Source: a virus
Strand: one strand, 5' to 3'
DNA length: 64,000 nucleotides
Virus record (IMG/VR): IMGVR_UViG_3300028581_002181
Span: 1 to 64,000 of that record
The position numbers were made by a program, and so were the translations under genes. Shown in pieces: positions 1 to 64,000 of this stretch. The notes under the pieces are model-generated. The model worked only from the letters and a program-made list of their open reading frames with translations. It was not told where the DNA came from and searched no databases. Numbering within the stretch: the stretch's first letter is position 1; each line of letters starts with the position of its first letter.

Positions 1-4
1 CACT

Positions 5-529
5 GTGCCCAACACCACCATCAAACGAGATTTCAGCATGGACTTGCGTCTGGCTTTGGATGATCTCATGGCGGGTCAGTTTGCGGAGACCATGCAGATA
101 GGTGTCATGACAGTGACCTTAAGACCCATCAACTACAAAGAATTCACTGATGGTGCAATCAAAAGTTTTGAAGAACAAAGAATAGTCAACGTGGTCAACG
201 ACGACAAACTGGATGAGCAAACCAAAGTGGGAATGTTTCAACAGAGCTTTAGAAAACTCACAGACATCACCATAGCCATGGTGGCCAACAGTGTGGTCAG
301 CATAGCAGTGGATGGAGTGGTGGTCACAGATCCTGCACACATCACTGAATTCATTGCCAAGTCAGAAAAGAATTTTTATTCTGCTGTGATGGAGCATGTG
401 CAAAAACAAAGAGACTCTTTCAGCATCAAACCCATCAAGGTCACCAGCACACCTGAAGACATCAAAGCAGGCGCACCTGCCACTTTTGAAGTGCCTGTGA
501 CATTTGATCAGTCAAATTTTTTCGCATAA
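5..529 (+). CDS. T4 gp26/gp51-type baseplate hub / tail assembly chaperone, 5' end possibly outside window
   Basis: In T4-like phages this family helps assemble the baseplate hub and is not a major virion component. The visible part is 174 residues, starting at a GTG at position 5. The frame is open to the window edge, so the real start may lie further left. The middle (around residues 85-125) has the helical pattern of the family and the C-terminus ends in PVTFDQSNFFA, the usual ending just before the second half of tail chaperones. The last codons contain A-AAT-TTT-TTC, a run that could allow ribosomes to slip back one base into the 577..753 frame. Family assignment is by recognition of the pattern, not by a search; gp26 against gp51 cannot be separated by eye. 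Confidence 0.6.
   Translation: MPNTTIKRDFSMDLRLALDDLMAGQFAETMQIGVMTVTLRPINYKEFTDGAIKSFEEQRIVNVVNDDKLDEQTKVGMFQQSFRKLTDITIAMVANSVVSIAVDGVVVTDPAHITEFIAKSEKNFYSAVMEHVQKQRDSFSIKPIKVTSTPEDIKAGAPATFEVPVTFDQSNFFA
514..523 (+). promoter_or_regulatory. Candidate -1 ribosomal frameshift site
   Basis: In the frame of the upstream gene the codons read tca-aat-ttt-ttc. This contains two overlapping X-XXY-YYZ heptamers, A-AAT-TTT (514-520) and T-TTT-TTC (517-523), only four to ten bases before the stop at 527-529. A -1 slip enters a frame with no stop until 751-753, which adds about 74 residues. No clear stimulatory stem-loop was found by eye. That tail chaperones use such frameshifts is established for many long-tailed phages; its use here is inferred. 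Confidence 0.5.
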
Positions 530-576
530 AAATACTTCCCAGCTCTCTGCCGACTATCTTAAAAGAAGTCAAGGAC

Positions 577-753
577 ATGGAGAATGAAACCAAAAATTTC
601 AAAATGGATCTGTTCAAAATGGCCTGGTACATGAGGGGCAGCATGAGTTTGGAAGATCTGTTCATGATCAGCTATGAAGATCGTGAAATCATCGGTCGTA
701 TCATCAAAGAAAACCTAGAAACTGCCAAAAAAACCGGCATGCCATTCTTTTAA
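577..753 (+). CDS. C-terminal partner of the tail assembly chaperone (gp51-like small protein)
   Basis: From the first ATG this encodes 58 residues with the segment MAWYMRGSMSLEDLFMISYE and the ending KKTGMPFF, a conserved small protein pattern of T4-like marine phages next to gp26/gp51. The same frame is open upstream from about 520 without a stop, giving an extra stretch beginning KILPSSLP that also looks coding. The product may therefore be made only as a -1 frameshift fusion with the preceding gene, total about 248 residues, close to the 249 residues of T4 gp51. Independent initiation is also possible, since AAGG lies four bases before the ATG. The two possibilities are not exclusive. Confidence 0.6.
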   Translation: MENETKNFKMDLFKMAWYMRGSMSLEDLFMISYEDREIIGRIIKENLETAKKTGMPFF

Positions 754-824
754 TCGCCCAGCACGGCATTAGAAACCAAATAATATATTTTAATCTCTTC
801 AGTCTGCACTTAAATATTCCTACG

Positions 825-1415
825 ATGAGAGTGTACACACAGTCAAACGTGAATCACACCATACCGGACGGGGACATTTGGTTGCCCTGTATCACCACTG
901 AGGCAGTGGCGCATGTGGCTGCTGTGACTCAACCTTTGCTGATCACACACATTGCGGCCATACAACACTACCAACATGCCATCACAGAATTATTGAATCT
1001 GCCCATACAGTGTGTGGGACGTCACACAGCAGAGCGATTGAGACACATGGGCTTCTCACACATACGCTGCAGACTGCGAGCAGAAGATGTGCAGATTGAT
1101 TCAGCCACCACGTGGCTGCGCGGCAACCAATTTGCCAGAAACTTTGCTGAGAATAATCTAGTGACTCAAATACAAACCTATCACAGTGTGTTGAATCATG
1201 CCAACATAGACAGATTGCTGAACATGCAGCCCGAGAGTGTGCATGTGTACAGTCATGCTGTGCTGCAGGCTCTGCAAGTGAGATCTTGGCCGCACACTGA
1301 CCTCTACAGGGTGCGATCAGCACCCGCGCAAGAAAATCTGTGGCAGTCAGTCACAGAATTCGATCCTAACCTGCCGCATGACGCTGCACAGGCACTCAAA
1401 CAACTCACCAACTAA
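825..1415 (+). CDS. HemD-like (uroporphyrinogen-III synthase fold) protein
   Basis: The 196-residue product resembles uroporphyrinogen-III synthases, which close the tetrapyrrole ring in haem and chlorophyll synthesis. The best segment is residues 64-80, VGRHTAERLRHMGFSHI, which matches the VGxxTAxxLxxxGF signature. Before it lies LLITHIAAIQHY, in the place of the 'I(T/F)TS' strand and helix. At 196 residues it is shorter than cellular HemD (about 250), and the typical N-terminal half is reduced. A TTAAATA late-type box lies nine bases before the ATG. No other haem gene is near, so it may have been recruited as a structural or regulatory protein. Assigned on one motif and general layout, so only moderate certainty. 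Confidence 0.45.
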   Translation: MRVYTQSNVNHTIPDGDIWLPCITTEAVAHVAAVTQPLLITHIAAIQHYQHAITELLNLPIQCVGRHTAERLRHMGFSHIRCRLRAEDVQIDSATTWLRGNQFARNFAENNLVTQIQTYHSVLNHANIDRLLNMQPESVHVYSHAVLQALQVRSWPHTDLYRVRSAPAQENLWQSVTEFDPNLPHDAAQALKQLTN

Positions 1416-1434
1416 TCACAAAGGAGACAATCTC

Positions 1435-1563
1435 ATGATAACCACCATATTGAACATTGCCACACTGCTGTTGATCATAGGCATGGCCTGGCACATTTGG
1501 CACGGTGACGAACAAGATCAGATGAAAAAACAACGTAGACCTCGCGATCCCAAACACAAGTAG
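1435..1563 (+). CDS. Small single-pass membrane protein
   Basis: The ATG at 1435 is chosen because AAAGGAG lies nine bases upstream; an in-frame start further upstream (1378) lacks a ribosome site and overlaps the preceding gene. The 42-residue product has one hydrophobic helix (about residues 2-20) followed by a highly charged tail with many Lys and Arg residues, so the tail should lie in the cytoplasm. Function unknown; small membrane proteins like this are common between T4-like phage genes. Confidence 0.6.
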   Translation: MITTILNIATLLLIIGMAWHIWHGDEQDQMKKQRRPRDPKHK

Positions 1564-1923
1564 TGGACGAACCAGTTCGTCCAAGTGATCGCTGCGCTCT
1601 CACTGTTTGAATCAATCAAGTTGCGAAGCAACTGCTCGCTCATACAGATAGCGGATCCATACTTCTCCCAGAACAGGGAGAAGTGGTGACGTCATACGAG
1701 ATGAGCACGCCATCTTGAACAGCCATCACTACACGGGGCGGTAGCCCTATACCCCCTCAGGCTGACTTCATTGCTACGGAACACGGGATCAGCGGTTCAA
1801 GCCACTGATCTGTGTGGGTGTTGTGTCTTTTTCACAGAGCACCATCCTTTTTGCCTACAGTGCAACTCAGGATTCACTTTCCCTTGCGGGTGCATTTCCT
1901 GGATCTCACGATCACCAGTGTTG
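1564..1923. other. Gene-free, hairpin-rich stretch; possible structured RNA or element remnant
   Basis: These 360 bases carry no convincing gene and look richer in G+C than their neighbours. Seen directly: a 9-bp inverted repeat at 1564-1583 (TGGACGAAC/GTTCGTCCA); AGTTGC-GAA-GCAACT at 1619-1633; a perfect 9-bp stem at 1661-1684 (ACTTCTCCC/GGGAGAAGT, six-base loop); GGGC-GGTA-GCCC at 1736-1747; and a long stem at 1781-1815 in which ACAC plus GATCAGCGG pair with CCACTGATC plus GTGT, with one mismatch and a small bulge. The first stem could end the upstream transcript, but no T-run follows. The series suggests a folded RNA, an intron-like remnant linked to the GIY-YIG gene, or a regulatory region. 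No tRNA could be fitted. Confidence 0.45.
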
Positions 1924-2358
1924 CTATGGTTTTGCCTTGAGCCTTTTTAATTCTTCTCGCAGCAGATTGCTGCCGCCTATTCTCACATTGATGATGCCAT
2001 TGTAGTATTCATCTGATTCCAACACTCTGCGTTCAAACTGTTCCAAAGCCTCCAAATAGCCCATCACGCCTCGGCTGCGACAGATGTACAATATTTCTCG
2101 AGTGAATTGATCCATTCCCAAACGCTGCACATCCTGCAACAACTGTTCATTGCTGCCCCAGTAGTCTTTCCAGTCACTCTCCACCCGGCTTCTGCGTCGG
2201 TTCACTCGGCCTTTGAGTGGTGGTCGTGATTTTTTGAACTGGGCCAATTTCTTGCCCACGTACTTGCGACCTGTTTGAAGATTGGTGATGAGATACACAA
2301 ATCCTTCAGTGCCCATCGGCAGAGAATCTATGGGTTGACCTTGATACATCCATGACAT
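1924..2358 (-). CDS. GIY-YIG family endonuclease
   Basis: The 144-residue product has the start of a GIY-YIG nuclease domain: GFVYLITN (residues 19-26) and KYVGKK (32-37), with VYL and YVG standing for the GIY and YIG triplets. A basic stretch (RRRSR, about 54-58) and a conserved motif containing DWKDYWGS follow. Similar proteins occur in T4-like marine phages and are treated as putative Seg-like nucleases. Enzymes of this family cut DNA and often act as selfish homing endonucleases. It sits at the downstream end of the minus-strand recombination operon and beside an unexplained hairpin-rich region. Whether it homes or has a replication role cannot be told. Confidence 0.65.
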   Translation of the reverse strand: MSWMYQGQPIDSLPMGTEGFVYLITNLQTGRKYVGKKLAQFKKSRPPLKGRVNRRRSRVESDWKDYWGSNEQLLQDVQRLGMDQFTREILYICRSRGVMGYLEALEQFERRVLESDEYYNGIINVRIGGSNLLREELKRLKAKP

Positions 2359-2474
2359 GCCATTACTTACATCAGTGAGATTTCATCCAGCAGAGTCTTG
2401 GATCTTTGTGATATTTTGGCAGTGATTGAAAAGTTTTGGTAACCAAAAGGCACACAAAATTTTTGCGCCGCAGT

Positions 2475-2517
2475 TTTGTACTTCGTACAAACTATAGTGT
2501 CTACCGCAGCGGCTGCG
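2475..2517 (-). terminator. Two small hairpins after the gp46 operon
   Basis: TTTGTAC-TTC-GTACAAA (2475-2491) and CGCAG-CGG-CTGCG (2505-2517) lie just past the stop of the small basic gene, in the direction of its transcription. There is no clear run of T after them on the minus strand, so this may be a weak or processing site and not a true intrinsic terminator. The remaining gap from 2359 to 2474 shows nothing else. Confidence 0.35.
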
Positions 2518-2522
2518 CCGTG

Positions 2523-2723
2523 CTACTGGCTGCGATTCTTCTCTTTGTGCTGTTTGTATTCACGCACAATTTCTGCTCGGCGTGTGCGACCCAGTTTGCG
2601 TATTTCACTCAACCATTTTCGGGCCTGTATTTTGCTCTGTCGGCTGGGTCTTTTGGCAAACTTTTCATTGTATTTGAAGTAGTTCATGTAGGCCTTGGTC
2701 AATAAATCATGTGTGTCGTCCAT
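2523..2723 (-). CDS. Small basic protein downstream of gp46
   Basis: A 66-residue, strongly basic product with many Lys and Arg residues and predicted helices throughout, including KIQARKWLSEIRKLGRTRR. It lies eight bases after gp46 on the same strand and is probably translated from the same mRNA. The charge suggests nucleic-acid binding, but no domain is recognised. Opposite-strand reading frames here are less protein-like. Confidence 0.6.
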   Translation of the reverse strand: MDDTHDLLTKAYMNYFKYNEKFAKRPSRQSKIQARKWLSEIRKLGRTRRAEIVREYKQHKEKNRSQ

Positions 2724-2731
2724 GTGTGCTC

Positions 2732-4510
2732 CTATATCTCGTGAAATTCAGTTGAATTGCTGTAGGAAGTGAATCCATTTTCTTTGATCACTTTGAGTGT
2801 GTTGTTGACCCTACCCATTAGTTCATCTCTGTGGCTGATCAGATATATGCTCTTGCCACGCTCTCTACTCATGCGTTTCAGTATGGCAATGGATGATTCC
2901 ACACCCGCTGTGTCCAATCCAGAATCAATCAATTCATCTATGAACAACAGATTGATCTCTTGATACAAACTTTCCCACACATCTCTGAATGCAAAGCTCA
3001 ATCCCAATATCAATCTATTGCGCTCACCTCTGCTGAGATTGTCAAAGTCAAGTTCTTGGCCCAACATGGTAATCTGCACACTCAAATCGTTTTTGAATGT
3101 CACTGTGTGCGGCAAGCCCAATGCTGTGAGATAGTGTGTGAGCCTGTTGTTTAAGAAAGCCAAATTCTGATCTATGATCTTCTTTCTGATAAAACTGTCC
3201 TTGTTGGTCAACAGTTTTAACAAAAATTCTTGATGATCTTTGAGCGTTTGCAAACGATTCACTTCACTCCAGTCCAGTTCTTGCAATGCTTCTGTGCTGA
3301 GTTCTGTGATTTGATCCACATAAGGATTTTGTTCTGCTTGTTTGTTTTTTAGTGTGGATTTATAAGTTTCCAGATGTTGTCTGTGCTCATATGCTTCTTT
3401 GACAGTGTCATAGTATGTGTCTGGACGTGTGTCTTGTGTGCCCATGAGTTTGATGGCTTCATCTATCACTGCTATTTCAGACTGTATGCTTTGATTGTAG
3501 TTGACTGCTTCACCATATTCTTCTTCCAACTTGCGTTGTATTTCACAAAATTTATCATTGTGTAATTCCTGACCACAGGCATAACAAGTGGCTTTGTCAT
3601 ACAGTTTATCCAGATCATTGCCCACTTTATTAACTGTTTTGTCTGCCTGCAGCAGCGTCATTTCCAAACTGCTCTTATCTTTTTGTAATTGTTTCAGTTC
3701 ATTGCTGAATTTGGTCCATTCTTCCAACTGTTGATGTGTGGCCAACTCTTGATCAATGTCCACAGACTCCAGTTCCTTGATGGATTTATTCAGTTTTTCA
3801 ATGTCCAAATTCTTTTGTGTGTTCCAAATTTTTTCTTTGTTGCTCAATGAGTTGATGGTTTCTTTGATCTTTTCATTGCTCATTTTGAGACCTTCCAAAC
3901 GTGCATTTTCCATGGCCATGTCTTCTTTGCTGACTCTGATGCGATCTTTCAACAGTTCTGCTTTTTCGCTCAGCAGTGTGATGCCCAACAACTGTTCTAT
4001 GATGTCTTTTTGATCATTGGCACTCATGCTCAAGAACGGTTCTGTGTATGTGTTCAATGCCAATATGTGTTTGAACATGGCATGTGATAATCCCAACATG
4101 TGATTGATAGCAGCCTGAGTCATTCTGCTGTCTCCTTGGCTCTCATCAGTGATCTCTTGTTCACTGTCATTGATAAAATATCTTAGAGTGTTGGGGCGTC
4201 TGCCTCTTTCAATGCGATATTTCACACCATCCTTTTCAAAAGTCAGTGTGACCAACATGTTTTTGTTGTTGGTCTTGTTGACCAAATTCTCTCTGCGTAT
4301 TTTTGTTAATGCTTCACCAAACAGTCCATAACTCAGTGCATTGATCAGTGTGGTTTTACCAGTGCCGTTTCTGCTGCCTGCATCATCTCCACCTTGATCC
4401 AAGTTTTCACCCAACACCAATGTGAGTCTTTGTTTGTCCAGCATCACTCCTTGGGTCTGATTGCCCACACTCATGAAATTTTTAACTGTTAGACTCTTAA
4501 TTTTTATCAT
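2732..4510 (-). CDS. 46: Recombination endonuclease subunit gp46 (Rad50/SbcC-like ATPase)
   Basis: With gp47 this forms the T4 Mre11-Rad50-type nuclease that resects DNA ends for recombination-dependent replication and host DNA breakdown. Visible features over 592 residues: Walker A GSRNGTGKT (45-53); a long coiled-coil region (about 180-440) interrupted by a zinc hook CYAC (Cys309, Cys312); the ABC signature LSRGERNR (492-499); and Walker B LLFIDELID (521-529). Length is close to T4 gp46 (560). Its ATG overlaps the gp47 stop by four bases (ATGA), showing translational coupling. All key residues are present, so it should be active. Confidence 0.95.
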   Translation of the reverse strand: MIKIKSLTVKNFMSVGNQTQGVMLDKQRLTLVLGENLDQGGDDAGSRNGTGKTTLINALSYGLFGEALTKIRRENLVNKTNNKNMLVTLTFEKDGVKYRIERGRRPNTLRYFINDSEQEITDESQGDSRMTQAAINHMLGLSHAMFKHILALNTYTEPFLSMSANDQKDIIEQLLGITLLSEKAELLKDRIRVSKEDMAMENARLEGLKMSNEKIKETINSLSNKEKIWNTQKNLDIEKLNKSIKELESVDIDQELATHQQLEEWTKFSNELKQLQKDKSSLEMTLLQADKTVNKVGNDLDKLYDKATCYACGQELHNDKFCEIQRKLEEEYGEAVNYNQSIQSEIAVIDEAIKLMGTQDTRPDTYYDTVKEAYEHRQHLETYKSTLKNKQAEQNPYVDQITELSTEALQELDWSEVNRLQTLKDHQEFLLKLLTNKDSFIRKKIIDQNLAFLNNRLTHYLTALGLPHTVTFKNDLSVQITMLGQELDFDNLSRGERNRLILGLSFAFRDVWESLYQEINLLFIDELIDSGLDTAGVESSIAILKRMSRERGKSIYLISHRDELMGRVNNTLKVIKENGFTSYSNSTEFHEI

Positions 4511-5517
4511 TGTAGATCTCTGTAAATTTCCAGCAGTGTGTTTTTGTTGTAGCTGTCGGATTCTATGGCATTGATTTCTTTGCTGACAATTTCATCCACA
4601 GATTCAAAACGTGTGATATCCAGTGTGCTGGTCATTTCATCATCTTTTTTGCCAGGAATCAGCACAATTTCTCTGCAGTTGTAATCTTTTATAAAAGTTT
4701 CTTTGATAAAACTGGCTTCTTCATAGCTGATGTCTATGTCCAATGTGACTTGCAAGTGCATCTTGGGCAGTATGATATTCTTTGCATCATTTAATAATTG
4801 ACTCAGATTGACTTTCAAATATCTTGGACAATTGTACCAATTGATGTATCTGGGAGTGCCACCATGTTCCATGATCATCATACCACGCTGATCATCATTC
4901 ACATCTGCATAGTTGTGTGGCATAGGATTGCCAATGTAATGTATGTTTCTTGCTGTTTGTCTCTTGTGAAAATGTCCTGTGAACACATATTCTGGATGCA
5001 CAAAATCCACTGCTTGTATCAATCCAGTGTCTGGCATTTCTATCATGGCGTTCATTAAAAAGTGTGGCAATTCAAAATGACCAAACATGTATCTGCTTTT
5101 GATTTTTTTGATCTGTTTGTATTCATCTCCCACCAACCAAGGCACCAAAGTCACATCATCTATGGTGGTGGTTTCTGTGATCACAGTGATTCCTGGAATG
5201 AATCTTGCAAACTCCACTGAGTGAATATCACGCTTGTCCTTGTAGTACAGATCGTGATTGCCAGGAAAGAAATAAAATTTTTCAAATGCTTTGCCCAGTT
5301 TTTCCAAACATTTGATGGAAACATCCATGGTCATCAAATTTAATGAATTTCTATTGTGATGCCAGTCACCACAGAATATGCCTGTTTCGCAATTGTTTTG
5401 TTTGGCTTGTTCTATGAACCAATCCACGAATTCTTCACAATCTTGATTGTGAATCATGCTGTTGCTCTTCAAGCCAAAATGTATGTCAGTAAAGACTGCT
5501 GCTTTTTTAAACATCAA
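4507..5517 (-). CDS. 47: Recombination endonuclease subunit gp47 (Mre11/SbcD-like)
   Basis: Metal-dependent nuclease partner of gp46. The 336-residue product has the metallophosphatase motifs in order: DIH (11-13), GDWH (50-53), GNHD (86-89) and GHFH (181-184). An additional GHFEL lies near residue 146. Length matches T4 gp47 (339). It is in one minus-strand operon, between gp55 upstream and gp46 downstream, a common order in marine T4-like phages. The gene starts 53 bases after the gp55 stop. Confidence 0.95.
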   Translation of the reverse strand: MMFKKAAVFTDIHFGLKSNSMIHNQDCEEFVDWFIEQAKQNNCETGIFCGDWHHNRNSLNLMTMDVSIKCLEKLGKAFEKFYFFPGNHDLYYKDKRDIHSVEFARFIPGITVITETTTIDDVTLVPWLVGDEYKQIKKIKSRYMFGHFELPHFLMNAMIEMPDTGLIQAVDFVHPEYVFTGHFHKRQTARNIHYIGNPMPHNYADVNDDQRGMMIMEHGGTPRYINWYNCPRYLKVNLSQLLNDAKNIILPKMHLQVTLDIDISYEEASFIKETFIKDYNCREIVLIPGKKDDEMTSTLDITRFESVDEIVSKEINAIESDSYNKNTLLEIYRDLQ

Positions 5518-5570
5518 ATATAAATTTCCAAGACTTCATTGTAAACAAAAAATTGAATAAAGTCAATAAG

Positions 5571-6395
5571 TTAAATTTTCTTTTTGAATTCCCGGTCCAC
5601 AGCATTTTGATATGCTTCTGCGTTTTGACGTGTGTGACTGGGCATCATGTCATTCATTTCCAGAATGTCATCTCTGATATTTTGATTTCTTTTTTCGATA
5701 TTGATGATTCTCACAAATGAATTGGTCACGGCTGCTGTGTAGTAAGCAAATGGATTGTTAGACTTTGATTCATCAAATTGCAAACCAATCTGAGTCAACT
5801 GCAGTATGGCTTGTCCTTGCATCTCATCATTATAAGTGTAACCTCTCACATTGCCTCGGGTGGCATAGCGCTCACACAGTTTCATCCACATCATGGCCAG
5901 TTTGTTTGTGGGCTTGCCGCCCTCTTTAGTAAACTTGCCATTGTGCATGCCACCTTCCCAGTGACTTTTGCCCACACATGAAAGATGGTCTTTCTCGTCA
6001 TACTTCCAATGTTGGAAAGCTGGAAAGTTCACTTTGATTTTGGAGTCTGCGGAACTCTTGGGATTTTTTTTACGACCTGGTTCATTGGGTATGTGATCAT
6101 AGGTCATGACTCTAAACACCAAGTCTTCTTTTTTAATTTTTTTGTAATCCACTTCGCACTCAGACAATTTAACTTTGGGATTCACTGCTTTGCGTTTTTC
6201 AAACTCTTCCTGCGCTAATCGTTTGGCTCTGGCACGTTTGGCTTCTGCTATGGTTCTCACATTGATGCGTTCCAAGGATGACACAATGGCATCGTATCTG
6301 TGATGCTCGTCTTTGGTGTAGCTGCAATAGCTGTTCTTGGATTTGTGTATCTCTTCCAACAGATCTTTGTTGTTTAGATAGTTGATTTTTTTCAT
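5571..6395 (-). CDS. 55: Late-promoter sigma factor gp55
   Basis: gp55 replaces the host sigma factor and, with the sliding clamp and gp33, directs RNA polymerase to TATAAATA-type late promoters. The 274-residue protein carries the characteristic region GYTYNDEM (185-192) and NPFAYYT (214-220), followed by a basic segment (IEKRNQNIRDD) that matches sigma region 2. The N-terminal half is longer than T4 gp55 (185 residues) but resembles marine T4-like versions as far as I recall them. It is the first gene of the minus-strand operon and has a near-consensus sigma70 promoter directly upstream. The many ATAAATA boxes in this window are its presumed targets. Confidence 0.85.
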   Translation of the reverse strand: MKKINYLNNKDLLEEIHKSKNSYCSYTKDEHHRYDAIVSSLERINVRTIAEAKRARAKRLAQEEFEKRKAVNPKVKLSECEVDYKKIKKEDLVFRVMTYDHIPNEPGRKKNPKSSADSKIKVNFPAFQHWKYDEKDHLSCVGKSHWEGGMHNGKFTKEGGKPTNKLAMMWMKLCERYATRGNVRGYTYNDEMQGQAILQLTQIGLQFDESKSNNPFAYYTAAVTNSFVRIINIEKRNQNIRDDILEMNDMMPSHTRQNAEAYQNAVDREFKKKI

Positions 6396-6419
6396 TGAAT
6401 TCCTTTGTAATTAGCCTTC

Positions 6420-6448
6420 AGTATAAACTACGCAGTTAATTTTGTCAA
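6420..6448 (-). promoter_or_regulatory. Sigma70-type (early) promoter for gp55-gp47-gp46
   Basis: On the minus strand TTGACA (6448-6443) is followed after exactly 17 bases by TATACT (6425-6420), a near-perfect match to the bacterial housekeeping promoter. It lies 25 bases before the gp55 start codon and explains early expression of the late sigma factor. Confidence 0.8.
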
Positions 6449-6454
6449 TAAATA
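6447..6454 (+). promoter_or_regulatory. Late promoter box before the baseplate operon
   Basis: AATAAATA, one base off the T4 late consensus TATAAATA, lies 17 bases before the ATG at 6472. It overlaps by two bases the -35 element of the opposing early promoter, so late and early polymerases should exclude each other here. Confidence 0.65.
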
Positions 6455-6471
6455 CTTGATATATTTGACAT

Positions 6472-7278
6472 ATGGCGGAATTCATAAAAAAAACACTGGG
6501 TGCAGCCACAGCAGCGGTAATAGGCGCTGGAGCAGCCAAAGTCATCAGCAGCCAATTCAACATGAGTGATGTGAGGGGTAAATTTCTGCCCAAAGATGGC
6601 ATAGGTGCTACCAAAACTTTGACACAAGCCACAGCACTGACTAAACCAGGCGAAAAAGATTGGAGAGTCAAATTAAGCATTCCTACTTCATTCAAAGACA
6701 GTAGATTGATGCTGCCTGTGATGAAAACTGGAGGATTTACATTTCCTTTCACGCCAAGCATACTCATGTCGCACACAGCACAATACACTGATAATAATCC
6801 TGCACACACCAATTATACTTTTAGTTCATTCAATTACAGCACAGTGGATAATATTCAGATCAACGGTGATTTCTACGTGCAAAATTCAGTGGAAGCAGAA
6901 TATTGGGTTTCCTGTGTTCACTATCTTAGAAGTGCCACCAAAATGCGTTATGGCGAAGGCAGTTCTGATGCAGGATCACCACCACCAGTGGTACTGTTGA
7001 ATGGTTATGGAGATTTTGTTTTCAAAAATGTGCCGGTGATCATACAAAGTTTTAACATAGACTTGTCAGCGGAAGTAGACTACATTCAAACTGGATTATT
7101 TGCAGAGGCACAAGGAGATTTTGATGCTGGCACGTATCAAAGTTATGCTTGGGCTCCTTCACAAAGTTTGATCACTGTGCAGGTCAAACCTCAGTACAGC
7201 AGAACTGCTGTGTCTCAGTTCAATATGAATAATTTTGTCAATGGCAAATATGTGCAAGGCGAAGGAGGATTCATCTAA
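6472..7278 (+). CDS. Baseplate tail-tube cap/initiator, gp48/gp54 family
   Basis: Product of 268 residues in the family that caps the baseplate and starts tail-tube growth. Recognisable segments are TDNNPAHTNYTF, then EYWVSCVHYLRSATKM, and NGYGDFVFKNVPVIIQSFN, which match gp48-type proteins of marine T4-like phages. The first 30 residues are hydrophobic and Ala/Gly rich. It is the first gene of a tightly packed baseplate operon; its stop overlaps the next start (TAATG). gp48 and gp54 are related, so the exact number is not certain. Confidence 0.75.
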   Translation: MAEFIKKTLGAATAAVIGAGAAKVISSQFNMSDVRGKFLPKDGIGATKTLTQATALTKPGEKDWRVKLSIPTSFKDSRLMLPVMKTGGFTFPFTPSILMSHTAQYTDNNPAHTNYTFSSFNYSTVDNIQINGDFYVQNSVEAEYWVSCVHYLRSATKMRYGEGSSDAGSPPPVVLLNGYGDFVFKNVPVIIQSFNIDLSAEVDYIQTGLFAEAQGDFDAGTYQSYAWAPSQSLITVQVKPQYSRTAVSQFNMNNFVNGKYVQGEGGFI

Positions 7279-7580
7279 TGGCTCAATATCAATCATACAG
7301 TCCTTTTGCCCGCACACAAACAGTGAATGATCAATATTTAGATTTGCTCAGTATCAGACCCATTCCAGCCACTGCAGATGATGTGTTGTACACTGTGGAA
7401 CCACAATACACTCATAGACCAGATTTATTAGCATATGACTTGTACAACAACACAAAACTATGGTGGGTGTTTGCACAAAGAAATATGGATGTGATCAAAG
7501 ATCCTGTGTATGATTTGGTGGCAGGCATAAAAATTTATCTTCCACAAGGACCCAAATTACGACAAGCCTTAGGAATCTAA
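7278..7580 (+). CDS. 53: Baseplate wedge protein gp53 (short form)
   Basis: The 100-residue product contains the gp53 core: RPDLLAYDLYNNTKLWWVFA, then IKDPVYDLVAGIKIYLP at the end, the LysM-like part. In T4, gp53 (196 residues) joins neighbouring wedges to the hub. This version holds essentially one domain, about half the T4 length. It overlaps the previous gene by one base and is followed closely by the hub gene. Confidence 0.8.
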   Translation: MAQYQSYSPFARTQTVNDQYLDLLSIRPIPATADDVLYTVEPQYTHRPDLLAYDLYNNTKLWWVFAQRNMDVIKDPVYDLVAGIKIYLPQGPKLRQALGI

Positions 7581-7583
7581 CCA

Positions 7584-9809
7584 ATGGCTCCTAACACATC
7601 TACTGACATCAGAGTGAATATTACCACAGACTCTCAAAGAGATGCTGCGGCTCGCGATCCCAATTTTTATCAAAGAGACACTTTTGAGTCAGACACAGCC
7701 ACAGTGGATGTGGGAGAATTGTTTCCCAACAAAGTGCCAAACCCTTTGCATCAATACAATTCATTCAACTGTATTTTTACTTTGGCATGTCTTACTTTGG
7801 AAGAGATTAATTTTCCTGCTAGACTGCGTCAAAAGCCACCAGAAGTGATCATACTGAGGAGCGGTGGGTCTGGGCAATCAAAATTTCTCACACCCTATGA
7901 TCTGGATTTTAATGGTGGCAATTCCAACACAAGAACTGCACGCGAATATTTCATGGGCAATGTGAATGTTAACACAATAATAGGACCTAACCAAAAAGGG
8001 CAAAGCAATATTACAAAATTAGAATTTACTGTGTATGAACCCTACAGCATGGGCACGTTTGTGGAAACATTAAGACAGTCTGGACTAAAAGCAGGTTTTA
8101 AAAACTGGATACAAGCTCCTTGGTGTTTGATCATTGAATTTGTGGGACACACGTTGCAAAACAAAACCGAATCAGTCAAGGATGTTTTGGGCAACACTAC
8201 CAAACGAATATTTCCTATTAAAATTTCAAATATAGATTTCACTGCTGATCAGGCCGGAGCACAGTATCAGATTCAGGCTGTACCCATCAGTGATCTTGCA
8301 ATGCAGACAAGTAATCAAAGCATACCCAAAGACATCAGGATTGAAGGCTACACGGTGCAAGAAATGTTGCAAATAGCTCTACAGCATGAATTGAACAAAA
8401 ATAGAAAAGCAAAAAATAAAGATAATAAAACTTTGGAAGAAATAAATGACATCATAATAAACTTTCCAATTCAAGAAGAACAAGAAAAACTCAGTCAAAG
8501 AACCGGATACCAAGAAGCGGAATCGGGAACCACATTCGATCCAGATGCTCAAAGAAGCGCTGTGATTGGCACCGGAGCACAAGTTATTAGCACGCCCAGT
8601 ATCACCAGTTATGTGCAATTCAAAAACACTCTTAACAGCATTGGAAGTTCAAAAATAAACCTTACCAAACAACAGAATAAAAATGTAGGCAGCGAAGACG
8701 ATCAAAAATTCTATGATAAATTCACAAAACTATCAAAATTTACAATCAAAGGCCAAGTTCCAAATCTCACTTTCAAACAGGGCACAAATGTGGAATCAAT
8801 CATCACAAACGTGATATTGCTGAGTGATTATGGTGACCGTCTGTTTCAGCCCAGTGACGCAAATGGCTTCAAAACGTGGTTCAAAATAGTGCCTAGATGT
8901 TTTTACATAAATGACGAGAAAATTGTGGAACAAAACGGCACATATCCATTGCTGATGGTGTTTGATGTGATAGAACACAAAGTGCATGAATCACTGTTTG
9001 CAAAAATAAACAGAAAAACTCAAACAGACAATTTTAATAAATTTGTGATTAAAGAATATGATTATCTTTTTACTGGAAAAAATTTAGATGTGTTGAAGTT
9101 TGACATCAAAATTCAAGCCAGTTACCAGCAACTGTTACCGAGTGATAAAGCCAATTCCAAACAAGATCCCAATAAAAAAACAAAAAACGAAGGAAACGAT
9201 ACTGCAGACGTAGACAACAGCGCAGGTGAGACTGCAGCACAGAACGTGGGTACAGGCAAAATCACTGCTAATTTTTTTGCCAGTCCTCGCAGAAAAAATT
9301 ATGAAGCATTGGGCGAACTAACCACAGAACAAAGACAGACTTTGGAATTTCACGACATGATTATGACTGGTAGCATCAGTTTGACCAATACCAATTTAGA
9401 ACTGTTGGGGGATCCATATTTTTTAGCCGACAGTGGATTGGGTAACTATTACGCCAGTGTGGGCAAAGATCCACGCACAGGAGAAAAAAAATTTATAAAC
9501 AATGATGGCAGTGCTGAACCCACTTTTGCCGGAATATATTGTGTGGTGAATTTCAAAACTCCCATAGATTATGTGTCCAGTGGCAACATGGTGTTCAAAG
9601 GCACAGCCAACTCTCTTAATAAAAATTTTGTTCAGTTGGATGAATTCAGCGGAGTGTACCGAGTAAATCAAGTGGACAATGCTTTCCAGAATGGAACCTT
9701 TGTGCAGACATTGCAACTGGTGAGAGTGCCAAATCAAGAAGTCACAGGCAAAGCCACCAGCACCACTGCTTTGGGCCAACCAATCTATGATGATGGGACA
9801 GGAGCATAA
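7584..9809 (+). CDS. Large baseplate hub/structural protein, possible gp27 equivalent
   Basis: A 741-residue protein of the baseplate operon directly upstream of the gp5 spike. I recognise no named domain. The order (hub protein then OB-fold spike) and coupling to gp5 (stop and start overlap, TAATG) suggest the hub role of T4 gp27, on which the gp5 trimer stands, although the length is nearly twice that of gp27 (391). The middle (about residues 265-310 and 505-540) is rich in Lys, Asn and Glu, likely flexible linkers. AGGAG lies just inside its 3' end and serves the next gene. Confidence 0.5.
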   Translation: MAPNTSTDIRVNITTDSQRDAAARDPNFYQRDTFESDTATVDVGELFPNKVPNPLHQYNSFNCIFTLACLTLEEINFPARLRQKPPEVIILRSGGSGQSKFLTPYDLDFNGGNSNTRTAREYFMGNVNVNTIIGPNQKGQSNITKLEFTVYEPYSMGTFVETLRQSGLKAGFKNWIQAPWCLIIEFVGHTLQNKTESVKDVLGNTTKRIFPIKISNIDFTADQAGAQYQIQAVPISDLAMQTSNQSIPKDIRIEGYTVQEMLQIALQHELNKNRKAKNKDNKTLEEINDIIINFPIQEEQEKLSQRTGYQEAESGTTFDPDAQRSAVIGTGAQVISTPSITSYVQFKNTLNSIGSSKINLTKQQNKNVGSEDDQKFYDKFTKLSKFTIKGQVPNLTFKQGTNVESIITNVILLSDYGDRLFQPSDANGFKTWFKIVPRCFYINDEKIVEQNGTYPLLMVFDVIEHKVHESLFAKINRKTQTDNFNKFVIKEYDYLFTGKNLDVLKFDIKIQASYQQLLPSDKANSKQDPNKKTKNEGNDTADVDNSAGETAAQNVGTGKITANFFASPRRKNYEALGELTTEQRQTLEFHDMIMTGSISLTNTNLELLGDPYFLADSGLGNYYASVGKDPRTGEKKFINNDGSAEPTFAGIYCVVNFKTPIDYVSSGNMVFKGTANSLNKNFVQLDEFSGVYRVNQVDNAFQNGTFVQTLQLVRVPNQEVTGKATSTTALGQPIYDDGTGA

Positions 9810-11272
9810 TGTTTTCAATTGATCGCAGAAGCAACCCCAATCAGCAAGGCTCAATCAAAGACTCGGGCCCTTACGAAGCCAGAATCACCAGTCACCTGGA
9901 TGGCAAATACATGGGCACACTGGAGGTGGAGTTGTTGAGATCTGTGGATCCTGGCATGGACTCATTGGAAGCCAATCAACGTGTGCAGGTGGAATATCTC
10001 AATCCTTTCTATGGTGTGACCAACTATGCCGGAGTGACCAAGAACAACGACTATGTCAGCAGTCAACAGAGTTACGGCATGTGGTTTATTCCGCCAGACA
10101 TCGGCAACATAGTGCTGGTGATATTTGTGGAAGGCAACATCAACAAAGGCTATTGGATTGGTTGTGTGCAGGCAGAAAATCAAAATTTTATGATTCCTGA
10201 TGGCCGACCTGCAACCACTTTCACTGACACCATAGGTAATATCACAAACATTGGTAAGAAATTGCCAGTGGGCGAATACAACAAAGAATTGTTGATCAAC
10301 AGTTTAAATTTATTAGATGCTACAAAAAATTTAAAACCTATTAACACTGATTTTAAAAATGTTTTGCAAAATCAAGGACTATTAACAGATGAAATCAGAG
10401 GATTAACCACCACCAGTGCCAGACGTGAAGCGCCCAGCAGTGTGTTTGGAGTCAGCACTCCAGGTCCATTGGATAAACGCGGCAATGCTAGAGGCAAAGG
10501 TGGCAGATATCATTCCAGATTGGGTGGCAGCAGTATTGTGATGGATGATGGTGATGATAAATTTTTACGCAAAACATCAGCAGCCACTGGACCTTCAGAA
10601 TATGTGAATAAAACCACAGACATAGTGACTCCAGCAGATGAAACCATACCTCACAATGAATTGGTGCGCATAAGAACACGCACAGGCCATCAAATATTGA
10701 TGCACAATTCAGAAGATTTAATCTACATTGGCAATGCCAAAGGCACCACATGGATAGAGATGACAGCCAACGGCAAATTGGACATATTTGCACAGGACAG
10801 TGTGAGCATACACACTCAAACAGATTTTAATTTCAAAGCGGATCGAGATGTCAACATCGAAGCAGGTCGCAGTATCAACATGAAGGCCATGAGCAGCATC
10901 ACGGAAGAAACATTGGGCAGTCATAGAATCACAGTGGGCAGCAATCAAACCATCACAGTGGCAGCCAATCAAACCATATCCGTGGGCAGCACCAATCACT
11001 ATGCAGATGGCAACATCAATCTAGACACAGGTGGTGTGATCAATCTCAACAACAACAAAGCAGTGAAGACAGAGCCAACTCCGCTGAGCACACACACCAA
11101 TCCTGGTGAAAGCAGCGGCAACATAATGAAACGTGTGCCTCAGCATGAACCATGGCCACACCATGAAAATTTAAACCCTGACAATGTGAAAACATCACGC
11201 ACTGATCGTACCACCATTGAGCAGATACCCAACTCAACCTTGTCAGGCATACCTGACACATTTAAAAAATAA
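9809..11272 (+). CDS. 5: Baseplate central spike gp5 (no lysozyme domain visible)
   Basis: The N-terminal 130 residues match the gp5/VgrG OB-fold: YEARITSHLDGKYMGTLEVE, then QSYGMWFIPPDIGNIVLVIF and NKGYWIGCV. The C-terminal third (about 300-430) is a repetitive beta-helix-like needle with DVNIEAGRSINMKAM and NQTITVAANQTISVG. T4 gp5 (575 residues) has a lysozyme domain between these parts; here the 160 intervening residues are low-complexity and lack any lysozyme-like motif. The spike should therefore puncture membranes mechanically. A PAAR gene two genes downstream supplies the tip. Confidence 0.85.
   Translation: MFSIDRRSNPNQQGSIKDSGPYEARITSHLDGKYMGTLEVELLRSVDPGMDSLEANQRVQVEYLNPFYGVTNYAGVTKNNDYVSSQQSYGMWFIPPDIGNIVLVIFVEGNINKGYWIGCVQAENQNFMIPDGRPATTFTDTIGNITNIGKKLPVGEYNKELLINSLNLLDATKNLKPINTDFKNVLQNQGLLTDEIRGLTTTSARREAPSSVFGVSTPGPLDKRGNARGKGGRYHSRLGGSSIVMDDGDDKFLRKTSAATGPSEYVNKTTDIVTPADETIPHNELVRIRTRTGHQILMHNSEDLIYIGNAKGTTWIEMTANGKLDIFAQDSVSIHTQTDFNFKADRDVNIEAGRSINMKAMSSITEETLGSHRITVGSNQTITVAANQTISVGSTNHYADGNINLDTGGVINLNNNKAVKTEPTPLSTHTNPGESSGNIMKRVPQHEPWPHHENLNPDNVKTSRTDRTTIEQIPNSTLSGIPDTFKK
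11241..11258 (+). terminator. Hairpin inside the end of gp5
   Basis: TGTCAGG-CATA-CCTGACA is a perfect 7-bp stem with a four-base loop, followed within about five bases by an A/T-rich run. It lies within the last codons of gp5 and just before the next late promoter. It may end or protect the gp5 transcript; the T-run is poor, so strength is doubtful. Confidence 0.35.
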
Positions 11273-11275
11273 ATA
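11268..11275 (+). promoter_or_regulatory. Late promoter box, five bases from ATG
   Basis: AATAAATA ends exactly five bases before the ATG at 11281 and overlaps the stop codon of gp5. With T4 late geometry (box at -13 to -6) transcription would begin on the A of the ATG. Confidence 0.55.
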
Positions 11276-11280
11276 ATTTT

Positions 11281-12132
11281 ATGCCATATTTTACTATTCC
11301 AGCATCCATCACAGACAGCATAGAGGCAGCCACCACAGCAGCCACAGATCTGTTGAATGTGGGCAGTGATGCTTGCGATATTTGTGGCGCTCTTGGTGCC
11401 ACAGTGGGTGGTGATGCCATTGCATTGGCCAAAGAAGCTGAAAAAAAAATTCAAGAAACTATTCCTAAGATTGCTGGCAATGTTGCAGCACTTAAAAGTT
11501 CATTGGAGGCAGATATTACGCCACTGTTGGATCAAGCTGAAAAAATGTTCGAGGGGTATTTTGCAGGAGGTGGATTTCAAGGCGTGCCAGCGTTGCCTGG
11601 TGTGCCATCCATACCTAGTTTACAAAACCTTCCAGGAGGATTTCCTGCAGTGCCAGGTTTGCCTGGCATAGATGGGTTGATTCCGTCTTTGCCAAGCCTA
11701 CCACCTGCATTGGCTAATTTCCAATCCAGTCTCACTGCTTCAATGTCTAGTTTTGGTGCCACTGCTGCAGGCATCACATCGCAGATCACAGCAAAGGTAG
11801 GAGATCTTGAAGCGTCTGTGGAGGCATTGATACCTTCATTGAGCGCAGCAGTGCAAACTGTTTCTGCAGGCAGTTGCAAAGGCATACAAAATCAGTTGCA
11901 ATCTCTAGGAGACAACTTAGTACCTGCATTTGATGCAATCAAAACACAAATTGAAACTCAAACCATTCCCAGTCTTGAACCACAAGTGATGGGCCTGTTG
12001 GATGCTGCTAAAAATATGGCTGAATCTGCAGCTACCCAATTCACTGCTAATCAAGGTGCAATTGAGTCAGCAGCTACCGAAATGAAAAACAACATGCTGT
12101 CTCAATTTTCTGGATTAGGAATCAACATATAA
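11281..12132 (+). CDS. Structural protein with Pro/Gly-rich centre, function unknown
   Basis: The 283-residue product has three parts: an Ala-rich helical start, a central stretch (about residues 97-145) of short PxxPGxP/PSLP-type repeats, and a helical, Ala/Ser-rich C-terminus. CDIC near residues 32-35 is the only cysteine pair in the N-terminal part. It lies between the spike gp5 and the PAAR tip protein, so a role in assembling or sheathing the spike is plausible. I recognise no family. Confidence 0.6.
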   Translation: MPYFTIPASITDSIEAATTAATDLLNVGSDACDICGALGATVGGDAIALAKEAEKKIQETIPKIAGNVAALKSSLEADITPLLDQAEKMFEGYFAGGGFQGVPALPGVPSIPSLQNLPGGFPAVPGLPGIDGLIPSLPSLPPALANFQSSLTASMSSFGATAAGITSQITAKVGDLEASVEALIPSLSAAVQTVSAGSCKGIQNQLQSLGDNLVPAFDAIKTQIETQTIPSLEPQVMGLLDAAKNMAESAATQFTANQGAIESAATEMKNNMLSQFSGLGINI

Positions 12133-12138
12133 TAATCT

Positions 12139-12462
12139 ATGGCCAGAGGCATTGCACGCATTGGAGACAGAACAGAAGGCACCTGCTCTCACCCCAGTCA
12201 TTTGGCTCCACTGGACACTGGAGGCACCATCATCACAGGATCCAGCAAAGTGGTGTGTGATGGCAACAGACTGGCAGCCACATTGGGTGATGAAATAGAA
12301 ACTGATTGCGGGCACACAGCCTACATAATCACTGCCACAGCCAAGGTATTCATAGGACACAAGGCACAGATGGTGGCCAGACTGGGTGATCTGATAGATG
12401 ATGGTGCACCCTACTCAGCAAAAATAATCACTGCTTCTAACAAAACCTTCCCGCAAGGTTAA
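12139..12462 (+). CDS. PAAR-type spike tip protein
   Basis: The 107-residue protein has the PAAR layout: IARIGDRTEG near the start, then repeated GG-[TS]-I-[IT]-GSSKV, GNRLAATLGD and a second ARLGDLIDDG, separated by His/Cys residues (CSHPSHL, CGH) that can bind metal. PAAR proteins form the sharp cone at the end of the gp5/VgrG needle. T4 gp5.4 is the matching protein (97 residues). It follows the putative spike accessory gene by six bases. Confidence 0.85.
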   Translation: MARGIARIGDRTEGTCSHPSHLAPLDTGGTIITGSSKVVCDGNRLAATLGDEIETDCGHTAYIITATAKVFIGHKAQMVARLGDLIDDGAPYSAKIITASNKTFPQG

Positions 12463-12476
12463 TAAATATTAATATG
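12461..12476 (+). promoter_or_regulatory. Orphan late promoter and start codon
   Basis: AATAAATA (12461-12468) is followed after five bases by ATGAGC, but the frame stops after three codons (ATG AGC ACA TAA). The arrangement closely resembles the start of gp25, 1,050 bases downstream, where ATAAATAT, five bases and ATGAGC recur. It looks like a leftover of a gp25-type start. It can still transcribe the epimerase gene. Confidence 0.45.
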
Positions 12477-12533
12477 AGCACATAAAAACATTATTCTTAA
12501 ATTAAAAAAATTTTTTTATACAATCAAAAATTT

Positions 12534-13517
12534 ATGCCAAAAATATTAGTGTGCGGCGCAGGTGGGTTTATAGGAACTCATTTAGTTACCAGTCTAAAAA
12601 AACAAGGACACTATGTGGTTGGTGTGGATCTAAAATATCCCGAATACAGCAATACAGATGCTGACGAATTTCACATCCTAGATCTAAGAAATCAATTCGC
12701 AGTGGAGCAATTGATATCTTCTGATTTGCAAGAGGTTTACCAACTGGCAGCTGATATGGGTGGGGCTGGTTATATTTTCACTGGTAAAAATGACGCTGAC
12801 ATCATGTATAACTCTGCAACAATAAATCTTAACATCATTCGTGCAATGCACAAGAAAGACGTGAAAAGAATTTTTTATAGCTCCAGTGCGTGCATCTATC
12901 CTGCACACAATCAAAAAGATGCAGACAATATTTTATTAAGTGAAGACAGTGCATATCCTGCTGATCCAGACAGTGAATACGGTTGGGAAAAACTATTCAG
13001 CGAAAGACTTTTACTTTCATTTGCTAAAAATTACAACATTCACGTGAGAATAGCAAGGTTTCATAATATTTTTGGACCATTGGGGTCTTGGAACAATGGA
13101 AAAGAAAAAGCTCCAGCTGCTTTGTGTAGAAAAATAGCACTGTGTGAAGAAGATGGCACGATTGAGGTTTGGGGATCTGGACAGCAAACACGCAGTTTTC
13201 TCTATATCGATGAATGCATACAAGGCATCCACAAAATCATGCACAGTGATTGTGAATTTCCACTCAACCTTGGCAGTGAAAGAATGATCAGCATAAACAA
13301 TCTAGCGCTCCTCATTGGCAACATAGTTGGCAAGAATGTCAATGTTAAAAACGTTCCAGGACCAACAGGAGTGATGGCCAGAACCAGCCATAATAAATTT
13401 ATAGCACAACACACTGGTTGGAAGCCAAATGAAGATTTAGAGACTGGGCTTAAACACACTTACGATTGGATCAAAAAACAAATTGCATCAATAAACCATG
13501 TAAGAAAACACACATAA
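12534..13517 (+). CDS. GDP-mannose 3,5-epimerase-like NAD-dependent sugar epimerase
   Basis: The enzyme family converts GDP-D-mannose to GDP-L-galactose/L-gulose. The 327-residue product has the Rossmann motif GAGGFIG (8-14), AADMGGAGYI (72-81), the SSAC motif (Cys120 at the position of the GME acid/base cysteine), YGWEK (Tyr149, Lys153), and RFHNIFGPLGSW followed by EKAPAALCRK, all typical of this family rather than of ordinary UDP-galactose epimerases. It is inserted between PAAR and gp25 in the baseplate operon, far from the other sugar genes. A7T7 (12504-12517) lies just upstream, and an ATAAATA box 66 bases upstream. The product probably feeds a glycosyltransferase of the 39-48 kb island. 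Confidence 0.85.
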   Translation: MPKILVCGAGGFIGTHLVTSLKKQGHYVVGVDLKYPEYSNTDADEFHILDLRNQFAVEQLISSDLQEVYQLAADMGGAGYIFTGKNDADIMYNSATINLNIIRAMHKKDVKRIFYSSSACIYPAHNQKDADNILLSEDSAYPADPDSEYGWEKLFSERLLLSFAKNYNIHVRIARFHNIFGPLGSWNNGKEKAPAALCRKIALCEEDGTIEVWGSGQQTRSFLYIDECIQGIHKIMHSDCEFPLNLGSERMISINNLALLIGNIVGKNVNVKNVPGPTGVMARTSHNKFIAQHTGWKPNEDLETGLKHTYDWIKKQIASINHVRKHT

Positions 13518-13520
13518 ATA
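13513..13520 (+). promoter_or_regulatory. Late promoter box of gp25, five bases from ATG
   Basis: CATAAATA overlaps the end of the epimerase gene and ends exactly five bases before the ATG at 13526. There is no ribosome binding site between them, which suits a leaderless mRNA. Confidence 0.6.
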
Positions 13521-13525
13521 TCTAT

Positions 13526-13972
13526 ATGAGCGCACAGGAAAAAAAATTATACAAAGACATAGTGATTAAATCTAAAAAAGCATTCACTCAAGCATCTGGA
13601 CCCAGAGCTTACAGAGGCATCAGCACAGTGGATCCCAATGCCAACAGCTTCAATCTGTATGATATTGCATTGATAAGACAGGATCTGCTCAATCATTTTC
13701 ACATACGTCAGGGTGAAAAATTAGAAAATCCTGAATTTGGCACCATTATTTGGGACAGTTTGTTTGAACCACTCACAGAAAGCATGAAACAACAGATCAT
13801 TGACAATGTCACAGCAATTGTGAATTATGACCCTAGAGTGCAGGTGGAAGGAGTCACTGTGGACACCTATGAAAGCGGCATACAAATACAATGCGATCTC
13901 ACCTATCTTACCTATAATATTTCCGAAAGTTTGCGTCTAAAATTTGATGAAAAGCTGGGGTTAATCAGTTAG
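13526..13972 (+). CDS. 25: Baseplate wedge protein gp25
   Basis: The 148-residue product has the gp25 signature LIRQDLLNHFHIRQGEKLE, then FGTIIWDSLFEPLT and NYDPRVQVEGV. gp25 is a central wedge component that helps start sheath assembly and is conserved in contractile machines. The ATG at 13526 is preferred to an upstream in-frame one (13466) because it follows the late promoter directly and gives the usual gp25 length (T4: 132). gp6 follows in the usual order. Confidence 0.9.
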   Translation: MSAQEKKLYKDIVIKSKKAFTQASGPRAYRGISTVDPNANSFNLYDIALIRQDLLNHFHIRQGEKLENPEFGTIIWDSLFEPLTESMKQQIIDNVTAIVNYDPRVQVEGVTVDTYESGIQIQCDLTYLTYNISESLRLKFDEKLGLIS

Positions 13973-13998
13973 AATTAACAGAGCATTTAATCAAACCT

Positions 13999-14006
13999 AA
14001 TAAATA
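13999..14006 (+). promoter_or_regulatory. Late promoter box before gp6
   Basis: AATAAATA lies 20 bases before the gp6 start. Unlike the leaderless cases a ribosome site GGAG (14019-14022) is present between box and ATG. Confidence 0.6.
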
Positions 14007-14026
14007 ACTTCATACAACGGAGATAT

Positions 14027-17000
14027 ATGTCATCCACAGATAGATTGAATAGATTATTGCTGGCAGAAGACTGGAGAAAGGTCTATCAGAGCTTTAGAAA
14101 CGCTGACTTTACCAGCTATGATTTTGATAATCTACGCAGATCCATGATCAACTATCTGCGTCAGAACTATCCAGAAGATTTCAACGATTATTTGGAAAGC
14201 AGTGAGTATCTGGCCTTGATTGATTTGATTGCTTTCTTGGGACAAAACATTGCTTTTAGAATTGATTTGAATGCCAGAGAGAATTTTATTGAGCTGGCCG
14301 AGCGCAGAGAATCTGTGCTGAGACTGGCTAGATTGTTGAGCTACAATGCCAAACGCAATCAATGCGCCAACGGTCTTTTAAAAATACAATCAATTTCTAC
14401 CACAGAAGGAATCATTGACAGCAACAATGTGAATCTCAGCAATCAAACCATCATATGGAACGACTCCAGCAATGCAGATTGGTACGAACAATTTGTTAAA
14501 GTAATGAATGCTGCACTGCCAGTCAACACCAAAATAGGTCGTCCCAATAAAAAAGACACAGTGGATGGAATTCCAGTGGAGCAGTATCAACTCAATTCTA
14601 ATTTGCAAGAAATACCAGTGTTTACTTTTTCCAAAAACATCGACGGTAGAAACACACAATTTGAAGTGGTATCCATAGATGTCAATACAGGCTCTGTTGA
14701 AGAATTAGCACCATTGCCCACAAACAGATTATCATGCCTATACAAAGATGATGGCAAAGGATATGCCAGCAGCAACACAGGTTTCTTTTTTCATTTTAGA
14801 CAGGGTGTATTACAACAAGGCGATTTTACAGTGCCATTGGCCACACCCAATCAAATAGTGTCCATTGACACTGACAACATTAATCAAACTGATGTGTGGT
14901 TATATTCTCTCAACAATAATCAAGTGGAGCAAGAATTATGGACCAAAGTGAGTGCCACTGAAGGCAACAATGTTATCTACAACAGCACTGCCAAGTCTAT
15001 CAGAAATATCTACAGTGTGATCACCAGAACCGAAGACAGAATAAATCTACAGTTTGCTGATGGCACATTCGGCAATTTACCCAAAGGTGCATTTAGAATA
15101 TATTACAGAGTGAGCGATAATAGACAGTTCAAAATTGTACCAGCTGACATGACCAACATAGAAATTCAAGTGCCTTATGTGAGTGCTTCAGGCAAAAATG
15201 AAATACTCACAATTACCATGTCATTGCAGTACACTATTGATAACGCAAGCAATTCAGAAACATCAGCGTCCATAAGATCCAATGCACCAGCCACATATTA
15301 CACACAGAATAGAATGATCACAGGCGAAGATTATAATGTTGCTCCATTGTCTGCCAATCAAGAAATAATCAAGGTGAAATCAATCAACAGAACCAGCAGT
15401 GGAATTTCAAGATATTTTGATTTGTTGGATGCTACCAGCAAATACAGCAGCACTAATATATACGGCAATGATGGAATACTCTACAAAGAACGAGCGGACA
15501 ACGGTATCACTTTCAATTATGTCAGTAGAACAGACGTAGAAGGGGTGATCAATAATGTGATTGAACCTCTCATATCTGAAAAAAAACTTTTTAATTTTTA
15601 TCAAGATAATTTTCCTTTGATACTAACCACAGATGTGGCCTACTATTGGTATCAAAGCAGTGCCAGCAGCAACATTTCCACAGGATGTTTGCAGGATGTG
15701 GACAATAATAAAATAGAAGTGGGCAGTTTTACACAAAGTGTATTAAAATATTTGGAAACACAGTCACAGTGTAAATTTGTAGCACCTTCTGGATTTTGCT
15801 TCAACAGCAAAGGTGAGTTGAAATTAGGCACACCTAATGCATTGGGCGACAGCACAACAAGATGGGCCACAGTGATCAGAGTGATCGATAATGGCACAGT
15901 GGTTCAACCAGACACCACAGGACCTATCATATTGAGTGAGATTATCCCCACAGGCGCTATTCTCACACAGATTATAGCAAAATTTTCAAAAGTTTTATCC
16001 AACGACATCAAATTGCAAATGTTGGACAAAATATTCTCCAACAGTGTGTTTGGTTTGAGATACAACACTGCTGTGAGAGATTGGGCAGTGATTGATGAAA
16101 CAAATTTAAATATATTTGGAAATTTCAGCACAGGTAAAACTGGTGACAACTCTAATCAACAGCAAGACGCCAGTTGGTTAATATTGTTCACCACAGACAC
16201 AGAACTGTACACAGTAACTTACAGAGGTTTAAGATATGTGTTTGAAAGCGATCAAGAAATTCGGTTTTTCTATGACAAAAACAATAAAGACTATGTGGCC
16301 AACAGCGGTAAGGTAGTGAAAGATAAAATTTCTGTGCTATCTATTAACACAGCTCCAGGCATTCTTACCCCCATGCAAAACAATGTTGATTGGCAAATTT
16401 TACAAGAATATAGAGATACGCAAGGTTATGTGGACAGTAAAAAAATTGAAGTTGCTCAATTTGATTCCAACGATGACGGATTAATGGATAATCCCGATGC
16501 TTTCAAAGATTTAGTGTTGTCCAATAATTATATATTTCAGAAAAAAATAACCACATCAGGAGTTGACGACTTTAATTATGTGTCAGCTGATTTGGAAAAC
16601 ATCACAGTAATAACCAATGACAATCAAATAGGTGCTTTCAGTGCATATGATGTTGACACAGTGTTTTATAATTCAGTGACTGGAGTATTTAAAAAGTTAT
16701 TCATTAGCAACCAAACTCTTGAAGTCACAGGAGATTACAAAGCTCATTTGGGCAGAGCAAGCCTTAAATTTCAATATCTACACAGTGCAGACAGTTCCAG
16801 CAGGATAGATCCCAGTGTAACCAATATCATTGATGTTTTTTTACTAACAAGATCATATGATGCTAATTTTAGATCATGGTTGGACGGCACTGTGGAAAAT
16901 CAACCCTTGCCTTTGAGTTCAGATTCTATGTACAAAAACTTTGGTCAACAAATTAATCTTATTAAATCCATCAGTGATGAGGTGATATATCATCCAGTGA

Positions 17001-17467
17001 GATATAAAGTTTTATTTGGTGACAAATCTGAATCTAAATTCCAAGCCACATTCAAAGTGGTTAAAAATATTAATGAAGTCACAAATAATGACGACATCAA
17101 GGTGCGTGTGATTCAAGCCATCAATCAATATTTCAATTTAGAAAATTGGGATTTTGGTGATACTTTTTATTTTTCAGAACTGAGCACCTATGTGATGACT
17201 CAACTGGCTCCGGACATTGTGACTTTTGTAATAGTGCCAGATCAAACAGTGCAAACATTTGGCAGCTTGTATGAAATTAAATCTGAAAGTGATGAAATTT
17301 TTATCAGTGGAGCAACTGTACAGGACGTTGAAATAATTGATGCTTTGACCGCTTCCAAATTGAGAGCTAGTGGTTCGGTGGTCACTGCTACCAACACAAT
17401 CAACACAGGTATCACCAGTGGCATTAGCAGTTCTTCCGGTGGCAGTTCTTCCAGCGGGAGTTATTAA
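14027..17467 (+). CDS. 6: Baseplate wedge protein gp6, extended
   Basis: gp6 forms the inner ring that holds the wedges together. The first 120 residues match: LLAEDWRKVYQSFRNADFTS, NYPEDFNDYLESSEYLALID and ARENFIELAERRESVLRLAR. The 1,146 residues greatly exceed T4 gp6 (660); marine T4-like phages often have longer forms. The C-terminus ends in a low-complexity Ser/Gly tail (about 15 residues). It overlaps the next gene start by one base (TTAATGG), implying coupled translation. Confidence 0.85.
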   Translation: MSSTDRLNRLLLAEDWRKVYQSFRNADFTSYDFDNLRRSMINYLRQNYPEDFNDYLESSEYLALIDLIAFLGQNIAFRIDLNARENFIELAERRESVLRLARLLSYNAKRNQCANGLLKIQSISTTEGIIDSNNVNLSNQTIIWNDSSNADWYEQFVKVMNAALPVNTKIGRPNKKDTVDGIPVEQYQLNSNLQEIPVFTFSKNIDGRNTQFEVVSIDVNTGSVEELAPLPTNRLSCLYKDDGKGYASSNTGFFFHFRQGVLQQGDFTVPLATPNQIVSIDTDNINQTDVWLYSLNNNQVEQELWTKVSATEGNNVIYNSTAKSIRNIYSVITRTEDRINLQFADGTFGNLPKGAFRIYYRVSDNRQFKIVPADMTNIEIQVPYVSASGKNEILTITMSLQYTIDNASNSETSASIRSNAPATYYTQNRMITGEDYNVAPLSANQEIIKVKSINRTSSGISRYFDLLDATSKYSSTNIYGNDGILYKERADNGITFNYVSRTDVEGVINNVIEPLISEKKLFNFYQDNFPLILTTDVAYYWYQSSASSNISTGCLQDVDNNKIEVGSFTQSVLKYLETQSQCKFVAPSGFCFNSKGELKLGTPNALGDSTTRWATVIRVIDNGTVVQPDTTGPIILSEIIPTGAILTQIIAKFSKVLSNDIKLQMLDKIFSNSVFGLRYNTAVRDWAVIDETNLNIFGNFSTGKTGDNSNQQQDASWLILFTTDTELYTVTYRGLRYVFESDQEIRFFYDKNNKDYVANSGKVVKDKISVLSINTAPGILTPMQNNVDWQILQEYRDTQGYVDSKKIEVAQFDSNDDGLMDNPDAFKDLVLSNNYIFQKKITTSGVDDFNYVSADLENITVITNDNQIGAFSAYDVDTVFYNSVTGVFKKLFISNQTLEVTGDYKAHLGRASLKFQYLHSADSSSRIDPSVTNIIDVFLLTRSYDANFRSWLDGTVENQPLPLSSDSMYKNFGQQINLIKSISDEVIYHPVRYKVLFGDKSESKFQATFKVVKNINEVTNNDDIKVRVIQAINQYFNLENWDFGDTFYFSELSTYVMTQLAPDIVTFVIVPDQTVQTFGSLYEIKSESDEIFISGATVQDVEIIDALTASKLRASGSVVTATNTINTGITSGISSSSGGSSSSGSY

Positions 17468-20400
17468 TGGCTTACGATAACAATCAAGAAGAATCTACTC
17501 TACCAACAGCATCTGAAAATTCCAGCAAACGAAAATCCAGCAATTTGTTGCCAAGATTTTTTAGAACTCCTACCAACAATAAATTTCTATACAGCACACT
17601 GGATCAACTGTTGAATCCAGGCACAGTGGAAAAAATCAGTGCTTTCTATGGCAGAAAAACAGCCAAAGCATTTGTGCCCAATGACAGTTATGTGCAAGAA
17701 GTCAATGATGATCGACAAAATTATCAATTAGAACCAGTAGTGGTTCGCAGAGACAATCTCAACAACGTGACATTCTACAAAGACTATGTGGACTACATCA
17801 ATCAAATCAAAAGTTTGGGTGGTGTTGTGGACAACCACAGCGTGTTAAATGCACAGGAGTACTACAGTTGGAATCCCAACATTGACTGGGACAAATTTGT
17901 AAATTTTAGAGAGTACTATTGGCTGACCTATGGTCCCGATCCCATCACCATCACAGGATTGCAGCAGCAGGTACAGAGCACCTACACAGTCACGCTGAGT
18001 GATAATCAGGACAATGTGGCCTATCTTTTAACACCAGATGGTCAAACAGTTAATGCCACCATCACATTGTACAGAGGCATAACTTATCGTTTTGATATCA
18101 ACACTCCAGGCTTGCCATTCACTATTAAAACTGCAAGAACTTTGGATGAAGATTTTTTATTTGCTGAATCTCCCAACGGTGTAAGTGATCAAAACATAGA
18201 GCAGGGAGTGATAACTTTTGTGGTGGATCAAAACACACCCGACACTTTATATTATGTGGCTGCTAATGATATCAATGCACATGGATTGATAAAAGTGGCC
18301 AACATTGAAGAAAACAGTGAAATAGATGTGGAAAAAGAGATCATAGGCAAGAAAAATTTCACTCTAAACAATGGTATTGCACTTTCCAACGGTATGAAAG
18401 TAAATTTCAAAGGCAATGTTACTCCTGTAAAATATGCACAGCATGATTGGTATGTGGAAGGAGTTGGTACGGCTATTGAGTTGGTCAATGAGCAAGATCT
18501 AGCAGTGCCCAACGACATTGCAGATGAAAATTTAGAAACATTTGATGATGCAGAAGGATTTGACAGAGCCACTTATGATATTGACGACACTGCTGCTGAT
18601 GTGAAAGATTACATTGTTATTAAAAAAAATTCTTTGGATAAAAATCCATGGAGTAGAGCCAACAAATGGACACACAAATCAGTGCTGCAAGCGGTGGCCA
18701 ACTACAATGGAGTATCATTGGATGTGGATGAAACATTGAGAGCCAAACGACCCATCATAGAGTTTGATGCTGGTTTAAAATTGTATCAGTTTGGTACATT
18801 TGCCAAACAGAGTGTGGATGTGGTGGATACATTCACCACTGATGTGTTTTCCGACATAGAAGGAGCCACAGGCTACAATGTGGATGGCGTGGACCTAGTG
18901 GACGGCATGAGAATACTGGTGACTGCAGACACAGATGTACTGGTCAAAAACAAAATATTTCAAGTTAACATTATAAACTTTGGCGGAGACGGTGATCCCA
19001 CCAATAAACAAATTGCATTGACTGAACCCACTGATTGTCAACCTTTGGAAAATGAAGTGGTATTAATCCTTAATGGTGAAGTCAATCAAAGTAAAATGTT
19101 TTATTTTGATGGACAATCTTGGAAAACAGCACAATCAAAAATTTCAAATAATCAAGCACCATTGTTTGATCTATGTGATAGTACAGGATCGAGTTTTAGT
19201 GACACACAAAAATATTTCAGTACAAATTTTTTAGGCAATAAAGTTTTTAGCTATAGAATTGGCACAGGTGTTAATGACTCAGAACTAGGTTTTCCGCTAT
19301 CATATAGAAATGTCAATAATGTGGGTGACATAGTGTATGATTTTAATCTTTTAACGGATTCTTTCACCTATCAACAAGGTGACACATTGATACAAAAAAA
19401 CACAGATGTGGGATATTTAAAAAAATACAGCTCAAGAACATCAAAAAAATACACACATGGTTGGATCAAAGCTGCAAGTAACAGCAGGCAGATGGTGATA
19501 AGACAATACTTTGGTCAAGAACAAAGCAACGATTTTGCCATTGATCAGTATGCACACAGTGGGTTGATTCAAAATTTAATTCTTAAAGTCTATGTGGATG
19601 GTCAATTATTACAATCCAGTCAATTTACCACTTTTACAAACAATAATGTGCTGTATGTTCGATTGGTAAAAAAATTGCAAGAAAATCAATCAATAGTTTT
19701 CAAAACACACTGCAATGAACCAAAAACTTCTTTGGGTCATTATGAGATACCAATCAATTTACAAAACAATCCTCTCAATTCTAATATTACCAGTTTCACT
19801 TTTGGTGAAGTAAACAACCACACAAACAGCATAGTTGAAAATCTAGATACTTTTGTAGGAATTAATCCAGGATCTAACAATCTAAGAGATCTGGGAGATG
19901 TGACAATGTATGGCACTCAATTTGTGCAACACAGTGCACCAATCAATTTGGCTCTGTATCATGTTGCAGAAAAACAAGCCAATGTGGTCAAAGCAGTTGC
20001 CTACGCTGCTAAAGAATATGACAAATTTAAAAAATTATTTTTGCAAACTGCTGAAAATTCTGGCTTTGGCGGCACAGTGCGTGAACATGTGGATCTCATA
20101 ATGCAAAACATTAATGCTGATAAAAACGCTAATATGCCTTTTTATTTCAGTGATATGATTCCTTATGGAGCTGCAAAAAAATTATCTTACAAAGTGTACG
20201 ATGACAGCAATATATATTTTGCTTTGAGTCAAATATTCAGCATGAACACACTGAGCACCAAAGCAGTGCAGGTGTATTTGAATGGTGCACAATTGTTGCA
20301 TGGCATAGATTACAGTTTCAATAATGAAAATTTTTGTGTAATTTCAAAAGCATTAGTAGTTGATGATTTAGTTGAAATATTTGAATACGAAAGCACTATA

Positions 20401-23400
20401 GGTAATCATGTGCCACCTACACCAACCAAATTAGGTTTATATCCTAGATATCAACCAAAGATATATCAAGATGACACACTGATTGATCCAGTAGCTATGA
20501 TCCAAGGACATGATGGCAGTTTAATGGTAGCTTTTGGCGACTATCGAGATAACTTGTTACTGGAATTAGAAAAAAGAATTTACAATACTATTAAAGTTGA
20601 ATACAACAAAGATATTAGAAACATACATGATTTTATTCCAGGAGCATACAGAGATAAGGGATATAAAATTGAAAATATTAATCAATCAATTATAGATGAT
20701 TTTATCCGATGGAATAGTTTAGCAGGCGCATCAGATTACACAATTAATTTTTTCTATGATAGTTTGAATGATTTTACCTATAATCACTCCCACATGCTGT
20801 CTCCCGAAGGAAAACCATTGCCAGGATTTTGGAGAGCCGTTTACAAACAAGCCTATGACACAGATAGACCACACAGTCATCCTTGGGAGATGTTGGGCTT
20901 CAGCGAGCAGCCCACTTGGTGGAACCAAGTGTATGGTCCAGCACCCTACACCAGTGACAACTTGATTCTTTGGGAAGACCTTCAGGCTGGTGTGATCAGA
21001 CAACCAGGCAAAAAATTAGTGTATGACAGTAGATACAAACGCACTGATCTATTAACACATCTACCTGTGGACGAAGATGGTAATTTACTCAGTCCCATGG
21101 AAAGTAATTACGCAAAAAATTTTATTTTAACTTTGTCCACTGAAAATTTTAAATTTGGAGATCATGCACCAGTAGAGACTGCTTGGAGACGCAGTTCCAA
21201 CTATCCTTTTGCTGTGTTAAAAGCAATGATATTGAATAGACCTGCCTTCACTATGGGCGTAAATTTTGACGTATCAAGAATTTCTAAAAATATCACTGAT
21301 GAAATAATAAACAATGTGACTGAAAAAAGAATTACTTTAAAAGATTTAATTTTTCCTAACAGTCAAAAAGATGAAAATTTAGTTTTAACGTCAGGCATAA
21401 TCAACTACGTTGCAGATTACATTAAAACAGATGTGTTAACAAATTATCAAAATTATAAGCAATCATTGACAAGTCTCACACAACAATTGGGATTTAGAGT
21501 GAAAGGATTCACGGAAAAAGAAAAATTTAAATTATTGTTGGACAGTAGATCTCCATTGAACAAAAGCAATGTGTTTGTGCCAGACGAAAACTATGACATA
21601 CATTTGAATGTCAGCTCGCCGATTGAAGTGCTGTCATACAGTGGTGTAGTTATTGAAAAACTTCCTAAAGGATTTGTGATCAAAGGATATGATTCCAACT
21701 ATCCTAAATTTAATTATTTAGAACCAGTGAAAAAAACAGATGATCCAATTAAAAAAGTTGGTGCTGTCAGCAGTCAGTATGTTGTATGGACTGTGGGCAA
21801 ACGTTATTCAGCCACGCAAATAGTGCAGTTTCAAGATCAATATTATGCAGTGAAGATAGATCATTTCAGTGGCAATGCATTTGATAATGCAAAGTATCAG
21901 AGATTGCCAGCCTTGCCAACTGAAGGTGGAGTTGTTGCTACGTTTAGTAAAAATTTTTCCAAAACTATTTCTACAATTGATTACGGCACAGTATTGTCTA
22001 AAGAACAAGATGTGGTTGATTTTTTATTAGGATATTCTGCATATCTTGAATCCAAAGGTTTTATTTTTGATAGTTTTAATAAAGAAATTAACACTGTAGA
22101 AAATTGGAGTTTAAGCGCACAAGAGTTTTTATTCTGGACCACACAAAACTGGAGATCCGGAGCAGTGTTAGCCTTAAGTCCTGCAGCCAATGCGTTGAAA
22201 TTAAAAACGCAATACACCGTGGCAGATAATGTGTTTGATAATTTTTATGATTATGCAGTATTAAGAGCAGATGGTGTAAAAATATTAAAACAAAGACTAC
22301 AAGTGGTTCGTCAAGGCAATGACTTTACATTGAACACAAAAAATACCAATGAAGGAATTTATTTTGTAAAAATTCCGTTGATACAAAAGGAGCACGTGGT
22401 ATTAATAGACAATATCACTGTGTTCAACGATGTAATTTATGATTTAGCTCCAGGATACAGACAAGAACGTATCAAAGTCATAGGGTATGTGGTCAGTGAT
22501 TGGAATGGATCTTTAGACGTGCCAGGATTTGTGTATGATGAAGTAATTGTGAAAGAATGGCAGACTTACACAGATTATGCCATGAGCGATGTGGTCAAAC
22601 ACAAAGAATTTTTTTACAGCGCTAATGTGAATGTGAAAGGTAATGATATTTTTGAAGATGAATTTTGGACTAGGTTAGATCAACGACCTGTGAGCATTCT
22701 TAGACCAAATTTTGAATACAAAACCAATCAATTTGGTGACTTCTATGATTTGGACACAGATAATTTTGATGTGGGACAGCAAAAATTAGCACAACATTTG
22801 ATAGGTTATCAAAAGAGAGAATATTTACAGAACATTATCAATGATGATGTGGCGCAATATAAATTTTATCAAGGATTCATACAGGACAAAGGCACCAAGA
22901 ACGCACTGAGCAAATTGTTTGACTCATTGGCAAGTGCTGACAAAGACAGTATTGAATTCTATGAAGAATGGGCAATTAGAACTGGACAGTATGGTGCAGC
23001 ACAAGCATTTGATGAAGTGGAATATCTATTAGACGAAAAAAAATTTAGACTAAATCCGCAACCTGTGTTGTTGACTGATGATCCTACACCATCAGATCCT
23101 GATTTTGTGGTGCGAGTTAAATCTGATGAAACTTATTTACAATCATTGAATTACAATCACAGACCATTTCCTGTGAAAACTAGCACAGAAGAATATATTA
23201 AAACAGCTGGCTTTGTGGATCCAGAAGATGTGGATTTTACATTTAAATCTTATGATGACATACTTGCCATAGACACAACACAATTAAAATTTGGACAATA
23301 TGTGTGGATAGGATTTTTTCAACAAAGTTGGAACATTTATAAACATGTCAAAACAGAATTTAAAGTGCTCGTAGTAGAAGAACAAAATAATTTGGTTATT

Positions 23401-24414
23401 GTGACCACCGATTTGCCTGCAGCGTTGAATGTGAATGACATAATTTCTGTGACCATACCACAACTCGACTCCACACAGTTGTTTAAAGTGAAAAGTGTTG
23501 CGTTGGACAAAATCACTTGTGAAAAAAATGGCGTCACACAGAAGACAACCAACGATGGATCTTCATTTGGATTTCTAGGTAAATTTATCAGCAACAAGTT
23601 GAGCAATCTTCAAAGTATTAACAGCAAAGCCAGTGAACTTGCTGGATTCAAAGACAATGATTTATTTTGGATAGAAAACAACAATCTTAATGATTGGGTA
23701 GTGTTAAAAAATAAAAAAACTTTTCAAAAACATCAACATATTACAAATTGGAACACTGTCAGCAGCGGCTCTTATGGACAAAGCATAGCAGTGGATCACA
23801 GCAACAACGTGATGGTGGTGGCAGATAAAAATATTGGACTGTACGTGTATCAGCGTGGCAGCAATGGAGGTCAATTCACTCTGAGACAAGTGATAGACGT
23901 GCCACAGAACATATGGACAGGCACAGCAGACTTTGGAGCGGCAGTAGATATCAGCCCAGATGGCAAATACATAGTGGTAGGTGCTCCCAAAGCCTCCCAA
24001 GTTCGATCCTATTACAAAGGTGTGTACAATGTGAGCGCATCGTATGCTGTGGGTGACATAGTGCTGCACAAACAACAATTATGGAGTGTGGTGAATCCGG
24101 TATTGGGCCAAGACCCTTCAGTGGACTTTACCACATTCAGTGCCACCAGTTTTTGGAGTGAAGCTGAATATGATGCAGGCACAAACAGTTATCCTGAAAT
24201 CAAACAAATGATCACAGGCAATTACACATTCGCAGGCGTGGGTGCTGACCACATTTTGATCAGAGCCACCACAGATCAATACAGAGGCAGTGCAGTGGGC
24301 GACACTTTGGTATTGTACTGGAACAATTTGACCACAGAATATCCCGCAGGCAACACACCATTCAATGGCACAGCAGTGGGCATAAACAAAGCGTTTATTA
24401 TGGACCGCATTTGA
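17467..24414 (+). CDS. Giant structural/tail protein, N-terminal part of a frameshifted gene
   Basis: The 2,315-residue product follows gp6, where marine T4-like phages encode a very large structural protein of 4,000-5,000 residues. The start is typical: LLPRFFRTPTNNKFLYSTLD, then YNQI-type segments and ENFREYYWLTYGP-like text (NFREYYWLTYGPDPI). The end (about residues 2095-2190) contains FG-GAP/integrin-type propeller text, FGAAVDISPDGKYIVVGAP. It ends abruptly with FIMDRI* at 24412-24414, whereas the next frame continues YYGPHLIDEKIDEI without a break. I treat it as the front part of one protein. Probably exposed on the virion. Confidence 0.7.
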   Translation: MAYDNNQEESTLPTASENSSKRKSSNLLPRFFRTPTNNKFLYSTLDQLLNPGTVEKISAFYGRKTAKAFVPNDSYVQEVNDDRQNYQLEPVVVRRDNLNNVTFYKDYVDYINQIKSLGGVVDNHSVLNAQEYYSWNPNIDWDKFVNFREYYWLTYGPDPITITGLQQQVQSTYTVTLSDNQDNVAYLLTPDGQTVNATITLYRGITYRFDINTPGLPFTIKTARTLDEDFLFAESPNGVSDQNIEQGVITFVVDQNTPDTLYYVAANDINAHGLIKVANIEENSEIDVEKEIIGKKNFTLNNGIALSNGMKVNFKGNVTPVKYAQHDWYVEGVGTAIELVNEQDLAVPNDIADENLETFDDAEGFDRATYDIDDTAADVKDYIVIKKNSLDKNPWSRANKWTHKSVLQAVANYNGVSLDVDETLRAKRPIIEFDAGLKLYQFGTFAKQSVDVVDTFTTDVFSDIEGATGYNVDGVDLVDGMRILVTADTDVLVKNKIFQVNIINFGGDGDPTNKQIALTEPTDCQPLENEVVLILNGEVNQSKMFYFDGQSWKTAQSKISNNQAPLFDLCDSTGSSFSDTQKYFSTNFLGNKVFSYRIGTGVNDSELGFPLSYRNVNNVGDIVYDFNLLTDSFTYQQGDTLIQKNTDVGYLKKYSSRTSKKYTHGWIKAASNSRQMVIRQYFGQEQSNDFAIDQYAHSGLIQNLILKVYVDGQLLQSSQFTTFTNNNVLYVRLVKKLQENQSIVFKTHCNEPKTSLGHYEIPINLQNNPLNSNITSFTFGEVNNHTNSIVENLDTFVGINPGSNNLRDLGDVTMYGTQFVQHSAPINLALYHVAEKQANVVKAVAYAAKEYDKFKKLFLQTAENSGFGGTVREHVDLIMQNINADKNANMPFYFSDMIPYGAAKKLSYKVYDDSNIYFALSQIFSMNTLSTKAVQVYLNGAQLLHGIDYSFNNENFCVISKALVVDDLVEIFEYESTIGNHVPPTPTKLGLYPRYQPKIYQDDTLIDPVAMIQGHDGSLMVAFGDYRDNLLLELEKRIYNTIKVEYNKDIRNIHDFIPGAYRDKGYKIENINQSIIDDFIRWNSLAGASDYTINFFYDSLNDFTYNHSHMLSPEGKPLPGFWRAVYKQAYDTDRPHSHPWEMLGFSEQPTWWNQVYGPAPYTSDNLILWEDLQAGVIRQPGKKLVYDSRYKRTDLLTHLPVDEDGNLLSPMESNYAKNFILTLSTENFKFGDHAPVETAWRRSSNYPFAVLKAMILNRPAFTMGVNFDVSRISKNITDEIINNVTEKRITLKDLIFPNSQKDENLVLTSGIINYVADYIKTDVLTNYQNYKQSLTSLTQQLGFRVKGFTEKEKFKLLLDSRSPLNKSNVFVPDENYDIHLNVSSPIEVLSYSGVVIEKLPKGFVIKGYDSNYPKFNYLEPVKKTDDPIKKVGAVSSQYVVWTVGKRYSATQIVQFQDQYYAVKIDHFSGNAFDNAKYQRLPALPTEGGVVATFSKNFSKTISTIDYGTVLSKEQDVVDFLLGYSAYLESKGFIFDSFNKEINTVENWSLSAQEFLFWTTQNWRSGAVLALSPAANALKLKTQYTVADNVFDNFYDYAVLRADGVKILKQRLQVVRQGNDFTLNTKNTNEGIYFVKIPLIQKEHVVLIDNITVFNDVIYDLAPGYRQERIKVIGYVVSDWNGSLDVPGFVYDEVIVKEWQTYTDYAMSDVVKHKEFFYSANVNVKGNDIFEDEFWTRLDQRPVSILRPNFEYKTNQFGDFYDLDTDNFDVGQQKLAQHLIGYQKREYLQNIINDDVAQYKFYQGFIQDKGTKNALSKLFDSLASADKDSIEFYEEWAIRTGQYGAAQAFDEVEYLLDEKKFRLNPQPVLLTDDPTPSDPDFVVRVKSDETYLQSLNYNHRPFPVKTSTEEYIKTAGFVDPEDVDFTFKSYDDILAIDTTQLKFGQYVWIGFFQQSWNIYKHVKTEFKVLVVEEQNNLVIVTTDLPAALNVNDIISVTIPQLDSTQLFKVKSVALDKITCEKNGVTQKTTNDGSSFGFLGKFISNKLSNLQSINSKASELAGFKDNDLFWIENNNLNDWVVLKNKKTFQKHQHITNWNTVSSGSYGQSIAVDHSNNVMVVADKNIGLYVYQRGSNGGQFTLRQVIDVPQNIWTGTADFGAAVDISPDGKYIVVGAPKASQVRSYYKGVYNVSASYAVGDIVLHKQQLWSVVNPVLGQDPSVDFTTFSATSFWSEAEYDAGTNSYPEIKQMITGNYTFAGVGADHILIRATTDQYRGSAVGDTLVLYWNNLTTEYPAGNTPFNGTAVGINKAFIMDRI
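24390..24414 (+). other. Frameshift site splitting the giant structural gene
   Basis: The upstream frame reads A-F-I-M-D-R-I-stop. The next frame is open on both sides and reads through Y-Y-G-P-H before LIDEKIDEI. Restoring one base in the ATTATGG stretch gives AFI?GPHLIDEKIDEI and joins both halves. No good slippery heptamer is present, so a real one-base deletion or an assembly error is likelier than programmed frameshifting. Confidence 0.65.
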
Positions 24415-27400
24415 TTGATGAAAAAATTGATGAAATTATCAACATAGATTTGATCATTACTGCTCCCACAGTGGGTGATGTGTTGAACACTGATAGCGCC
24501 AACGGCACAGTGGCATATATTTTTACTCAAGGCACTCAATCTATCATATATTTAAAAGATGTCACAGGTAATTTAACAGATGCTGCTCAAATAAAATTAG
24601 GGCCAACTCCAGTGGGTGATTATACTCGCGTGTTATTGGAAGATTACGACAGTGTGGCTGGATGGTGGAAAATAGATGTGCCGTCACCAGGAACCACATC
24701 AGGACAGTCTGACAACAAAAAATCACTGGTGGTGAGAGACATTATCAAAGCAGGTGATCCACGCACAGCTTTCTTGTATTTCAACAGTTTGGATACACAA
24801 CAAGCACAATCAATATTGCCAACTGTGATCACACCTGCCAGTCAGTTGAGCATCTTGAGTTATTACAAGACAGAATCTATCCCTGGTTACAGCATCTACA
24901 CAGGAGATATATTTGACAATAGATTCTTAGTGAGGGCGCCTAAATCTATGAGTGATGTGCTGCCCACTGCTACCTATGATGAAGTGGGAATTTGGTTCAA
25001 TACCATACAGACAGGAATACCTCCTGTGGTGACTGAGCCCACTGCTTTGGATTTACCTTTTGAGGATCTCAATGGTGTGAAAGAAATAATTGATGTATGG
25101 AATGGATTTTTGAGAGTGCTGGCACAACCAGATGGTTTGGGAACATTCTATGTGCCCACAGTGGGTGACACAGTGCAGGATGATGCCACAGGCAGTCAAG
25201 CAGAAGTCACTTATGTTAAAGTGATTGGTTTTAATCTATTACAAATATACATCAAAAACAAAACTGGATCCTTCAGTGTGGGCACTGACTTTGGTCCGCC
25301 AGTCAATTTGACATTGATCGGCACGCCCAATAGAACTGTGGGAGTGATTCAACGCAGTGAATTGGAAGATGCAGTGGTGGGCTCATTGTTTGTGTTTAAT
25401 AATCCATCTGTGCTAACTCCAATCAGCAACAGCGCATATCATTTTATAAATGGTTTGGAATATTATCTGTATCAAGATATCACACAGGATGGAGTGAGCA
25501 GACAGGCCAGTGTGCCAGCACGCACCAACAGAGACTATAAACAAACTTTCAATATACCAGCTGGATTGGGCTACAATTCAGGATTGACTGAGCAAGGAAT
25601 ATTCATGGTGTACCAGCGTCAGCGCAACAATAGCTACACATTGTATCAATCTTTCATAGTGCCGCAAGCACAGCCTGCAGCATTATCAGCAGAAGGAAAT
25701 TTTCTTGGATTGGGCACATCTGTCAAAATGAGACAGAACAATAATGTGATAACTCTTTATGTGGGCACAGCTTCCACCAATGGTGGAGCCAGTGCTGGTA
25801 GATTGTACTTTGTTAAAAAGGCTGCAAGTATTCCAGACTGGCATTTGAATGTGAATCCATTATACACAGGATTGTTTGATGTCACAGAAACTTACTACAC
25901 CAATGATTTGGCAGCATACAACGATGTCATATACAAAAGTTTGACCATACAAGGTCCTGGAAGTTTCAATGCAATATTTTGGGAAGAACAACCCGAAGGC
26001 ATTGACTATTTGGGATTCGTGCCACCAGGACCAATACCAGGATCACCCTCATTTCCCACAATTGAAGGAGACAGCACACAGAACATACAATCAGTGACGT
26101 CTTTTGGTTCTGCTTTTGATGTGAACGATTCAGGATCAGTGCTTGCAGTGGCCATTGACGATCTAGTGGACTCTTCTGTGCAAAAAAAACTAGTGGTGTA
26201 TAGATTGAACAACAATAGATATCAATTTGCACAAACTCTTACATCACCAGACAGTGGAGAAGACAATTCGGAATTTGCAAGCAAAATAGCTGTGAGCAAC
26301 AATGGCATGTTCATAGCTGTGTCTAGTCCTAAAGCTGATCAAGTTGTCACAGATGGTGGAGTGGTATACTTGTACAAACAGATCAATGGTGTGTTTCAAA
26401 CAGTGCAAACGCTAACAAGTCCACAGCCCAAAGCCACAGAAAGATTTGGAAACAATTTAGATTTTGATGGTAACACATTGGTTGTGTCCAGTCTCAACGG
26501 TGACACAGAATTAAATTTCAGTCTGGATCAAGGACTAACGTATTTTGACAAAGGTGCCACCACATTTAACACCAAAATTTACAACACAGGGTCAATCTAT
26601 GTGTATGAAAATTACAATGACGTGCTGATATATGCTAATGAATTCAGTGTGAATAATACCAATCTATCTGAATTTGGAAAAAATTTAAAAATTATTGACA
26701 ACCATGTGTATGCATCTTTGCCTTATTATATGAATGATCTGTCATCTCCTAATACAGAAGGATTAATAATTGATTTTAGAAAATCTACAGATTCAAACAC
26801 ATGGGTCAATCATAAATCTCCAATGTACACAGTGGATCTACACAAAGTTAAATCCATCTTTTTATACAATGTTAAGACTAAAAAATTAATTTCAAAATTG
26901 GATTATTTAGATCCTATACAAGGAAAAATTGCTGGCACTGCCGAACAAGAATTATATTACAAAACCAATTATGATCCAGCAATCTACACCAATGGACAGG
27001 CAGGAGTCACAGTGGATGTACAAACCAGTTGGAGCAAAGAACAAGTGGGTAGATTGTGGTGGGATTTGAGCACTGTAAAATTTTATAATGCATATCAAAA
27101 TAATATTATTTTTGCTAATAATTATTGGAACAAGATATTTCCAGGATCATCCATAGATGTGTGTGAATGGGTTGAATCCACTTATACTCCACAAGAATGG
27201 AATGCATTGGCCAGCAGTAATTCTGCAGCATCTGTGCTGGCTGGCATAAGCGGCACTGCTCGTTACAACACAGCAACTTATGCTGAAAGACGTGTGTATG
27301 ACTATATTTCAAAAAGTTTTAGCGTTAGATATTATTTTTGGGTAAAAGATAAAAAAACTTTACCTAATATAGAAGGCAGAAAAATTACTGCATTTGATGT

Positions 27401-30400
27401 AGCACAATTAATAGAAGATCCAAGAAAACAATTTTATAGACATGTGACATTATTGAGCGATAATAAATTTTCATTATATCATGTTTCCAACTTATTAGAA
27501 AATCAAGATATTGCTATTAATTTTAATTTTTGGAATATTGAAGATAAAAATATTAATATTCACAATCAATATCAATTAATAAGTGATGGCGTCAGTTACA
27601 GTAGACCCAACAAAGAAATAGAGTCTGTGTGGTTTAATAGTTTAATTGGATATGATGAAAATTTCCGCACAGTGCCAGACGAAAAACTCAGTATCAAATA
27701 CAAATATGGCACATTGAGAAAACCAAGACAAAGCTGGTTTATAAATCGTATTGAAGCATTAAAGCAATTGATTGAAAGAATCAATGCAGTTTGCAGTAAA
27801 AATTTAATAGTTTATAACAATGATATCAGTAGGTTATCAGAATCTCAAATAAAACCCAGCAGTGTGAAAAGATTATATGACCTTAGCAAAGATTCATTTG
27901 CTGATTTAGCTTTTGTGGGCACAGCCAATGTAACTCCAGCAGTGCTGACGCCTGTGATTGTAGATGGAAAAATAATTACAGTGAACATTGCTACTCCTGG
28001 CAGTGGGTACAAAGTGGTACCAACTTACAAAATAGTAGATCCCAGCAACACTGGATCAGGAGCCGAATTAACACTGACAATTAACGTGTCTGGACAAATT
28101 ACCAGTGTCACTGTCAATCGCAGTGGCAGCAATTACAGCAGCAACACACGCATAGAAGTAAGAAAATTCAGTGTGCTGATTGAATCTGACGAAAACGTGA
28201 ACGGCAAATGGGCCATTTACAATTGGGATGAAGAAGAAAACATTTGGAACAGAAGCATATTGCAAGCCTATAATGTAAATTCATTCTGGAATTATGTGGA
28301 CTGGTACGCTGAAAATTATGGAAAATTTACAGAAATAGATTACAGTATTTCAGACAGTTACAAATTACAACTAATAAATGATGAAATTGGTGACATAGTA
28401 AAAATTGAAAATATAGGCACTGGTGGATGGATATTGTTGGAGAAAATAGACAATAAACCAGATGTAGATTACACTATCAATTACAAAACTGTGGGTAGAC
28501 AGAATGGCACCATACAGTTTTCTAATCAATTGTTTGATTTTACATCTTCTGTCACAGTAGGGTTCAACAATACCAGTTATGATTTAAACACATATGATTA
28601 TCAACCCATTACAGAAACCAGAATCATATTGGAGACCATAAGAGATTATATTTTTATTAATGAGTTAGAGATTGAATACAATCAACTATTTTTTGCTAGT
28701 CTTAGATATGTGTTTTCTGAGCAGTCGTCAGTGGACTGGGCATTCAAAACCAGTTTTGTAAAAGGCAAACATAATGTGGGAGAATTATCTCAAAAAGTAG
28801 TGTATAAAAATGATAATTTAGAAAATTATCAAGATTATATTGATGAAGTAAAACCTTACAAAACTAAAGTTAGAGAATACATCAGTGCTTATGAATTACT
28901 CGACAATGATCCTACTGGTGTAACTGATTTTGATTTGCCTGCCACTTATAATTCTCAAACAAATAAAATAGAAGTAAGTGTTGCAAAAATTGCCAATAAT
29001 CAAATAAATGGATACAATCTCACAAACACATATCCCAACAAGCATTGGTTGGATAATTTAGGTTTTAAAATAAAAGAAATTAAAATTTCTAATTCAGGCA
29101 GTGGATATTTGGGCGTGCCTGTGTTGCATATTTTAGGCGGTGGAGGCACAGGTGCTGCTGCTAAAGCATACGTGACCAATGGAAGAGTTATACGTATCGA
29201 AATCATCAGTCAAGGATCAGGATACACATCAGCTCCTACAATTAGCATCCAAGGCACACTGAGTGCAGGAGGCATTACTGCCACTGCTGTGGCCATATTG
29301 GGTGACTCTTTGATCAAATCCACACACATCAGAGTAAAATTTGATAGAACCACTGGCACATTATTAATCAATGATCTTGTGAGAACCGAAAATTTTGTAG
29401 GCACAGGTAATCAACCAAAATTTTTATTAAAATGGCCTATCAATTTAAAATCTAACAAGATCACAGTAACAGTGAATCAAAGAAGAGCTTTGTTTAGTGA
29501 ATACATTTATAACAATGCAGAAGATACCAGCAAATCCTATCTGCGTTCTAAAGGTTTTGTTGCGTTTAATCAGCCTCCAGCATTGGGTAGTTCAATCCAA
29601 ATACAATATGAAATTGATGCCAATGTGTTGCAAACTCAAGATAGAGTGAATTTGCTGTATAATCCTACCACAGGTCAGCTAGGCAAAGATCTAGCTCAAT
29701 TGATTGATGGTATAGACTATGGCGGAGTAGAGGTACGCAGTTTTTCATTTGGTGGAGGCACAGGTTGGGACGCTGACCCTTATTTTAGTTCCACTTGGGA
29801 TACCTATGATACCACATTTGAAGATGAAGTGTTTAGATTGGATGGCAGCACCAACACTTTTGTGCTGAGTCAGCCATTGGCAGCAGGAGTCAATTATAAC
29901 ATTTACAAAAACGGCGTAAGAATAGACGATCCTAACTATGGCACACTTCAACCAGTGAGTAATCCTAATGCACTGATGAAAACTATTGTGGGTGATGGCA
30001 GCACCACTGTGGTACAAATTGACGAGCAAATTATCCCCACAGTGAACAATGATTTAATTGTTATTCGTAAATCCACCAGCGATGGAAGTTTCTTACCAGA
30101 TCCTGATGCATACGATACATTATTACAAGGAGGTGATTTAACCTACAACACTGCCACAGGAATACTGGCACAAGACATCATTGTGGATGGTGATGGATTT
30201 GTAACACCTACCACCAGCAAAGGTCCAGAAGAACTAGTTCCAGGACAAGTGTTGGACACTGTGGACATACAAGTGTATGACAGATCAGGAGAAACCGGCA
30301 GCAGAATCAACAGTTACAACTACAGAGGCAATGGCACCACCACTACATTTGTCATAGACTCACTGCCACAGAGTCAAGAAGGTGTATTTGTGAAGGTCAA

Positions 30401-32195
30401 TAATGTGATTGTGAACAATTCTTTGTACACCACTGATTTTCCAACCAAGACTGTGATTTTTAACAGTGCTCCGACCAACAATGCACAGATCAATATAATC
30501 ACCATGAGTATCAATGGTGAAAATATTATAGATACTGATACTTTCTTAGGAGATGGCAGCACATTTATATTTGTGACCAGAGGCAAATACACCGTTAATC
30601 AATCATCTTATATCAAAGTTAATGGTCAAACAGTTTCGTATATTTTGGGAGAAACTGACAGTGGATATCAATACACTGGCATGACATTGATAAGATTTGC
30701 AGTGCCTCCAGCAGCAGGCAGTGTGATCACCTATGTGTTATACAACAGTGTCAGCAAAACTTTCAGCGAAGTCACTTATGATGATTTTTTAGGAGATGGC
30801 AGCACTGCTGTTTATACTCTAAGTCCTACACCTTTCAACCAAGAACCACTCACACACAATGTGATAGTGAAAGTGGGCAACAGCGTACTCAATGCAGGAT
30901 ACAACGAAAGATTCGATGTCACGTCAAATAGACAGTATGCACTCAACAATTGGCAACAAACTGTTGGATCTGTTTTGAATACTGATGTGAGAGTTTTTCT
31001 AAATGGTATAGAGTTGATTGCCACTCAATACAGATGGGAAAGTGCCACCAGCAGTGTATTTTTAGAATTAGGTGTGGGCACAGTGGGTGATAAATTAAAA
31101 GTTTATGTGATTTCAGATGGTGATTACACAGTGGTTGGCAATACTCTCACTTTAGATTCTGCACCCACAATAGCTCAGTCAATCAAAGTATGGCAGTTCA
31201 CTAATCATGACGTGGAACAAATAGAACGTATTAATTATGATGTGGTAGCTAGAAGTACTTTGATTGTTGCCAGCGAAGATTATTTTGAATATCAAAATTT
31301 AACCAACGGTATTGTGCGTTTGCGCGACCCTGCTTTGGATGCACAATATGTATGGGTGTCGGTGAATGGCACAACTCTATCTCCAAGTGTGGATTATAAA
31401 ATTTCAAATGATCAACAGTTGTTGAAAATTCGAACTCCTCTACAGCCAAACGACGTGTTGGATATTGTACACTTTACTGCGCCCAAATACAATGTAAAAT
31501 TTGGATTTAGACAGTTCAAAGACATGCTGAATAGAACACACTACAAACGTCTTGGTAATGATTACAAATATTATTTGACTCAAAATTTATATTGGTACAG
31601 TCAAGAAATATTTTTGACTGATACCACAGGATTATCTGTGCCAAATCCTATCACTGGAAGACCAGGAGTGTTGTTCATTGATGGCGAAAGAATTGAATAT
31701 TTCTTAAAATACGACAACAAAGTGGGTCAATTGAGACGAGGCACATTGGGCACTGGCATAAAATCAGTGTACACTGTGGGAGTTGAAGCATTTGATCAGT
31801 CTGCTTTCCAAAATGTTCCTTATGCTGATGAAACAGTTACAGAAGTATTCACCAGTGATGGATCTACCGAAAATATTACTTTGAGCTGGATACCACAGTC
31901 GGCCAATGAGTTTGAAGTATTTGTGGCAGGCAAAAGATTGAGAAAAAACAGTATTCGTCAATACAATGTCACACTGGGCATGGACAGTCCTGAAGCAGAT
32001 GTGATTTTACCAGCAGAATTCAGTGTGACTGGCACTTCCACTACCTTGACCTTGACTGTGGCACCCCCCATAAATACTCGCATTACAGTGGTGCGTAGAC
32101 TGGGTAAACTATGGAATCCAGACACAGCATTGAGTCAAACAGAGAATGACATAGCAAGATTCTTGCGTGCAAAAGAAGTGAGTTTGCCGCAATAA
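24411..32195 (+). CDS. Giant structural/tail protein, C-terminal part of a frameshifted gene
   Basis: The 2,594-residue reading frame has only a TTG at 24411 as a start within the overlap and no ribosome site, supporting the split-gene reading. FG-GAP propeller text (FGSAFDVNDSGSVLAVAI, then FGNNLDFDGNTLVVSS) continues the propeller begun in the preceding frame. Two GSGY-type repeats (near 1,195 and 1,560) and six repeats of the GDGSTxxFxL type (from about residue 1,805) follow. The ending is R-RLGKLWNPDTALSQ. Repeats like these occur in tail-fibre and adhesin-like proteins. Together with the previous part it would be about 4,910 residues, the largest protein of the phage. Confidence 0.7.
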   Translation: MIDEKIDEIINIDLIITAPTVGDVLNTDSANGTVAYIFTQGTQSIIYLKDVTGNLTDAAQIKLGPTPVGDYTRVLLEDYDSVAGWWKIDVPSPGTTSGQSDNKKSLVVRDIIKAGDPRTAFLYFNSLDTQQAQSILPTVITPASQLSILSYYKTESIPGYSIYTGDIFDNRFLVRAPKSMSDVLPTATYDEVGIWFNTIQTGIPPVVTEPTALDLPFEDLNGVKEIIDVWNGFLRVLAQPDGLGTFYVPTVGDTVQDDATGSQAEVTYVKVIGFNLLQIYIKNKTGSFSVGTDFGPPVNLTLIGTPNRTVGVIQRSELEDAVVGSLFVFNNPSVLTPISNSAYHFINGLEYYLYQDITQDGVSRQASVPARTNRDYKQTFNIPAGLGYNSGLTEQGIFMVYQRQRNNSYTLYQSFIVPQAQPAALSAEGNFLGLGTSVKMRQNNNVITLYVGTASTNGGASAGRLYFVKKAASIPDWHLNVNPLYTGLFDVTETYYTNDLAAYNDVIYKSLTIQGPGSFNAIFWEEQPEGIDYLGFVPPGPIPGSPSFPTIEGDSTQNIQSVTSFGSAFDVNDSGSVLAVAIDDLVDSSVQKKLVVYRLNNNRYQFAQTLTSPDSGEDNSEFASKIAVSNNGMFIAVSSPKADQVVTDGGVVYLYKQINGVFQTVQTLTSPQPKATERFGNNLDFDGNTLVVSSLNGDTELNFSLDQGLTYFDKGATTFNTKIYNTGSIYVYENYNDVLIYANEFSVNNTNLSEFGKNLKIIDNHVYASLPYYMNDLSSPNTEGLIIDFRKSTDSNTWVNHKSPMYTVDLHKVKSIFLYNVKTKKLISKLDYLDPIQGKIAGTAEQELYYKTNYDPAIYTNGQAGVTVDVQTSWSKEQVGRLWWDLSTVKFYNAYQNNIIFANNYWNKIFPGSSIDVCEWVESTYTPQEWNALASSNSAASVLAGISGTARYNTATYAERRVYDYISKSFSVRYYFWVKDKKTLPNIEGRKITAFDVAQLIEDPRKQFYRHVTLLSDNKFSLYHVSNLLENQDIAINFNFWNIEDKNINIHNQYQLISDGVSYSRPNKEIESVWFNSLIGYDENFRTVPDEKLSIKYKYGTLRKPRQSWFINRIEALKQLIERINAVCSKNLIVYNNDISRLSESQIKPSSVKRLYDLSKDSFADLAFVGTANVTPAVLTPVIVDGKIITVNIATPGSGYKVVPTYKIVDPSNTGSGAELTLTINVSGQITSVTVNRSGSNYSSNTRIEVRKFSVLIESDENVNGKWAIYNWDEEENIWNRSILQAYNVNSFWNYVDWYAENYGKFTEIDYSISDSYKLQLINDEIGDIVKIENIGTGGWILLEKIDNKPDVDYTINYKTVGRQNGTIQFSNQLFDFTSSVTVGFNNTSYDLNTYDYQPITETRIILETIRDYIFINELEIEYNQLFFASLRYVFSEQSSVDWAFKTSFVKGKHNVGELSQKVVYKNDNLENYQDYIDEVKPYKTKVREYISAYELLDNDPTGVTDFDLPATYNSQTNKIEVSVAKIANNQINGYNLTNTYPNKHWLDNLGFKIKEIKISNSGSGYLGVPVLHILGGGGTGAAAKAYVTNGRVIRIEIISQGSGYTSAPTISIQGTLSAGGITATAVAILGDSLIKSTHIRVKFDRTTGTLLINDLVRTENFVGTGNQPKFLLKWPINLKSNKITVTVNQRRALFSEYIYNNAEDTSKSYLRSKGFVAFNQPPALGSSIQIQYEIDANVLQTQDRVNLLYNPTTGQLGKDLAQLIDGIDYGGVEVRSFSFGGGTGWDADPYFSSTWDTYDTTFEDEVFRLDGSTNTFVLSQPLAAGVNYNIYKNGVRIDDPNYGTLQPVSNPNALMKTIVGDGSTTVVQIDEQIIPTVNNDLIVIRKSTSDGSFLPDPDAYDTLLQGGDLTYNTATGILAQDIIVDGDGFVTPTTSKGPEELVPGQVLDTVDIQVYDRSGETGSRINSYNYRGNGTTTTFVIDSLPQSQEGVFVKVNNVIVNNSLYTTDFPTKTVIFNSAPTNNAQINIITMSINGENIIDTDTFLGDGSTFIFVTRGKYTVNQSSYIKVNGQTVSYILGETDSGYQYTGMTLIRFAVPPAAGSVITYVLYNSVSKTFSEVTYDDFLGDGSTAVYTLSPTPFNQEPLTHNVIVKVGNSVLNAGYNERFDVTSNRQYALNNWQQTVGSVLNTDVRVFLNGIELIATQYRWESATSSVFLELGVGTVGDKLKVYVISDGDYTVVGNTLTLDSAPTIAQSIKVWQFTNHDVEQIERINYDVVARSTLIVASEDYFEYQNLTNGIVRLRDPALDAQYVWVSVNGTTLSPSVDYKISNDQQLLKIRTPLQPNDVLDIVHFTAPKYNVKFGFRQFKDMLNRTHYKRLGNDYKYYLTQNLYWYSQEIFLTDTTGLSVPNPITGRPGVLFIDGERIEYFLKYDNKVGQLRRGTLGTGIKSVYTVGVEAFDQSAFQNVPYADETVTEVFTSDGSTENITLSWIPQSANEFEVFVAGKRLRKNSIRQYNVTLGMDSPEADVILPAEFSVTGTSTTLTLTVAPPINTRITVVRRLGKLWNPDTALSQTENDIARFLRAKEVSLPQ
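27960..29260 (+). repeat. GSGY-type protein repeats in the giant protein
   Basis: Two related segments, ITVNIATPGSGYKVVPTYKI...GSGAELTLTINVSGQITSV (nt 27967-28120) and IKISNSGSGYLGVPVLHI...GGTGAAAKAYVTNGRVIRI...GSGYTSAPTISI (nt 29072-29260), show the same GSGY-x-x-x-P and G-x-G-A pattern. They lie about 1.1 kb apart. Such repeats form small beta domains in phage tail proteins. Confidence 0.6.
29820..31920 (+). repeat. Tandem GDGST-type beta repeats
   Basis: Six degenerate copies begin at about 29836 (LDGSTNTFVL), 29992 (VGDGSTTVVQI), 30325 (RGNGTTTTFVI), 30546 (LGDGSTFIFV), 30788 (LGDGSTAVYTL) and 31853 (TSDGSTENITL). Each is followed by a V-x-V-N-G-x-x-type strand. Spacing is 150-350 bases where adjacent. 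The repeat is at protein rather than DNA level. Confidence 0.7.
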
Positions 32196-32198
32196 ATA
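32191..32198 (+). promoter_or_regulatory. Late promoter box before the structural/tail-fibre genes
   Basis: AATAAATA overlaps the stop of the giant gene and precedes the ATG at 32219 by 20 bases. AAAAGG (32205-32210) lies between as a ribosome site. Confidence 0.55.
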
Positions 32199-32218
32199 CA
32201 TGATAAAAGGATGATCTA

Positions 32219-32821
32219 ATGAATAATTTTAACGAACACAACGGCACGCTGATACAAGGACACATCAAAATACTGGATCCAAACACTGGTGAAATATTAG
32301 TGAACAAACGCAATGCCATACACTATGAAAACATGAGCATTGGATTGGCAGAAAGTTTGGCCAATGAAGGTCAAGGATTTATTAATTCCATGGTGTTCGG
32401 CACAGGTGGTACCTACATTGATCCCACAGGTATTGTGACCTATCTTACTCCCAACAGCACTGGTACCAACGCCACTTTATACAATCAAACTTTCAGCAAA
32501 GTGGTGGATGACAGATCAGTCAGCAACACAGATCCAGTGAGAAATAAAATTGAAACTAGACACGTGAGTGGTACCAATTATACAGACATACTGGTAACTT
32601 GTTTGTTGGACTATGGTGAGCCCAGTGGTCAAGACGCTGTGGATGCTGCTACAGGCACAGAAAGTTTATACGTATTTGATGAATTAGGATTACAAAGTTA
32701 CTCCAGTGCAGGCACAGGTAGATTATTGACGCATGTAATATTTCACCCTGTACAAAAAAGTTTAAACAGATTGATACAGATAGATTACACAGTAAGAATA
32801 CAAAGTTTATCAGGATTATAA
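32219..32821 (+). CDS. Conserved T4-like structural protein
   Basis: The 200-residue product matches a virion protein conserved in marine T4-like phages: ILDPNTGEILVNKRNAIHYE, then MVFGTGGTYIDPTGIVTYL, NQTFSKVVDDRSV and TCLLDYGEPSGQDA. Its exact role is not known; the place between the giant protein and the tail fibres suggests a baseplate rim or fibre attachment protein. All of the gene is intact. Confidence 0.75.
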   Translation: MNNFNEHNGTLIQGHIKILDPNTGEILVNKRNAIHYENMSIGLAESLANEGQGFINSMVFGTGGTYIDPTGIVTYLTPNSTGTNATLYNQTFSKVVDDRSVSNTDPVRNKIETRHVSGTNYTDILVTCLLDYGEPSGQDAVDAATGTESLYVFDELGLQSYSSAGTGRLLTHVIFHPVQKSLNRLIQIDYTVRIQSLSGL

Positions 32822-32833
32822 TTGACATAAAAT

Positions 32834-34861
32834 ATGGCATACACAGTAAATTTTACAGATGTGGTCAACAAAGGCAGTCTTACTGTGGACGACGGCACAG
32901 TGAATCAGCAGACCAGTTTGTCATTGCCAGGACGTAATACCACTTCATACGGTACCATCATAGCAGAAAATTTTTTACATTTGTTAGAAAATTTTGCCAA
33001 GAACACTGCTCCAGTAAATGCAGTGGAAGGCCAGTTGTGGTATGATACCACAGTGGGTGTGGATCAATTAAAAATTTATGACGGCACACAATGGGTGGCT
33101 GCAGGTGGTTTAAAAAAAGCACTTACTCAACCTTTAGCTGGTGAGAGTGTGGTAGGTGACCTTTGGGTAGACACAGACAATCAACAATTATATCTATTCA
33201 CAGGATCAGGTTGGGTATTGGTGGGTCCAGAGTTCAGTCAAGGACTCAGCACAGGCAGTAAACCATTTGAAATAATTGGCACAGATAATCTCACATACAC
33301 TGTGGTTTTATTAGAAGTACAAACAAAACCAGTGGCCATTATCAGTACCAAGGCCTTTACACCTAAAGCTGCAATCACAGGATTCAGCACTATTCAACCA
33401 GGAATTAATCTCAGTGCTGCCAACATTGAAGGCGCAGGAGTGGGTAAACTTTATGGCACAGCACAAAAAGCAGATGCATTAATTGCTGCCAATAACGAAG
33501 TGGTTTCAGGATCTTTATTTTTAAGAAAAGACAAATCAAATATCGCTGACTTTTCATTAAAAATTAACAATAATGATGGTTTGGATGTGGGCAACAGTGC
33601 CACTCTTAACATTGGCATTGAAGGACAAGCAGCTATTATCAGTCATAAAACTGCAGGAGCCAATATAGATTTTAGAGTGAATGATCAAGGTGTCACTCGC
33701 ACAGTGATGAGAATAGATTCCAATACCAACGTGGGAATCAATAATTTAGCACCTGCTGAAGCACTGGATGTCACGGGCAATATTAAAACTAGCGGAGAAC
33801 TATATGTGGATGCAGTGACCAACGCTAACAACGTGAACACTGGTGCACTAATAGTTAAAGGTGGAGTTGGCATAGCTAAAAAATTATATGTGGGAGAAAC
33901 AACAACTTTTCAAGACAGTATTACAAGCAGAGACATTGCACCCAATGCCAACAACACATACAATATTGGTTCAGTCAGCAACAGATATTTGAACATATAT
34001 GCCAACAACTTTGTGGGCAATCTCACAGGTAATATCACAGGCACAGTGAGCGGTGCTTCAGGAACCAGTAATAAATTGACCAGTTTGACCACATTTGCTA
34101 TGAGCGGTGATGTGAGTGCACCAAGTTTTGCATTTGATGGACAAACAGGAGGCACAACAAAAACATTTGTGACTTCGGTCAGCAACAGTTTTATTGCCAA
34201 CAAAACTGGACAAGCATCTTCATTGTCCAGCGATGAATTTATATTTAATAGGGTGTCAGGCACCACAGGAGTTTTCAAAATCAATAGAGACAATCTGTTC
34301 AATGCTATTGCTAAAATACCCACAGGCAGTGTTTTCCCTTATGCTGGATCCTCAACACCAGCATATTGGTTATTGTGTGATGGATCAGAAGTGTTAAGAA
34401 GCACTTATCCTGAACTATTTGCTGTGGTAGGACACAGTTTTGGCACACCACCCAGTGGTACTGGATCATATTTTTTATTGCCTGATTTTCGAGGCAGATT
34501 GCCTTTGGGTCGTGACAACATGGGCGGTACATCAGCCAACAGAGTCACAAGTGTGTCTGCAGACTCCTTGGGAGGATTTGGTGGCACAGAAAACAAAACT
34601 ATAGGCATCCAGAATTTACCTGAACACGAACATGATTTACAAGGTGCAGCAGGTGCACAATACTACGCCATTAGAGACGTGCCAGGCATAGGCGCAGGTG
34701 AAGTCACAGCAATCACTTATGATGCTCCCACAGGCGCAGGACAAGGTTCAGCTATTGCCAGCAGCGGTGGCGTGGCCAATCCCACAGTGGGTCAACCACA
34801 GGATGTGATGAATCCATTCTTGACCATTAATTACATAATTTACACAGGACAAACACCATAA
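32834..34861 (+). CDS. Tail-fibre-type protein with collar domain (paralogue 1)
   Basis: A 675-residue fibre protein. The N-terminus (about 1-115) has the shared domain LPGRNTTSYGTIIAENFLHL...GQLWYDT...LKIYDGTQWV, also present in the two following genes. The C-terminus (from about residue 497) is a phage collar domain: TGSVFPYAGSSTPAYWLLCD, then PDFRGRLPLGRDN and the HEHDL loop. Collar domains cap trimeric short tail fibres and can contact receptors. It ends at TAATG, overlapping the next start. Confidence 0.85.
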   Translation: MAYTVNFTDVVNKGSLTVDDGTVNQQTSLSLPGRNTTSYGTIIAENFLHLLENFAKNTAPVNAVEGQLWYDTTVGVDQLKIYDGTQWVAAGGLKKALTQPLAGESVVGDLWVDTDNQQLYLFTGSGWVLVGPEFSQGLSTGSKPFEIIGTDNLTYTVVLLEVQTKPVAIISTKAFTPKAAITGFSTIQPGINLSAANIEGAGVGKLYGTAQKADALIAANNEVVSGSLFLRKDKSNIADFSLKINNNDGLDVGNSATLNIGIEGQAAIISHKTAGANIDFRVNDQGVTRTVMRIDSNTNVGINNLAPAEALDVTGNIKTSGELYVDAVTNANNVNTGALIVKGGVGIAKKLYVGETTTFQDSITSRDIAPNANNTYNIGSVSNRYLNIYANNFVGNLTGNITGTVSGASGTSNKLTSLTTFAMSGDVSAPSFAFDGQTGGTTKTFVTSVSNSFIANKTGQASSLSSDEFIFNRVSGTTGVFKINRDNLFNAIAKIPTGSVFPYAGSSTPAYWLLCDGSEVLRSTYPELFAVVGHSFGTPPSGTGSYFLLPDFRGRLPLGRDNMGGTSANRVTSVSADSLGGFGGTENKTIGIQNLPEHEHDLQGAAGAQYYAIRDVPGIGAGEVTAITYDAPTGAGQGSAIASSGGVANPTVGQPQDVMNPFLTINYIIYTGQTP

Positions 34862-37053
34862 TGAGTTATAAAATTAACAAAACTGATGGCACACTGTTGA
34901 TAGATCTGCTGGATGGCAGCATAGATACATCAGTATCTGACATCACACTGATCGGAAGAAATTACAAAGGGTTTGGTGAGTTGATCAACGAAAACTTTGT
35001 GAAGATGCTGGAAAATTTTGCCAGTTCATCTGCTCCGGCCAATCCTTTGCGTGGTCAATTGTGGTATGACACCGCAGAAAACAGATTAAAAGTTTACAAC
35101 GGTACTGCATTTGCCACCAACGGAATTATTGTGGCCAGCACACAGCCCAATCTTGCCACTGGAGATATTTGGCTCAACAGTCTCACCAATCAGATGAGTT
35201 TTTTCGATGGCACTGATTTGGTGTTGGTGGGTCCAACACACACAGCAGCACAAGGAGTGTCAGGCTTTGTGGCTCAAAGCATATTAAACACACAAAATCA
35301 AACCAAGACTGTGCTGAAATTTTTTGTACAAAACACATTGATAGGTGTATGGAGTTCGGCTCAATTTACTCCCATAGCATCTCAAGTGATTTCAGAATTA
35401 ATTACTGGATCCAATCCATTGGGAACCATTTATCCAGGTTTTAATCTTGTCAATAATTCATACAAATACAGAGGCATTGCCACACTGGCAGAAGGATTGA
35501 TTGATGGATTAGGAACCACCATACTGGCTGATTCATTTTTGCGCAGTGATGCCAACGACATCACCACAGGCAGTTTAAAAATACAAAATAATTCAGGATT
35601 GACTTTGGGATTGAATGACAGTCTTCAATTAAAATTTGGCAGTGTGACTCTGCCCAACACTAATATTATTGTGAGCAATGTGAGCAATGCTGATATTGCT
35701 ATCAACGCTAAAAATCCTGCAGAATACACAGCCATATTTGTGGATGGCAGTGCTGCCAGAGTGGGCATATTCAACACCACTCCTGCATATTCATTGGACA
35801 TCACAGGAGATGTGAGAATACAAGGCAATCTAATCACCAGCGGCAACAGCACAGCAGTCACAGCAGAAGATTTAAGAGTGGAAGACAAAACTATTCAGTT
35901 GGCCACCATCACTGGATCAGCTTTGGGCGATGATGCCTACATAGATGGAGGTGGAATAATAATCAAGTCCACAGTGTCAGACAAATCATTGTTGTGGGAA
36001 GATTCCACAGATTCTTGGAAAAGTTCAGAACATTTTAATCTAGCCACTGGTAAAGGATACAAGATCAATGGTACCACAGTATTGAGTGCCACAGCATTGG
36101 GTGCCACAGTGATCAGTGCACCTGGCTTGACCAGCATAGGCACTTTGACCAGTTTGAATGTGGGCAATTTATCACTGTCAGGTATCACACTGAGTGCCAC
36201 AGGAAATTTACAACTGCAAGCCAGCACAAACATTATCAGCGTGCAAGGCTCTGCTCGGATCACAGGAATTGGTTTGCCCAGCGCAGCTTCAGATGCTGTA
36301 AGAAAAGATTATGTGGATGGATACTTGCCCATCAGTCTAGTGGCAGACATCACAGGATTTTCTGCATTGGCAGGCGGAGTAAATGGCAGCATCATAAGAT
36401 TATTAAATGATTTGTATCCAGTGGCAGGATATTCAGCAGCAGGATTGGGAATACCCTCAAGTGCCACAGGTAGAATAGCCAGAGTACACACGGTGGAGTC
36501 AGGCTCATTGAATGTGAATATTCCTGGAGCAAATTTAGAATCAGCTCTGGATGAATCAACCACAGCCGTGGATCAAACTTTGAATGCTGCTCCCAACACA
36601 GTGCAAACCATTCAGACCTATCTCAGCGGTGCAGCACTGTTGGATTCAGGACATATTAGAATTACCACTCCAACAGCACATTTTTATGAAGTGGGCAACA
36701 CAGTGACTATTTCAGGTTGTAATGGATCAGGAGTGTTTGCTCCCACAGGATTTGATGGCACATACACAGTGGCCAAAGTGATAGAAAATGTTATTCCCAG
36801 CACTCAGTTTGACATCAATATTTCAGCCACCATACCAGGCATAAATTCAGTGTCAGGTGCACTGTACAACAACAGTAGTGCTGCAGTGACCAGAACACCT
36901 CAACTGGGTAATTCCAACAAAACTGTGCTGCAGGATGTAGCTTTCAGCACTGTGACAGGCACTGTGACTGCTGTGGTCAACAGAGGTCTAAAACAATTCA
37001 TAGTTTCAGGGGGTGCTTGGACATTCCACAGTGATTTAACATCCACTGTGTAA
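34861..37053 (+). CDS. Tail-fibre-type protein (paralogue 2)
   Basis: 730 residues. The start repeats the domain of the preceding gene (IGRNYKGFGELINENFVKML and GQLWYDTAENRLKVYNG), showing tandem duplication. A central segment (about 467-480) ITGIGLPSAASDAVRKDYVD is the linker typical of phage fibre knobs. The C-terminus differs from paralogue 1 and has no collar domain. Divergent C-termini on a shared base suggest different receptor or chaperone specificities. Confidence 0.75.
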   Translation: MSYKINKTDGTLLIDLLDGSIDTSVSDITLIGRNYKGFGELINENFVKMLENFASSSAPANPLRGQLWYDTAENRLKVYNGTAFATNGIIVASTQPNLATGDIWLNSLTNQMSFFDGTDLVLVGPTHTAAQGVSGFVAQSILNTQNQTKTVLKFFVQNTLIGVWSSAQFTPIASQVISELITGSNPLGTIYPGFNLVNNSYKYRGIATLAEGLIDGLGTTILADSFLRSDANDITTGSLKIQNNSGLTLGLNDSLQLKFGSVTLPNTNIIVSNVSNADIAINAKNPAEYTAIFVDGSAARVGIFNTTPAYSLDITGDVRIQGNLITSGNSTAVTAEDLRVEDKTIQLATITGSALGDDAYIDGGGIIIKSTVSDKSLLWEDSTDSWKSSEHFNLATGKGYKINGTTVLSATALGATVISAPGLTSIGTLTSLNVGNLSLSGITLSATGNLQLQASTNIISVQGSARITGIGLPSAASDAVRKDYVDGYLPISLVADITGFSALAGGVNGSIIRLLNDLYPVAGYSAAGLGIPSSATGRIARVHTVESGSLNVNIPGANLESALDESTTAVDQTLNAAPNTVQTIQTYLSGAALLDSGHIRITTPTAHFYEVGNTVTISGCNGSGVFAPTGFDGTYTVAKVIENVIPSTQFDINISATIPGINSVSGALYNNSSAAVTRTPQLGNSNKTVLQDVAFSTVTGTVTAVVNRGLKQFIVSGGAWTFHSDLTSTV

Positions 37054-37061
37054 GATAAATA
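37054..37061 (+). promoter_or_regulatory. Late promoter box before tail-fibre paralogue 3
   Basis: GATAAATA lies 21 bases before the ATG at 37083, with GAGGA (37071-37075) as ribosome site. It follows immediately after the stop of the preceding gene. Confidence 0.6.
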
Positions 37062-37082
37062 AACTTGTAAGAGGAAAAAAAT

Positions 37083-38519
37083 ATGCCATATCAAATAGAT
37101 CTAACTAACGGAACGCTGCTTACTACCATACAAGATGGTACCATAGACCAAACCACCAACCTAAAACTGGTGGGCAGAAACTATGCAGGCTACGGAGAAA
37201 TTCAAAACGAAAACTTTGTGCATCTATTGGAAAATTTTGCCAGCAACAATGCACCCAGCAGACCTTTGGATGGTCAGATATGGTTTGACACAGCAGCCAA
37301 CAAATTAAAATTTTATGACGGTGTAAAATTTAGAACCACAGGTGGTGCTGAAGTGGGCACTACTCAACCAGCTGGATTGACCACTGGAGATTTTTGGTGG
37401 GACACTGGCAATGACCAGCTGTATGCTTACAATGGCACATCATTTGTGTTGGTGGGACCACAAGGAGTTGGAGCCACAACCACCCAGTTGAAGAGTCGCA
37501 CAGTCAAAGACACACTGAATGTGAATCAACCCATCATAGAAGGCATCATAGATGATGTCACAGTATTTTTAATCAGCAACAGTCAATTCACCATCAACAC
37601 AGTGGATCCCACTCAATTTATCACAGGATTTGACAGTGTGAAAAAAGGTATCACCATGGTGAACACGCAGAACGCCACAGGTGGAGTCACCAGCACAGAT
37701 CATAGATTTTGGGGCACAGCAGCCAACGCATTGAAACTGGGTGGAGTGGATGCTGCAAACTTTTTACAGGTGGGTGGCAACACCAATTTTGATGATACTG
37801 GATTCACAGTGGGCAGCGGCAATGATCTTAGAGTGAGTATTATCAATGGCAACGAAGGTAGAATTATCAACGAAGTAGGCTCAATAATTAAAATGGGAGC
37901 CAGCAACACACACTCAGTGAGTGTGACTGCCACAGGTATTAATCCACAACTGACTAACACATTCACTTTGGGCACAGCAGGCAACGTGTTCAGCAATGTG
38001 TATGCTACCAACTTCACAGGACTGGCTTCAGAAGCCACAGCAATCAAAGTAAGTTCCACATTGTACAGTGGGTCAACTGCTGCAGGAGTAAACACAGTGG
38101 CATTGCGAGATGCTTCAGGCAATTTAACAGCCAACATTTTCAATGGAGTGGCCACTCAAGCAAGATATGCGGATTTGGCAGAAAAATATTTGGCAGACGG
38201 CAATTGGCCCATTGGCACAGTGATGAGCATAGGCGGTGCAAAAGAAATTCAAAAGGCCACTGAAGGCAGCATAGTGGTGGGCGTGGTGAGCGGTGCTCCA
38301 GCATATTTGATGAACGCTGAACTGCAAGGTGGCACTGCAGTGGCCATCAAAGGCAGAGTGCCAGTTTTGGTAACAGGTGCAGTGACCAAAGGTGACAAAA
38401 TCGGGGTGAGCAGCACAGCAGGAATTGGTATCAAAGTCACAGAAGGTGATTATTTTGCAGTGGCTTTGGAAGCTGACAGCAGATCAGGCGTCAAACTGGT
38501 TGAGTGCTATATCAAATAA
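37083..38519 (+). CDS. Tail-fibre-type protein (paralogue 3)
   Basis: 478 residues with the shared N-terminal base (VGRNYAGYGEIQNENFVHLL, GQIWFDTAANKLKFYDG). The last 115 residues begin ARYADLAEKYLADGNWPIGT and form a distinct domain found at the ends of marine T4-like fibres; it resembles the self-assembly or cleavage ends of other fibre proteins, but this is inference. Its own promoter separates it from the two upstream paralogues. Confidence 0.75.
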   Translation: MPYQIDLTNGTLLTTIQDGTIDQTTNLKLVGRNYAGYGEIQNENFVHLLENFASNNAPSRPLDGQIWFDTAANKLKFYDGVKFRTTGGAEVGTTQPAGLTTGDFWWDTGNDQLYAYNGTSFVLVGPQGVGATTTQLKSRTVKDTLNVNQPIIEGIIDDVTVFLISNSQFTINTVDPTQFITGFDSVKKGITMVNTQNATGGVTSTDHRFWGTAANALKLGGVDAANFLQVGGNTNFDDTGFTVGSGNDLRVSIINGNEGRIINEVGSIIKMGASNTHSVSVTATGINPQLTNTFTLGTAGNVFSNVYATNFTGLASEATAIKVSSTLYSGSTAAGVNTVALRDASGNLTANIFNGVATQARYADLAEKYLADGNWPIGTVMSIGGAKEIQKATEGSIVVGVVSGAPAYLMNAELQGGTAVAIKGRVPVLVTGAVTKGDKIGVSSTAGIGIKVTEGDYFAVALEADSRSGVKLVECYIK

Positions 38520-38590
38520 TAATCAATATGATGTCTAAAATATTCATGGGACAGTTCAACCCAACTAAATACTCGTATAGGAAATAATTT

Positions 38591-39487
38591 ATGGCAGTAG
38601 GTGATCCAATAACAGCAGCAAGGTACAATATTATTCAGTCCACAGTGGCCAACGTGCTGAGCACAGGATCAGGAGATTCTGGATATGGACAAGCACTGCA
38701 AAGCAATCAAGTTGCACAGAATCAGTTGATCGAAGACGATCACATGAACACTTTGAGATTGGACATACGCAAAGCCTATCTGCATCAAAACAATTCATAT
38801 CCCACATTGACTGTGGTCAGCACTGCAGACACAGTGACTGATAACACACTAAACAATTCATATGCAACTTTTGAAACATTGGCCACCAACATCAATACCA
38901 ACCGCAACACCATCAGCGCCAGCAGATTGACCACAGGCAGCACAGCATCCAGTTATGTGAGAACCACCACTTGGAATGCCACACGTGTGGGCAACTTCAC
39001 AGTGACTTTTGCCAGCACCAATGCTGCTAGACATTTTTTCAACTCAGGCGGAGCAGTACAGATTGATATGAGTGTCACAGCCGGCACGGTCAAGAACAAT
39101 GATTGGAACACAATGTTCATCACCAATATGGGAACCTTAACTTTTGCTAACCTTGCTTCCAGCAGATCAGGTGCAGGTGGCACATTGACTTCATCTGTGG
39201 CTTATACCACACTGACTACCAGTTATCAAACAGTGTATTCCAGCGTTGGCAGTGGTGTGTACGCAGCCAGCAATTTCAACATTCAAGTGCGATTCACAAA
39301 CATTTCCAGCTTAGTGATAGAGTTTCAGATCACCTTGAATGATGCTGCCGCAGGCACTATAGATGAAGACGTGGCAGCTAATCTCAACATCAACGTGAAC
39401 AGACGCATAGCCAACGGTGCCTTGAGTGATCCCATCACCATCGCAGAACCTACTTTTGGTGTCATGAGCGGCACAGTCACAGCCTAA
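38591..39487 (+). CDS. Virion/tail-fibre-associated protein
   Basis: 298 residues. The start VGDPITAARYNIIQSTVANV and GYGQALQSNQV matches a family of marine T4-like virion proteins. The rest is Ser/Thr/Asn rich, beta-strand type, with no cysteines and no catalytic motif. It follows the tail-fibre genes after a 70-base gap, which contains a CTAAATAC box and a TAGGA ribosome site just upstream of the ATG. Confidence 0.6.
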   Translation: MAVGDPITAARYNIIQSTVANVLSTGSGDSGYGQALQSNQVAQNQLIEDDHMNTLRLDIRKAYLHQNNSYPTLTVVSTADTVTDNTLNNSYATFETLATNINTNRNTISASRLTTGSTASSYVRTTTWNATRVGNFTVTFASTNAARHFFNSGGAVQIDMSVTAGTVKNNDWNTMFITNMGTLTFANLASSRSGAGGTLTSSVAYTTLTTSYQTVYSSVGSGVYAASNFNIQVRFTNISSLVIEFQITLNDAAAGTIDEDVAANLNINVNRRIANGALSDPITIAEPTFGVMSGTVTA

Positions 39488-39535
39488 ACCATTTAACACA
39501 TAGCCAAAATTCTACACATCTAAATAACATTGCAG

Positions 39536-39564
39536 TTGACTTTGCAAACAAAAAGTGATATACT
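39536..39564 (+). promoter_or_regulatory. Sigma70-type promoter opening the cargo island
   Basis: TTGACT (39536-39541), exactly 17 bases, then TATACT (39559-39564). It differs from the consensus by one base at each element. A good ribosome site AGGAG (39571-39575) and an ATG at 39580 follow. This suggests early expression by the host polymerase, unlike the late virion genes on its left. Confidence 0.8.
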
Positions 39565-39579
39565 TTTAATAGGAGAATT

Positions 39580-39921
39580 ATGAATAAAAAAAACATAACA
39601 CAAGACAGCATAGCCATATCTATTGAAATGATAAACTTTAATAATCAGTTAAAATTACTGAAAGATCAATTTATTGACAGCAACATATTTTTTTGTCAAG
39701 GATCGCAGTTTACTGTGAATCATTATCTATTGCAGTTATGTCAAAATTATATTGAACGCAAAAGGGATAAAGATGTGGTTTTATTGGATGATTTTCAAAA
39801 TCCAGTTTTAGTGACTGATCTTATTTCATTCCATGATACTGCGTGGAATCTATATCAAACAAATCTTAATCAATACTATACAGAGTATCAACATCTTTTA
39901 TCAAATAAAGGAAAAGTGTAA
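39580..39921 (+). CDS. Hypothetical protein, first gene of the cargo island
   Basis: A 113-residue, mostly helical product with no domain I recognise. It is directly behind a strong sigma70-type promoter and AGGAG, and ends two bases before the first glycosyltransferase-like gene. Tyr, Asn and Gln are plentiful. Position suggests a regulator, chaperone or substrate of the downstream enzymes, but nothing in the sequence decides this. Confidence 0.6.
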   Translation: MNKKNITQDSIAISIEMINFNNQLKLLKDQFIDSNIFFCQGSQFTVNHYLLQLCQNYIERKRDKDVVLLDDFQNPVLVTDLISFHDTAWNLYQTNLNQYYTEYQHLLSNKGKV

Positions 39922-39922
39922 A

Positions 39923-40774
39923 ATGACCTCGCAAGGAGTTCTAATGTTTGCACACAATAATCAGACAGTGGACTATATCAAACAGAGTATATTTGCAGCA
40001 ATGCAGGTAAAAAAATATTTACAAATGCCTGTAACTCTAATTACGTCTAATCAGGCACACTTGTACATGCATTATAAAAAACATATTAAAATATTTGACA
40101 AAGTTATTCCTGTGAAAGAATTCGACACAATTCAAACCAGAGACTTTTACAATGGAGCTGAAAATAAAATAAATGATCTATGGAAAAATCATCTTCGATC
40201 CACAGCATATGAATTGTCTCCATATGATGAAACCATAGTAATGGACACTGACTATATTGTGGGTAATGCCAATTTACTAAGATGTTTTCAAAGCAAAGAA
40301 GATTTTTTAATACACCAAAAATCCATTTATATTAATTATTTCAATCAATCTGAATGGAAAATCAAATACATCAGCGACACAGGCATGGAGATGTATTGGG
40401 CCACAGTATTTTACTTTAAAAAAACTCAAAGAGTGTGTAAACTATTTGAAATTATCAATCATATTAAAAATAATTGGAACTACTATAGATTTGTGTGGCA
40501 AATATCAGAAACAAATTTTAGGAATGACTTTGCATTTAGTATGGCCATACATATATTAAATGGACACGTTAAAAGTGTTTGGCCTTGTAAAATTCCAGAT
40601 TCATTGTATTACATCACAGACAGAGACAAAACAGAACATTTTGAAAATAATAGATGGCAATTGTCACTGTTTACAGGATCAACTTATGTGAAAACAGCTG
40701 CCAAAAATATTAATCTTCATGTAATGAATAAATTTAGTTTGGATAATGTTATTAACAAGGAATTACAAGCATGA
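39923..40774 (+). CDS. GT-A-type glycosyltransferase-like protein 1
   Basis: 283 residues from the ATG at 39923, chosen over an upstream in-frame ATG because it follows the preceding stop and aligns with the start of its neighbour (MTTQGF/MTSQGV). VMDTDYIVG (107-115) carries the metal-binding DxD of GT-A enzymes that transfer sugars from nucleotide donors. The next gene is a paralogue sharing the first residues and general layout. It overlaps that gene by four bases. Donor and acceptor unknown. Confidence 0.6.
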   Translation: MTSQGVLMFAHNNQTVDYIKQSIFAAMQVKKYLQMPVTLITSNQAHLYMHYKKHIKIFDKVIPVKEFDTIQTRDFYNGAENKINDLWKNHLRSTAYELSPYDETIVMDTDYIVGNANLLRCFQSKEDFLIHQKSIYINYFNQSEWKIKYISDTGMEMYWATVFYFKKTQRVCKLFEIINHIKNNWNYYRFVWQISETNFRNDFAFSMAIHILNGHVKSVWPCKIPDSLYYITDRDKTEHFENNRWQLSLFTGSTYVKTAAKNINLHVMNKFSLDNVINKELQA

Positions 40775-41619
40775 CAACACAAGGATTTTGTATATTTGCA
40801 CAGCATAATAAGAATACAGACTATGCTAAACAAGCCTATGCACTGGCAATGAGTATAAAAATACAAATGCCCAACAGTAAAGTTTGCCTTATTACCAATG
40901 CAAACATCAATAAAAGTATTAGCAAAGTGTTTGACCATGTGTTGGATATTCCAGGCAATGATGAAGCTGTAGATCAAGATTGGAAAATTCAAAATAGATA
41001 TAAGATATATCAATGCACACCATTTGAACGCAGCATAATATTAGACGCTGATATGTTAGTTTTATCAGATATAAGTCACTGGTGGAAATTTTTACAGAAT
41101 TACAACATGTACTTTACTAGCACTGTAAAAAATTATAGAGATGAATATGTAAATAATGATTTTTATCGCAAGACTTTTACGGACAATGATTTACCTAATC
41201 TATATTGCGGAGTGCATTACTATAATCGATGTAGAGAAAATTTTAAATTTTTAGACCTTTTGGCAAATATTGTGCGCAACCATAATATTTTTTATTCAAA
41301 ATTTACTTCAAAAAATCAACAAACATGGTGCAGCATGGATGTTAGTGTGTCTTTGGCTAGTAAAATTTTGAACCTTACGTCAAAAATTACCAGCACAGAC
41401 TCATTTATCACTTTTACTCACATGAAACCTCATTTACAAAATTGGAGTACTGTGCCCAATCATTGGATGGAAAAAGTAAATGTTTATTTTGACTCTAACA
41501 TGAACATAAAAATTGATAATTTTCGTCAACAGGGAATATTGCACTATGTGGAAAATCAATTTTTAACTGATGATTTATTAAAAATTATTGAAAAAAAATA
41601 TTTTGAAAGGATTGAATAA
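40771..41619 (+). CDS. GT-A-type glycosyltransferase-like protein 2 (paralogue)
   Basis: 282 residues, starting MTTQGFCIFAQHNKNTDYAK, parallel to the previous gene (MTSQGVLMFAHNNQTVDYIK). ILDADMLVL (90-98) is a clear GT8-like DxD. It arose by tandem duplication with strong divergence and overlaps the preceding gene by four bases. Likely sugar transfer to fibre or host glycans; not proven. Confidence 0.65.
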   Translation: MTTQGFCIFAQHNKNTDYAKQAYALAMSIKIQMPNSKVCLITNANINKSISKVFDHVLDIPGNDEAVDQDWKIQNRYKIYQCTPFERSIILDADMLVLSDISHWWKFLQNYNMYFTSTVKNYRDEYVNNDFYRKTFTDNDLPNLYCGVHYYNRCRENFKFLDLLANIVRNHNIFYSKFTSKNQQTWCSMDVSVSLASKILNLTSKITSTDSFITFTHMKPHLQNWSTVPNHWMEKVNVYFDSNMNIKIDNFRQQGILHYVENQFLTDDLLKIIEKKYFERIE

Positions 41620-41620
41620 C

Positions 41621-42178
41621 ATGTTTGTAACCTTTGATACAGAATCAGGAAAGATTTTGAGCTGCTCTGTGAATGAATCTCTCAACAGTTTAGCCATAGA
41701 TAATCAATTAGGAGAAAAATTCATAATGGGAATTGAATCAATGTTTAGCTATAAGATAGAATATGTAGATGGCACTTATAAGTTATGCAAGAGAAATGTG
41801 GTACAGAAAGAAAATCTTATTGTGCAAAACAAAAAAAATACTATTATTAATCAAGGTGTATATAAAATTCCAAATAAAACAAATGATCACCAAGGTATTC
41901 TTATCAGAATATTAGAACAACAAAAAAAAATAGAATTTTTAATAGATGAGAATTTTAAAAATACACTTAAAATTACGGTCACAGATACAAATCAAAGAAT
42001 ACATAATTTTTATAGTTGCAAAAAACATGATGCTACTCAGTTGGATCGTATATTTGAAATTAATTTGTATGAATTAGCTATGAAAAAAATATTAAGTTTT
42101 GATTATACACCAAAAGATGAAGTGGATATTTACTGCAAAAAAGTTTTCGACTACTCTTTGGAAAGAATATATGAATAA
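41621..42178 (+). CDS. Hypothetical protein of the glycosyltransferase operon
   Basis: 185 residues from the ATG at 41621, which lies one base after the preceding stop and follows GAAAGG; an upstream start at 41588 would add residues inside the previous gene. The beginning MFVTFDTESGKILSCSV may form a small beta domain. No family recognised. It overlaps the next gene by eight bases. Confidence 0.55.
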   Translation: MFVTFDTESGKILSCSVNESLNSLAIDNQLGEKFIMGIESMFSYKIEYVDGTYKLCKRNVVQKENLIVQNKKNTIINQGVYKIPNKTNDHQGILIRILEQQKKIEFLIDENFKNTLKITVTDTNQRIHNFYSCKKHDATQLDRIFEINLYELAMKKILSFDYTPKDEVDIYCKKVFDYSLERIYE

Positions 42179-43079
42179 AATTGCTATTAAAGATTGCGAT
42201 ATCGTATTTTTGAGCTATGATGAGCCCAATTGTGAAAAAAATTATGCAGCACTCAAACAAATAGTACCTTGGGCCAAACGAGTGCATGGTATACATGGAT
42301 CAGATGCTGCACACAAAGCCTGTGCTGCTGTGTCTGACACAGAATATTTTTTAACTGTGGACGGTGACACTCAAATTAATCCAAAAATATTAGATGTAAT
42401 ACTGGATTTGGATGCTATGGGCATGGACTCAAACTGGATATTCAGCTGGTGTGGACACATTAATGTGAACGGACTCAAATATGGCAATGGCAGTCTCAAA
42501 TTATGGACTAGAAAATTTGTGAATGAAATGAAAACACATGAAAATTACTCTGGTGCAGACAACAATGAAATAGAATTTTGTTATTTTAACAATTTATATC
42601 AGTTCAACGAAAATTACAGCACCAGTTACATTAACAACACACCCAAACAGGCATGGCGAGCTGGTTTTAGAGAAGGGGTAAAAATGAGTTTGAGTAAAAA
42701 TTATAGAATCAAACACATAAATGAACTGTGGTGGCAGAACTATCATAGATTGTTGATCTGGATGACTGTGGGTCAGGATCTGCAGAATGGTATTTGGGCT
42801 ATTGCAGGAGCTAGAGAAGGCTGTTATAGAGTACTTTGCACCATGTGGGACTATACACAGGTTAGAGATTTTAAAACATTAGAGCAATTATGGTTAAGTT
42901 TTAGTAATAATAATACTTGCAATGAAAAAGATGCCAAACAAAAAAGCATAATTTTAGGTAAAGAAATCAAAGATATTCATGCATTAGACTTTCCTATAGA
43001 ACCTTTCGACATTGATAACAGTAAATTTTTTAAAAAATTGTACCATAACCCACCCCGTACGATTAGAAAGACCATATAA
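42171..43079 (+). CDS. GT-A-like protein 3
   Basis: 302 residues from the ATG at 42171, which overlaps the previous stop. CDIVFLSYDEPNCEKNYAAL opens a Rossmann-like strand-helix unit, and TVDGDTQI (62-69) is a DxD motif. The pattern RVHGIHGSDAAHKA recurs in the next gene as RVHGIKGIHQAHIK, so the two are paralogues. The C-terminal third includes WRAGFREGVKM, shared with the next gene as WKSAFRECVKL. Family with unknown substrate; glycosyltransferase activity inferred. Confidence 0.55.
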   Translation: MNKIAIKDCDIVFLSYDEPNCEKNYAALKQIVPWAKRVHGIHGSDAAHKACAAVSDTEYFLTVDGDTQINPKILDVILDLDAMGMDSNWIFSWCGHINVNGLKYGNGSLKLWTRKFVNEMKTHENYSGADNNEIEFCYFNNLYQFNENYSTSYINNTPKQAWRAGFREGVKMSLSKNYRIKHINELWWQNYHRLLIWMTVGQDLQNGIWAIAGAREGCYRVLCTMWDYTQVRDFKTLEQLWLSFSNNNTCNEKDAKQKSIILGKEIKDIHALDFPIEPFDIDNSKFFKKLYHNPPRTIRKTI

Positions 43080-43783
43080 TGTACGATATATTTTTTATCA
43101 GTTATAATGAAAGCCATGCTGACACAAATTATCTGCACTTAAAGAAAAGATTTCCACTAGCTCAGCGTGTGCATGGAATTAAAGGCATACATCAAGCACA
43201 TATAAAAGCAGCCACATTGAGTTTGACCAAAATGTTTTGGGTAGTAGATGCAGATGCAGTGATCAAAGATGATTTTCAGTTTGATTTTGTTGTGCCGGAC
43301 AAGTATCTTAATGCTGTGCATGTGTGGAGGAGTTCAAATCCCATCAATGAATTAGAATATGGCTATGGAGGTGTAAAATTATTGCCTAAAAGATTAACCA
43401 TGCAAATGGATACTAATAGAATAGACATGACCACCAGCATATCAGATGTTTTTTTTGCTAATGGACAAGTTTCTAATGTGACCATGTTTAACACAGATCC
43501 ATTCAACACATGGAAAAGTGCTTTTAGAGAGTGTGTCAAACTCAGCAGCAAAGTGATTGATCGTCAAGTGGACAAAGAAACTGAAAAAAGATTGTTGATT
43601 TGGTGCACAGTGGGTGCAGATCAGCCATACGGAGAGTATGCCATTGCTGGAGCCTTGGCAGGCAGAGTGTATGGCACAGACCACAGAAGTAATTCTGATG
43701 CTTTGAGAATGATCAACAATTTTGAATGGTTAAAATTAACATTTGTGGGACAGTTTCCACACATAGAAAAAGAAATATTATGA
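43079..43783 (+). CDS. GT-A-like protein 4 (paralogue of 3)
   Basis: 234 residues, a shortened paralogue of the preceding gene. VVDADAVI (55-62) carries the DxD. The C-terminal region beyond FRECVKL is shorter. It overlaps both neighbours (one base upstream, ATGA downstream), showing coupled translation. Sugar transfer is inferred, as for the preceding gene. Confidence 0.55.
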   Translation: MYDIFFISYNESHADTNYLHLKKRFPLAQRVHGIKGIHQAHIKAATLSLTKMFWVVDADAVIKDDFQFDFVVPDKYLNAVHVWRSSNPINELEYGYGGVKLLPKRLTMQMDTNRIDMTTSISDVFFANGQVSNVTMFNTDPFNTWKSAFRECVKLSSKVIDRQVDKETEKRLLIWCTVGADQPYGEYAIAGALAGRVYGTDHRSNSDALRMINNFEWLKLTFVGQFPHIEKEIL

Positions 43784-44781
43784 TAGACAGCAATATTCCA
43801 TTTGATAAAATCATAAACTTTGGTCAACGCACCATGCTGGACAGCAAATTATTTTCTGTGAGCTGGATCTTGGCTCGTTTTTGCAACTATGATTGTTCTT
43901 ACTGCTGGCCTTATGCCAAAAGCAAACAGAAAGATCACAGACCATTGTCAGTTTACACAGCAGTGGTGGATGAAATCAAACGTCAGGCCAGGTTGAATGG
44001 ATTCACTGACTATCATTTCAGTTTTTCAGGTGGAGAACCCACTGCCTACAAAGATTTTTTACAATTGGTACAGCACTACAGTGCTGATACTGCTCCTGAA
44101 TATCAGAGTATTCACATGACCACCAACCTTAGTCCTTCGGAAAAATGGTGGGAGCGATGGTTGGAAGCCACAAAAACATTGAACCGTCGCAGCATCACTG
44201 CCAGTTTTCATGCAGAATTTTCAGATGAACAAAAATTTGGAGATAAAATATTGTTATTGATGAAACACAATGTGTTTGTCACCATCAATCAAGTGATGGT
44301 GCCTGATAGATTCACAGAATACTATGACAGATGCGCAAGATTTAATTCCAGAGGCATCAATGTCACACTCAAACCACAGAGTGATCCCACTGCCAGTCAT
44401 GTGGTGGAGGGGTATACTTCGGATCAATTGAACACTTTGCAAACAGGTTTCCCTCAACGCATACAGGAAGGTGAAAATTACAAAGACTTGTTTCAAATTG
44501 AAATGCAGGATGCTCAAGGCAACAAGTATTACATGGATCAAGCAGAGCGATTTAATGCTTTTGGCTTCAACAAGTTTAAAGGATGGCACTGTAATGCCGG
44601 ATATCAAAGTTGTATCATCAGAGAACCAGGCGGAGAAGTCAAACGCAGTTACAGTTGTCATGATGAACCACTGGGCAGCATAGAACAAGGGTTCAAACTG
44701 TTTGACAAACCAAGAATTTGCATCACTCCCACTTGTGTGAGTTCAGCAGACTCAAAAATACCCAAGGCTAGACATGTATAG
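43780..44781 (+). CDS. Radical SAM enzyme 1
   Basis: 333 residues from the ATG at 43780, inside the ATGA overlap. FCNYDCSYCW gives the CX3CX2C site of the [4Fe-4S] cluster (Cys35, Cys39, Cys42), and SGGEPT (83-88) binds SAM. The C-terminal part carries more Cys (WHCNAGYQSC, YSCHDEP, ICITPTC), suggesting an auxiliary cluster or zinc site as in SPASM-type enzymes that modify peptides or other substrates. It overlaps the next radical SAM gene by eight bases. Confidence 0.8.
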   Translation: MIDSNIPFDKIINFGQRTMLDSKLFSVSWILARFCNYDCSYCWPYAKSKQKDHRPLSVYTAVVDEIKRQARLNGFTDYHFSFSGGEPTAYKDFLQLVQHYSADTAPEYQSIHMTTNLSPSEKWWERWLEATKTLNRRSITASFHAEFSDEQKFGDKILLLMKHNVFVTINQVMVPDRFTEYYDRCARFNSRGINVTLKPQSDPTASHVVEGYTSDQLNTLQTGFPQRIQEGENYKDLFQIEMQDAQGNKYYMDQAERFNAFGFNKFKGWHCNAGYQSCIIREPGGEVKRSYSCHDEPLGSIEQGFKLFDKPRICITPTCVSSADSKIPKARHV

Positions 44782-45763
44782 ATACGAAGATATTAGAGAT
44801 ATTCATTTGGAAATCACCAGTAAGTGTCAAGCCAAGTGTCCCATGTGTCCTAGAAGAATCAGTGGAGGTCCTTTGAATCCGTTTATCAAGCTGGAAGAAA
44901 TAACTGTGGCACAATTCAAACAATGGTTTCCAGAAAAATTTGTTCAACAATTACACAGTTTGTTCATGTGTGGTAATTTGGGGGATCCAATCATATCCAA
45001 AGACACATTGGAAATATATCAGTATCTGCGTGAAGTGAATACTAATATTAGACTGGCCATGCACACCAACGGCAGTGCTAGAGATCCAGAATGGTGGAAG
45101 AGACTGGCACAGTTGAAGGTCAAAGTAACATTTGGTCTGGATGGTTTGAAAGATACCAATCATTTGTACAGGATCAGCACAGATTTTGACAAGATCATGC
45201 AGAACGCACAGGCATTCATCACAGCAGGTGGAGTGGCCAAATGGCACATGCTGGTGTTTGCTCACAATGAACATCAAATTGAACAAGCAAGAGCTATGAG
45301 CAAACAAATGGGCTTCGTGGATTTCTCAATCAAACACACTAGTAGATTCAAACAAGATTATTTACAAGTGATTGATGATGCGGGCAGACCCACACACAGA
45401 ATAAAGCCCACTCAAAACAGTTTGGACATGATACCACTAATTGAACAATCACAGAAAGAAGAAAAACCACATATTGTGTGCAAAGCACAAAAAGGTAAAC
45501 AAATCTATGTGAGTGCGTGTGGCAATGTATCACCTTGTTGCTGGTTGGATATGGAATGGATTCCTCCCATGCAAGAATCTAGAATTGATTACATGGAAAA
45601 AATTTCAGAATTTCCCAATCTGCATCGTCAAACGCTGGAGGAAATATTTGATAGCGGTTACTTTACCAAGATAGAAGCACAATGGGGTACAGTGGGATTG
45701 AAAGAATGCACCAAACAATGTGGTTCATTTGATAAACTAGGAGCACAATTTGTTGAAAATTAA
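44774..45763 (+). CDS. Radical SAM enzyme 2, SPASM-type
   Basis: 329 residues. CQAKCPMC (Cys18, Cys22, Cys25) is the cluster motif. In the place of GGEP stands CGNLGDP (about 67-73), a known variant of several SPASM enzymes. Cys are spread at the C-terminus (VCKAQ, SACGNVSPCC, ECTKQCG), the pattern of a SPASM domain with auxiliary iron-sulfur clusters. SPASM members often modify peptides or sugars. It overlaps neighbours on both sides (8 and 14 bases). Confidence 0.8.
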   Translation: MYRYEDIRDIHLEITSKCQAKCPMCPRRISGGPLNPFIKLEEITVAQFKQWFPEKFVQQLHSLFMCGNLGDPIISKDTLEIYQYLREVNTNIRLAMHTNGSARDPEWWKRLAQLKVKVTFGLDGLKDTNHLYRISTDFDKIMQNAQAFITAGGVAKWHMLVFAHNEHQIEQARAMSKQMGFVDFSIKHTSRFKQDYLQVIDDAGRPTHRIKPTQNSLDMIPLIEQSQKEEKPHIVCKAQKGKQIYVSACGNVSPCCWLDMEWIPPMQESRIDYMEKISEFPNLHRQTLEEIFDSGYFTKIEAQWGTVGLKECTKQCGSFDKLGAQFVEN

Positions 45764-46358
45764 TATACAAGACGTTTTATTTTGGATGGATGCTATCAGA
45801 CAATCTGATGATAGATATCGCACACTGGAAAGTTTCTGGAAAGGTCAAATCAACAGCAAAGTATGGTTGATTGAACAATTAAAAAAATTACCTAGAGCAC
45901 ACAGTATGGATATTTTGATCTGTGGCGGATGGTATGGAGTGATGGCCACACTTTTATTCAACAGTGATCTGTATGTGAACCGAATAACCAGTATAGACAT
46001 AGACAGCAAGTGTGAACTCACAGCAAATACCATGAACAAACAGTATGAAATTGCTGGAAGATTCCGTGCTGTCACTCAAGACATGATGACTTATAAAGAT
46101 TATGATCGTTATGATATGATTATTAACACAGTGTGTGAGCATTTAACAACAGAACAATACAATGAATGGTTGAATTTAATACCCAAAGACAAAATTATTG
46201 TGTTGCAAAGCAATGACTACGTGATTCCTGAACATGTGAATCCCATGAAAGATTTAAATCAGTTTGTTTCACAAAGTAAACTGTATCCTATTGTAGAACC
46301 CAGTGAATTACAAACAGAGAAATACAAAAGATTTATGATTGTAGGAAAAAAACAATGA
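45750..46358 (+). CDS. Class I SAM-dependent methyltransferase-like protein
   Basis: 202 residues starting at TTG 45750, preceded by AGGAG about six bases upstream; the next ATG (45786) would cut off the first strand. ILICGGWYGVMA (about 55-66) is a motif I glycine loop and TSIDID (79-84) the acidic end of strand 2. Target unknown. It overlaps the preceding radical SAM gene by 14 bases, implying work on the same substrate. Confidence 0.55.
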   Translation: MLKINIQDVLFWMDAIRQSDDRYRTLESFWKGQINSKVWLIEQLKKLPRAHSMDILICGGWYGVMATLLFNSDLYVNRITSIDIDSKCELTANTMNKQYEIAGRFRAVTQDMMTYKDYDRYDMIINTVCEHLTTEQYNEWLNLIPKDKIIVLQSNDYVIPEHVNPMKDLNQFVSQSKLYPIVEPSELQTEKYKRFMIVGKKQ

Positions 46359-47023
46359 ACAATGAACAAATAACCAAACAAATATTAGAAAAATTTAAAA
46401 AAAAACAAATAGGTTGGTTACAACTGGATACTTCATTTGAAAATTACATTGATCATCAAGAATTATCTGCTGTGAATGCCTTTTACGTGGATCACAGAGA
46501 AGGAGAAAATCATAAAGGATGGCAAAGTTGTTGTGTGCATGGTTTGGGCATTACTAAAACTCAAGTGTCACAACAATATGGACATGTGGATGAGTTAAAT
46601 GCTCCTTATTATTGGACTGCTCTAACAAAATTAGCTCCAAAAGCTACTGAATTTTGGAAAAATTTTCCTGCAGAAAAATTTACTAGAGTTAGATTTATGA
46701 AATTAGCACCTAATGGATATGTAGGATTACACAATGATTCTCCAACCAACATGTTAGATAACATAGATTTGTTAAACTATCTATTACCTATTAATTTAAG
46801 CATTACTCATCCCAAAGATTGCATTATGGAAATAGAAAATCATGGAATAGTACCTTGGAAACCAGGCAGTGTATTTTTAATCAACATACTGAATAATCAC
46901 ACTGTAAAAAACAATAGTGCAGAAGATAGAATACACATGATTGCTCAAGCACACGTGGGTAATCAGCGTGAAAAATTTTGTGAATTAATTGCTAGGAGTG
47001 TAATAAAAAATGGTATACTTTGA
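46355..47023 (+). CDS. Fe(II)/2-oxoglutarate oxygenase-like protein 1 (Asp/Asn hydroxylase-like)
   Basis: 222 residues. GLHNDSP (124-130) gives HxD (His126, Asp128), and NNHTVKN (180-186) with His182 completes the iron-binding triad, with Arg192 ten residues later in the usual 2-oxoglutarate position. The layout is that of aspartyl/asparaginyl beta-hydroxylase-like enzymes. It might hydroxylate a fibre side chain or a sugar precursor. Overlaps its neighbours by 4 and 14 bases. Confidence 0.65.
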   Translation: MNNEQITKQILEKFKKKQIGWLQLDTSFENYIDHQELSAVNAFYVDHREGENHKGWQSCCVHGLGITKTQVSQQYGHVDELNAPYYWTALTKLAPKATEFWKNFPAEKFTRVRFMKLAPNGYVGLHNDSPTNMLDNIDLLNYLLPINLSITHPKDCIMEIENHGIVPWKPGSVFLINILNNHTVKNNSAEDRIHMIAQAHVGNQREKFCELIARSVIKNGIL

Positions 47024-48395
47024 TTCAGTTAACAAAAAATCAGATATAATTTTTATATGTGTGGACAACACACAGTTGATCCAAAATGATGAACATAGAA
47101 CAATTATAAAAAATATTGCTGATTACAGTATCAGCAACATCTGCAGCAAAGGTTATGATCTTATTAATACATTGGATGTGAACCAAGTCTTGCCAACAAT
47201 TACAAAAAAATATAGTCATGCCGTGGTGTTTGATGCAGATACAGAATTTTTAGGCTCTATTTTTTTTAATCAATTGACAGAATTGTGCTCAAAAGATTTT
47301 TTTTTAGCAGGTCATGTGTTGGATAGACATGAAGGGTATTTTGAATTACATTCACAATGTTATGTGATCAATTTAAAAAAATATGCCCAATACAATATGC
47401 CAAACATAACGCAAATTCAGATGAATGCCACACATGAACACTTGGAACCTATAAGAAGTGTGGAAAATTATCATGATGAGTATACTCCTTTATGGATTAA
47501 ATCAGGCACTGTAAAAAAACAATATCAGCACAAATGGCATGGCAATGAGATATTGAGTATGGCATTGGAAAATCAAGAGAATGTGTTGATATTTGATCCG
47601 ATCATACGCAATAGTAAACGTTGTTATTACGCTCAATATGAAGAAGATTTTATAAAAAACAGTGAATTTATACATGACCGATATAAATTTGCAAAAAATA
47701 AATTGTTCTATCCTATCAATACTGAAGAACCACAACAATTACAGATTGCAGGACCTATCATGCAGTTAATCACACCTGCCAGTGGATTGAACTGGCTGTT
47801 TTATTTGCACAAATATGGTTACACTGACAATACTTTGATATCTTTTTATGATCATAATGAAAATGCTTTGCGTTATATAAAAAATATTGTAGAAAAATTC
47901 AAAGGCAAAGATTATTATTCTTTTCTTAAATCAGTGATGCCCACAAATACAAACGATTGGATAAATTCTAAAGAAGAAATTGATTTACATTTTGATAAAA
48001 TCAAACATTTATGGCATATAGTAGAGCACTTACATTTCAGTTTTCATCACTGCGATATACTAAAAAATTTTAGTGTTCCTGTAATAAATGATCATAATAC
48101 AATAGTTAATCTAAGCAATGTCTTTTGCTATGAACCCAATGCGGCATTTGTCAGTCTTACACAAAGAATAAATGCAGAAAACAATTTAATAAATTATCTT
48201 AAAAAACACAAAGAAAAAATTAGTTTAATTTTATCAGACCATGCATGGTCTGGATTAGTGCATTACAACAAACTTACGGGGCGTGTGACTGATTTTATGG
48301 AACAAAAAGTAAATTCTTGTCTTAAAGCCACATGGTACATAAAAGATTTTGCACAAAATACACAACACTTAAATACAACAGGATTATATAAATGA
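47010..48395 (+). CDS. Two-part protein with GT-A-like N-terminus
   Basis: 461 residues. The first 200 residues are glycosyltransferase-like with VVFDADTEFLG (72-82). The second part starts with AGPIMQLITPASGLNWLFYL and has an alternating strand-helix pattern that I cannot name; it could be a methyltransferase-like domain. AGGAG lies 12 bases before the ATG. It overlaps the previous gene by 14 bases and the next by four. Confidence 0.5.
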   Translation: MVYFDSVNKKSDIIFICVDNTQLIQNDEHRTIIKNIADYSISNICSKGYDLINTLDVNQVLPTITKKYSHAVVFDADTEFLGSIFFNQLTELCSKDFFLAGHVLDRHEGYFELHSQCYVINLKKYAQYNMPNITQIQMNATHEHLEPIRSVENYHDEYTPLWIKSGTVKKQYQHKWHGNEILSMALENQENVLIFDPIIRNSKRCYYAQYEEDFIKNSEFIHDRYKFAKNKLFYPINTEEPQQLQIAGPIMQLITPASGLNWLFYLHKYGYTDNTLISFYDHNENALRYIKNIVEKFKGKDYYSFLKSVMPTNTNDWINSKEEIDLHFDKIKHLWHIVEHLHFSFHHCDILKNFSVPVINDHNTIVNLSNVFCYEPNAAFVSLTQRINAENNLINYLKKHKEKISLILSDHAWSGLVHYNKLTGRVTDFMEQKVNSCLKATWYIKDFAQNTQHLNTTGLYK

Positions 48396-49243
48396 CTCAA
48401 ACTGCTTACTATTCTGAAAAAAATTTAGAAACACATCGCCCAAGTCCATTAAGTGATCAAAAAATTAAGAATGAAATCACCAATGTACTCACTGGGGGAA
48501 TAGACAAAAATATAGACAAAGAGTTATGTGTTCAATTTATTCAAAAGTTTGAACAATATATTTTTTCTTCAACCATTAACAGATTCAAAGGCCATCTCAG
48601 TTTCCAAAGAAAAGACGTAATTTTAGGTTGCACGCAGTATATTGATAATCTCTACATGCAAGGCAATGTACAAGTGTTTGAAAATGATTACAGATATCAT
48701 GAAAGATTGGGTCGAGCACACATAATAAAAAAAATAGAAAATTTAAAAGAAACTGTACCATTGATAATCGCAATGCCATTTCCCAGCACAGGAGACATGA
48801 GAAAAGACATGCAATCTATTTTAAATCAAGCACTTATAAAAAATATTCCTGTACACATCGACGGAGCATGGATGTCATGTTGCAAAGATATTGAATTTGA
48901 TTTTGATCATCCAGCCATAGTGAGTTTTGCCAGCAGTTTAAGCAAAGGATTAGGACTAGGATGGAATAGAATTGGCGTAAGATGGCACAAAGATCAACAA
49001 GTTAATGATTCAATCAGTCTTATGAATGACTACAACATGGTGATCAAAGCTGCTGTTAAAATAGGCATGCATTTTATGCAAAAATTTCCAATGGATTATC
49101 TTTGGACAGAACATCAAGATCACTATAAAAAAATATGTAAAGATTTTAATCTATTAGAAACCAAATGTATACACCTAGCCATGAGTGGTAAAGGACCTTT
49201 GGGAGTATCTAAACTTATAAATTATTTGGAGACGCATGTCTAA
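48392..49243 (+). CDS. Short PLP-dependent aminotransferase-like protein
   Basis: 283 residues. VHIDGAW (154-160), with Asp157 holding the PLP nitrogen, and SFASSLSKGLGLGWNRIGVR (178-197), with Lys185 in the Schiff-base position, match fold type I aminotransferases. Length is well below the usual 380-420; the C-terminal small domain is mostly missing. It may need a partner or form a minimal enzyme. It could supply an amino-sugar or amino-acid group for the pathway. Overlaps the next gene by eight bases. Confidence 0.6.
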   Translation: MTQTAYYSEKNLETHRPSPLSDQKIKNEITNVLTGGIDKNIDKELCVQFIQKFEQYIFSSTINRFKGHLSFQRKDVILGCTQYIDNLYMQGNVQVFENDYRYHERLGRAHIIKKIENLKETVPLIIAMPFPSTGDMRKDMQSILNQALIKNIPVHIDGAWMSCCKDIEFDFDHPAIVSFASSLSKGLGLGWNRIGVRWHKDQQVNDSISLMNDYNMVIKAAVKIGMHFMQKFPMDYLWTEHQDHYKKICKDFNLLETKCIHLAMSGKGPLGVSKLINYLETHV

Positions 49244-49982
49244 TCTCAGTTTTTACAATATAGATAAGGTAGATATTCCATTTTCATATGATTGGAAAAA
49301 AATTTGTATCAGTATATCTGGAGGAGCTGACAGCGCACTGCTGGGGTATCTACTGGCAGATATTTTTCAAAAAAACAAATTAGATATTGAAATGCATGTG
49401 ATAAGTCACATAAGATGTTGGAAAACCAAACCTTGGCAGCGTGACAACAGCATGGCAGTGTACAAATGGCTGTGTGATAGATTTCCTAATATTACATTTA
49501 AAAGATATGAAAATTTCATTGCACCAGATCTAGAATATGCTCACACTGGTCCTAATCTCACTGATGAATACGGCAAGAAAGTTAGTGGTGATAACATAGA
49601 GATAAGAGCTTTTGCCGAATATGTGTGTGATCAAAATCAATGTGAAGCATATTACAATGGAGTTACTCGTAATCCTAGAAACATATCATTGGGCGGCATG
49701 CGTGAACGAGATATAGAGATTAATGAAGATAATAAACATTTACAGATTATGAGACACATGAACAAATGGGCATTGCATCCTTTAAGATTTGTAGAAAAAG
49801 ATTGGGTAGTACAACAGTATATGACACAAAACATACAGGATTTATTTGATATCACTAGAAGTTGTGAAGGAGAAATTCAAGGTATAAATCATACCAATTA
49901 CGTGAGTAATCAATATGTGCCAGAATGTGGTGAATGTTTTTGGTGTAAAGAAAGGAAGTGGGCCATTGAAAAAATTAAGTAA
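49236..49982 (+). CDS. QueC-like PP-loop ATPase
   Basis: 248 residues. SGGADS (28-33) is the PP-loop that binds ATP for adenylation. Near the end Cys210 and CGECFWC (Cys231, Cys234, Cys237) match the zinc site of QueC (7-cyano-7-deazaguanine synthase); N-sugar amidotransferase-type PP-loop enzymes of LPS pathways are an alternative. No other deazaguanine genes are seen nearby, so DNA modification is not supported here. The adenylation chemistry could make an amide, nitrile or thio group on a sugar or peptide. Overlaps the next gene by 17 bases. Confidence 0.6.
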   Translation: MSNLSFYNIDKVDIPFSYDWKKICISISGGADSALLGYLLADIFQKNKLDIEMHVISHIRCWKTKPWQRDNSMAVYKWLCDRFPNITFKRYENFIAPDLEYAHTGPNLTDEYGKKVSGDNIEIRAFAEYVCDQNQCEAYYNGVTRNPRNISLGGMRERDIEINEDNKHLQIMRHMNKWALHPLRFVEKDWVVQQYMTQNIQDLFDITRSCEGEIQGINHTNYVSNQYVPECGECFWCKERKWAIEKIK

Positions 49983-51228
49983 AACATTTTGTATGCACCC
50001 ATTCACAGGACTAGCTACCAGAGAAGATGGTGCAGTAACGGCTTGTTGTCGCAGTCAACCGGTAGGTTATGTGGGCGAACAGACTTTAGAAGAAATATGG
50101 AATAATGACGCAATGAAACGTATACGAAAACAGGTACTAAATGGTGAACGCCCCAAAGAATGTGATGCATGTTTTAGACTGGAAGATCAAGGTGTAGAAA
50201 GTCTCAGACAAAGACATATCAGAGGCAATATACCTGAAGCACGTGTGAATCTTTATCCAGATGCGATGGAAAAACTAAAAGATGATTTTTCTATGCCTTT
50301 TGAAATTCCTACTATAGAATTAAAATTAAACAACCTTTGTAATCTTAAATGTCGCATGTGTCATCCTATGGATAGTACCAGCTGGAATGATTGGAGTGTG
50401 GTAAAAGAATTTTATAAAAAAGAAGGTAACATTATGTATGATATTGTGGAAAAACACAATTTAGAAACTAAACCTTTCTTAGACAAGTTTCAAGATGATC
50501 CAAAATGGTGGGCTAGTTTAGAAAAATTATTGCCTTACTTTCGCAGGGTAGAGTTTGCTGGAGGAGAACCACTAATGGATCCACAACACTATAGAATACT
50601 GGACATGTTGGCACCATATGGCCATCAAATAGAAATCAAATATGCCACCAATCTTAGCATGTTAGGCAAAGGTGATAGAACTATTTGGCAATACTGGCCT
50701 AAATTTAAAAGTGTGGCGGTGAATGTCAGCATAGACGGCATTGATTCTAACTACGAATATATTAGAGGCAATGCATCTTGGTCGGAATTAATAAACAATA
50801 TAAAACAAATACAAACTATACCAAACATCAGTAGGATAGTGGGTGCAGTGACAGTACAAGTCAGTAATGTGCTGGTTTTGGATAAAATTATAGAATATTT
50901 TCTCGATGATATAGGCATTGTGTTTCACAGTCATAGAGTTGAATATCCTAAAGTCTTGTCAGTACAAGTGTTGCCTCGCAAATTAAAAGATACAGTAATA
51001 GATAGATTAAAAACAGTGAGCCATAAAATAAAAGATTTTAAAATGATCAAACAAAATCCTAAATTATTAGCATACACATTGGGTCAAATTCAAGACAATA
51101 TAAATTATATCAATGCTGTGGATCAAAGTAAACTTTGGCCAGATTGCGTAGAGTTCAATCGTAGATTAGACCAGACACGTAATCAATCTTTTGAAACAGT
51201 GACTCCAGAATTTAAAGATTATGTATAA
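49966..51228 (+). CDS. Radical SAM enzyme 3 with N-terminal twitch/SPASM-like domain
   Basis: 420 residues from TTG 49966, chosen because AAAGGAAG lies eight bases upstream and a conserved Cys (Cys9 in FCMHPF) would be lost with the ATG at 49993. The N-terminal 80 residues have Cys9, Cys27/28, Cys66 and Cys69, a pattern close to an auxiliary-cluster domain, placed before rather than after the catalytic core. The core has CNLKCRMC (Cys125, Cys129, Cys132) and AGGEP. A second member with the same order is on the minus strand (54110-55579). Overlaps its neighbours by 17 and 8 bases. Confidence 0.8.
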   Translation: MKKLSKTFCMHPFTGLATREDGAVTACCRSQPVGYVGEQTLEEIWNNDAMKRIRKQVLNGERPKECDACFRLEDQGVESLRQRHIRGNIPEARVNLYPDAMEKLKDDFSMPFEIPTIELKLNNLCNLKCRMCHPMDSTSWNDWSVVKEFYKKEGNIMYDIVEKHNLETKPFLDKFQDDPKWWASLEKLLPYFRRVEFAGGEPLMDPQHYRILDMLAPYGHQIEIKYATNLSMLGKGDRTIWQYWPKFKSVAVNVSIDGIDSNYEYIRGNASWSELINNIKQIQTIPNISRIVGAVTVQVSNVLVLDKIIEYFLDDIGIVFHSHRVEYPKVLSVQVLPRKLKDTVIDRLKTVSHKIKDFKMIKQNPKLLAYTLGQIQDNINYINAVDQSKLWPDCVEFNRRLDQTRNQSFETVTPEFKDYV

Positions 51229-52120
51229 AATAACCAGCAGTTGGCCTCATCAGGATCAAATCAAAGTGGAATGGAATCTTGGCAAGCGTTGCAATCTTGA
51301 TTGTACCTATTGTCCTGCAGAGATTCATGACAATCACAGCAAACATACTGATATAGCAATGCTCAAATCCACTGTGGATGTATTGTCGCAATTGGGTAAA
51401 ATACGCATCAGTCTCACAGGAGGGGAGCCTTGTGTGCATCCTCACATTGAAGAATTACTAGTTCATATGAAACAAATGAAAATAGGTTGGATCAATGTCA
51501 CCACCAATGGTACCAGAACTGTGGAATTCTATCAAAATATTTTGGAAAATTATATCAATCACATTGTGTTCAGTGTGCATTTCGAATCTGATTGGTGGAA
51601 GGTCATAAACACGATTATAAAGGTTTATAAGCAGTCCACCAACAAAAATGTTCTAGTACACATGATGATGCTGCCAGGACGTTTAAAAGACGTTAAAGAC
51701 GCTTGCAAGGCTCTTTTAGAACACAACATATCCTATGCATTAAGACCCATACGTTGGACCAAAACACATGATGATTTTGAAGACATGATACATTACAGTG
51801 AAGAAGAAAAAGAATTTTTGGCAGTAAGCAATCATACTCCACCAAAAAATATTTTGGTAGACGACACAGTGAGTTGCAACGTGAATGATTTGCTGATCAA
51901 TAAAACCAATCAATTTAAAGGATGGAGTTGCATGGCTGGAGTGGAAAGTCTCATGATCAATTGGGATGGTGCCGTGCATCGAGCCACCTGTAGAGTGGGT
52001 GGCAATTTGGGCAACATCTATCATGGTAAGTTTGAAATGCCCAAAGATCCCATTATCTGCACTAGAAATTGGTGTACCTGCGCAGCAGATATAGCAATAA
52101 CTAAAAATAAAAATTATTAA
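51221..52120 (+). CDS. Radical SAM enzyme 4
   Basis: 299 residues. CNLDCTYC (Cys24, Cys28, Cys31) and LTGGEP are intact. The C-terminus has Cys in WSCMAG, TCRVGG and ICTRNWCTC, resembling the short radical SAM genes on the opposite strand (WLCHVG..., CERKNCTC). It is the last plus-strand gene before a convergent block and overlaps the opposing gene by four bases at the stops. Confidence 0.8.
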   Translation: MYKITSSWPHQDQIKVEWNLGKRCNLDCTYCPAEIHDNHSKHTDIAMLKSTVDVLSQLGKIRISLTGGEPCVHPHIEELLVHMKQMKIGWINVTTNGTRTVEFYQNILENYINHIVFSVHFESDWWKVINTIIKVYKQSTNKNVLVHMMMLPGRLKDVKDACKALLEHNISYALRPIRWTKTHDDFEDMIHYSEEEKEFLAVSNHTPPKNILVDDTVSCNVNDLLINKTNQFKGWSCMAGVESLMINWDGAVHRATCRVGGNLGNIYHGKFEMPKDPIICTRNWCTCAADIAITKNKNY

Positions 52121-53106
52121 CTTAAAAGTTTTTTATTGCAATTAATTTCAGGCTGACAAGTACAATTTTTTCTTTCACATATTGTAGGTACAATATCTGG
52201 ATAAAATTTATCTGTAAAATCTTGATCTAATAGATTAAAATAATAATTTTTCATAAAAAGTCTATTGCCACAAGCTCCTTTAATACGTCCATCTTTGTCT
52301 ATTTGAATGGTATCTACACCCACGTGACACAACCATCCTTGAAAGTGATTTTGACCGTTTAAAGAAATATAGTTTTCTGAAACTTTTTTTTTGCTGTGAT
52401 TACTGAATAACACTGTGGGTGATCGATTAAATTTTTCAAATCTTCTTCTTTTTTTACTAAAAAAATACTGCATTAAAGAAGGTTCTCTTTTGTTACAGTG
52501 ACTGATATATTTTTTTTGTTCAGAATTGTATTCAACCGTGGCGTGATATATTTCTAACACGTTAATAGCCCATTTGTGATGACTATTTTTAAGTTGTTCT
52601 ACTATGTTCACACATTTATCCCAAACATGTGGATCCATCAGCACATTGGCATCCACAACTACTTTTTTACTGTGCAAAAGATCTGCCACAGCAATGATAT
52701 GTGGCACATCCACTCTTTCGTGATGACAGCTCAGCATCACAATGTCATTGTAATGACCATATTCTTCCCACCATCTCAGTGTGCGTGATCCATTGGTGCT
52801 GATGCTGATCAAACAGTTGAATTTTTCTTTAAAGTATTTGGTGAATTCTCCAAAATCTTTCCATATAGTGGGTTCTCCTCCTATGATATGCAGATAGAAA
52901 TCATTTTTGCCAATATTTTTTCTGTAATGTTCAATGAGATGAGAAAGATTTTTTTTAATCAATTCAAGATCGGGCCAACCATGTGTGCCTTCGTTGGATC
53001 CGGGAAAACAATACCAGCACTTGTAGTTGCATCTGTTGCTGAGAAATAATTCAATCCTCAAACTATCTTTGTGCTGATTACTGTGTATGGCTACTATATT
53101 TTCCAT
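52117..53106 (-). CDS. Radical SAM enzyme 5
   Basis: 329 residues. CNYKCWYC (Cys26, Cys30, Cys33), then IIGGEPTIWKDFGEFTKYF (about 94-112). The C-terminus has WLCHVG, GACGNR and ICERKNCTC. Closely paralogous to the next gene (FPDANTGTH/FPGSNEGTH after the cluster motif). Last gene of a three-gene minus-strand radical SAM operon; overlaps the upstream gene by 13 bases. Confidence 0.8.
   Translation of the reverse strand: MENIVAIHSNQHKDSLRIELFLSNRCNYKCWYCFPGSNEGTHGWPDLELIKKNLSHLIEHYRKNIGKNDFYLHIIGGEPTIWKDFGEFTKYFKEKFNCLISISTNGSRTLRWWEEYGHYNDIVMLSCHHERVDVPHIIAVADLLHSKKVVVDANVLMDPHVWDKCVNIVEQLKNSHHKWAINVLEIYHATVEYNSEQKKYISHCNKREPSLMQYFFSKKRRRFEKFNRSPTVLFSNHSKKKVSENYISLNGQNHFQGWLCHVGVDTIQIDKDGRIKGACGNRLFMKNYYFNLLDQDFTDKFYPDIVPTICERKNCTCQPEINCNKKLLS
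52119..52134. terminator. Weak hairpin at the converging stops
   Basis: AACTTAAAAGTT (52119-52130) followed on the plus strand by T6. It is short and A/T only, and lies exactly where the two converging radical SAM operons end. Confidence 0.35.
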
Positions 53107-54113
53107 TTTGTGATCTGTGTTTCAGGCATGCAAAAACAAGCAGCAAAAGGACAAGTTACTGGTTTAATTTCTGGATCAAATGTGTCGATAAAATTTGTTT
53201 TTAAAATATTATGATAATAATTCAAACCATATAATTTTGCATTGCAGGCACCTTTAAGATCACCGTTCCAATCCACATATATGCTTTCTAACCCTATATT
53301 GCATTTCCAATCTTTAAATTCATTCCATCCTTCATTGATATAGGTACCAGGTCTAGCATATTTTGTAGAGCCTTCTGACATGGTGTATTTGCTTTCATAC
53401 AGTCTTATTTCGTCTTTGAGCAATTTTCGATTTTTCCAAAACCACCATAGACTAGGCCATCTCTTCAAATCTTTTTTTAAATATTGTAATTGTTTGTTGT
53501 CATATCGTTTGACTCCAGGAGCAATTTTGTTACTGATGTGATGTGGTTCAATTACCTCTGCCACCATGATAAACCAAGGATACTTACTGTGTTTTTTCAT
53601 TTTAGCAATGGCCTCTATACCTTGTGACCAGCGATCAGGATCCATAAGCACTTTGACTGTGACTTTGGATCCAGCTGCATACAATATATCTGACACTTCA
53701 ATCATGTGATCAACATCACCTTGTGCTAAATGCAAGGTAAGATGTGCATTATCTATCTCATTGGCATGTTCTTTCCACCATCTCACTGTGCGTGACCCGT
53801 TGGATATAAGGCTAATATAGGCATTATGTTTTTTTTTTATTTCGGCCATAAAAGTTCCTAAATCTTTCCACAATGTTGGTTCTCCACCTGCAATAAAAAA
53901 TTGAAATTTACTTTTGTTAAGTTTAACTTTATAAAAATTTAATAAATGATCCCAGTTCTTTATGACCAAATCTAAATCTTCAGGAGATCTATGCGTGCCT
54001 GTGTTGGCATCAGGAAAACAATAACGACACTGAAAATTGCAGACATTATTAGGATTCCAACGCACATTTAAAATATGTTTCTTTTGAGTGGAATCTATTC
54101 TTACAGGTTTCAT
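53094..54113 (-). CDS. Radical SAM enzyme 6
   Basis: 339 residues with CNFQCRYC (Cys25, Cys29, Cys32), AGGEPT and the ending GACNAKLYGLNYYHN...CPFAACFCMPE. Sister of the preceding entry. Extra Cys pairs at the C-terminus suggest an auxiliary metal site. Middle gene of the minus-strand operon; overlaps its neighbours by 13 and 4 bases. Confidence 0.8.
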   Translation of the reverse strand: MKPVRIDSTQKKHILNVRWNPNNVCNFQCRYCFPDANTGTHRSPEDLDLVIKNWDHLLNFYKVKLNKSKFQFFIAGGEPTLWKDLGTFMAEIKKKHNAYISLISNGSRTVRWWKEHANEIDNAHLTLHLAQGDVDHMIEVSDILYAAGSKVTVKVLMDPDRWSQGIEAIAKMKKHSKYPWFIMVAEVIEPHHISNKIAPGVKRYDNKQLQYLKKDLKRWPSLWWFWKNRKLLKDEIRLYESKYTMSEGSTKYARPGTYINEGWNEFKDWKCNIGLESIYVDWNGDLKGACNAKLYGLNYYHNILKTNFIDTFDPEIKPVTCPFAACFCMPETQITKWKI

Positions 54114-55579
54114 TTGATCAAGTGAGAAATTTCAGGAAAGGTCAATTGAAAATCAGTTTTTCTATGTTGATCCATCTTTTCTATATATTGTTTAAAATCC
54201 GGCAGTAAATTGGTGTGATCTGTAGCATCCATCCAGTCCAGTATGCCTTCCCAACGTTTCCAACCATATGGATTTTTTTCCCAAAACTCCGAGTCCTGAG
54301 TATAATGATTCCATAACCATTCTTTTAATTCAGCAAACAGTTGTCGTACATGAGCTTTGTCTTCTTTAGGTAACACACGTATGGATAACCATGTGGGTAT
54401 CCACAAAAGATGCACCCCTACTAGACCACCTCCAGTAATTTGTCCTGCAGCGTTCGTGTCAAAATTTAATTTTTTAAATCCACAGCTGATTTTCCATTTG
54501 ATAAAATCTGGCACATGTTTAATGTTTAATATCTGCACAGCCAATGCAATGTTAGTCTGTATTTTTTCACTGGTGCGTTCAAGACGCCATAGATTTTTTT
54601 CTACCTGAGATGAATCGGTAGGAAAGCGTATGTAATGCAAACGATCACCTATGGCATCCATGCTTATGCCCACCTTAACTTTTTTAAATTGCTCCCAAAT
54701 TTCTATTATTTCTTCATTGATCAATGTGCCATTGGTGTTGTAACGTAAACCTATCTTGTGAGCATGTCCTCTTTTAATAATTTCTTGTAGGAAAGCCTTG
54801 TGTTCTTTTATTAATAATGGTTCACCGCCTGCAAAATATAATTGTTTTATGTGGGGTATTTGTTCATAGATCTGCTCCCAAAAAGCAGGATTTTCATGCC
54901 AGCGGTTATCAAAATCATCCTGCTGCCAACTCATTTGTTTTTTTATTAATTCGCTAGTGAACAGAGGATATACTGTTTTGTGATCATTTACCCATTGACT
55001 GGAATCATGAGGCGAACACATGATGCATTTTAAGTTGCAGGTGTGACCTAATCTCAAATCAAGATATTGTAATTTATGCGGCACTGTTCCATCTTCTTGG
55101 GTTTCTCTTATGAGTTCTTTGATGTCTGTTTGCTCCTGCAGATACCAAGTGCCTGTTTCCCAAACTCGTTTACTAACTATACCTTTGTCTTCTTCATCAA
55201 AACATTTTGTGCAGCTGGCAGGTATTTGTCCAGACAACATTAATTTTCTTACAGATTTCATGTAGTCGTTGTTGAATGCTGCCGTGGGCAAATCTTTGCC
55301 AAAGTTTGCAGGCTCACCATCTTCTTTTTTGACCAGTCCTACTTTGTAGTCTCCACTGTCTGCTCCGCTAGCGTTAGCCACACAACATATTCTCATGTCA
55401 CCATTGGGTCTAGTGGCTAGGTGTATCCATGGCAAAATACAAAAACTAGCACTGCCAGATATCTGTTTAATTTTTTCTTTCCACTCTAAAAGTTGTGAAT
55501 TTTTTTGGTCTTTATGGGTCGGCAGCAATTTTTCCGCAGCAACTTCATCGACAGATTCTGATTGTTCTATATAAGACAT
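54110..55579 (-). CDS. Radical SAM enzyme 7 with N-terminal twitch/SPASM-like domain
   Basis: 489 residues. N-terminal FCILPWIHLATRPNGDMRIC (Cys47, Cys65), Cys66 and CTKC (Cys123, Cys126) mirror those of radical SAM 3. The core has CNLKCIMC (Cys181, Cys185, Cys188) and AGGEP. A 40-residue acidic/Lys tail precedes the domain. First gene of the minus-strand operon. About 60 bases separate it from the divergent gene at 55641; TATACT lies in this gap on the minus strand without a clear -35. Confidence 0.8.
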   Translation of the reverse strand: MSYIEQSESVDEVAAEKLLPTHKDQKNSQLLEWKEKIKQISGSASFCILPWIHLATRPNGDMRICCVANASGADSGDYKVGLVKKEDGEPANFGKDLPTAAFNNDYMKSVRKLMLSGQIPASCTKCFDEEDKGIVSKRVWETGTWYLQEQTDIKELIRETQEDGTVPHKLQYLDLRLGHTCNLKCIMCSPHDSSQWVNDHKTVYPLFTSELIKKQMSWQQDDFDNRWHENPAFWEQIYEQIPHIKQLYFAGGEPLLIKEHKAFLQEIIKRGHAHKIGLRYNTNGTLINEEIIEIWEQFKKVKVGISMDAIGDRLHYIRFPTDSSQVEKNLWRLERTSEKIQTNIALAVQILNIKHVPDFIKWKISCGFKKLNFDTNAAGQITGGGLVGVHLLWIPTWLSIRVLPKEDKAHVRQLFAELKEWLWNHYTQDSEFWEKNPYGWKRWEGILDWMDATDHTNLLPDFKQYIEKMDQHRKTDFQLTFPEISHLIK

Positions 55580-55627
55580 GTTATCAAAGTATATTTACCT
55601 TAATTAAATGCCCACATAATATTTTGC

Positions 55628-55635
55628 GATAAATA
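55628..55635 (+). promoter_or_regulatory. Late promoter box, five bases from ATG
   Basis: GATAAATA ends exactly five bases before the ATG at 55641; no Shine-Dalgarno sequence fits between them. It is the start of a new plus-strand operon. Confidence 0.55.
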
Positions 55636-55640
55636 TCAAT

Positions 55641-56339
55641 ATGCTCCAAAAATTAGATGTAATACTATCAGCTCAAGATATTTTGAAAAATTTACCAAAA
55701 TTCAACACTGAACACAAAGACGAAGAAGTATTCATGTGTAAGACTTGGATGAATGATCCAACAGGAGATTTCTTCTATGACCCTTGGAAGTTAAAATCAG
55801 AGTGGCAAACCAAAGAACTAGTGCAACTTTTTAATACTTTAGGACCAGTGGGTGAAGCAAGAATAATTGTAATGAAACCAGGATTCACTTATCTTGCACA
55901 TTCCGATATTGATGACAGATATCATGTGACATTGCAGGGAGAACACAGCTATTTGATTGATTTGGTGAACACAAAAATGTATCCTACTTTGACCGATAAT
56001 TGTTGTTATCTTATGGATACTGCACACATACACACTGCTGTGAATTTTGGATATCTAGATAGAATTCAATTGGTAATAAGAAAATTACTTGAACGTGGTC
56101 AAATTAGAAATCGTGCTCATGTAAAAATTAAAGCAGAAAATCCTCCATACAACAGTAGATATCTTTTTGATAATTCTTTTTCAGTATGGCTCAACAAAGC
56201 AAATAAGAAAAAAATACTTGATAACTTTGTGACAATTTCACAAGAAGAAGTTTCATTGGATTTAGAAAGAGAATACTTGGAAGAATTAAAAAATATTTCA
56301 AATCATTGCGGATTTGCAGTGCAAATTACACATGATTAA
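55641..56339 (+). CDS. Fe(II)/2-oxoglutarate oxygenase-like protein 2 (Asp/Asn hydroxylase-like)
   Basis: 232 residues. YLAHSDIDDRYHVTLQG (84-100) has HxD (His87, Asp89), and DTAHIHTAVN (126-135) gives the distal His, with Arg141 for 2-oxoglutarate. The last 60 residues are helical. Same general family as the 46355 gene but only distantly alike. Its target is unknown. The start directly follows a late promoter. Confidence 0.7.
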   Translation: MLQKLDVILSAQDILKNLPKFNTEHKDEEVFMCKTWMNDPTGDFFYDPWKLKSEWQTKELVQLFNTLGPVGEARIIVMKPGFTYLAHSDIDDRYHVTLQGEHSYLIDLVNTKMYPTLTDNCCYLMDTAHIHTAVNFGYLDRIQLVIRKLLERGQIRNRAHVKIKAENPPYNSRYLFDNSFSVWLNKANKKKILDNFVTISQEEVSLDLEREYLEELKNISNHCGFAVQITHD

Positions 56340-56377
56340 CAATTAAACTGATCAAGTACATTCAAATACACATTTAG

Positions 56378-57559
56378 ATGAATATTTCAAAAAAAATATT
56401 ACCAAACATAGGAGTAATAGGTGTTGGTCGCATTGGTCTTTGTTATGCATTACTTTTAGACCAAACTGGATATCAAGTGTATGCTTACGATATCAACACA
56501 GCTCATATAGAAAATTTAAAACAAGGTGTGGTGGATATTAACGAGCCAGATGTTTATAATTTGCTTGAAAATAATCACATAGTTTTTACCAACAATGCTC
56601 AAAAAATATTTCAAAATTGTGAAATAATTTATATTATGGTGCCTACTCCAAGTAACGCTGATGGAAGTTATGATATTTCTAAAGTTCAAAGTATTATCAA
56701 ACAAATATGTGAATGTAATTTAGATATAAAAGAAAAAATAATAGTTGTGGGCAGCACAGTAAATCCTGGAGATTGTAAAATATTAGAAAAACAATTGCAA
56801 GCATATCATGCGGGTTTGTTGTACAATCCAGTATTCACAGCTCAAGGTTCTATAATAAAAGACCTACAACAAGCAGAGATGGTATTAATAGGTGGAGAAT
56901 CTAATAAGGTTATAAAAAAATATCAACAGATTTATTTTGACATACAAACCATAAAACCAAACATACATGTATTGAGTTTGACCGCAGCAGAGATAGCAAA
57001 AATAGCTGTAAATTGTTACTTAACTACTAAAATATCTTTTGCAAATATTTTAGGAGAAATTTTAATCATGTCTAAACTGGATAATGAAGTTGATCTCACA
57101 TTAGATATGATAGGTTCAGATACAAGAATAGGAAAAAAATTTTTTAAATATGGACTAGGATATGGGGGACCATGTCTACCTAGAGATAATAGAGCACTGT
57201 CTCATTATGCGTCTAAAGTTGGAATAAAATTTGCTTTGGGTGATACTGTTGATCAATTTAACCAACAACATACCTTATTCTTAGCAGATTTTTTTGCAAA
57301 AAAAAATGTAGAAAATTTGCCATTTTATTTTAAAACCGTATCTTACAAATCAAACGTTACGGATATTGAACAAAGCCAATTATATTTGCTGTGTTGTAAA
57401 TTGTTAGAAAAAGGATTTATGGTATATATTGAGCCTATTCCTGCTTTACCCAACGAAATTCAAACATCATTGCAACAAAAATTTCAAGATTTAATTGCAT
57501 TTGTTACTATTACTGACCTACACAGCAGTAATAAAAAAATATTTGAAATTTTTATTTGA
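56378..57559 (+). CDS. UDP-glucose/GDP-mannose dehydrogenase family protein
   Basis: This family oxidises nucleotide-sugar C6 alcohols to acids. 393 residues: GVIGVGRIG (12-20) Rossmann motif, MVPTPSN (87-93), STVNPGD (126-132), NCYLTTKISFANI (Lys218), and GYGGPCLPRDNRAL with catalytic Cys266. The motif normally reading PEF-xxEG is PVFTAQG here (151-157), so the usual Glu is missing; activity or substrate may be changed. Length is slightly below the usual 430. It pairs with the epimerase at 12.5 kb as a nucleotide-sugar supply. Confidence 0.8.
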   Translation: MNISKKILPNIGVIGVGRIGLCYALLLDQTGYQVYAYDINTAHIENLKQGVVDINEPDVYNLLENNHIVFTNNAQKIFQNCEIIYIMVPTPSNADGSYDISKVQSIIKQICECNLDIKEKIIVVGSTVNPGDCKILEKQLQAYHAGLLYNPVFTAQGSIIKDLQQAEMVLIGGESNKVIKKYQQIYFDIQTIKPNIHVLSLTAAEIAKIAVNCYLTTKISFANILGEILIMSKLDNEVDLTLDMIGSDTRIGKKFFKYGLGYGGPCLPRDNRALSHYASKVGIKFALGDTVDQFNQQHTLFLADFFAKKNVENLPFYFKTVSYKSNVTDIEQSQLYLLCCKLLEKGFMVYIEPIPALPNEIQTSLQQKFQDLIAFVTITDLHSSNKKIFEIFI

Positions 57560-57635
57560 TTATCATAAACCTGTGGTAATCTATAATAGCCTACATGGAC
57601 CAATGGTACAAATAAGTATTGAATAAACATTAATT

Positions 57636-58271
57636 ATGATAGAATACTGGAATAACTTTTACAAGCACGAACTAGGCACATTAGCCATTGCTAATTTGGT
57701 ATACGAGCCTTTGATCAGTCCTAACAAAAACATATTCAAAATGAATTTTAATAAAAATGAATATTTTGTCAATTCCAATATGACTGATGATCTTAGACAA
57801 AATTGGTTTTCAAGGGAAATTAATTATATGGAAAAATTAAAAAATAAACCATATGCTCCTGAAATTTTAAACATTGATCACAGAAATAGAACCATTGAAT
57901 TTAAATGGTATGATCGCAGTGTGAGTAAACTTATACACACTGGTGAAATATCCACAGTGCCCAACTGGCAACAACAGATCAAAGACATCGTTGCTGATTT
58001 AATGTCAGAAAACATACGCAAATCTAATCTTTATCCTCACACTTTTTATTTGGATCATCATAATCATATTCGCATTATGGATTTGTATGGTTGCAGCAGC
58101 ACTGAAGATAGATATGTGTCCAAAGAATTGTTGACTTCAATACTTTTTGATTCTACTCATCCTAGATTTGCTCAAAGTCTTACAGGAGCAATGTATGATA
58201 CTTTTAAACTGTATGAATTAACTATAAAAATGAATTATGGTGAATGGCCGGGAGATTTTTTAAATGCTTGA
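57636..58271 (+). CDS. Kinase-like protein 1 (degenerate)
   Basis: 211 residues. The arrangement, a strand-rich start, EFKWYD hinge-like segment (about 90), then NLYPHTFYLDHHNHIRIMDL (about 130-150), recalls the catalytic loop and metal-binding strand of small kinases (H-x-x-N...D), but the residues are not canonical. A paralogue with the same layout is at 61313-61999. AATAAACA lies six bases before the ATG. It could phosphorylate a sugar or be inactive. It overlaps the next gene by eight bases. Confidence 0.4.
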   Translation: MIEYWNNFYKHELGTLAIANLVYEPLISPNKNIFKMNFNKNEYFVNSNMTDDLRQNWFSREINYMEKLKNKPYAPEILNIDHRNRTIEFKWYDRSVSKLIHTGEISTVPNWQQQIKDIVADLMSENIRKSNLYPHTFYLDHHNHIRIMDLYGCSSTEDRYVSKELLTSILFDSTHPRFAQSLTGAMYDTFKLYELTIKMNYGEWPGDFLNA

Positions 58272-58800
58272 ATACATGGGTAATAGTATGCACGTGATTG
58301 ATTGGGATTCTGTAATTAAAGAAGTTCAAGACCAAGAAGGAAAATGTGCCTGCAAGTATCTTCCTGTAAAAGAAGTTGCAGAACTTAAAGAGATCGACGA
58401 TGCACTGGGTAATTATTGTAGAGATTCCATTGAGTGGATCAATTATTATCCAGGCAAAGAATTTTCTATGGACATAGCTCATAAGTTTGGAGACTTTGTA
58501 AAAATGCCCAGAATGATTAAATGTTGGATATCCAAAGTGTTGCCTGGTAAAACTGCACCGTGGCATTGGGACTGGGACGTAGATTGGAAAAAATATTTAG
58601 AAAATGGTCAACCAATAAGATTCACAGCAATGATTAATCCTCCTGCTGTGGGTCATGTGTTTATTGTAGGAGACCAAGCATTATACAATGAAAAACAAGG
58701 TGATGTTCACAAATGGTCTGATTTTAGATCTTATCACGCAGGCACCAATTGTGGATTGGTTCCTAAATTTAATTTTAATTATTTGGCATACGCAGAATGA
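58264..58800 (+). CDS. Fe(II)/2-oxoglutarate oxygenase-like protein 3
   Basis: 178 residues. APWHWDWD (98-105) contains HxD (His101, Asp103), and SYHAGTNCG (156-164) has His158. The adjacent gene is a paralogue with PWHWD and WHAGSNCG in the same places. The start is supported by that similarity (MLEYMGN/MKNYIGN). Possibly part of a hydroxylase pair working in sequence. Stop and next start overlap by four bases. Confidence 0.65.
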   Translation: MLEYMGNSMHVIDWDSVIKEVQDQEGKCACKYLPVKEVAELKEIDDALGNYCRDSIEWINYYPGKEFSMDIAHKFGDFVKMPRMIKCWISKVLPGKTAPWHWDWDVDWKKYLENGQPIRFTAMINPPAVGHVFIVGDQALYNEKQGDVHKWSDFRSYHAGTNCGLVPKFNFNYLAYAE

Positions 58801-59354
58801 AAAATTATATTGGTAATTGTTCTCAAATAATAGATTGGCCCAGTGTGTTGTACTCTGTGCAAAATTCTAAACCTGCTTATCAAGGACCTAGACATAAAAA
58901 AGGACAAGATTTGCCTGGCATAGCTGAAATAAGTTCTTCTTGGGAAAAGGCTGGATACAAATTATTATCAGAAGGTGGAACCATTGGATGGGATATGTGT
59001 GTGCCTGAAGATAACTTTGATCGAAAAATTGTTGATCAATTTGCAGATTACGTGAATGTTGACCCTTTAAGCTGTTGGGTAAGTGTGATTCACCAAGGCT
59101 GTCATGCGCCGTGGCATTGGGACACTCAAGACAATGAGCAAGAGCTAAGAAAAATGGGAAATATAGAAAGATTTCATTGTCATATGGAAGATACTTTTCC
59201 AGGTCATGTGTTGATAGTAGAAAATGATTTATTTTATAATGCAAAGCAAGGAGATGTGTATAAATGGCCTGACAGAAATGCCTGGCACGCAGGTTCCAAC
59301 TGTGGTCAAAGACCTAAATATATTTTTAATTTTTTTGGAAAAAGTCGTACATGA
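58797..59354 (+). CDS. Fe(II)/2-oxoglutarate oxygenase-like protein 4 (paralogue of 3)
   Basis: 185 residues. HAPWHWDTQ (103-111) with His107 and Asp109, and AWHAGSNCG (162-170) with His164. VLIVENDLFYNAKQGDVYKW parallels VFIVGDQALYNEKQGDVHKW in the previous gene. Tandem duplicate. Overlaps the next gene by four bases. Confidence 0.65.
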   Translation: MKNYIGNCSQIIDWPSVLYSVQNSKPAYQGPRHKKGQDLPGIAEISSSWEKAGYKLLSEGGTIGWDMCVPEDNFDRKIVDQFADYVNVDPLSCWVSVIHQGCHAPWHWDTQDNEQELRKMGNIERFHCHMEDTFPGHVLIVENDLFYNAKQGDVYKWPDRNAWHAGSNCGQRPKYIFNFFGKSRT

Positions 59355-59905
59355 AAATTTTAATGACTGGCCATACTTCCCCTATAGGAAGTGTTTTGTT
59401 TGAACATCTATCTTTCACACACCAAGTCACTGGCATATCTAGGCAAAGTGGGTATGATTTAAATAAATTTGAAGATATTCAAAAAATTATAAACGACAGC
59501 ACAAATTATGATCATTTTATAAATTTAGCACACGTGGGAGATGCACAATGTCAATTGTTATCTTTAATTTATAAAAAATGGAGTGAAGTAAATCATTTGG
59601 GAAAGATAATTTCTTTTGGTACACTGGGTACTGAATTGCCAGAAGACATTTTAAAAAAAACTGGCACAGATTTAGATTATTTTAAAAAAAAAATACATTT
59701 AGAAAATATACACAAATGTTTGTCTATTCAAAAAATATTTGGCATTCAACCACAAAGTGTGTTGATTAGAATTTTAAATTTTGGAAAAAAAACTGGTTCA
59801 AGGCAGGGTGAACCTAGCTGCAATAAAGAAGAAATAATTAGAACTGTTGATTACGTATTAAATGAAACTTTATATATAAGCAAGATTGATTTAAGAAAAA
59901 TTTAA
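59351..59905 (+). CDS. Short SDR-like (NAD(P)-binding) protein
   Basis: 184 residues. MKILMTGHTSPIGSVLFEHL (1-20) has the TGxxxxxG nucleotide-binding loop and ISFGTLGTE (about 87-95) the following strand. The usual YxxxK pair is represented by DLDYFKKK (107-114), which is plausible. Shorter than typical SDR enzymes (250). Might reduce or oxidise a sugar intermediate. It converges with the opposite-strand gene, overlapping it at the stops by four bases. Confidence 0.5.
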   Translation: MKILMTGHTSPIGSVLFEHLSFTHQVTGISRQSGYDLNKFEDIQKIINDSTNYDHFINLAHVGDAQCQLLSLIYKKWSEVNHLGKIISFGTLGTELPEDILKKTGTDLDYFKKKIHLENIHKCLSIQKIFGIQPQSVLIRILNFGKKTGSRQGEPSCNKEEIIRTVDYVLNETLYISKIDLRKI

Positions 59906-60708
59906 TAATTACTTAGATGATCTATGCCTAATTTTTTTCTAAATTCATCAGTGAACACACAATCAATACGTAATCCATACTCTTGTTCTTTATTAATTTC
60001 TCCTCCATGCCAATCTTGATCGTTCCAAAAAGCAGCATTAGAATTAATATACACTTTGTTCTTTGATTCAGGATTCCAGATATAGAATCCTCGTTTAGTA
60101 TTATGTCTTATGTGTATGAATTCATTTCGGTGATCACTGTAACCTTGCTGATTGCCATGTTTTCCGTCTAGATCTCTGTGTTCAAAAGGCTGACCGTCAT
60201 GTTCACAATGAAAAAATATCACTCTACCTATACGACTAATAATTTGTTGTGTAAGTAAATTTTTTATCCAAATGACCAATCCTGGAAAATATTTACTTTC
60301 TTCAGTAATCTGTCTTTCTGAATTTCTATGGTCCCAATCTCCTTCGTTCCATAGAAAGTAATATATGTAAGGATCTTTGGCACCCAGCACTGCTTTGAGA
60401 TAGCGTGTGAACTGATTTCTTGTGCGATAATCTTTGATATTGGCATAAAGATCATCACCATTTTTTCTAATAGGATGATCTGCGGAAAGAGCAAGATATT
60501 CTTTTACAGCCATATAAATTGGTTTCCAATTCAATTGATAACTCATGTCCTGCAGATTGAATCCTGGCGACATCCAAGTGCCTTCTTTGGCATATTCTCT
60601 AGCCAGAGCAAAACCTCTACATATTTCCGGATGTAATTTTCTAAAACCTTCTATGTCAAGATGTTGATCTAGAGCAATGTATGGTTTTCCACCAATTCCT
60701 CTTATCAT
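59902..60708 (-). CDS. Fe(II)/2-oxoglutarate oxygenase-like protein 5
   Basis: 268 residues from the ATG at 60708, chosen because a late box stands five bases upstream; a TTG 30 bases further up is less likely. The region CEHDGQPFEHRDLDG (His at the HxD-type site, H-R-D), IHIRHNTKRGFYIW and AAFWNDQDWHGGEI gives the iron-binding triad of 2-oxoglutarate oxygenases. It is the only minus-strand gene between two plus-strand runs, so it was perhaps inverted or added separately. Confidence 0.55.
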   Translation of the reverse strand: MIRGIGGKPYIALDQHLDIEGFRKLHPEICRGFALAREYAKEGTWMSPGFNLQDMSYQLNWKPIYMAVKEYLALSADHPIRKNGDDLYANIKDYRTRNQFTRYLKAVLGAKDPYIYYFLWNEGDWDHRNSERQITEESKYFPGLVIWIKNLLTQQIISRIGRVIFFHCEHDGQPFEHRDLDGKHGNQQGYSDHRNEFIHIRHNTKRGFYIWNPESKNKVYINSNAAFWNDQDWHGGEINKEQEYGLRIDCVFTDEFRKKLGIDHLSNY

Positions 60709-60713
60709 ACAGA

Positions 60714-60720
60714 TATTTAT
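60714..60720 (-). promoter_or_regulatory. Late promoter box (minus strand), five bases from ATG
   Basis: On the minus strand ATAAATA (60720-60714) is followed by five bases and the ATG at 60708. The opposite strand has TAAATA (60724-60729) before the ATG at 60748, so this gap may fire in both directions. Confidence 0.55.
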
Positions 60721-60747
60721 TTGTAAATACATCAGCAATTAATTATT

Positions 60748-61320
60748 ATGGCTTTCAAACTTATACCATATTCCGACAATTTAGATCTCAGTGAATTTTA
60801 CAGCATAGCCAAAAACAAAGGCTTTGTGAATAATTCAACCAAAAAGATGTTGGTGGATTCTTTATCTAACGAAGAAAAATTTCAAGTTTGGATGCTGATG
60901 TGGGATGACAGAGTAATTGGATCCAGTGCAGCACACACTTTTCCTGAAATGGGTGCTGATAGTTTCCGCATAGCTTGTCGTATTTGTACCTTTACAGACT
61001 GTTTGCCTAAAGAATACCAAATGGTGCGAACAAGAGACACCATTAGATATCATCAAACCACAACTCAACAATTTTTTCAACCAGCAGGTATTAATTGGGC
61101 TGGCATAGGAAAAAATTATTATGTTACCACTAATAAAAATACTGACGGCACACAGAGACTGGTGCATTCTATTGTGGCTCCTACTTTGGAAAGTGTTGGT
61201 GTTTACACAAGAATCACCGACATGATGTACCGAGGAACCATACAGACTGTGTGGCGTGTGAATGCAGATGTGTATTTTGATCAATTAAAAAAAGTTAAAT
61301 CATGGCCCACATATGAATAG
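60748..61320 (+). CDS. GNAT-like N-acetyltransferase
   Basis: 190 residues. VWMLMWDDRVIGSSAAH (about 47-63) is the GNAT core strand pattern, and RIACRICTF (74-82) the next strand. The CoA-binding (R/Q)xxGx(G/A) loop is not clear; VRTRDTIRYH (93-102) may replace it. Acyl transfer to an amino sugar would fit the neighbouring aminotransferase-like and glycosyltransferase genes, but is inference. It overlaps the next gene by eight bases. Confidence 0.45.
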   Translation: MAFKLIPYSDNLDLSEFYSIAKNKGFVNNSTKKMLVDSLSNEEKFQVWMLMWDDRVIGSSAAHTFPEMGADSFRIACRICTFTDCLPKEYQMVRTRDTIRYHQTTTQQFFQPAGINWAGIGKNYYVTTNKNTDGTQRLVHSIVAPTLESVGVYTRITDMMYRGTIQTVWRVNADVYFDQLKKVKSWPTYE

Positions 61321-61999
61321 ATACAATTACTACTACAATAATGTACCAGGTCAAGGATTGTGCAGGAACAATCTTGTGTACACCAGTCTTATAAATCAAA
61401 ACAAAACAGAATTTGTGCAATGGTTTCACAATGACACAGAATATCATCGTGGACAAAATGAAGTGATGGATCCCATTCTGATGGAACAAAAATGGCAGAG
61501 AGAAGTGGACATGCTGCTGATGATGCATCACAATTTTCCAAAACACATTCCTGACATATTAGAACTGGACTATGACAATAAAAAAATTATCTATGGCATT
61601 GATGGTGTGGATTTTTGGGAACAGAGTCACACAGTGGGCATGGATGCAGTGCTGCCCAACTGGCGTGAACAGATGCTGGAAATTATGCAAGCACACAAAA
61701 CACTGGGATTATACAAGTATAGTCTACACCCCAGCAGTTACTTTGTGGTGGAAGGCAAATTAAAAAGTGTGAATTATTTCTTCTGCTATCATAAAAGTGA
61801 ACCATTTATCACAGTGCAGGATCATCTCAGTCATATATCACATGAAAGAAGACAATATTTACTGCCCAAAATGAAAGAAATGCACATTGACATGAACATT
61901 CCCACAGATTTTGCCAGCTTGCAGGTATTGTGTTTGGAAAGTTTTAGAAACAATTACCCCAAGGACTTTATAGATGCTGCCATAGCACTGTACAAATAA
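61313..61999 (+). CDS. Kinase-like protein 2 (paralogue of 57636)
   Basis: 228 residues with the same order as the 57636 product: IIYGIDGVDFWEQ (85-97), VLPNWREQMLEIMQAHK (106-122), SLHPSSYFVVEGKLKSVNYF (about 130-150). The Asp of the metal-binding motif is not clear. This suggests an inactive or unusual kinase-like fold. Followed by a radical SAM gene after two bases. Confidence 0.4.
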   Translation: MNRYNYYYNNVPGQGLCRNNLVYTSLINQNKTEFVQWFHNDTEYHRGQNEVMDPILMEQKWQREVDMLLMMHHNFPKHIPDILELDYDNKKIIYGIDGVDFWEQSHTVGMDAVLPNWREQMLEIMQAHKTLGLYKYSLHPSSYFVVEGKLKSVNYFFCYHKSEPFITVQDHLSHISHERRQYLLPKMKEMHIDMNIPTDFASLQVLCLESFRNNYPKDFIDAAIALYK

Positions 62000-62001
62000 T
62001 C

Positions 62002-63159
62002 ATGGAAGATACAAAAACTATAAGTTTGTGCGATCATTGTTATCGTCATTGTGCAGCAGAACGTGTCACACGTGCGGATGGAGTATATCTTGTAAAAACC
62101 TGTGAAGAGCATGGAGAAATGCAGCATATGGTAGAAAGAAATATCGAATTTTATCAGCAACTGCATTATGATGTTTCTGGTTACAGTATACCTCACGGCA
62201 CCATGGTTGAAGTCACTGACAGATGCAACTTGAATTGCCCCCATTGTTATCATAAACCTGATAATAAATTACAGGACCGATCTATAGAAAGTATATGTAA
62301 ACAAATTGCAGAAAAATTTGATGCTGAATCAGGTGCTGTGATATTGGCAGGTGCTGAACCCACAGTGCGTAAAGATTTACCAAAATTAATTATTCAAATT
62401 AAATCATTATTAAAAAAATTAAACAGGCCTGAAGATGTGTGCATATTAACCAATGGAGTAAAGTTGTCTGACAGAGCATGGGTGAAAGAAATCGCTGCTG
62501 CTGGAGCCACCATGGTGATGATTGGCATGAACCATCACACATATCAAGGTCACACGGTGCATCAAAAACAATTGCAAGGCATAGACAACTGTATTGCTGA
62601 AGGAATTTTTGTGTACTATGTGGGCTATACATTGGAAAGTTTGGATCATATGGAAGAAGTGTTGGAAGAAATTCAATCTTTGGGTAATAAGAGTTGGCAG
62701 TATAGGATCAGAGCAGGTTCCGACATAGGTAGATCACCCAATGAACCTAGATTCTTTCTCAGTGATCATGTGGCATTAATAAAATCTATCTGTGATCGCA
62801 AAGGATGGACTTGGGAAAAACACACAGCCGATGACAATCTTTATCACTACATGGTGAACATCAACGGTATCACTCATAGGATAATACAGTGGAGTGATCA
62901 TAAGACCATTGACTTGGAACAATTGCAGTGTGGACCTTGGTGTGACTTTGTGCCGGGAAAACCTGTAACAAATTTTTTACATCAAATTATGTTGCGAGAT
63001 GCTGTGGTGAATAAAAAAATGTTATTGCACGACACTGTGCCTGATCGTTATGTGATTCAATCAAAAAATATAGATTATAAAGAGTCTCAATGGACTTATC
63101 TCAGTTGGGCTGATTATAAAAAATTACAACAAAAAAGTATTAGTATGCTACGAAGTTAG
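62002..63159 (+). CDS. Radical SAM enzyme 8 with N-terminal zinc-like domain (Mj0619/Tes-like layout)
   Basis: 385 residues. The N-terminus has CDHCYRHC (Cys10, Cys13, Cys17) and TCEEHG (33-38), as in the radical SAM group containing archaeal tetraether lipid synthase and Mj0619-like methylases. The core has CNLNCPHC (Cys75, Cys79, Cys82) and AGAEPT in place of GGEP. A C-terminal QCGPWC may bind an auxiliary cluster. Differs in kind from the other seven here and is separate from them. It converges with the fibre-like gene, with 20 bases of overlap. Confidence 0.75.
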   Translation: MEDTKTISLCDHCYRHCAAERVTRADGVYLVKTCEEHGEMQHMVERNIEFYQQLHYDVSGYSIPHGTMVEVTDRCNLNCPHCYHKPDNKLQDRSIESICKQIAEKFDAESGAVILAGAEPTVRKDLPKLIIQIKSLLKKLNRPEDVCILTNGVKLSDRAWVKEIAAAGATMVMIGMNHHTYQGHTVHQKQLQGIDNCIAEGIFVYYVGYTLESLDHMEEVLEEIQSLGNKSWQYRIRAGSDIGRSPNEPRFFLSDHVALIKSICDRKGWTWEKHTADDNLYHYMVNINGITHRIIQWSDHKTIDLEQLQCGPWCDFVPGKPVTNFLHQIMLRDAVVNKKMLLHDTVPDRYVIQSKNIDYKESQWTYLSWADYKKLQQKSISMLRS

Positions 63160-64000
63160 AGAAGTGTACTTCGTATTTGAAAATCGTACCAGATAAAAAT
63201 GTGTTAGGTGTCTGCACTCTTAATCTCACGTTTGCTCCACTGATATCAGCTGTGACTGCATTCACTGGGTTAGAGCCGGTGAATGTGGATGCAATAGATT
63301 GTATGCTGGCTAATCCAGTACCGTTTGCAATCAAAAATTCTCCGATATAACTGTCATTGGCACTATAATGCACGTGAATGGTCACTTTGGCTGCTCTGTA
63401 AATTGCGTGAGCATAAGTCAATGCTGTGTAGGTTTCCAGAGTGCTGCTGGTCACTTGTGTGTATGTGCCTGAATTCATTCCGGTTAAAACTTTTTCCACA
63501 CCAGCTGTGGTGTTGAAAGATGCATTGCCTGCCACTGATAATGTGGCAGTGGGATTGATCATGTTCACTCCCAGTTCACCAAAAGAATTGAAAACTAAAA
63601 ATTTTAAAGATGCTCCACCATCATCTGAAGTGGCAAAACCTATTGCGCCTGGTACTGCACCTGGTGCTACTGGATTGTTTGAGTCTGTTTCTACACTGGC
63701 AAATAAAGCACTGGAAAATCTATAAGCAGTGCCGTCATGTCCACTAACATTCAGTGTGAACAATGGATCGCCTTGTTGCAAAATTGTAGGCACACTGAGA
63801 GTGCCTCTAGACACATTTATTTCAAAACTGTCATTGCTGGTGCCATCAGTTAACGAATTAATTCTTAAACTTTTATTAGAGATTACAGGAGCTTTAATAT
63901 TTAAAGCTGTGCCCAAAGCTGAATTGTTTGCGCCTATTTGTAAGGTGTCCAAACCGTTCAATAGAGTCACTATATTGTCAGTGATCACCACATCGCCGTT
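63140..64000 (-). CDS. Tail-fibre-like protein, N-terminus outside window
   Basis: The visible part is at least 283 residues and the frame continues to the right edge (NGDVVITDN before it). NPTATLSVAGNASFNTTAG is the 'xVGIN/LSVxGNA' type found in phage fibre and tail-spike stalks, and the last 115 residues form a beta-rich knob. It is on the opposite strand to the main virion genes. Related in kind to the fibre genes at 33-38 kb (similar GIN/LxVTGN text at 33.7 kb). Likely an additional or exchangeable fibre. Confidence 0.65.
   Translation of the reverse strand, partial: NGDVVITDNIVTLLNGLDTLQIGANNSALGTALNIKAPVISNKSLRINSLTDGTSNDSFEINVSRGTLSVPTILQQGDPLFTLNVSGHDGTAYRFSSALFASVETDSNNPVAPGAVPGAIGFATSDDGGASLKFLVFNSFGELGVNMINPTATLSVAGNASFNTTAGVEKVLTGMNSGTYTQVTSSTLETYTALTYAHAIYRAAKVTIHVHYSANDSYIGEFLIANGTGLASIQSIASTFTGSNPVNAVTADISGANVRLRVQTPNTFLSGTIFKYEVHFSNFVAY
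63149..63175. terminator. Bidirectional hairpin at converging gene ends
   Basis: TACGAAGT (63149-63156) and ACTTCGTA (63168-63175) form a perfect 8-bp stem with an 11-base loop inside the overlap of two converging genes. No T-run on either strand, so termination strength is uncertain. Confidence 0.45.

Follow-up and report, generated by a model that had tools for sequence, protein, structure and literature searches.

A widely co-inherited set of radical SAM and oxygenase genes in the host-recognition slot of a T4-like phage: candidate tailoring enzymes for a phage-made adhesin

What would a T4-like phage do with eight radical SAM (rSAM) enzymes encoded among its fibre genes? The window analysed here is the first 64,000 nt of the 116-kb record of such a phage, in which a first-pass annotation had described a single 24-kb island at 39536-63175. 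The gene content of this island holds, but not its unity: 39580-63159 consists of two modules, g01-g06 (39580-43783), which is a separate fibre-linked unit of the fibre locus also present in rSAM-free phages, and g07-g28 (43726-63159), which is the rSAM island proper. Genes overlap tightly at stop and start, as had been noted, the stretch being 99.2% coding with intergenic gaps that sum to about 280 bp. Misassembly does not explain the arrangement, because it recurs in two separate IMG/VR contigs, L012 (g07-g28, 98-100% identity) and L191 (d4584 to g23, 100% identity).

All eight rSAM genes announced for 43726-63159 are intact, each with one CX3CX2C motif and without internal stops, and PF04055 was over its cut-off in 8/8:

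43726..44781 (+), g07, rSAM with C-terminal cysteines (PF04055 E 2e-13)
44774..45763 (+), g08, rSAM/SPASM (PF04055 and PF13186 over cut-off)
49915..51228 (+), g14, N-terminal twitch rSAM (NF033640, 342 bits)
51221..52120 (+), g15, rSAM (PF04055 E 6e-17)
52117..53106 (-), g16, rSAM (PF04055 E 5e-13)
53094..54113 (-), g17, rSAM (PF04055 E 4e-11)
54110..55579 (-), g18, N-terminal twitch rSAM (NF033640, 398 bits)
62002..63159 (+), g28, rSAM with HMPTM-type zinc ribbon, Tes/TrsS-like (PF04055 E 8e-17, PF23545 E 6e-13)

Only g14 and g18 passed the NCBIfam NF033640 cut-off of 170 bits, the other six remaining below it, and g28 scored below the cut-off for NCBIfam TrsS/Tes. For g18, at least 111 relatives were recovered from IMG/VR, the best 80 at 57-100% identity; viral g18 sequences form one clade, and the PDB profile search returned a weak match to SkfB only. 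A ninth, sub-threshold PF04055 match at record 72129-72365 is QueE-like by inspection. The five oxygenase-like genes were likewise borne out by conserved HxD...H sites, PF05118 being passed by g10 alone among them:

46355..47023 (+), g10, Asp/Arg hydroxylase-type Fe/2OG oxygenase (PF05118 E 3.5e-10, over cut-off; H126/D128/H182 invariant)
55641..56339 (+), g19, Fe/2OG oxygenase-like (PF05118 E 2e-4, just under cut-off; H87/D89/H131, HxD...H in 56/56 sequences)
58264..58800 (+), g22, HxD...H oxygenase-like (H101/D103 in 60/60, H158 in 57/60)
58797..59354 (+), g23, paralogue of g22 in one family (triad H101/D103/H158 in g22 numbering)
59902..60738 (-), g25, HxD...H oxygenase-like (H187/D189/H244 in 30/30)

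The remaining island enzymes are more heterogeneous:

45750..46358 (+), g09, methyltransferase-like by inspection only (no family match)
47010..48395 (+), g11, DxD glycosyltransferase-like N-terminus (motif only; no family)
48392..49243 (+), g12, PLP fold-type-I-like (DGAW and SLSKGLGL motifs invariant)
49236..49982 (+), g13, PP-loop ATPase (SGGADS and four cysteines, C210/C231/C234/C237, invariant)
56378..57559 (+), g20, UDP-glucose/GDP-mannose dehydrogenase (PF03721 E 1e-33)
57636..58271 (+), g21, kinase-like by inspection (no Pfam match)
59351..59905 (+), g24, SDR-like (PF01370 E 0.0024, below cut-off)
60748..61320 (+), g26, GNAT-like by inspection in the earlier annotation only (no Pfam match)
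61313..61999 (+), g27, paralogue of g21 in one family

Here the annotation fared unevenly. Its nucleotide-sugar dehydrogenase is secure, g20 being a UDP-glucose dehydrogenase. The PLP protein keeps the invariant SLSKGLGL lysine found in PLP enzymes but matches no family, and the methyltransferase (g09), SDR (g24) and GNAT (g26) labels are weak. In the case of g13, called a QueC-like PP-loop ATPase, the PP-loop motif stands, although below the Pfam PP-loop cut-off, and the QueC label is weak (PHROG E 0.0014): no QueC (PF06508) was matched anywhere in the 116-kb record at E 0.001, in a search whose control recovered QueC in 12/14 genomes. PDB profile searches with g09, g12 and g13 gave no usable match.

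The gene set was then sought in relatives, as the annotation had suggested, and was found co-inherited in many phages rather than scattered singly, so that the refuting condition set by the annotation turned out in favour of its reading. Among 33 full-flank loci, taken from IMG/VR contigs that extend far to either side of one rSAM gene, g14, g15 and g19 occur in all 33, g08 in 32, g09 and g22/23 in 30 each, g07 in 29, g21/27 in 28, g12 in 27 and g16/17 in 26. Gene order varies among these loci, and the outer genes g20 (2/33), g24, g26, g10 and g11 are gained or lost between them. The rSAM island is not a chance pile but a real co-inherited set. Many uncultivated bacteriophages of lakes and seas carry it, and were recognised as viral by genes for polymerase, clamp loader, RIIA and tail proteins; terminase was uninformative as a hallmark because the contigs are fragments. 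The set was found in none of 50,697 GenBank phage records, a DNA-level search of GenBank phages gave no match, and a PHROG scan of frequent neighbour genes left most of them unmatched.

Fibre genes flank the variable region at both ends, and its content differs between relatives:

32834..34861 (+), tail fibre with phage tail collar domain (PF07484 E 9e-15; PHROG tail protein)
34861..37053 (+), tail fibre-like gene, paralogue of both adjoining fibres (order conserved among relatives)
37083..38519 (+), tail fibre-like gene (PHROG tail fibre E 2e-11; conserved among relatives)
63140..64000, on to record base 64513 (-), Mtd_N receptor-binding fibre (PF18454 E 6.5e-11, full protein)

An earlier motif scan for fibres had found one within 10-kb flanks, which were too short. 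The Mtd_N fibre adjoins the island in about 9/14 long contigs, in accordance with the described position beside fibres. In a control of 39 loci, from phages chosen by a core gene and not by rSAM genes, it stands at the island edge in 38/39, with rSAM genes present or not. Adjacency alone therefore does not name the substrate, and this control overturned its use as proof. A search for an S74 peptidase found none. In sister phages, the same slot holds three Asp/Arg hydroxylases besides a tryptophan halogenase and an AMP-binding protein; 15 halogenase loci and 21 rSAM loci were counted, and 0 with both. A halogenase-like gene also lies elsewhere in the record of the window phage, so the two kits are not strictly exclusive.

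Another candidate for modification heads the unit between the tail fibres and the island:

38591..39487 (+), w38591, adhesin- or fibre-like protein of 298 aa, first gene of the glycosyltransferase unit
39580..39921 (+), g01, small protein of the fibre/glycosyltransferase unit (follows w38591 in L115 and in every viral relative)
39923..40774 (+), g02, glycosyltransferase-like (DTD motif; no Pfam match; conserved as part of the unit)
40771..41619 (+), g03, glycosyltransferase-like (DAD motif; functionless PHROG 1903, E 3e-6)
41621..42178 (+), g04, protein of the same unit (16/20 viral loci; its position in L115 is taken by a 163-aa ORF)
42171..43079 (+), g05, GT-A-like glycosyltransferase (DxD; AF2 model pLDDT 91.5)
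43079..43783 (+), g06, paralogue of g05 by alignment, with the same DxD

The protein w38591 comes first in the unit in 20/20 viral loci and is a candidate substrate of the linked glycosyltransferases. Its model, of moderate confidence (pLDDT 72), matches three BFVD phage proteins (E ~1e-13) and nothing in the PDB, and a role as fibre tip is putative. The model of g05 lies nearest to GT-A glycosyltransferases, yet with low TM-scores (0.2-0.35); in Foldseek it matched the PBCV-1 capsid glycosyltransferase 2p73 (E 4e-4, prob 1.00, TMq 0.22). The DxD motif is conserved in g05/g06, and g02, g03, g05, g06 and g11 make up the five DxD glycosyltransferase-like genes that had been listed. On the other hand, the proposal that the small proteins at 39580 (g01) and 41621 (g04) are partners of the rSAM enzymes is not borne out and was rejected: the two are members of the fibre/glycosyltransferase unit, g01 is found also in rSAM-free phages and in 0/33 rSAM loci, and g04 is absent from the 33 full-flank rSAM loci. 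The g01-g06 enzymes and the rSAM island may be separate systems.

The gene set is conserved in shuffled order, in a slot shared with the tailoring enzymes of sister phages. Since the kit is kept together though reshuffled, and in a swap-prone fibre slot, it probably runs a chemical modification, the target of which is most likely the fibres or the host surface. Tentatively, and at somewhat less than even confidence, the kit is read here as interchangeable, co-inherited tailoring enzymes that occupy the host-recognition slot in T4-like phages, with a phage-made adhesin as likeliest acceptor. The slot lies between the tail-fibre module and the Mtd_N-type receptor-binding fibre, and the soluble kit enzymes would act jointly in the cytoplasm of the infected cell. 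Side chains of amino acids, or else sugars, may be remodelled by the rSAM/SPASM/twitch enzymes together with the Fe/2OG hydroxylases; a building block may come from, or be activated by, the PP-loop and PLP enzymes; and the glycosyltransferases may attach sugars. Before its assembly, the Mtd_N fibre or else w38591 would be the acceptor, and the binding target or the stability of the fibre would be altered. Besides co-inheritance and placement, this reading draws on the leading position of w38591 in its unit, on the halogenase kit of sister phages, on the absence of membrane segments from the 28 proteins and on the closeness of g05 to a viral capsid glycosyltransferase.

It is somewhat unlikely that the target of the kit is a host surface glycan, lipopolysaccharide or capsule, remodelled in infection, for example against superinfection or progeny rebinding. 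Glycosyltransferases in pelagimyophage host recognition clusters are interpreted so in the passages at hand of PMC7029224, and such a target also fits because most Bdellovibrionota cassettes are without nearby fibre genes and several lie amid glycosyltransferase and acyltransferase genes. The five DxD genes point the same way, as does g20, which suggests sugar chemistry but occurs in 2/33 loci only. However, membrane glycosyltransferase, flippase and polymerase are absent among the 28 genes: a hydrophobic segment of at least 1.9 occurs in 0/28 proteins, so no flippase or Gtr-type enzyme is present, and g01-g28 contain no serotype-converting gtr module (membrane flippase plus membrane glycosyltransferase). 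Moreover, the Asp/Arg-hydroxylase-type and twitch/SPASM enzymes, together with the tryptophan halogenase of sister phages, indicate amino-acid and not glycan chemistry. A more specific version of the adhesin reading is itself unlikely: that an rSAM pathway re-tailors the receptor-binding fibre, that the rSAM or halogenase/hydroxylase kit is swapped in the slot, and that predatory-type Bdellovibrionota use a related cassette for their own adhesins. A phage-borne cluster for a diffusible compound or cofactor-like small molecule is improbable; the PP-loop ATPase, the PLP-type enzyme and the many rSAM enzymes and oxygenases recall natural-product clusters, as do the halogenase kits, but exporter, carrier-protein and synthetase genes are lacking and placement is fixed in the fibre slot. 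A RiPP cluster in particular was rejected, because the dense coding leaves no space for a precursor peptide (no small ORF lies in the gaps, which agrees with the annotation) and no known peptide-maturase equivalog of NCBIfam was over cut-off. Disfavoured, and more improbable still, is a collection of unrelated auxiliary genes in a hypervariable hot spot. Variability of the slot and turnover of its outer genes would fit this, but ten families co-occur in most loci despite reordering, and a core is common to Bdellovibrionota chromosomes. Finally, nucleobase hypermodification of phage DNA with the nearby QueE- and FolE-like genes (record 71727-73636) and the weakly QueC-like g13 is highly improbable and was rejected, as the record has no Pfam QueC match, QueE and FolE lie outside the slot, and five oxygenases and glycosyltransferases beside fibres would be left unexplained.

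To our knowledge, T4-like phages with multiple rSAM genes have been noted since 2010 with no function assigned, and our literature search found no account of phage fibres with rSAM, oxygenase and glycosyltransferase genes. The present analysis adds a delimited gene set, inherited together in many phages and sited at a definite position, for which a halogenase kit can stand in; it thereby becomes testable whether phages diversify host-recognition proteins via natural-product or cofactor-type enzymes. The island would also provide eight rSAM enzymes as yet uncharacterised, along with a counterpart in Bdellovibrionota. The Campylobacter phages CP220, CPt10 and CP21 are also T4-like, with 11-12 rSAM genes, five of them in an interchangeable module that in CP220 lies near baseplate genes, beside an amidinotransferase and two sugar-nucleotide transferases (PMC2853527). 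They share only g08-like and g15/g16-like rSAM families with the island, and profiles of g05/06, g07 (as best match), g09, g12, g13, g18 and the oxygenases found no match in them. The marine T4-like phage TARA_ERS488813_N000010 has 12 rSAM genes, interpreted by its authors as Fe-S cluster metabolism and, in the passages at hand, not set against fibres (PMC5332604). In the cultivated Vibrio phage K566, a single short stretch holds four N-terminal twitch rSAM genes, although no other kit family was detected there. In the pelagimyophage host recognition cluster, too, a variable region within the structural module contains fibres, but the portions at hand of PMC7029224 present it as a general variable region, mention neither an Mtd_N boundary nor a conserved multi-rSAM/oxygenase/PP-loop/PLP set, and describe freshwater pelagimyophages without rSAM genes. 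Bdellovibrionota chromosomes also carry a core of the set, g05/06, g07, g08, g09 and g18. In their cassettes (L093-L105, L113, L115), g05/06-, g07-, g08-, g18- and often g09-like genes adjoin, with g07 at 49-55% identity in most loci. Unlike the island, these cassettes are surrounded by other twitch rSAM and glycosyltransferase genes, most have no nearby fibre gene, and their g18-like genes form a clade separate from the viral one. The w38591-g01-g02-g03-g05 unit occurs among them in L115 only; on this Bdellovibrionales chromosome, the w38591-headed glycosyltransferase unit adjoins g18- and g07-like genes.

Related phages carry the same genes as the island g07-g28 (43726-63159), a point that the first-pass annotation had proposed to check. 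In IMG/VR, a scan with the radical SAM (rSAM) gene g18 returned at least 111 relatives (57-100% identity among the best 80), and 33 g18 loci have flanks of at least 6 and 9 kb. The set is co-inherited in these full-flank loci: g14, g15 and g19 occur in 33/33, g08 in 32, g09 and g22/23 in 30, g07 in 29, g21/27 in 28, g12 in 27, g16/17 in 26, g13 in 20 and g25 in 19, with a median of seven rSAM matches per locus (scored by similarity to the window genes, ignoring kinship). Since gene order differs among the IMG/VR loci, more than simple block descent keeps the set together. Long contigs with the island encode a T4-like polymerase, clamp loader, RIIA and tail genes. Most island-bearing contigs appear to represent lineages other than the present phage, because gene w32219 was found in just 2/30 and core gene d6102 in 4/30 rSAM contigs, although fragmentary contigs could be missing these two genes for that reason alone. 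Among 50,697 GenBank phages, rSAM matches reach ~22-26% identity, and the only match to the non-rSAM genes comes from Pseudomonas phage Paride (OR805295.1, 203426-204073; 30%, E 8e-6), where a hypothetical protein resembles the 298-aa adhesin- or fibre-like protein w38591 (38591-39487) encoded directly before g01. DnaK- and GroEL-like genes were seen at L147:5293-9159, on the phage contig containing L069.

The source of the record (linear, 116,456 bp, of which the window is bases 1-64000) is a T4-like myovirus, given its SbcC/SbcD-like gp46/47, late sigma factor, baseplate wedge and hub, and tail collar fibre. QueE- and FolE-like genes at 71727-73636 of the record (L009:11727-13636, minus) suggest 7-deazaguanine chemistry.

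The region had been read as one island, and is better described as two modules. All 20 loci returned by an IMG/VR scan with w38591 show the order fibres-w38591-g01-g02-g03-(g04)-g05-g06; g07 comes next in 16, followed by g08, g09 and other rSAM genes where the contig extends. In four near-identical contigs (L137-L140), core gene d4584 comes after g06 within ~700 bp, with no island rSAM genes between them and a g09-like gene slightly further along. The two parts are therefore separable: g01-g06 is the older unit, tied to the fibres, and g07-g28 is an island that can be inserted. The products at 39580 (g01) and 41621 (g04), once favoured as rSAM partners, find no support in that role, as g01-g04 occur in 0/33 full-flank loci.

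At the other edge of the island lies a receptor-binding fibre gene:
63140-64513, minus strand, Mtd_N fibre (Mtd_N domain E 6.5e-11 on the full gene)
The domain is also present in island-edge genes of three other phages and in 25/49 records, and in ~9/14 long contigs a fibre of this type directly borders the island. In a specificity control, phages were chosen by d6102 and not by an rSAM gene; the Mtd_N fibre starts 51-94 bp past d4584 in 38/39 loci with at least 3 kb visible beyond d4584, and of these 38, 18 carry rSAM genes and 20 carry none in the visible 3-8.5 kb. The fibre is thus a constant neighbour of the slot, with or without rSAM genes; the position beside fibres holds, but adjacency is no proof that the fibre is the substrate. 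The slot edge also has a pair of genes (record 66102-68492; L009:6102-8492, minus) that look VWA-like and AAA (MoxR/CobS-like); by sequence appearance alone they resemble cobT/cobS, paired in marine T4-like phages.

In sister phages the slot encodes a tryptophan halogenase (E 1e-73) together with an AMP-binding protein and three Asp/Arg hydroxylases. Halogenase, AMP-binding and hydroxylase genes recur by the Mtd_N fibre with an unknown protein of 415-417 aa (L226:12874-21154, L239:12913-21223, L244, L241, L268). Another filling (L230:12763-20870) has a B12-type rSAM, a TauD dioxygenase and more unknown genes behind an Mtd_N fibre. Halogenase (15) and rSAM (21) genes coincide in 0/63 loci (hypergeometric 8e-4, uncorrected for kinship or for differences in visible length). 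The two kits are alternatives by tendency but not exclusive, because three g18 loci have a halogenase-like gene, as does the present phage far from the island (record 88874-90247; L010:9874-11247, minus), ~30% identical to the sister-phage halogenases.

Outside phages, a genome scan with a g18 profile gave 25 loci, chiefly in Bdellovibrionota metagenome-assembled genomes, many with g05/06-, g07-, g08-, g18- and often g09-like genes clustered on large contigs. In a quick g18 tree, the viral rows, except for one stray long-branched row, group with one short "archaeal" contig in a single clade (SH-aLRT 100) that is separate from the Bdellovibrionota sequences. Genes like w38591 occur in 3/18 such genomes. 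In L115, pheT is followed by the cassette and then by genes like w38591, g01, g02, g03 and g05, arranged as in the window except that a 163-aa ORF stands in for g04; this stretch, close to a contig end in a metagenome bin, is possibly a prophage remnant. The other two (L108, L110) come from bins labelled Rickettsiales and Gammaproteobacteria, but their fibre genes suggest T4-like phage contigs that ended up in bacterial bins. Bdellovibrio uses phage-like adhesive fibres (PMC10769870), and a tie to the g18 cassette is only an idea.

All eight rSAM genes claimed at first lie above the Pfam cut-off with CX3CX2C intact; g14 and g18 belong to NF033640 (N-terminal twitch rSAM), and the remaining six have no above-cut-off match to a named family. 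The product of g28 has an HMPTM-type zinc ribbon, with TrsS and the tetraether synthase Tes as nearest relatives. The five oxygenase-like genes (four families) also keep HxD...H, as proposed. The QueC, methyltransferase, SDR and GNAT labels are less well supported than first stated, QueC having no Pfam match anywhere in the record. No hydrophobic segments were found in the g01-g28 proteins, which argues for soluble, cytoplasmic enzymes; from their classes, these would act on an amino-acid or sugar group, which they would activate, oxidise and rearrange, and GT-A-like transferases may take part. In predicted-structure comparison, g05 comes nearest, with low TM-scores, to a capsid glycosyltransferase of a chlorella virus. 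The main competing acceptor would be host glycans. We lean towards a protein, most plausibly a fibre, because twitch/SPASM rSAM enzymes, Asp/Arg hydroxylases and the halogenase share side-chain chemistry as a common theme.

T4-like phages with many rSAM genes are already known. For example, one report describes 12 such genes in a TARA genome (PMC5332604), and another describes rSAM cassettes within the host recognition clusters of pelagimyophages (PMC7029224). Within the non-subscription literature searched, the defined gene set, the Mtd_N boundary, the halogenase alternative and the Bdellovibrionota counterpart had no prior description. The T4-like Campylobacter phages CP220 and CPt10 carry 11-12 rSAM genes (PMC2853527), but their module has only the g08- and g15/16-like families in common with the island.
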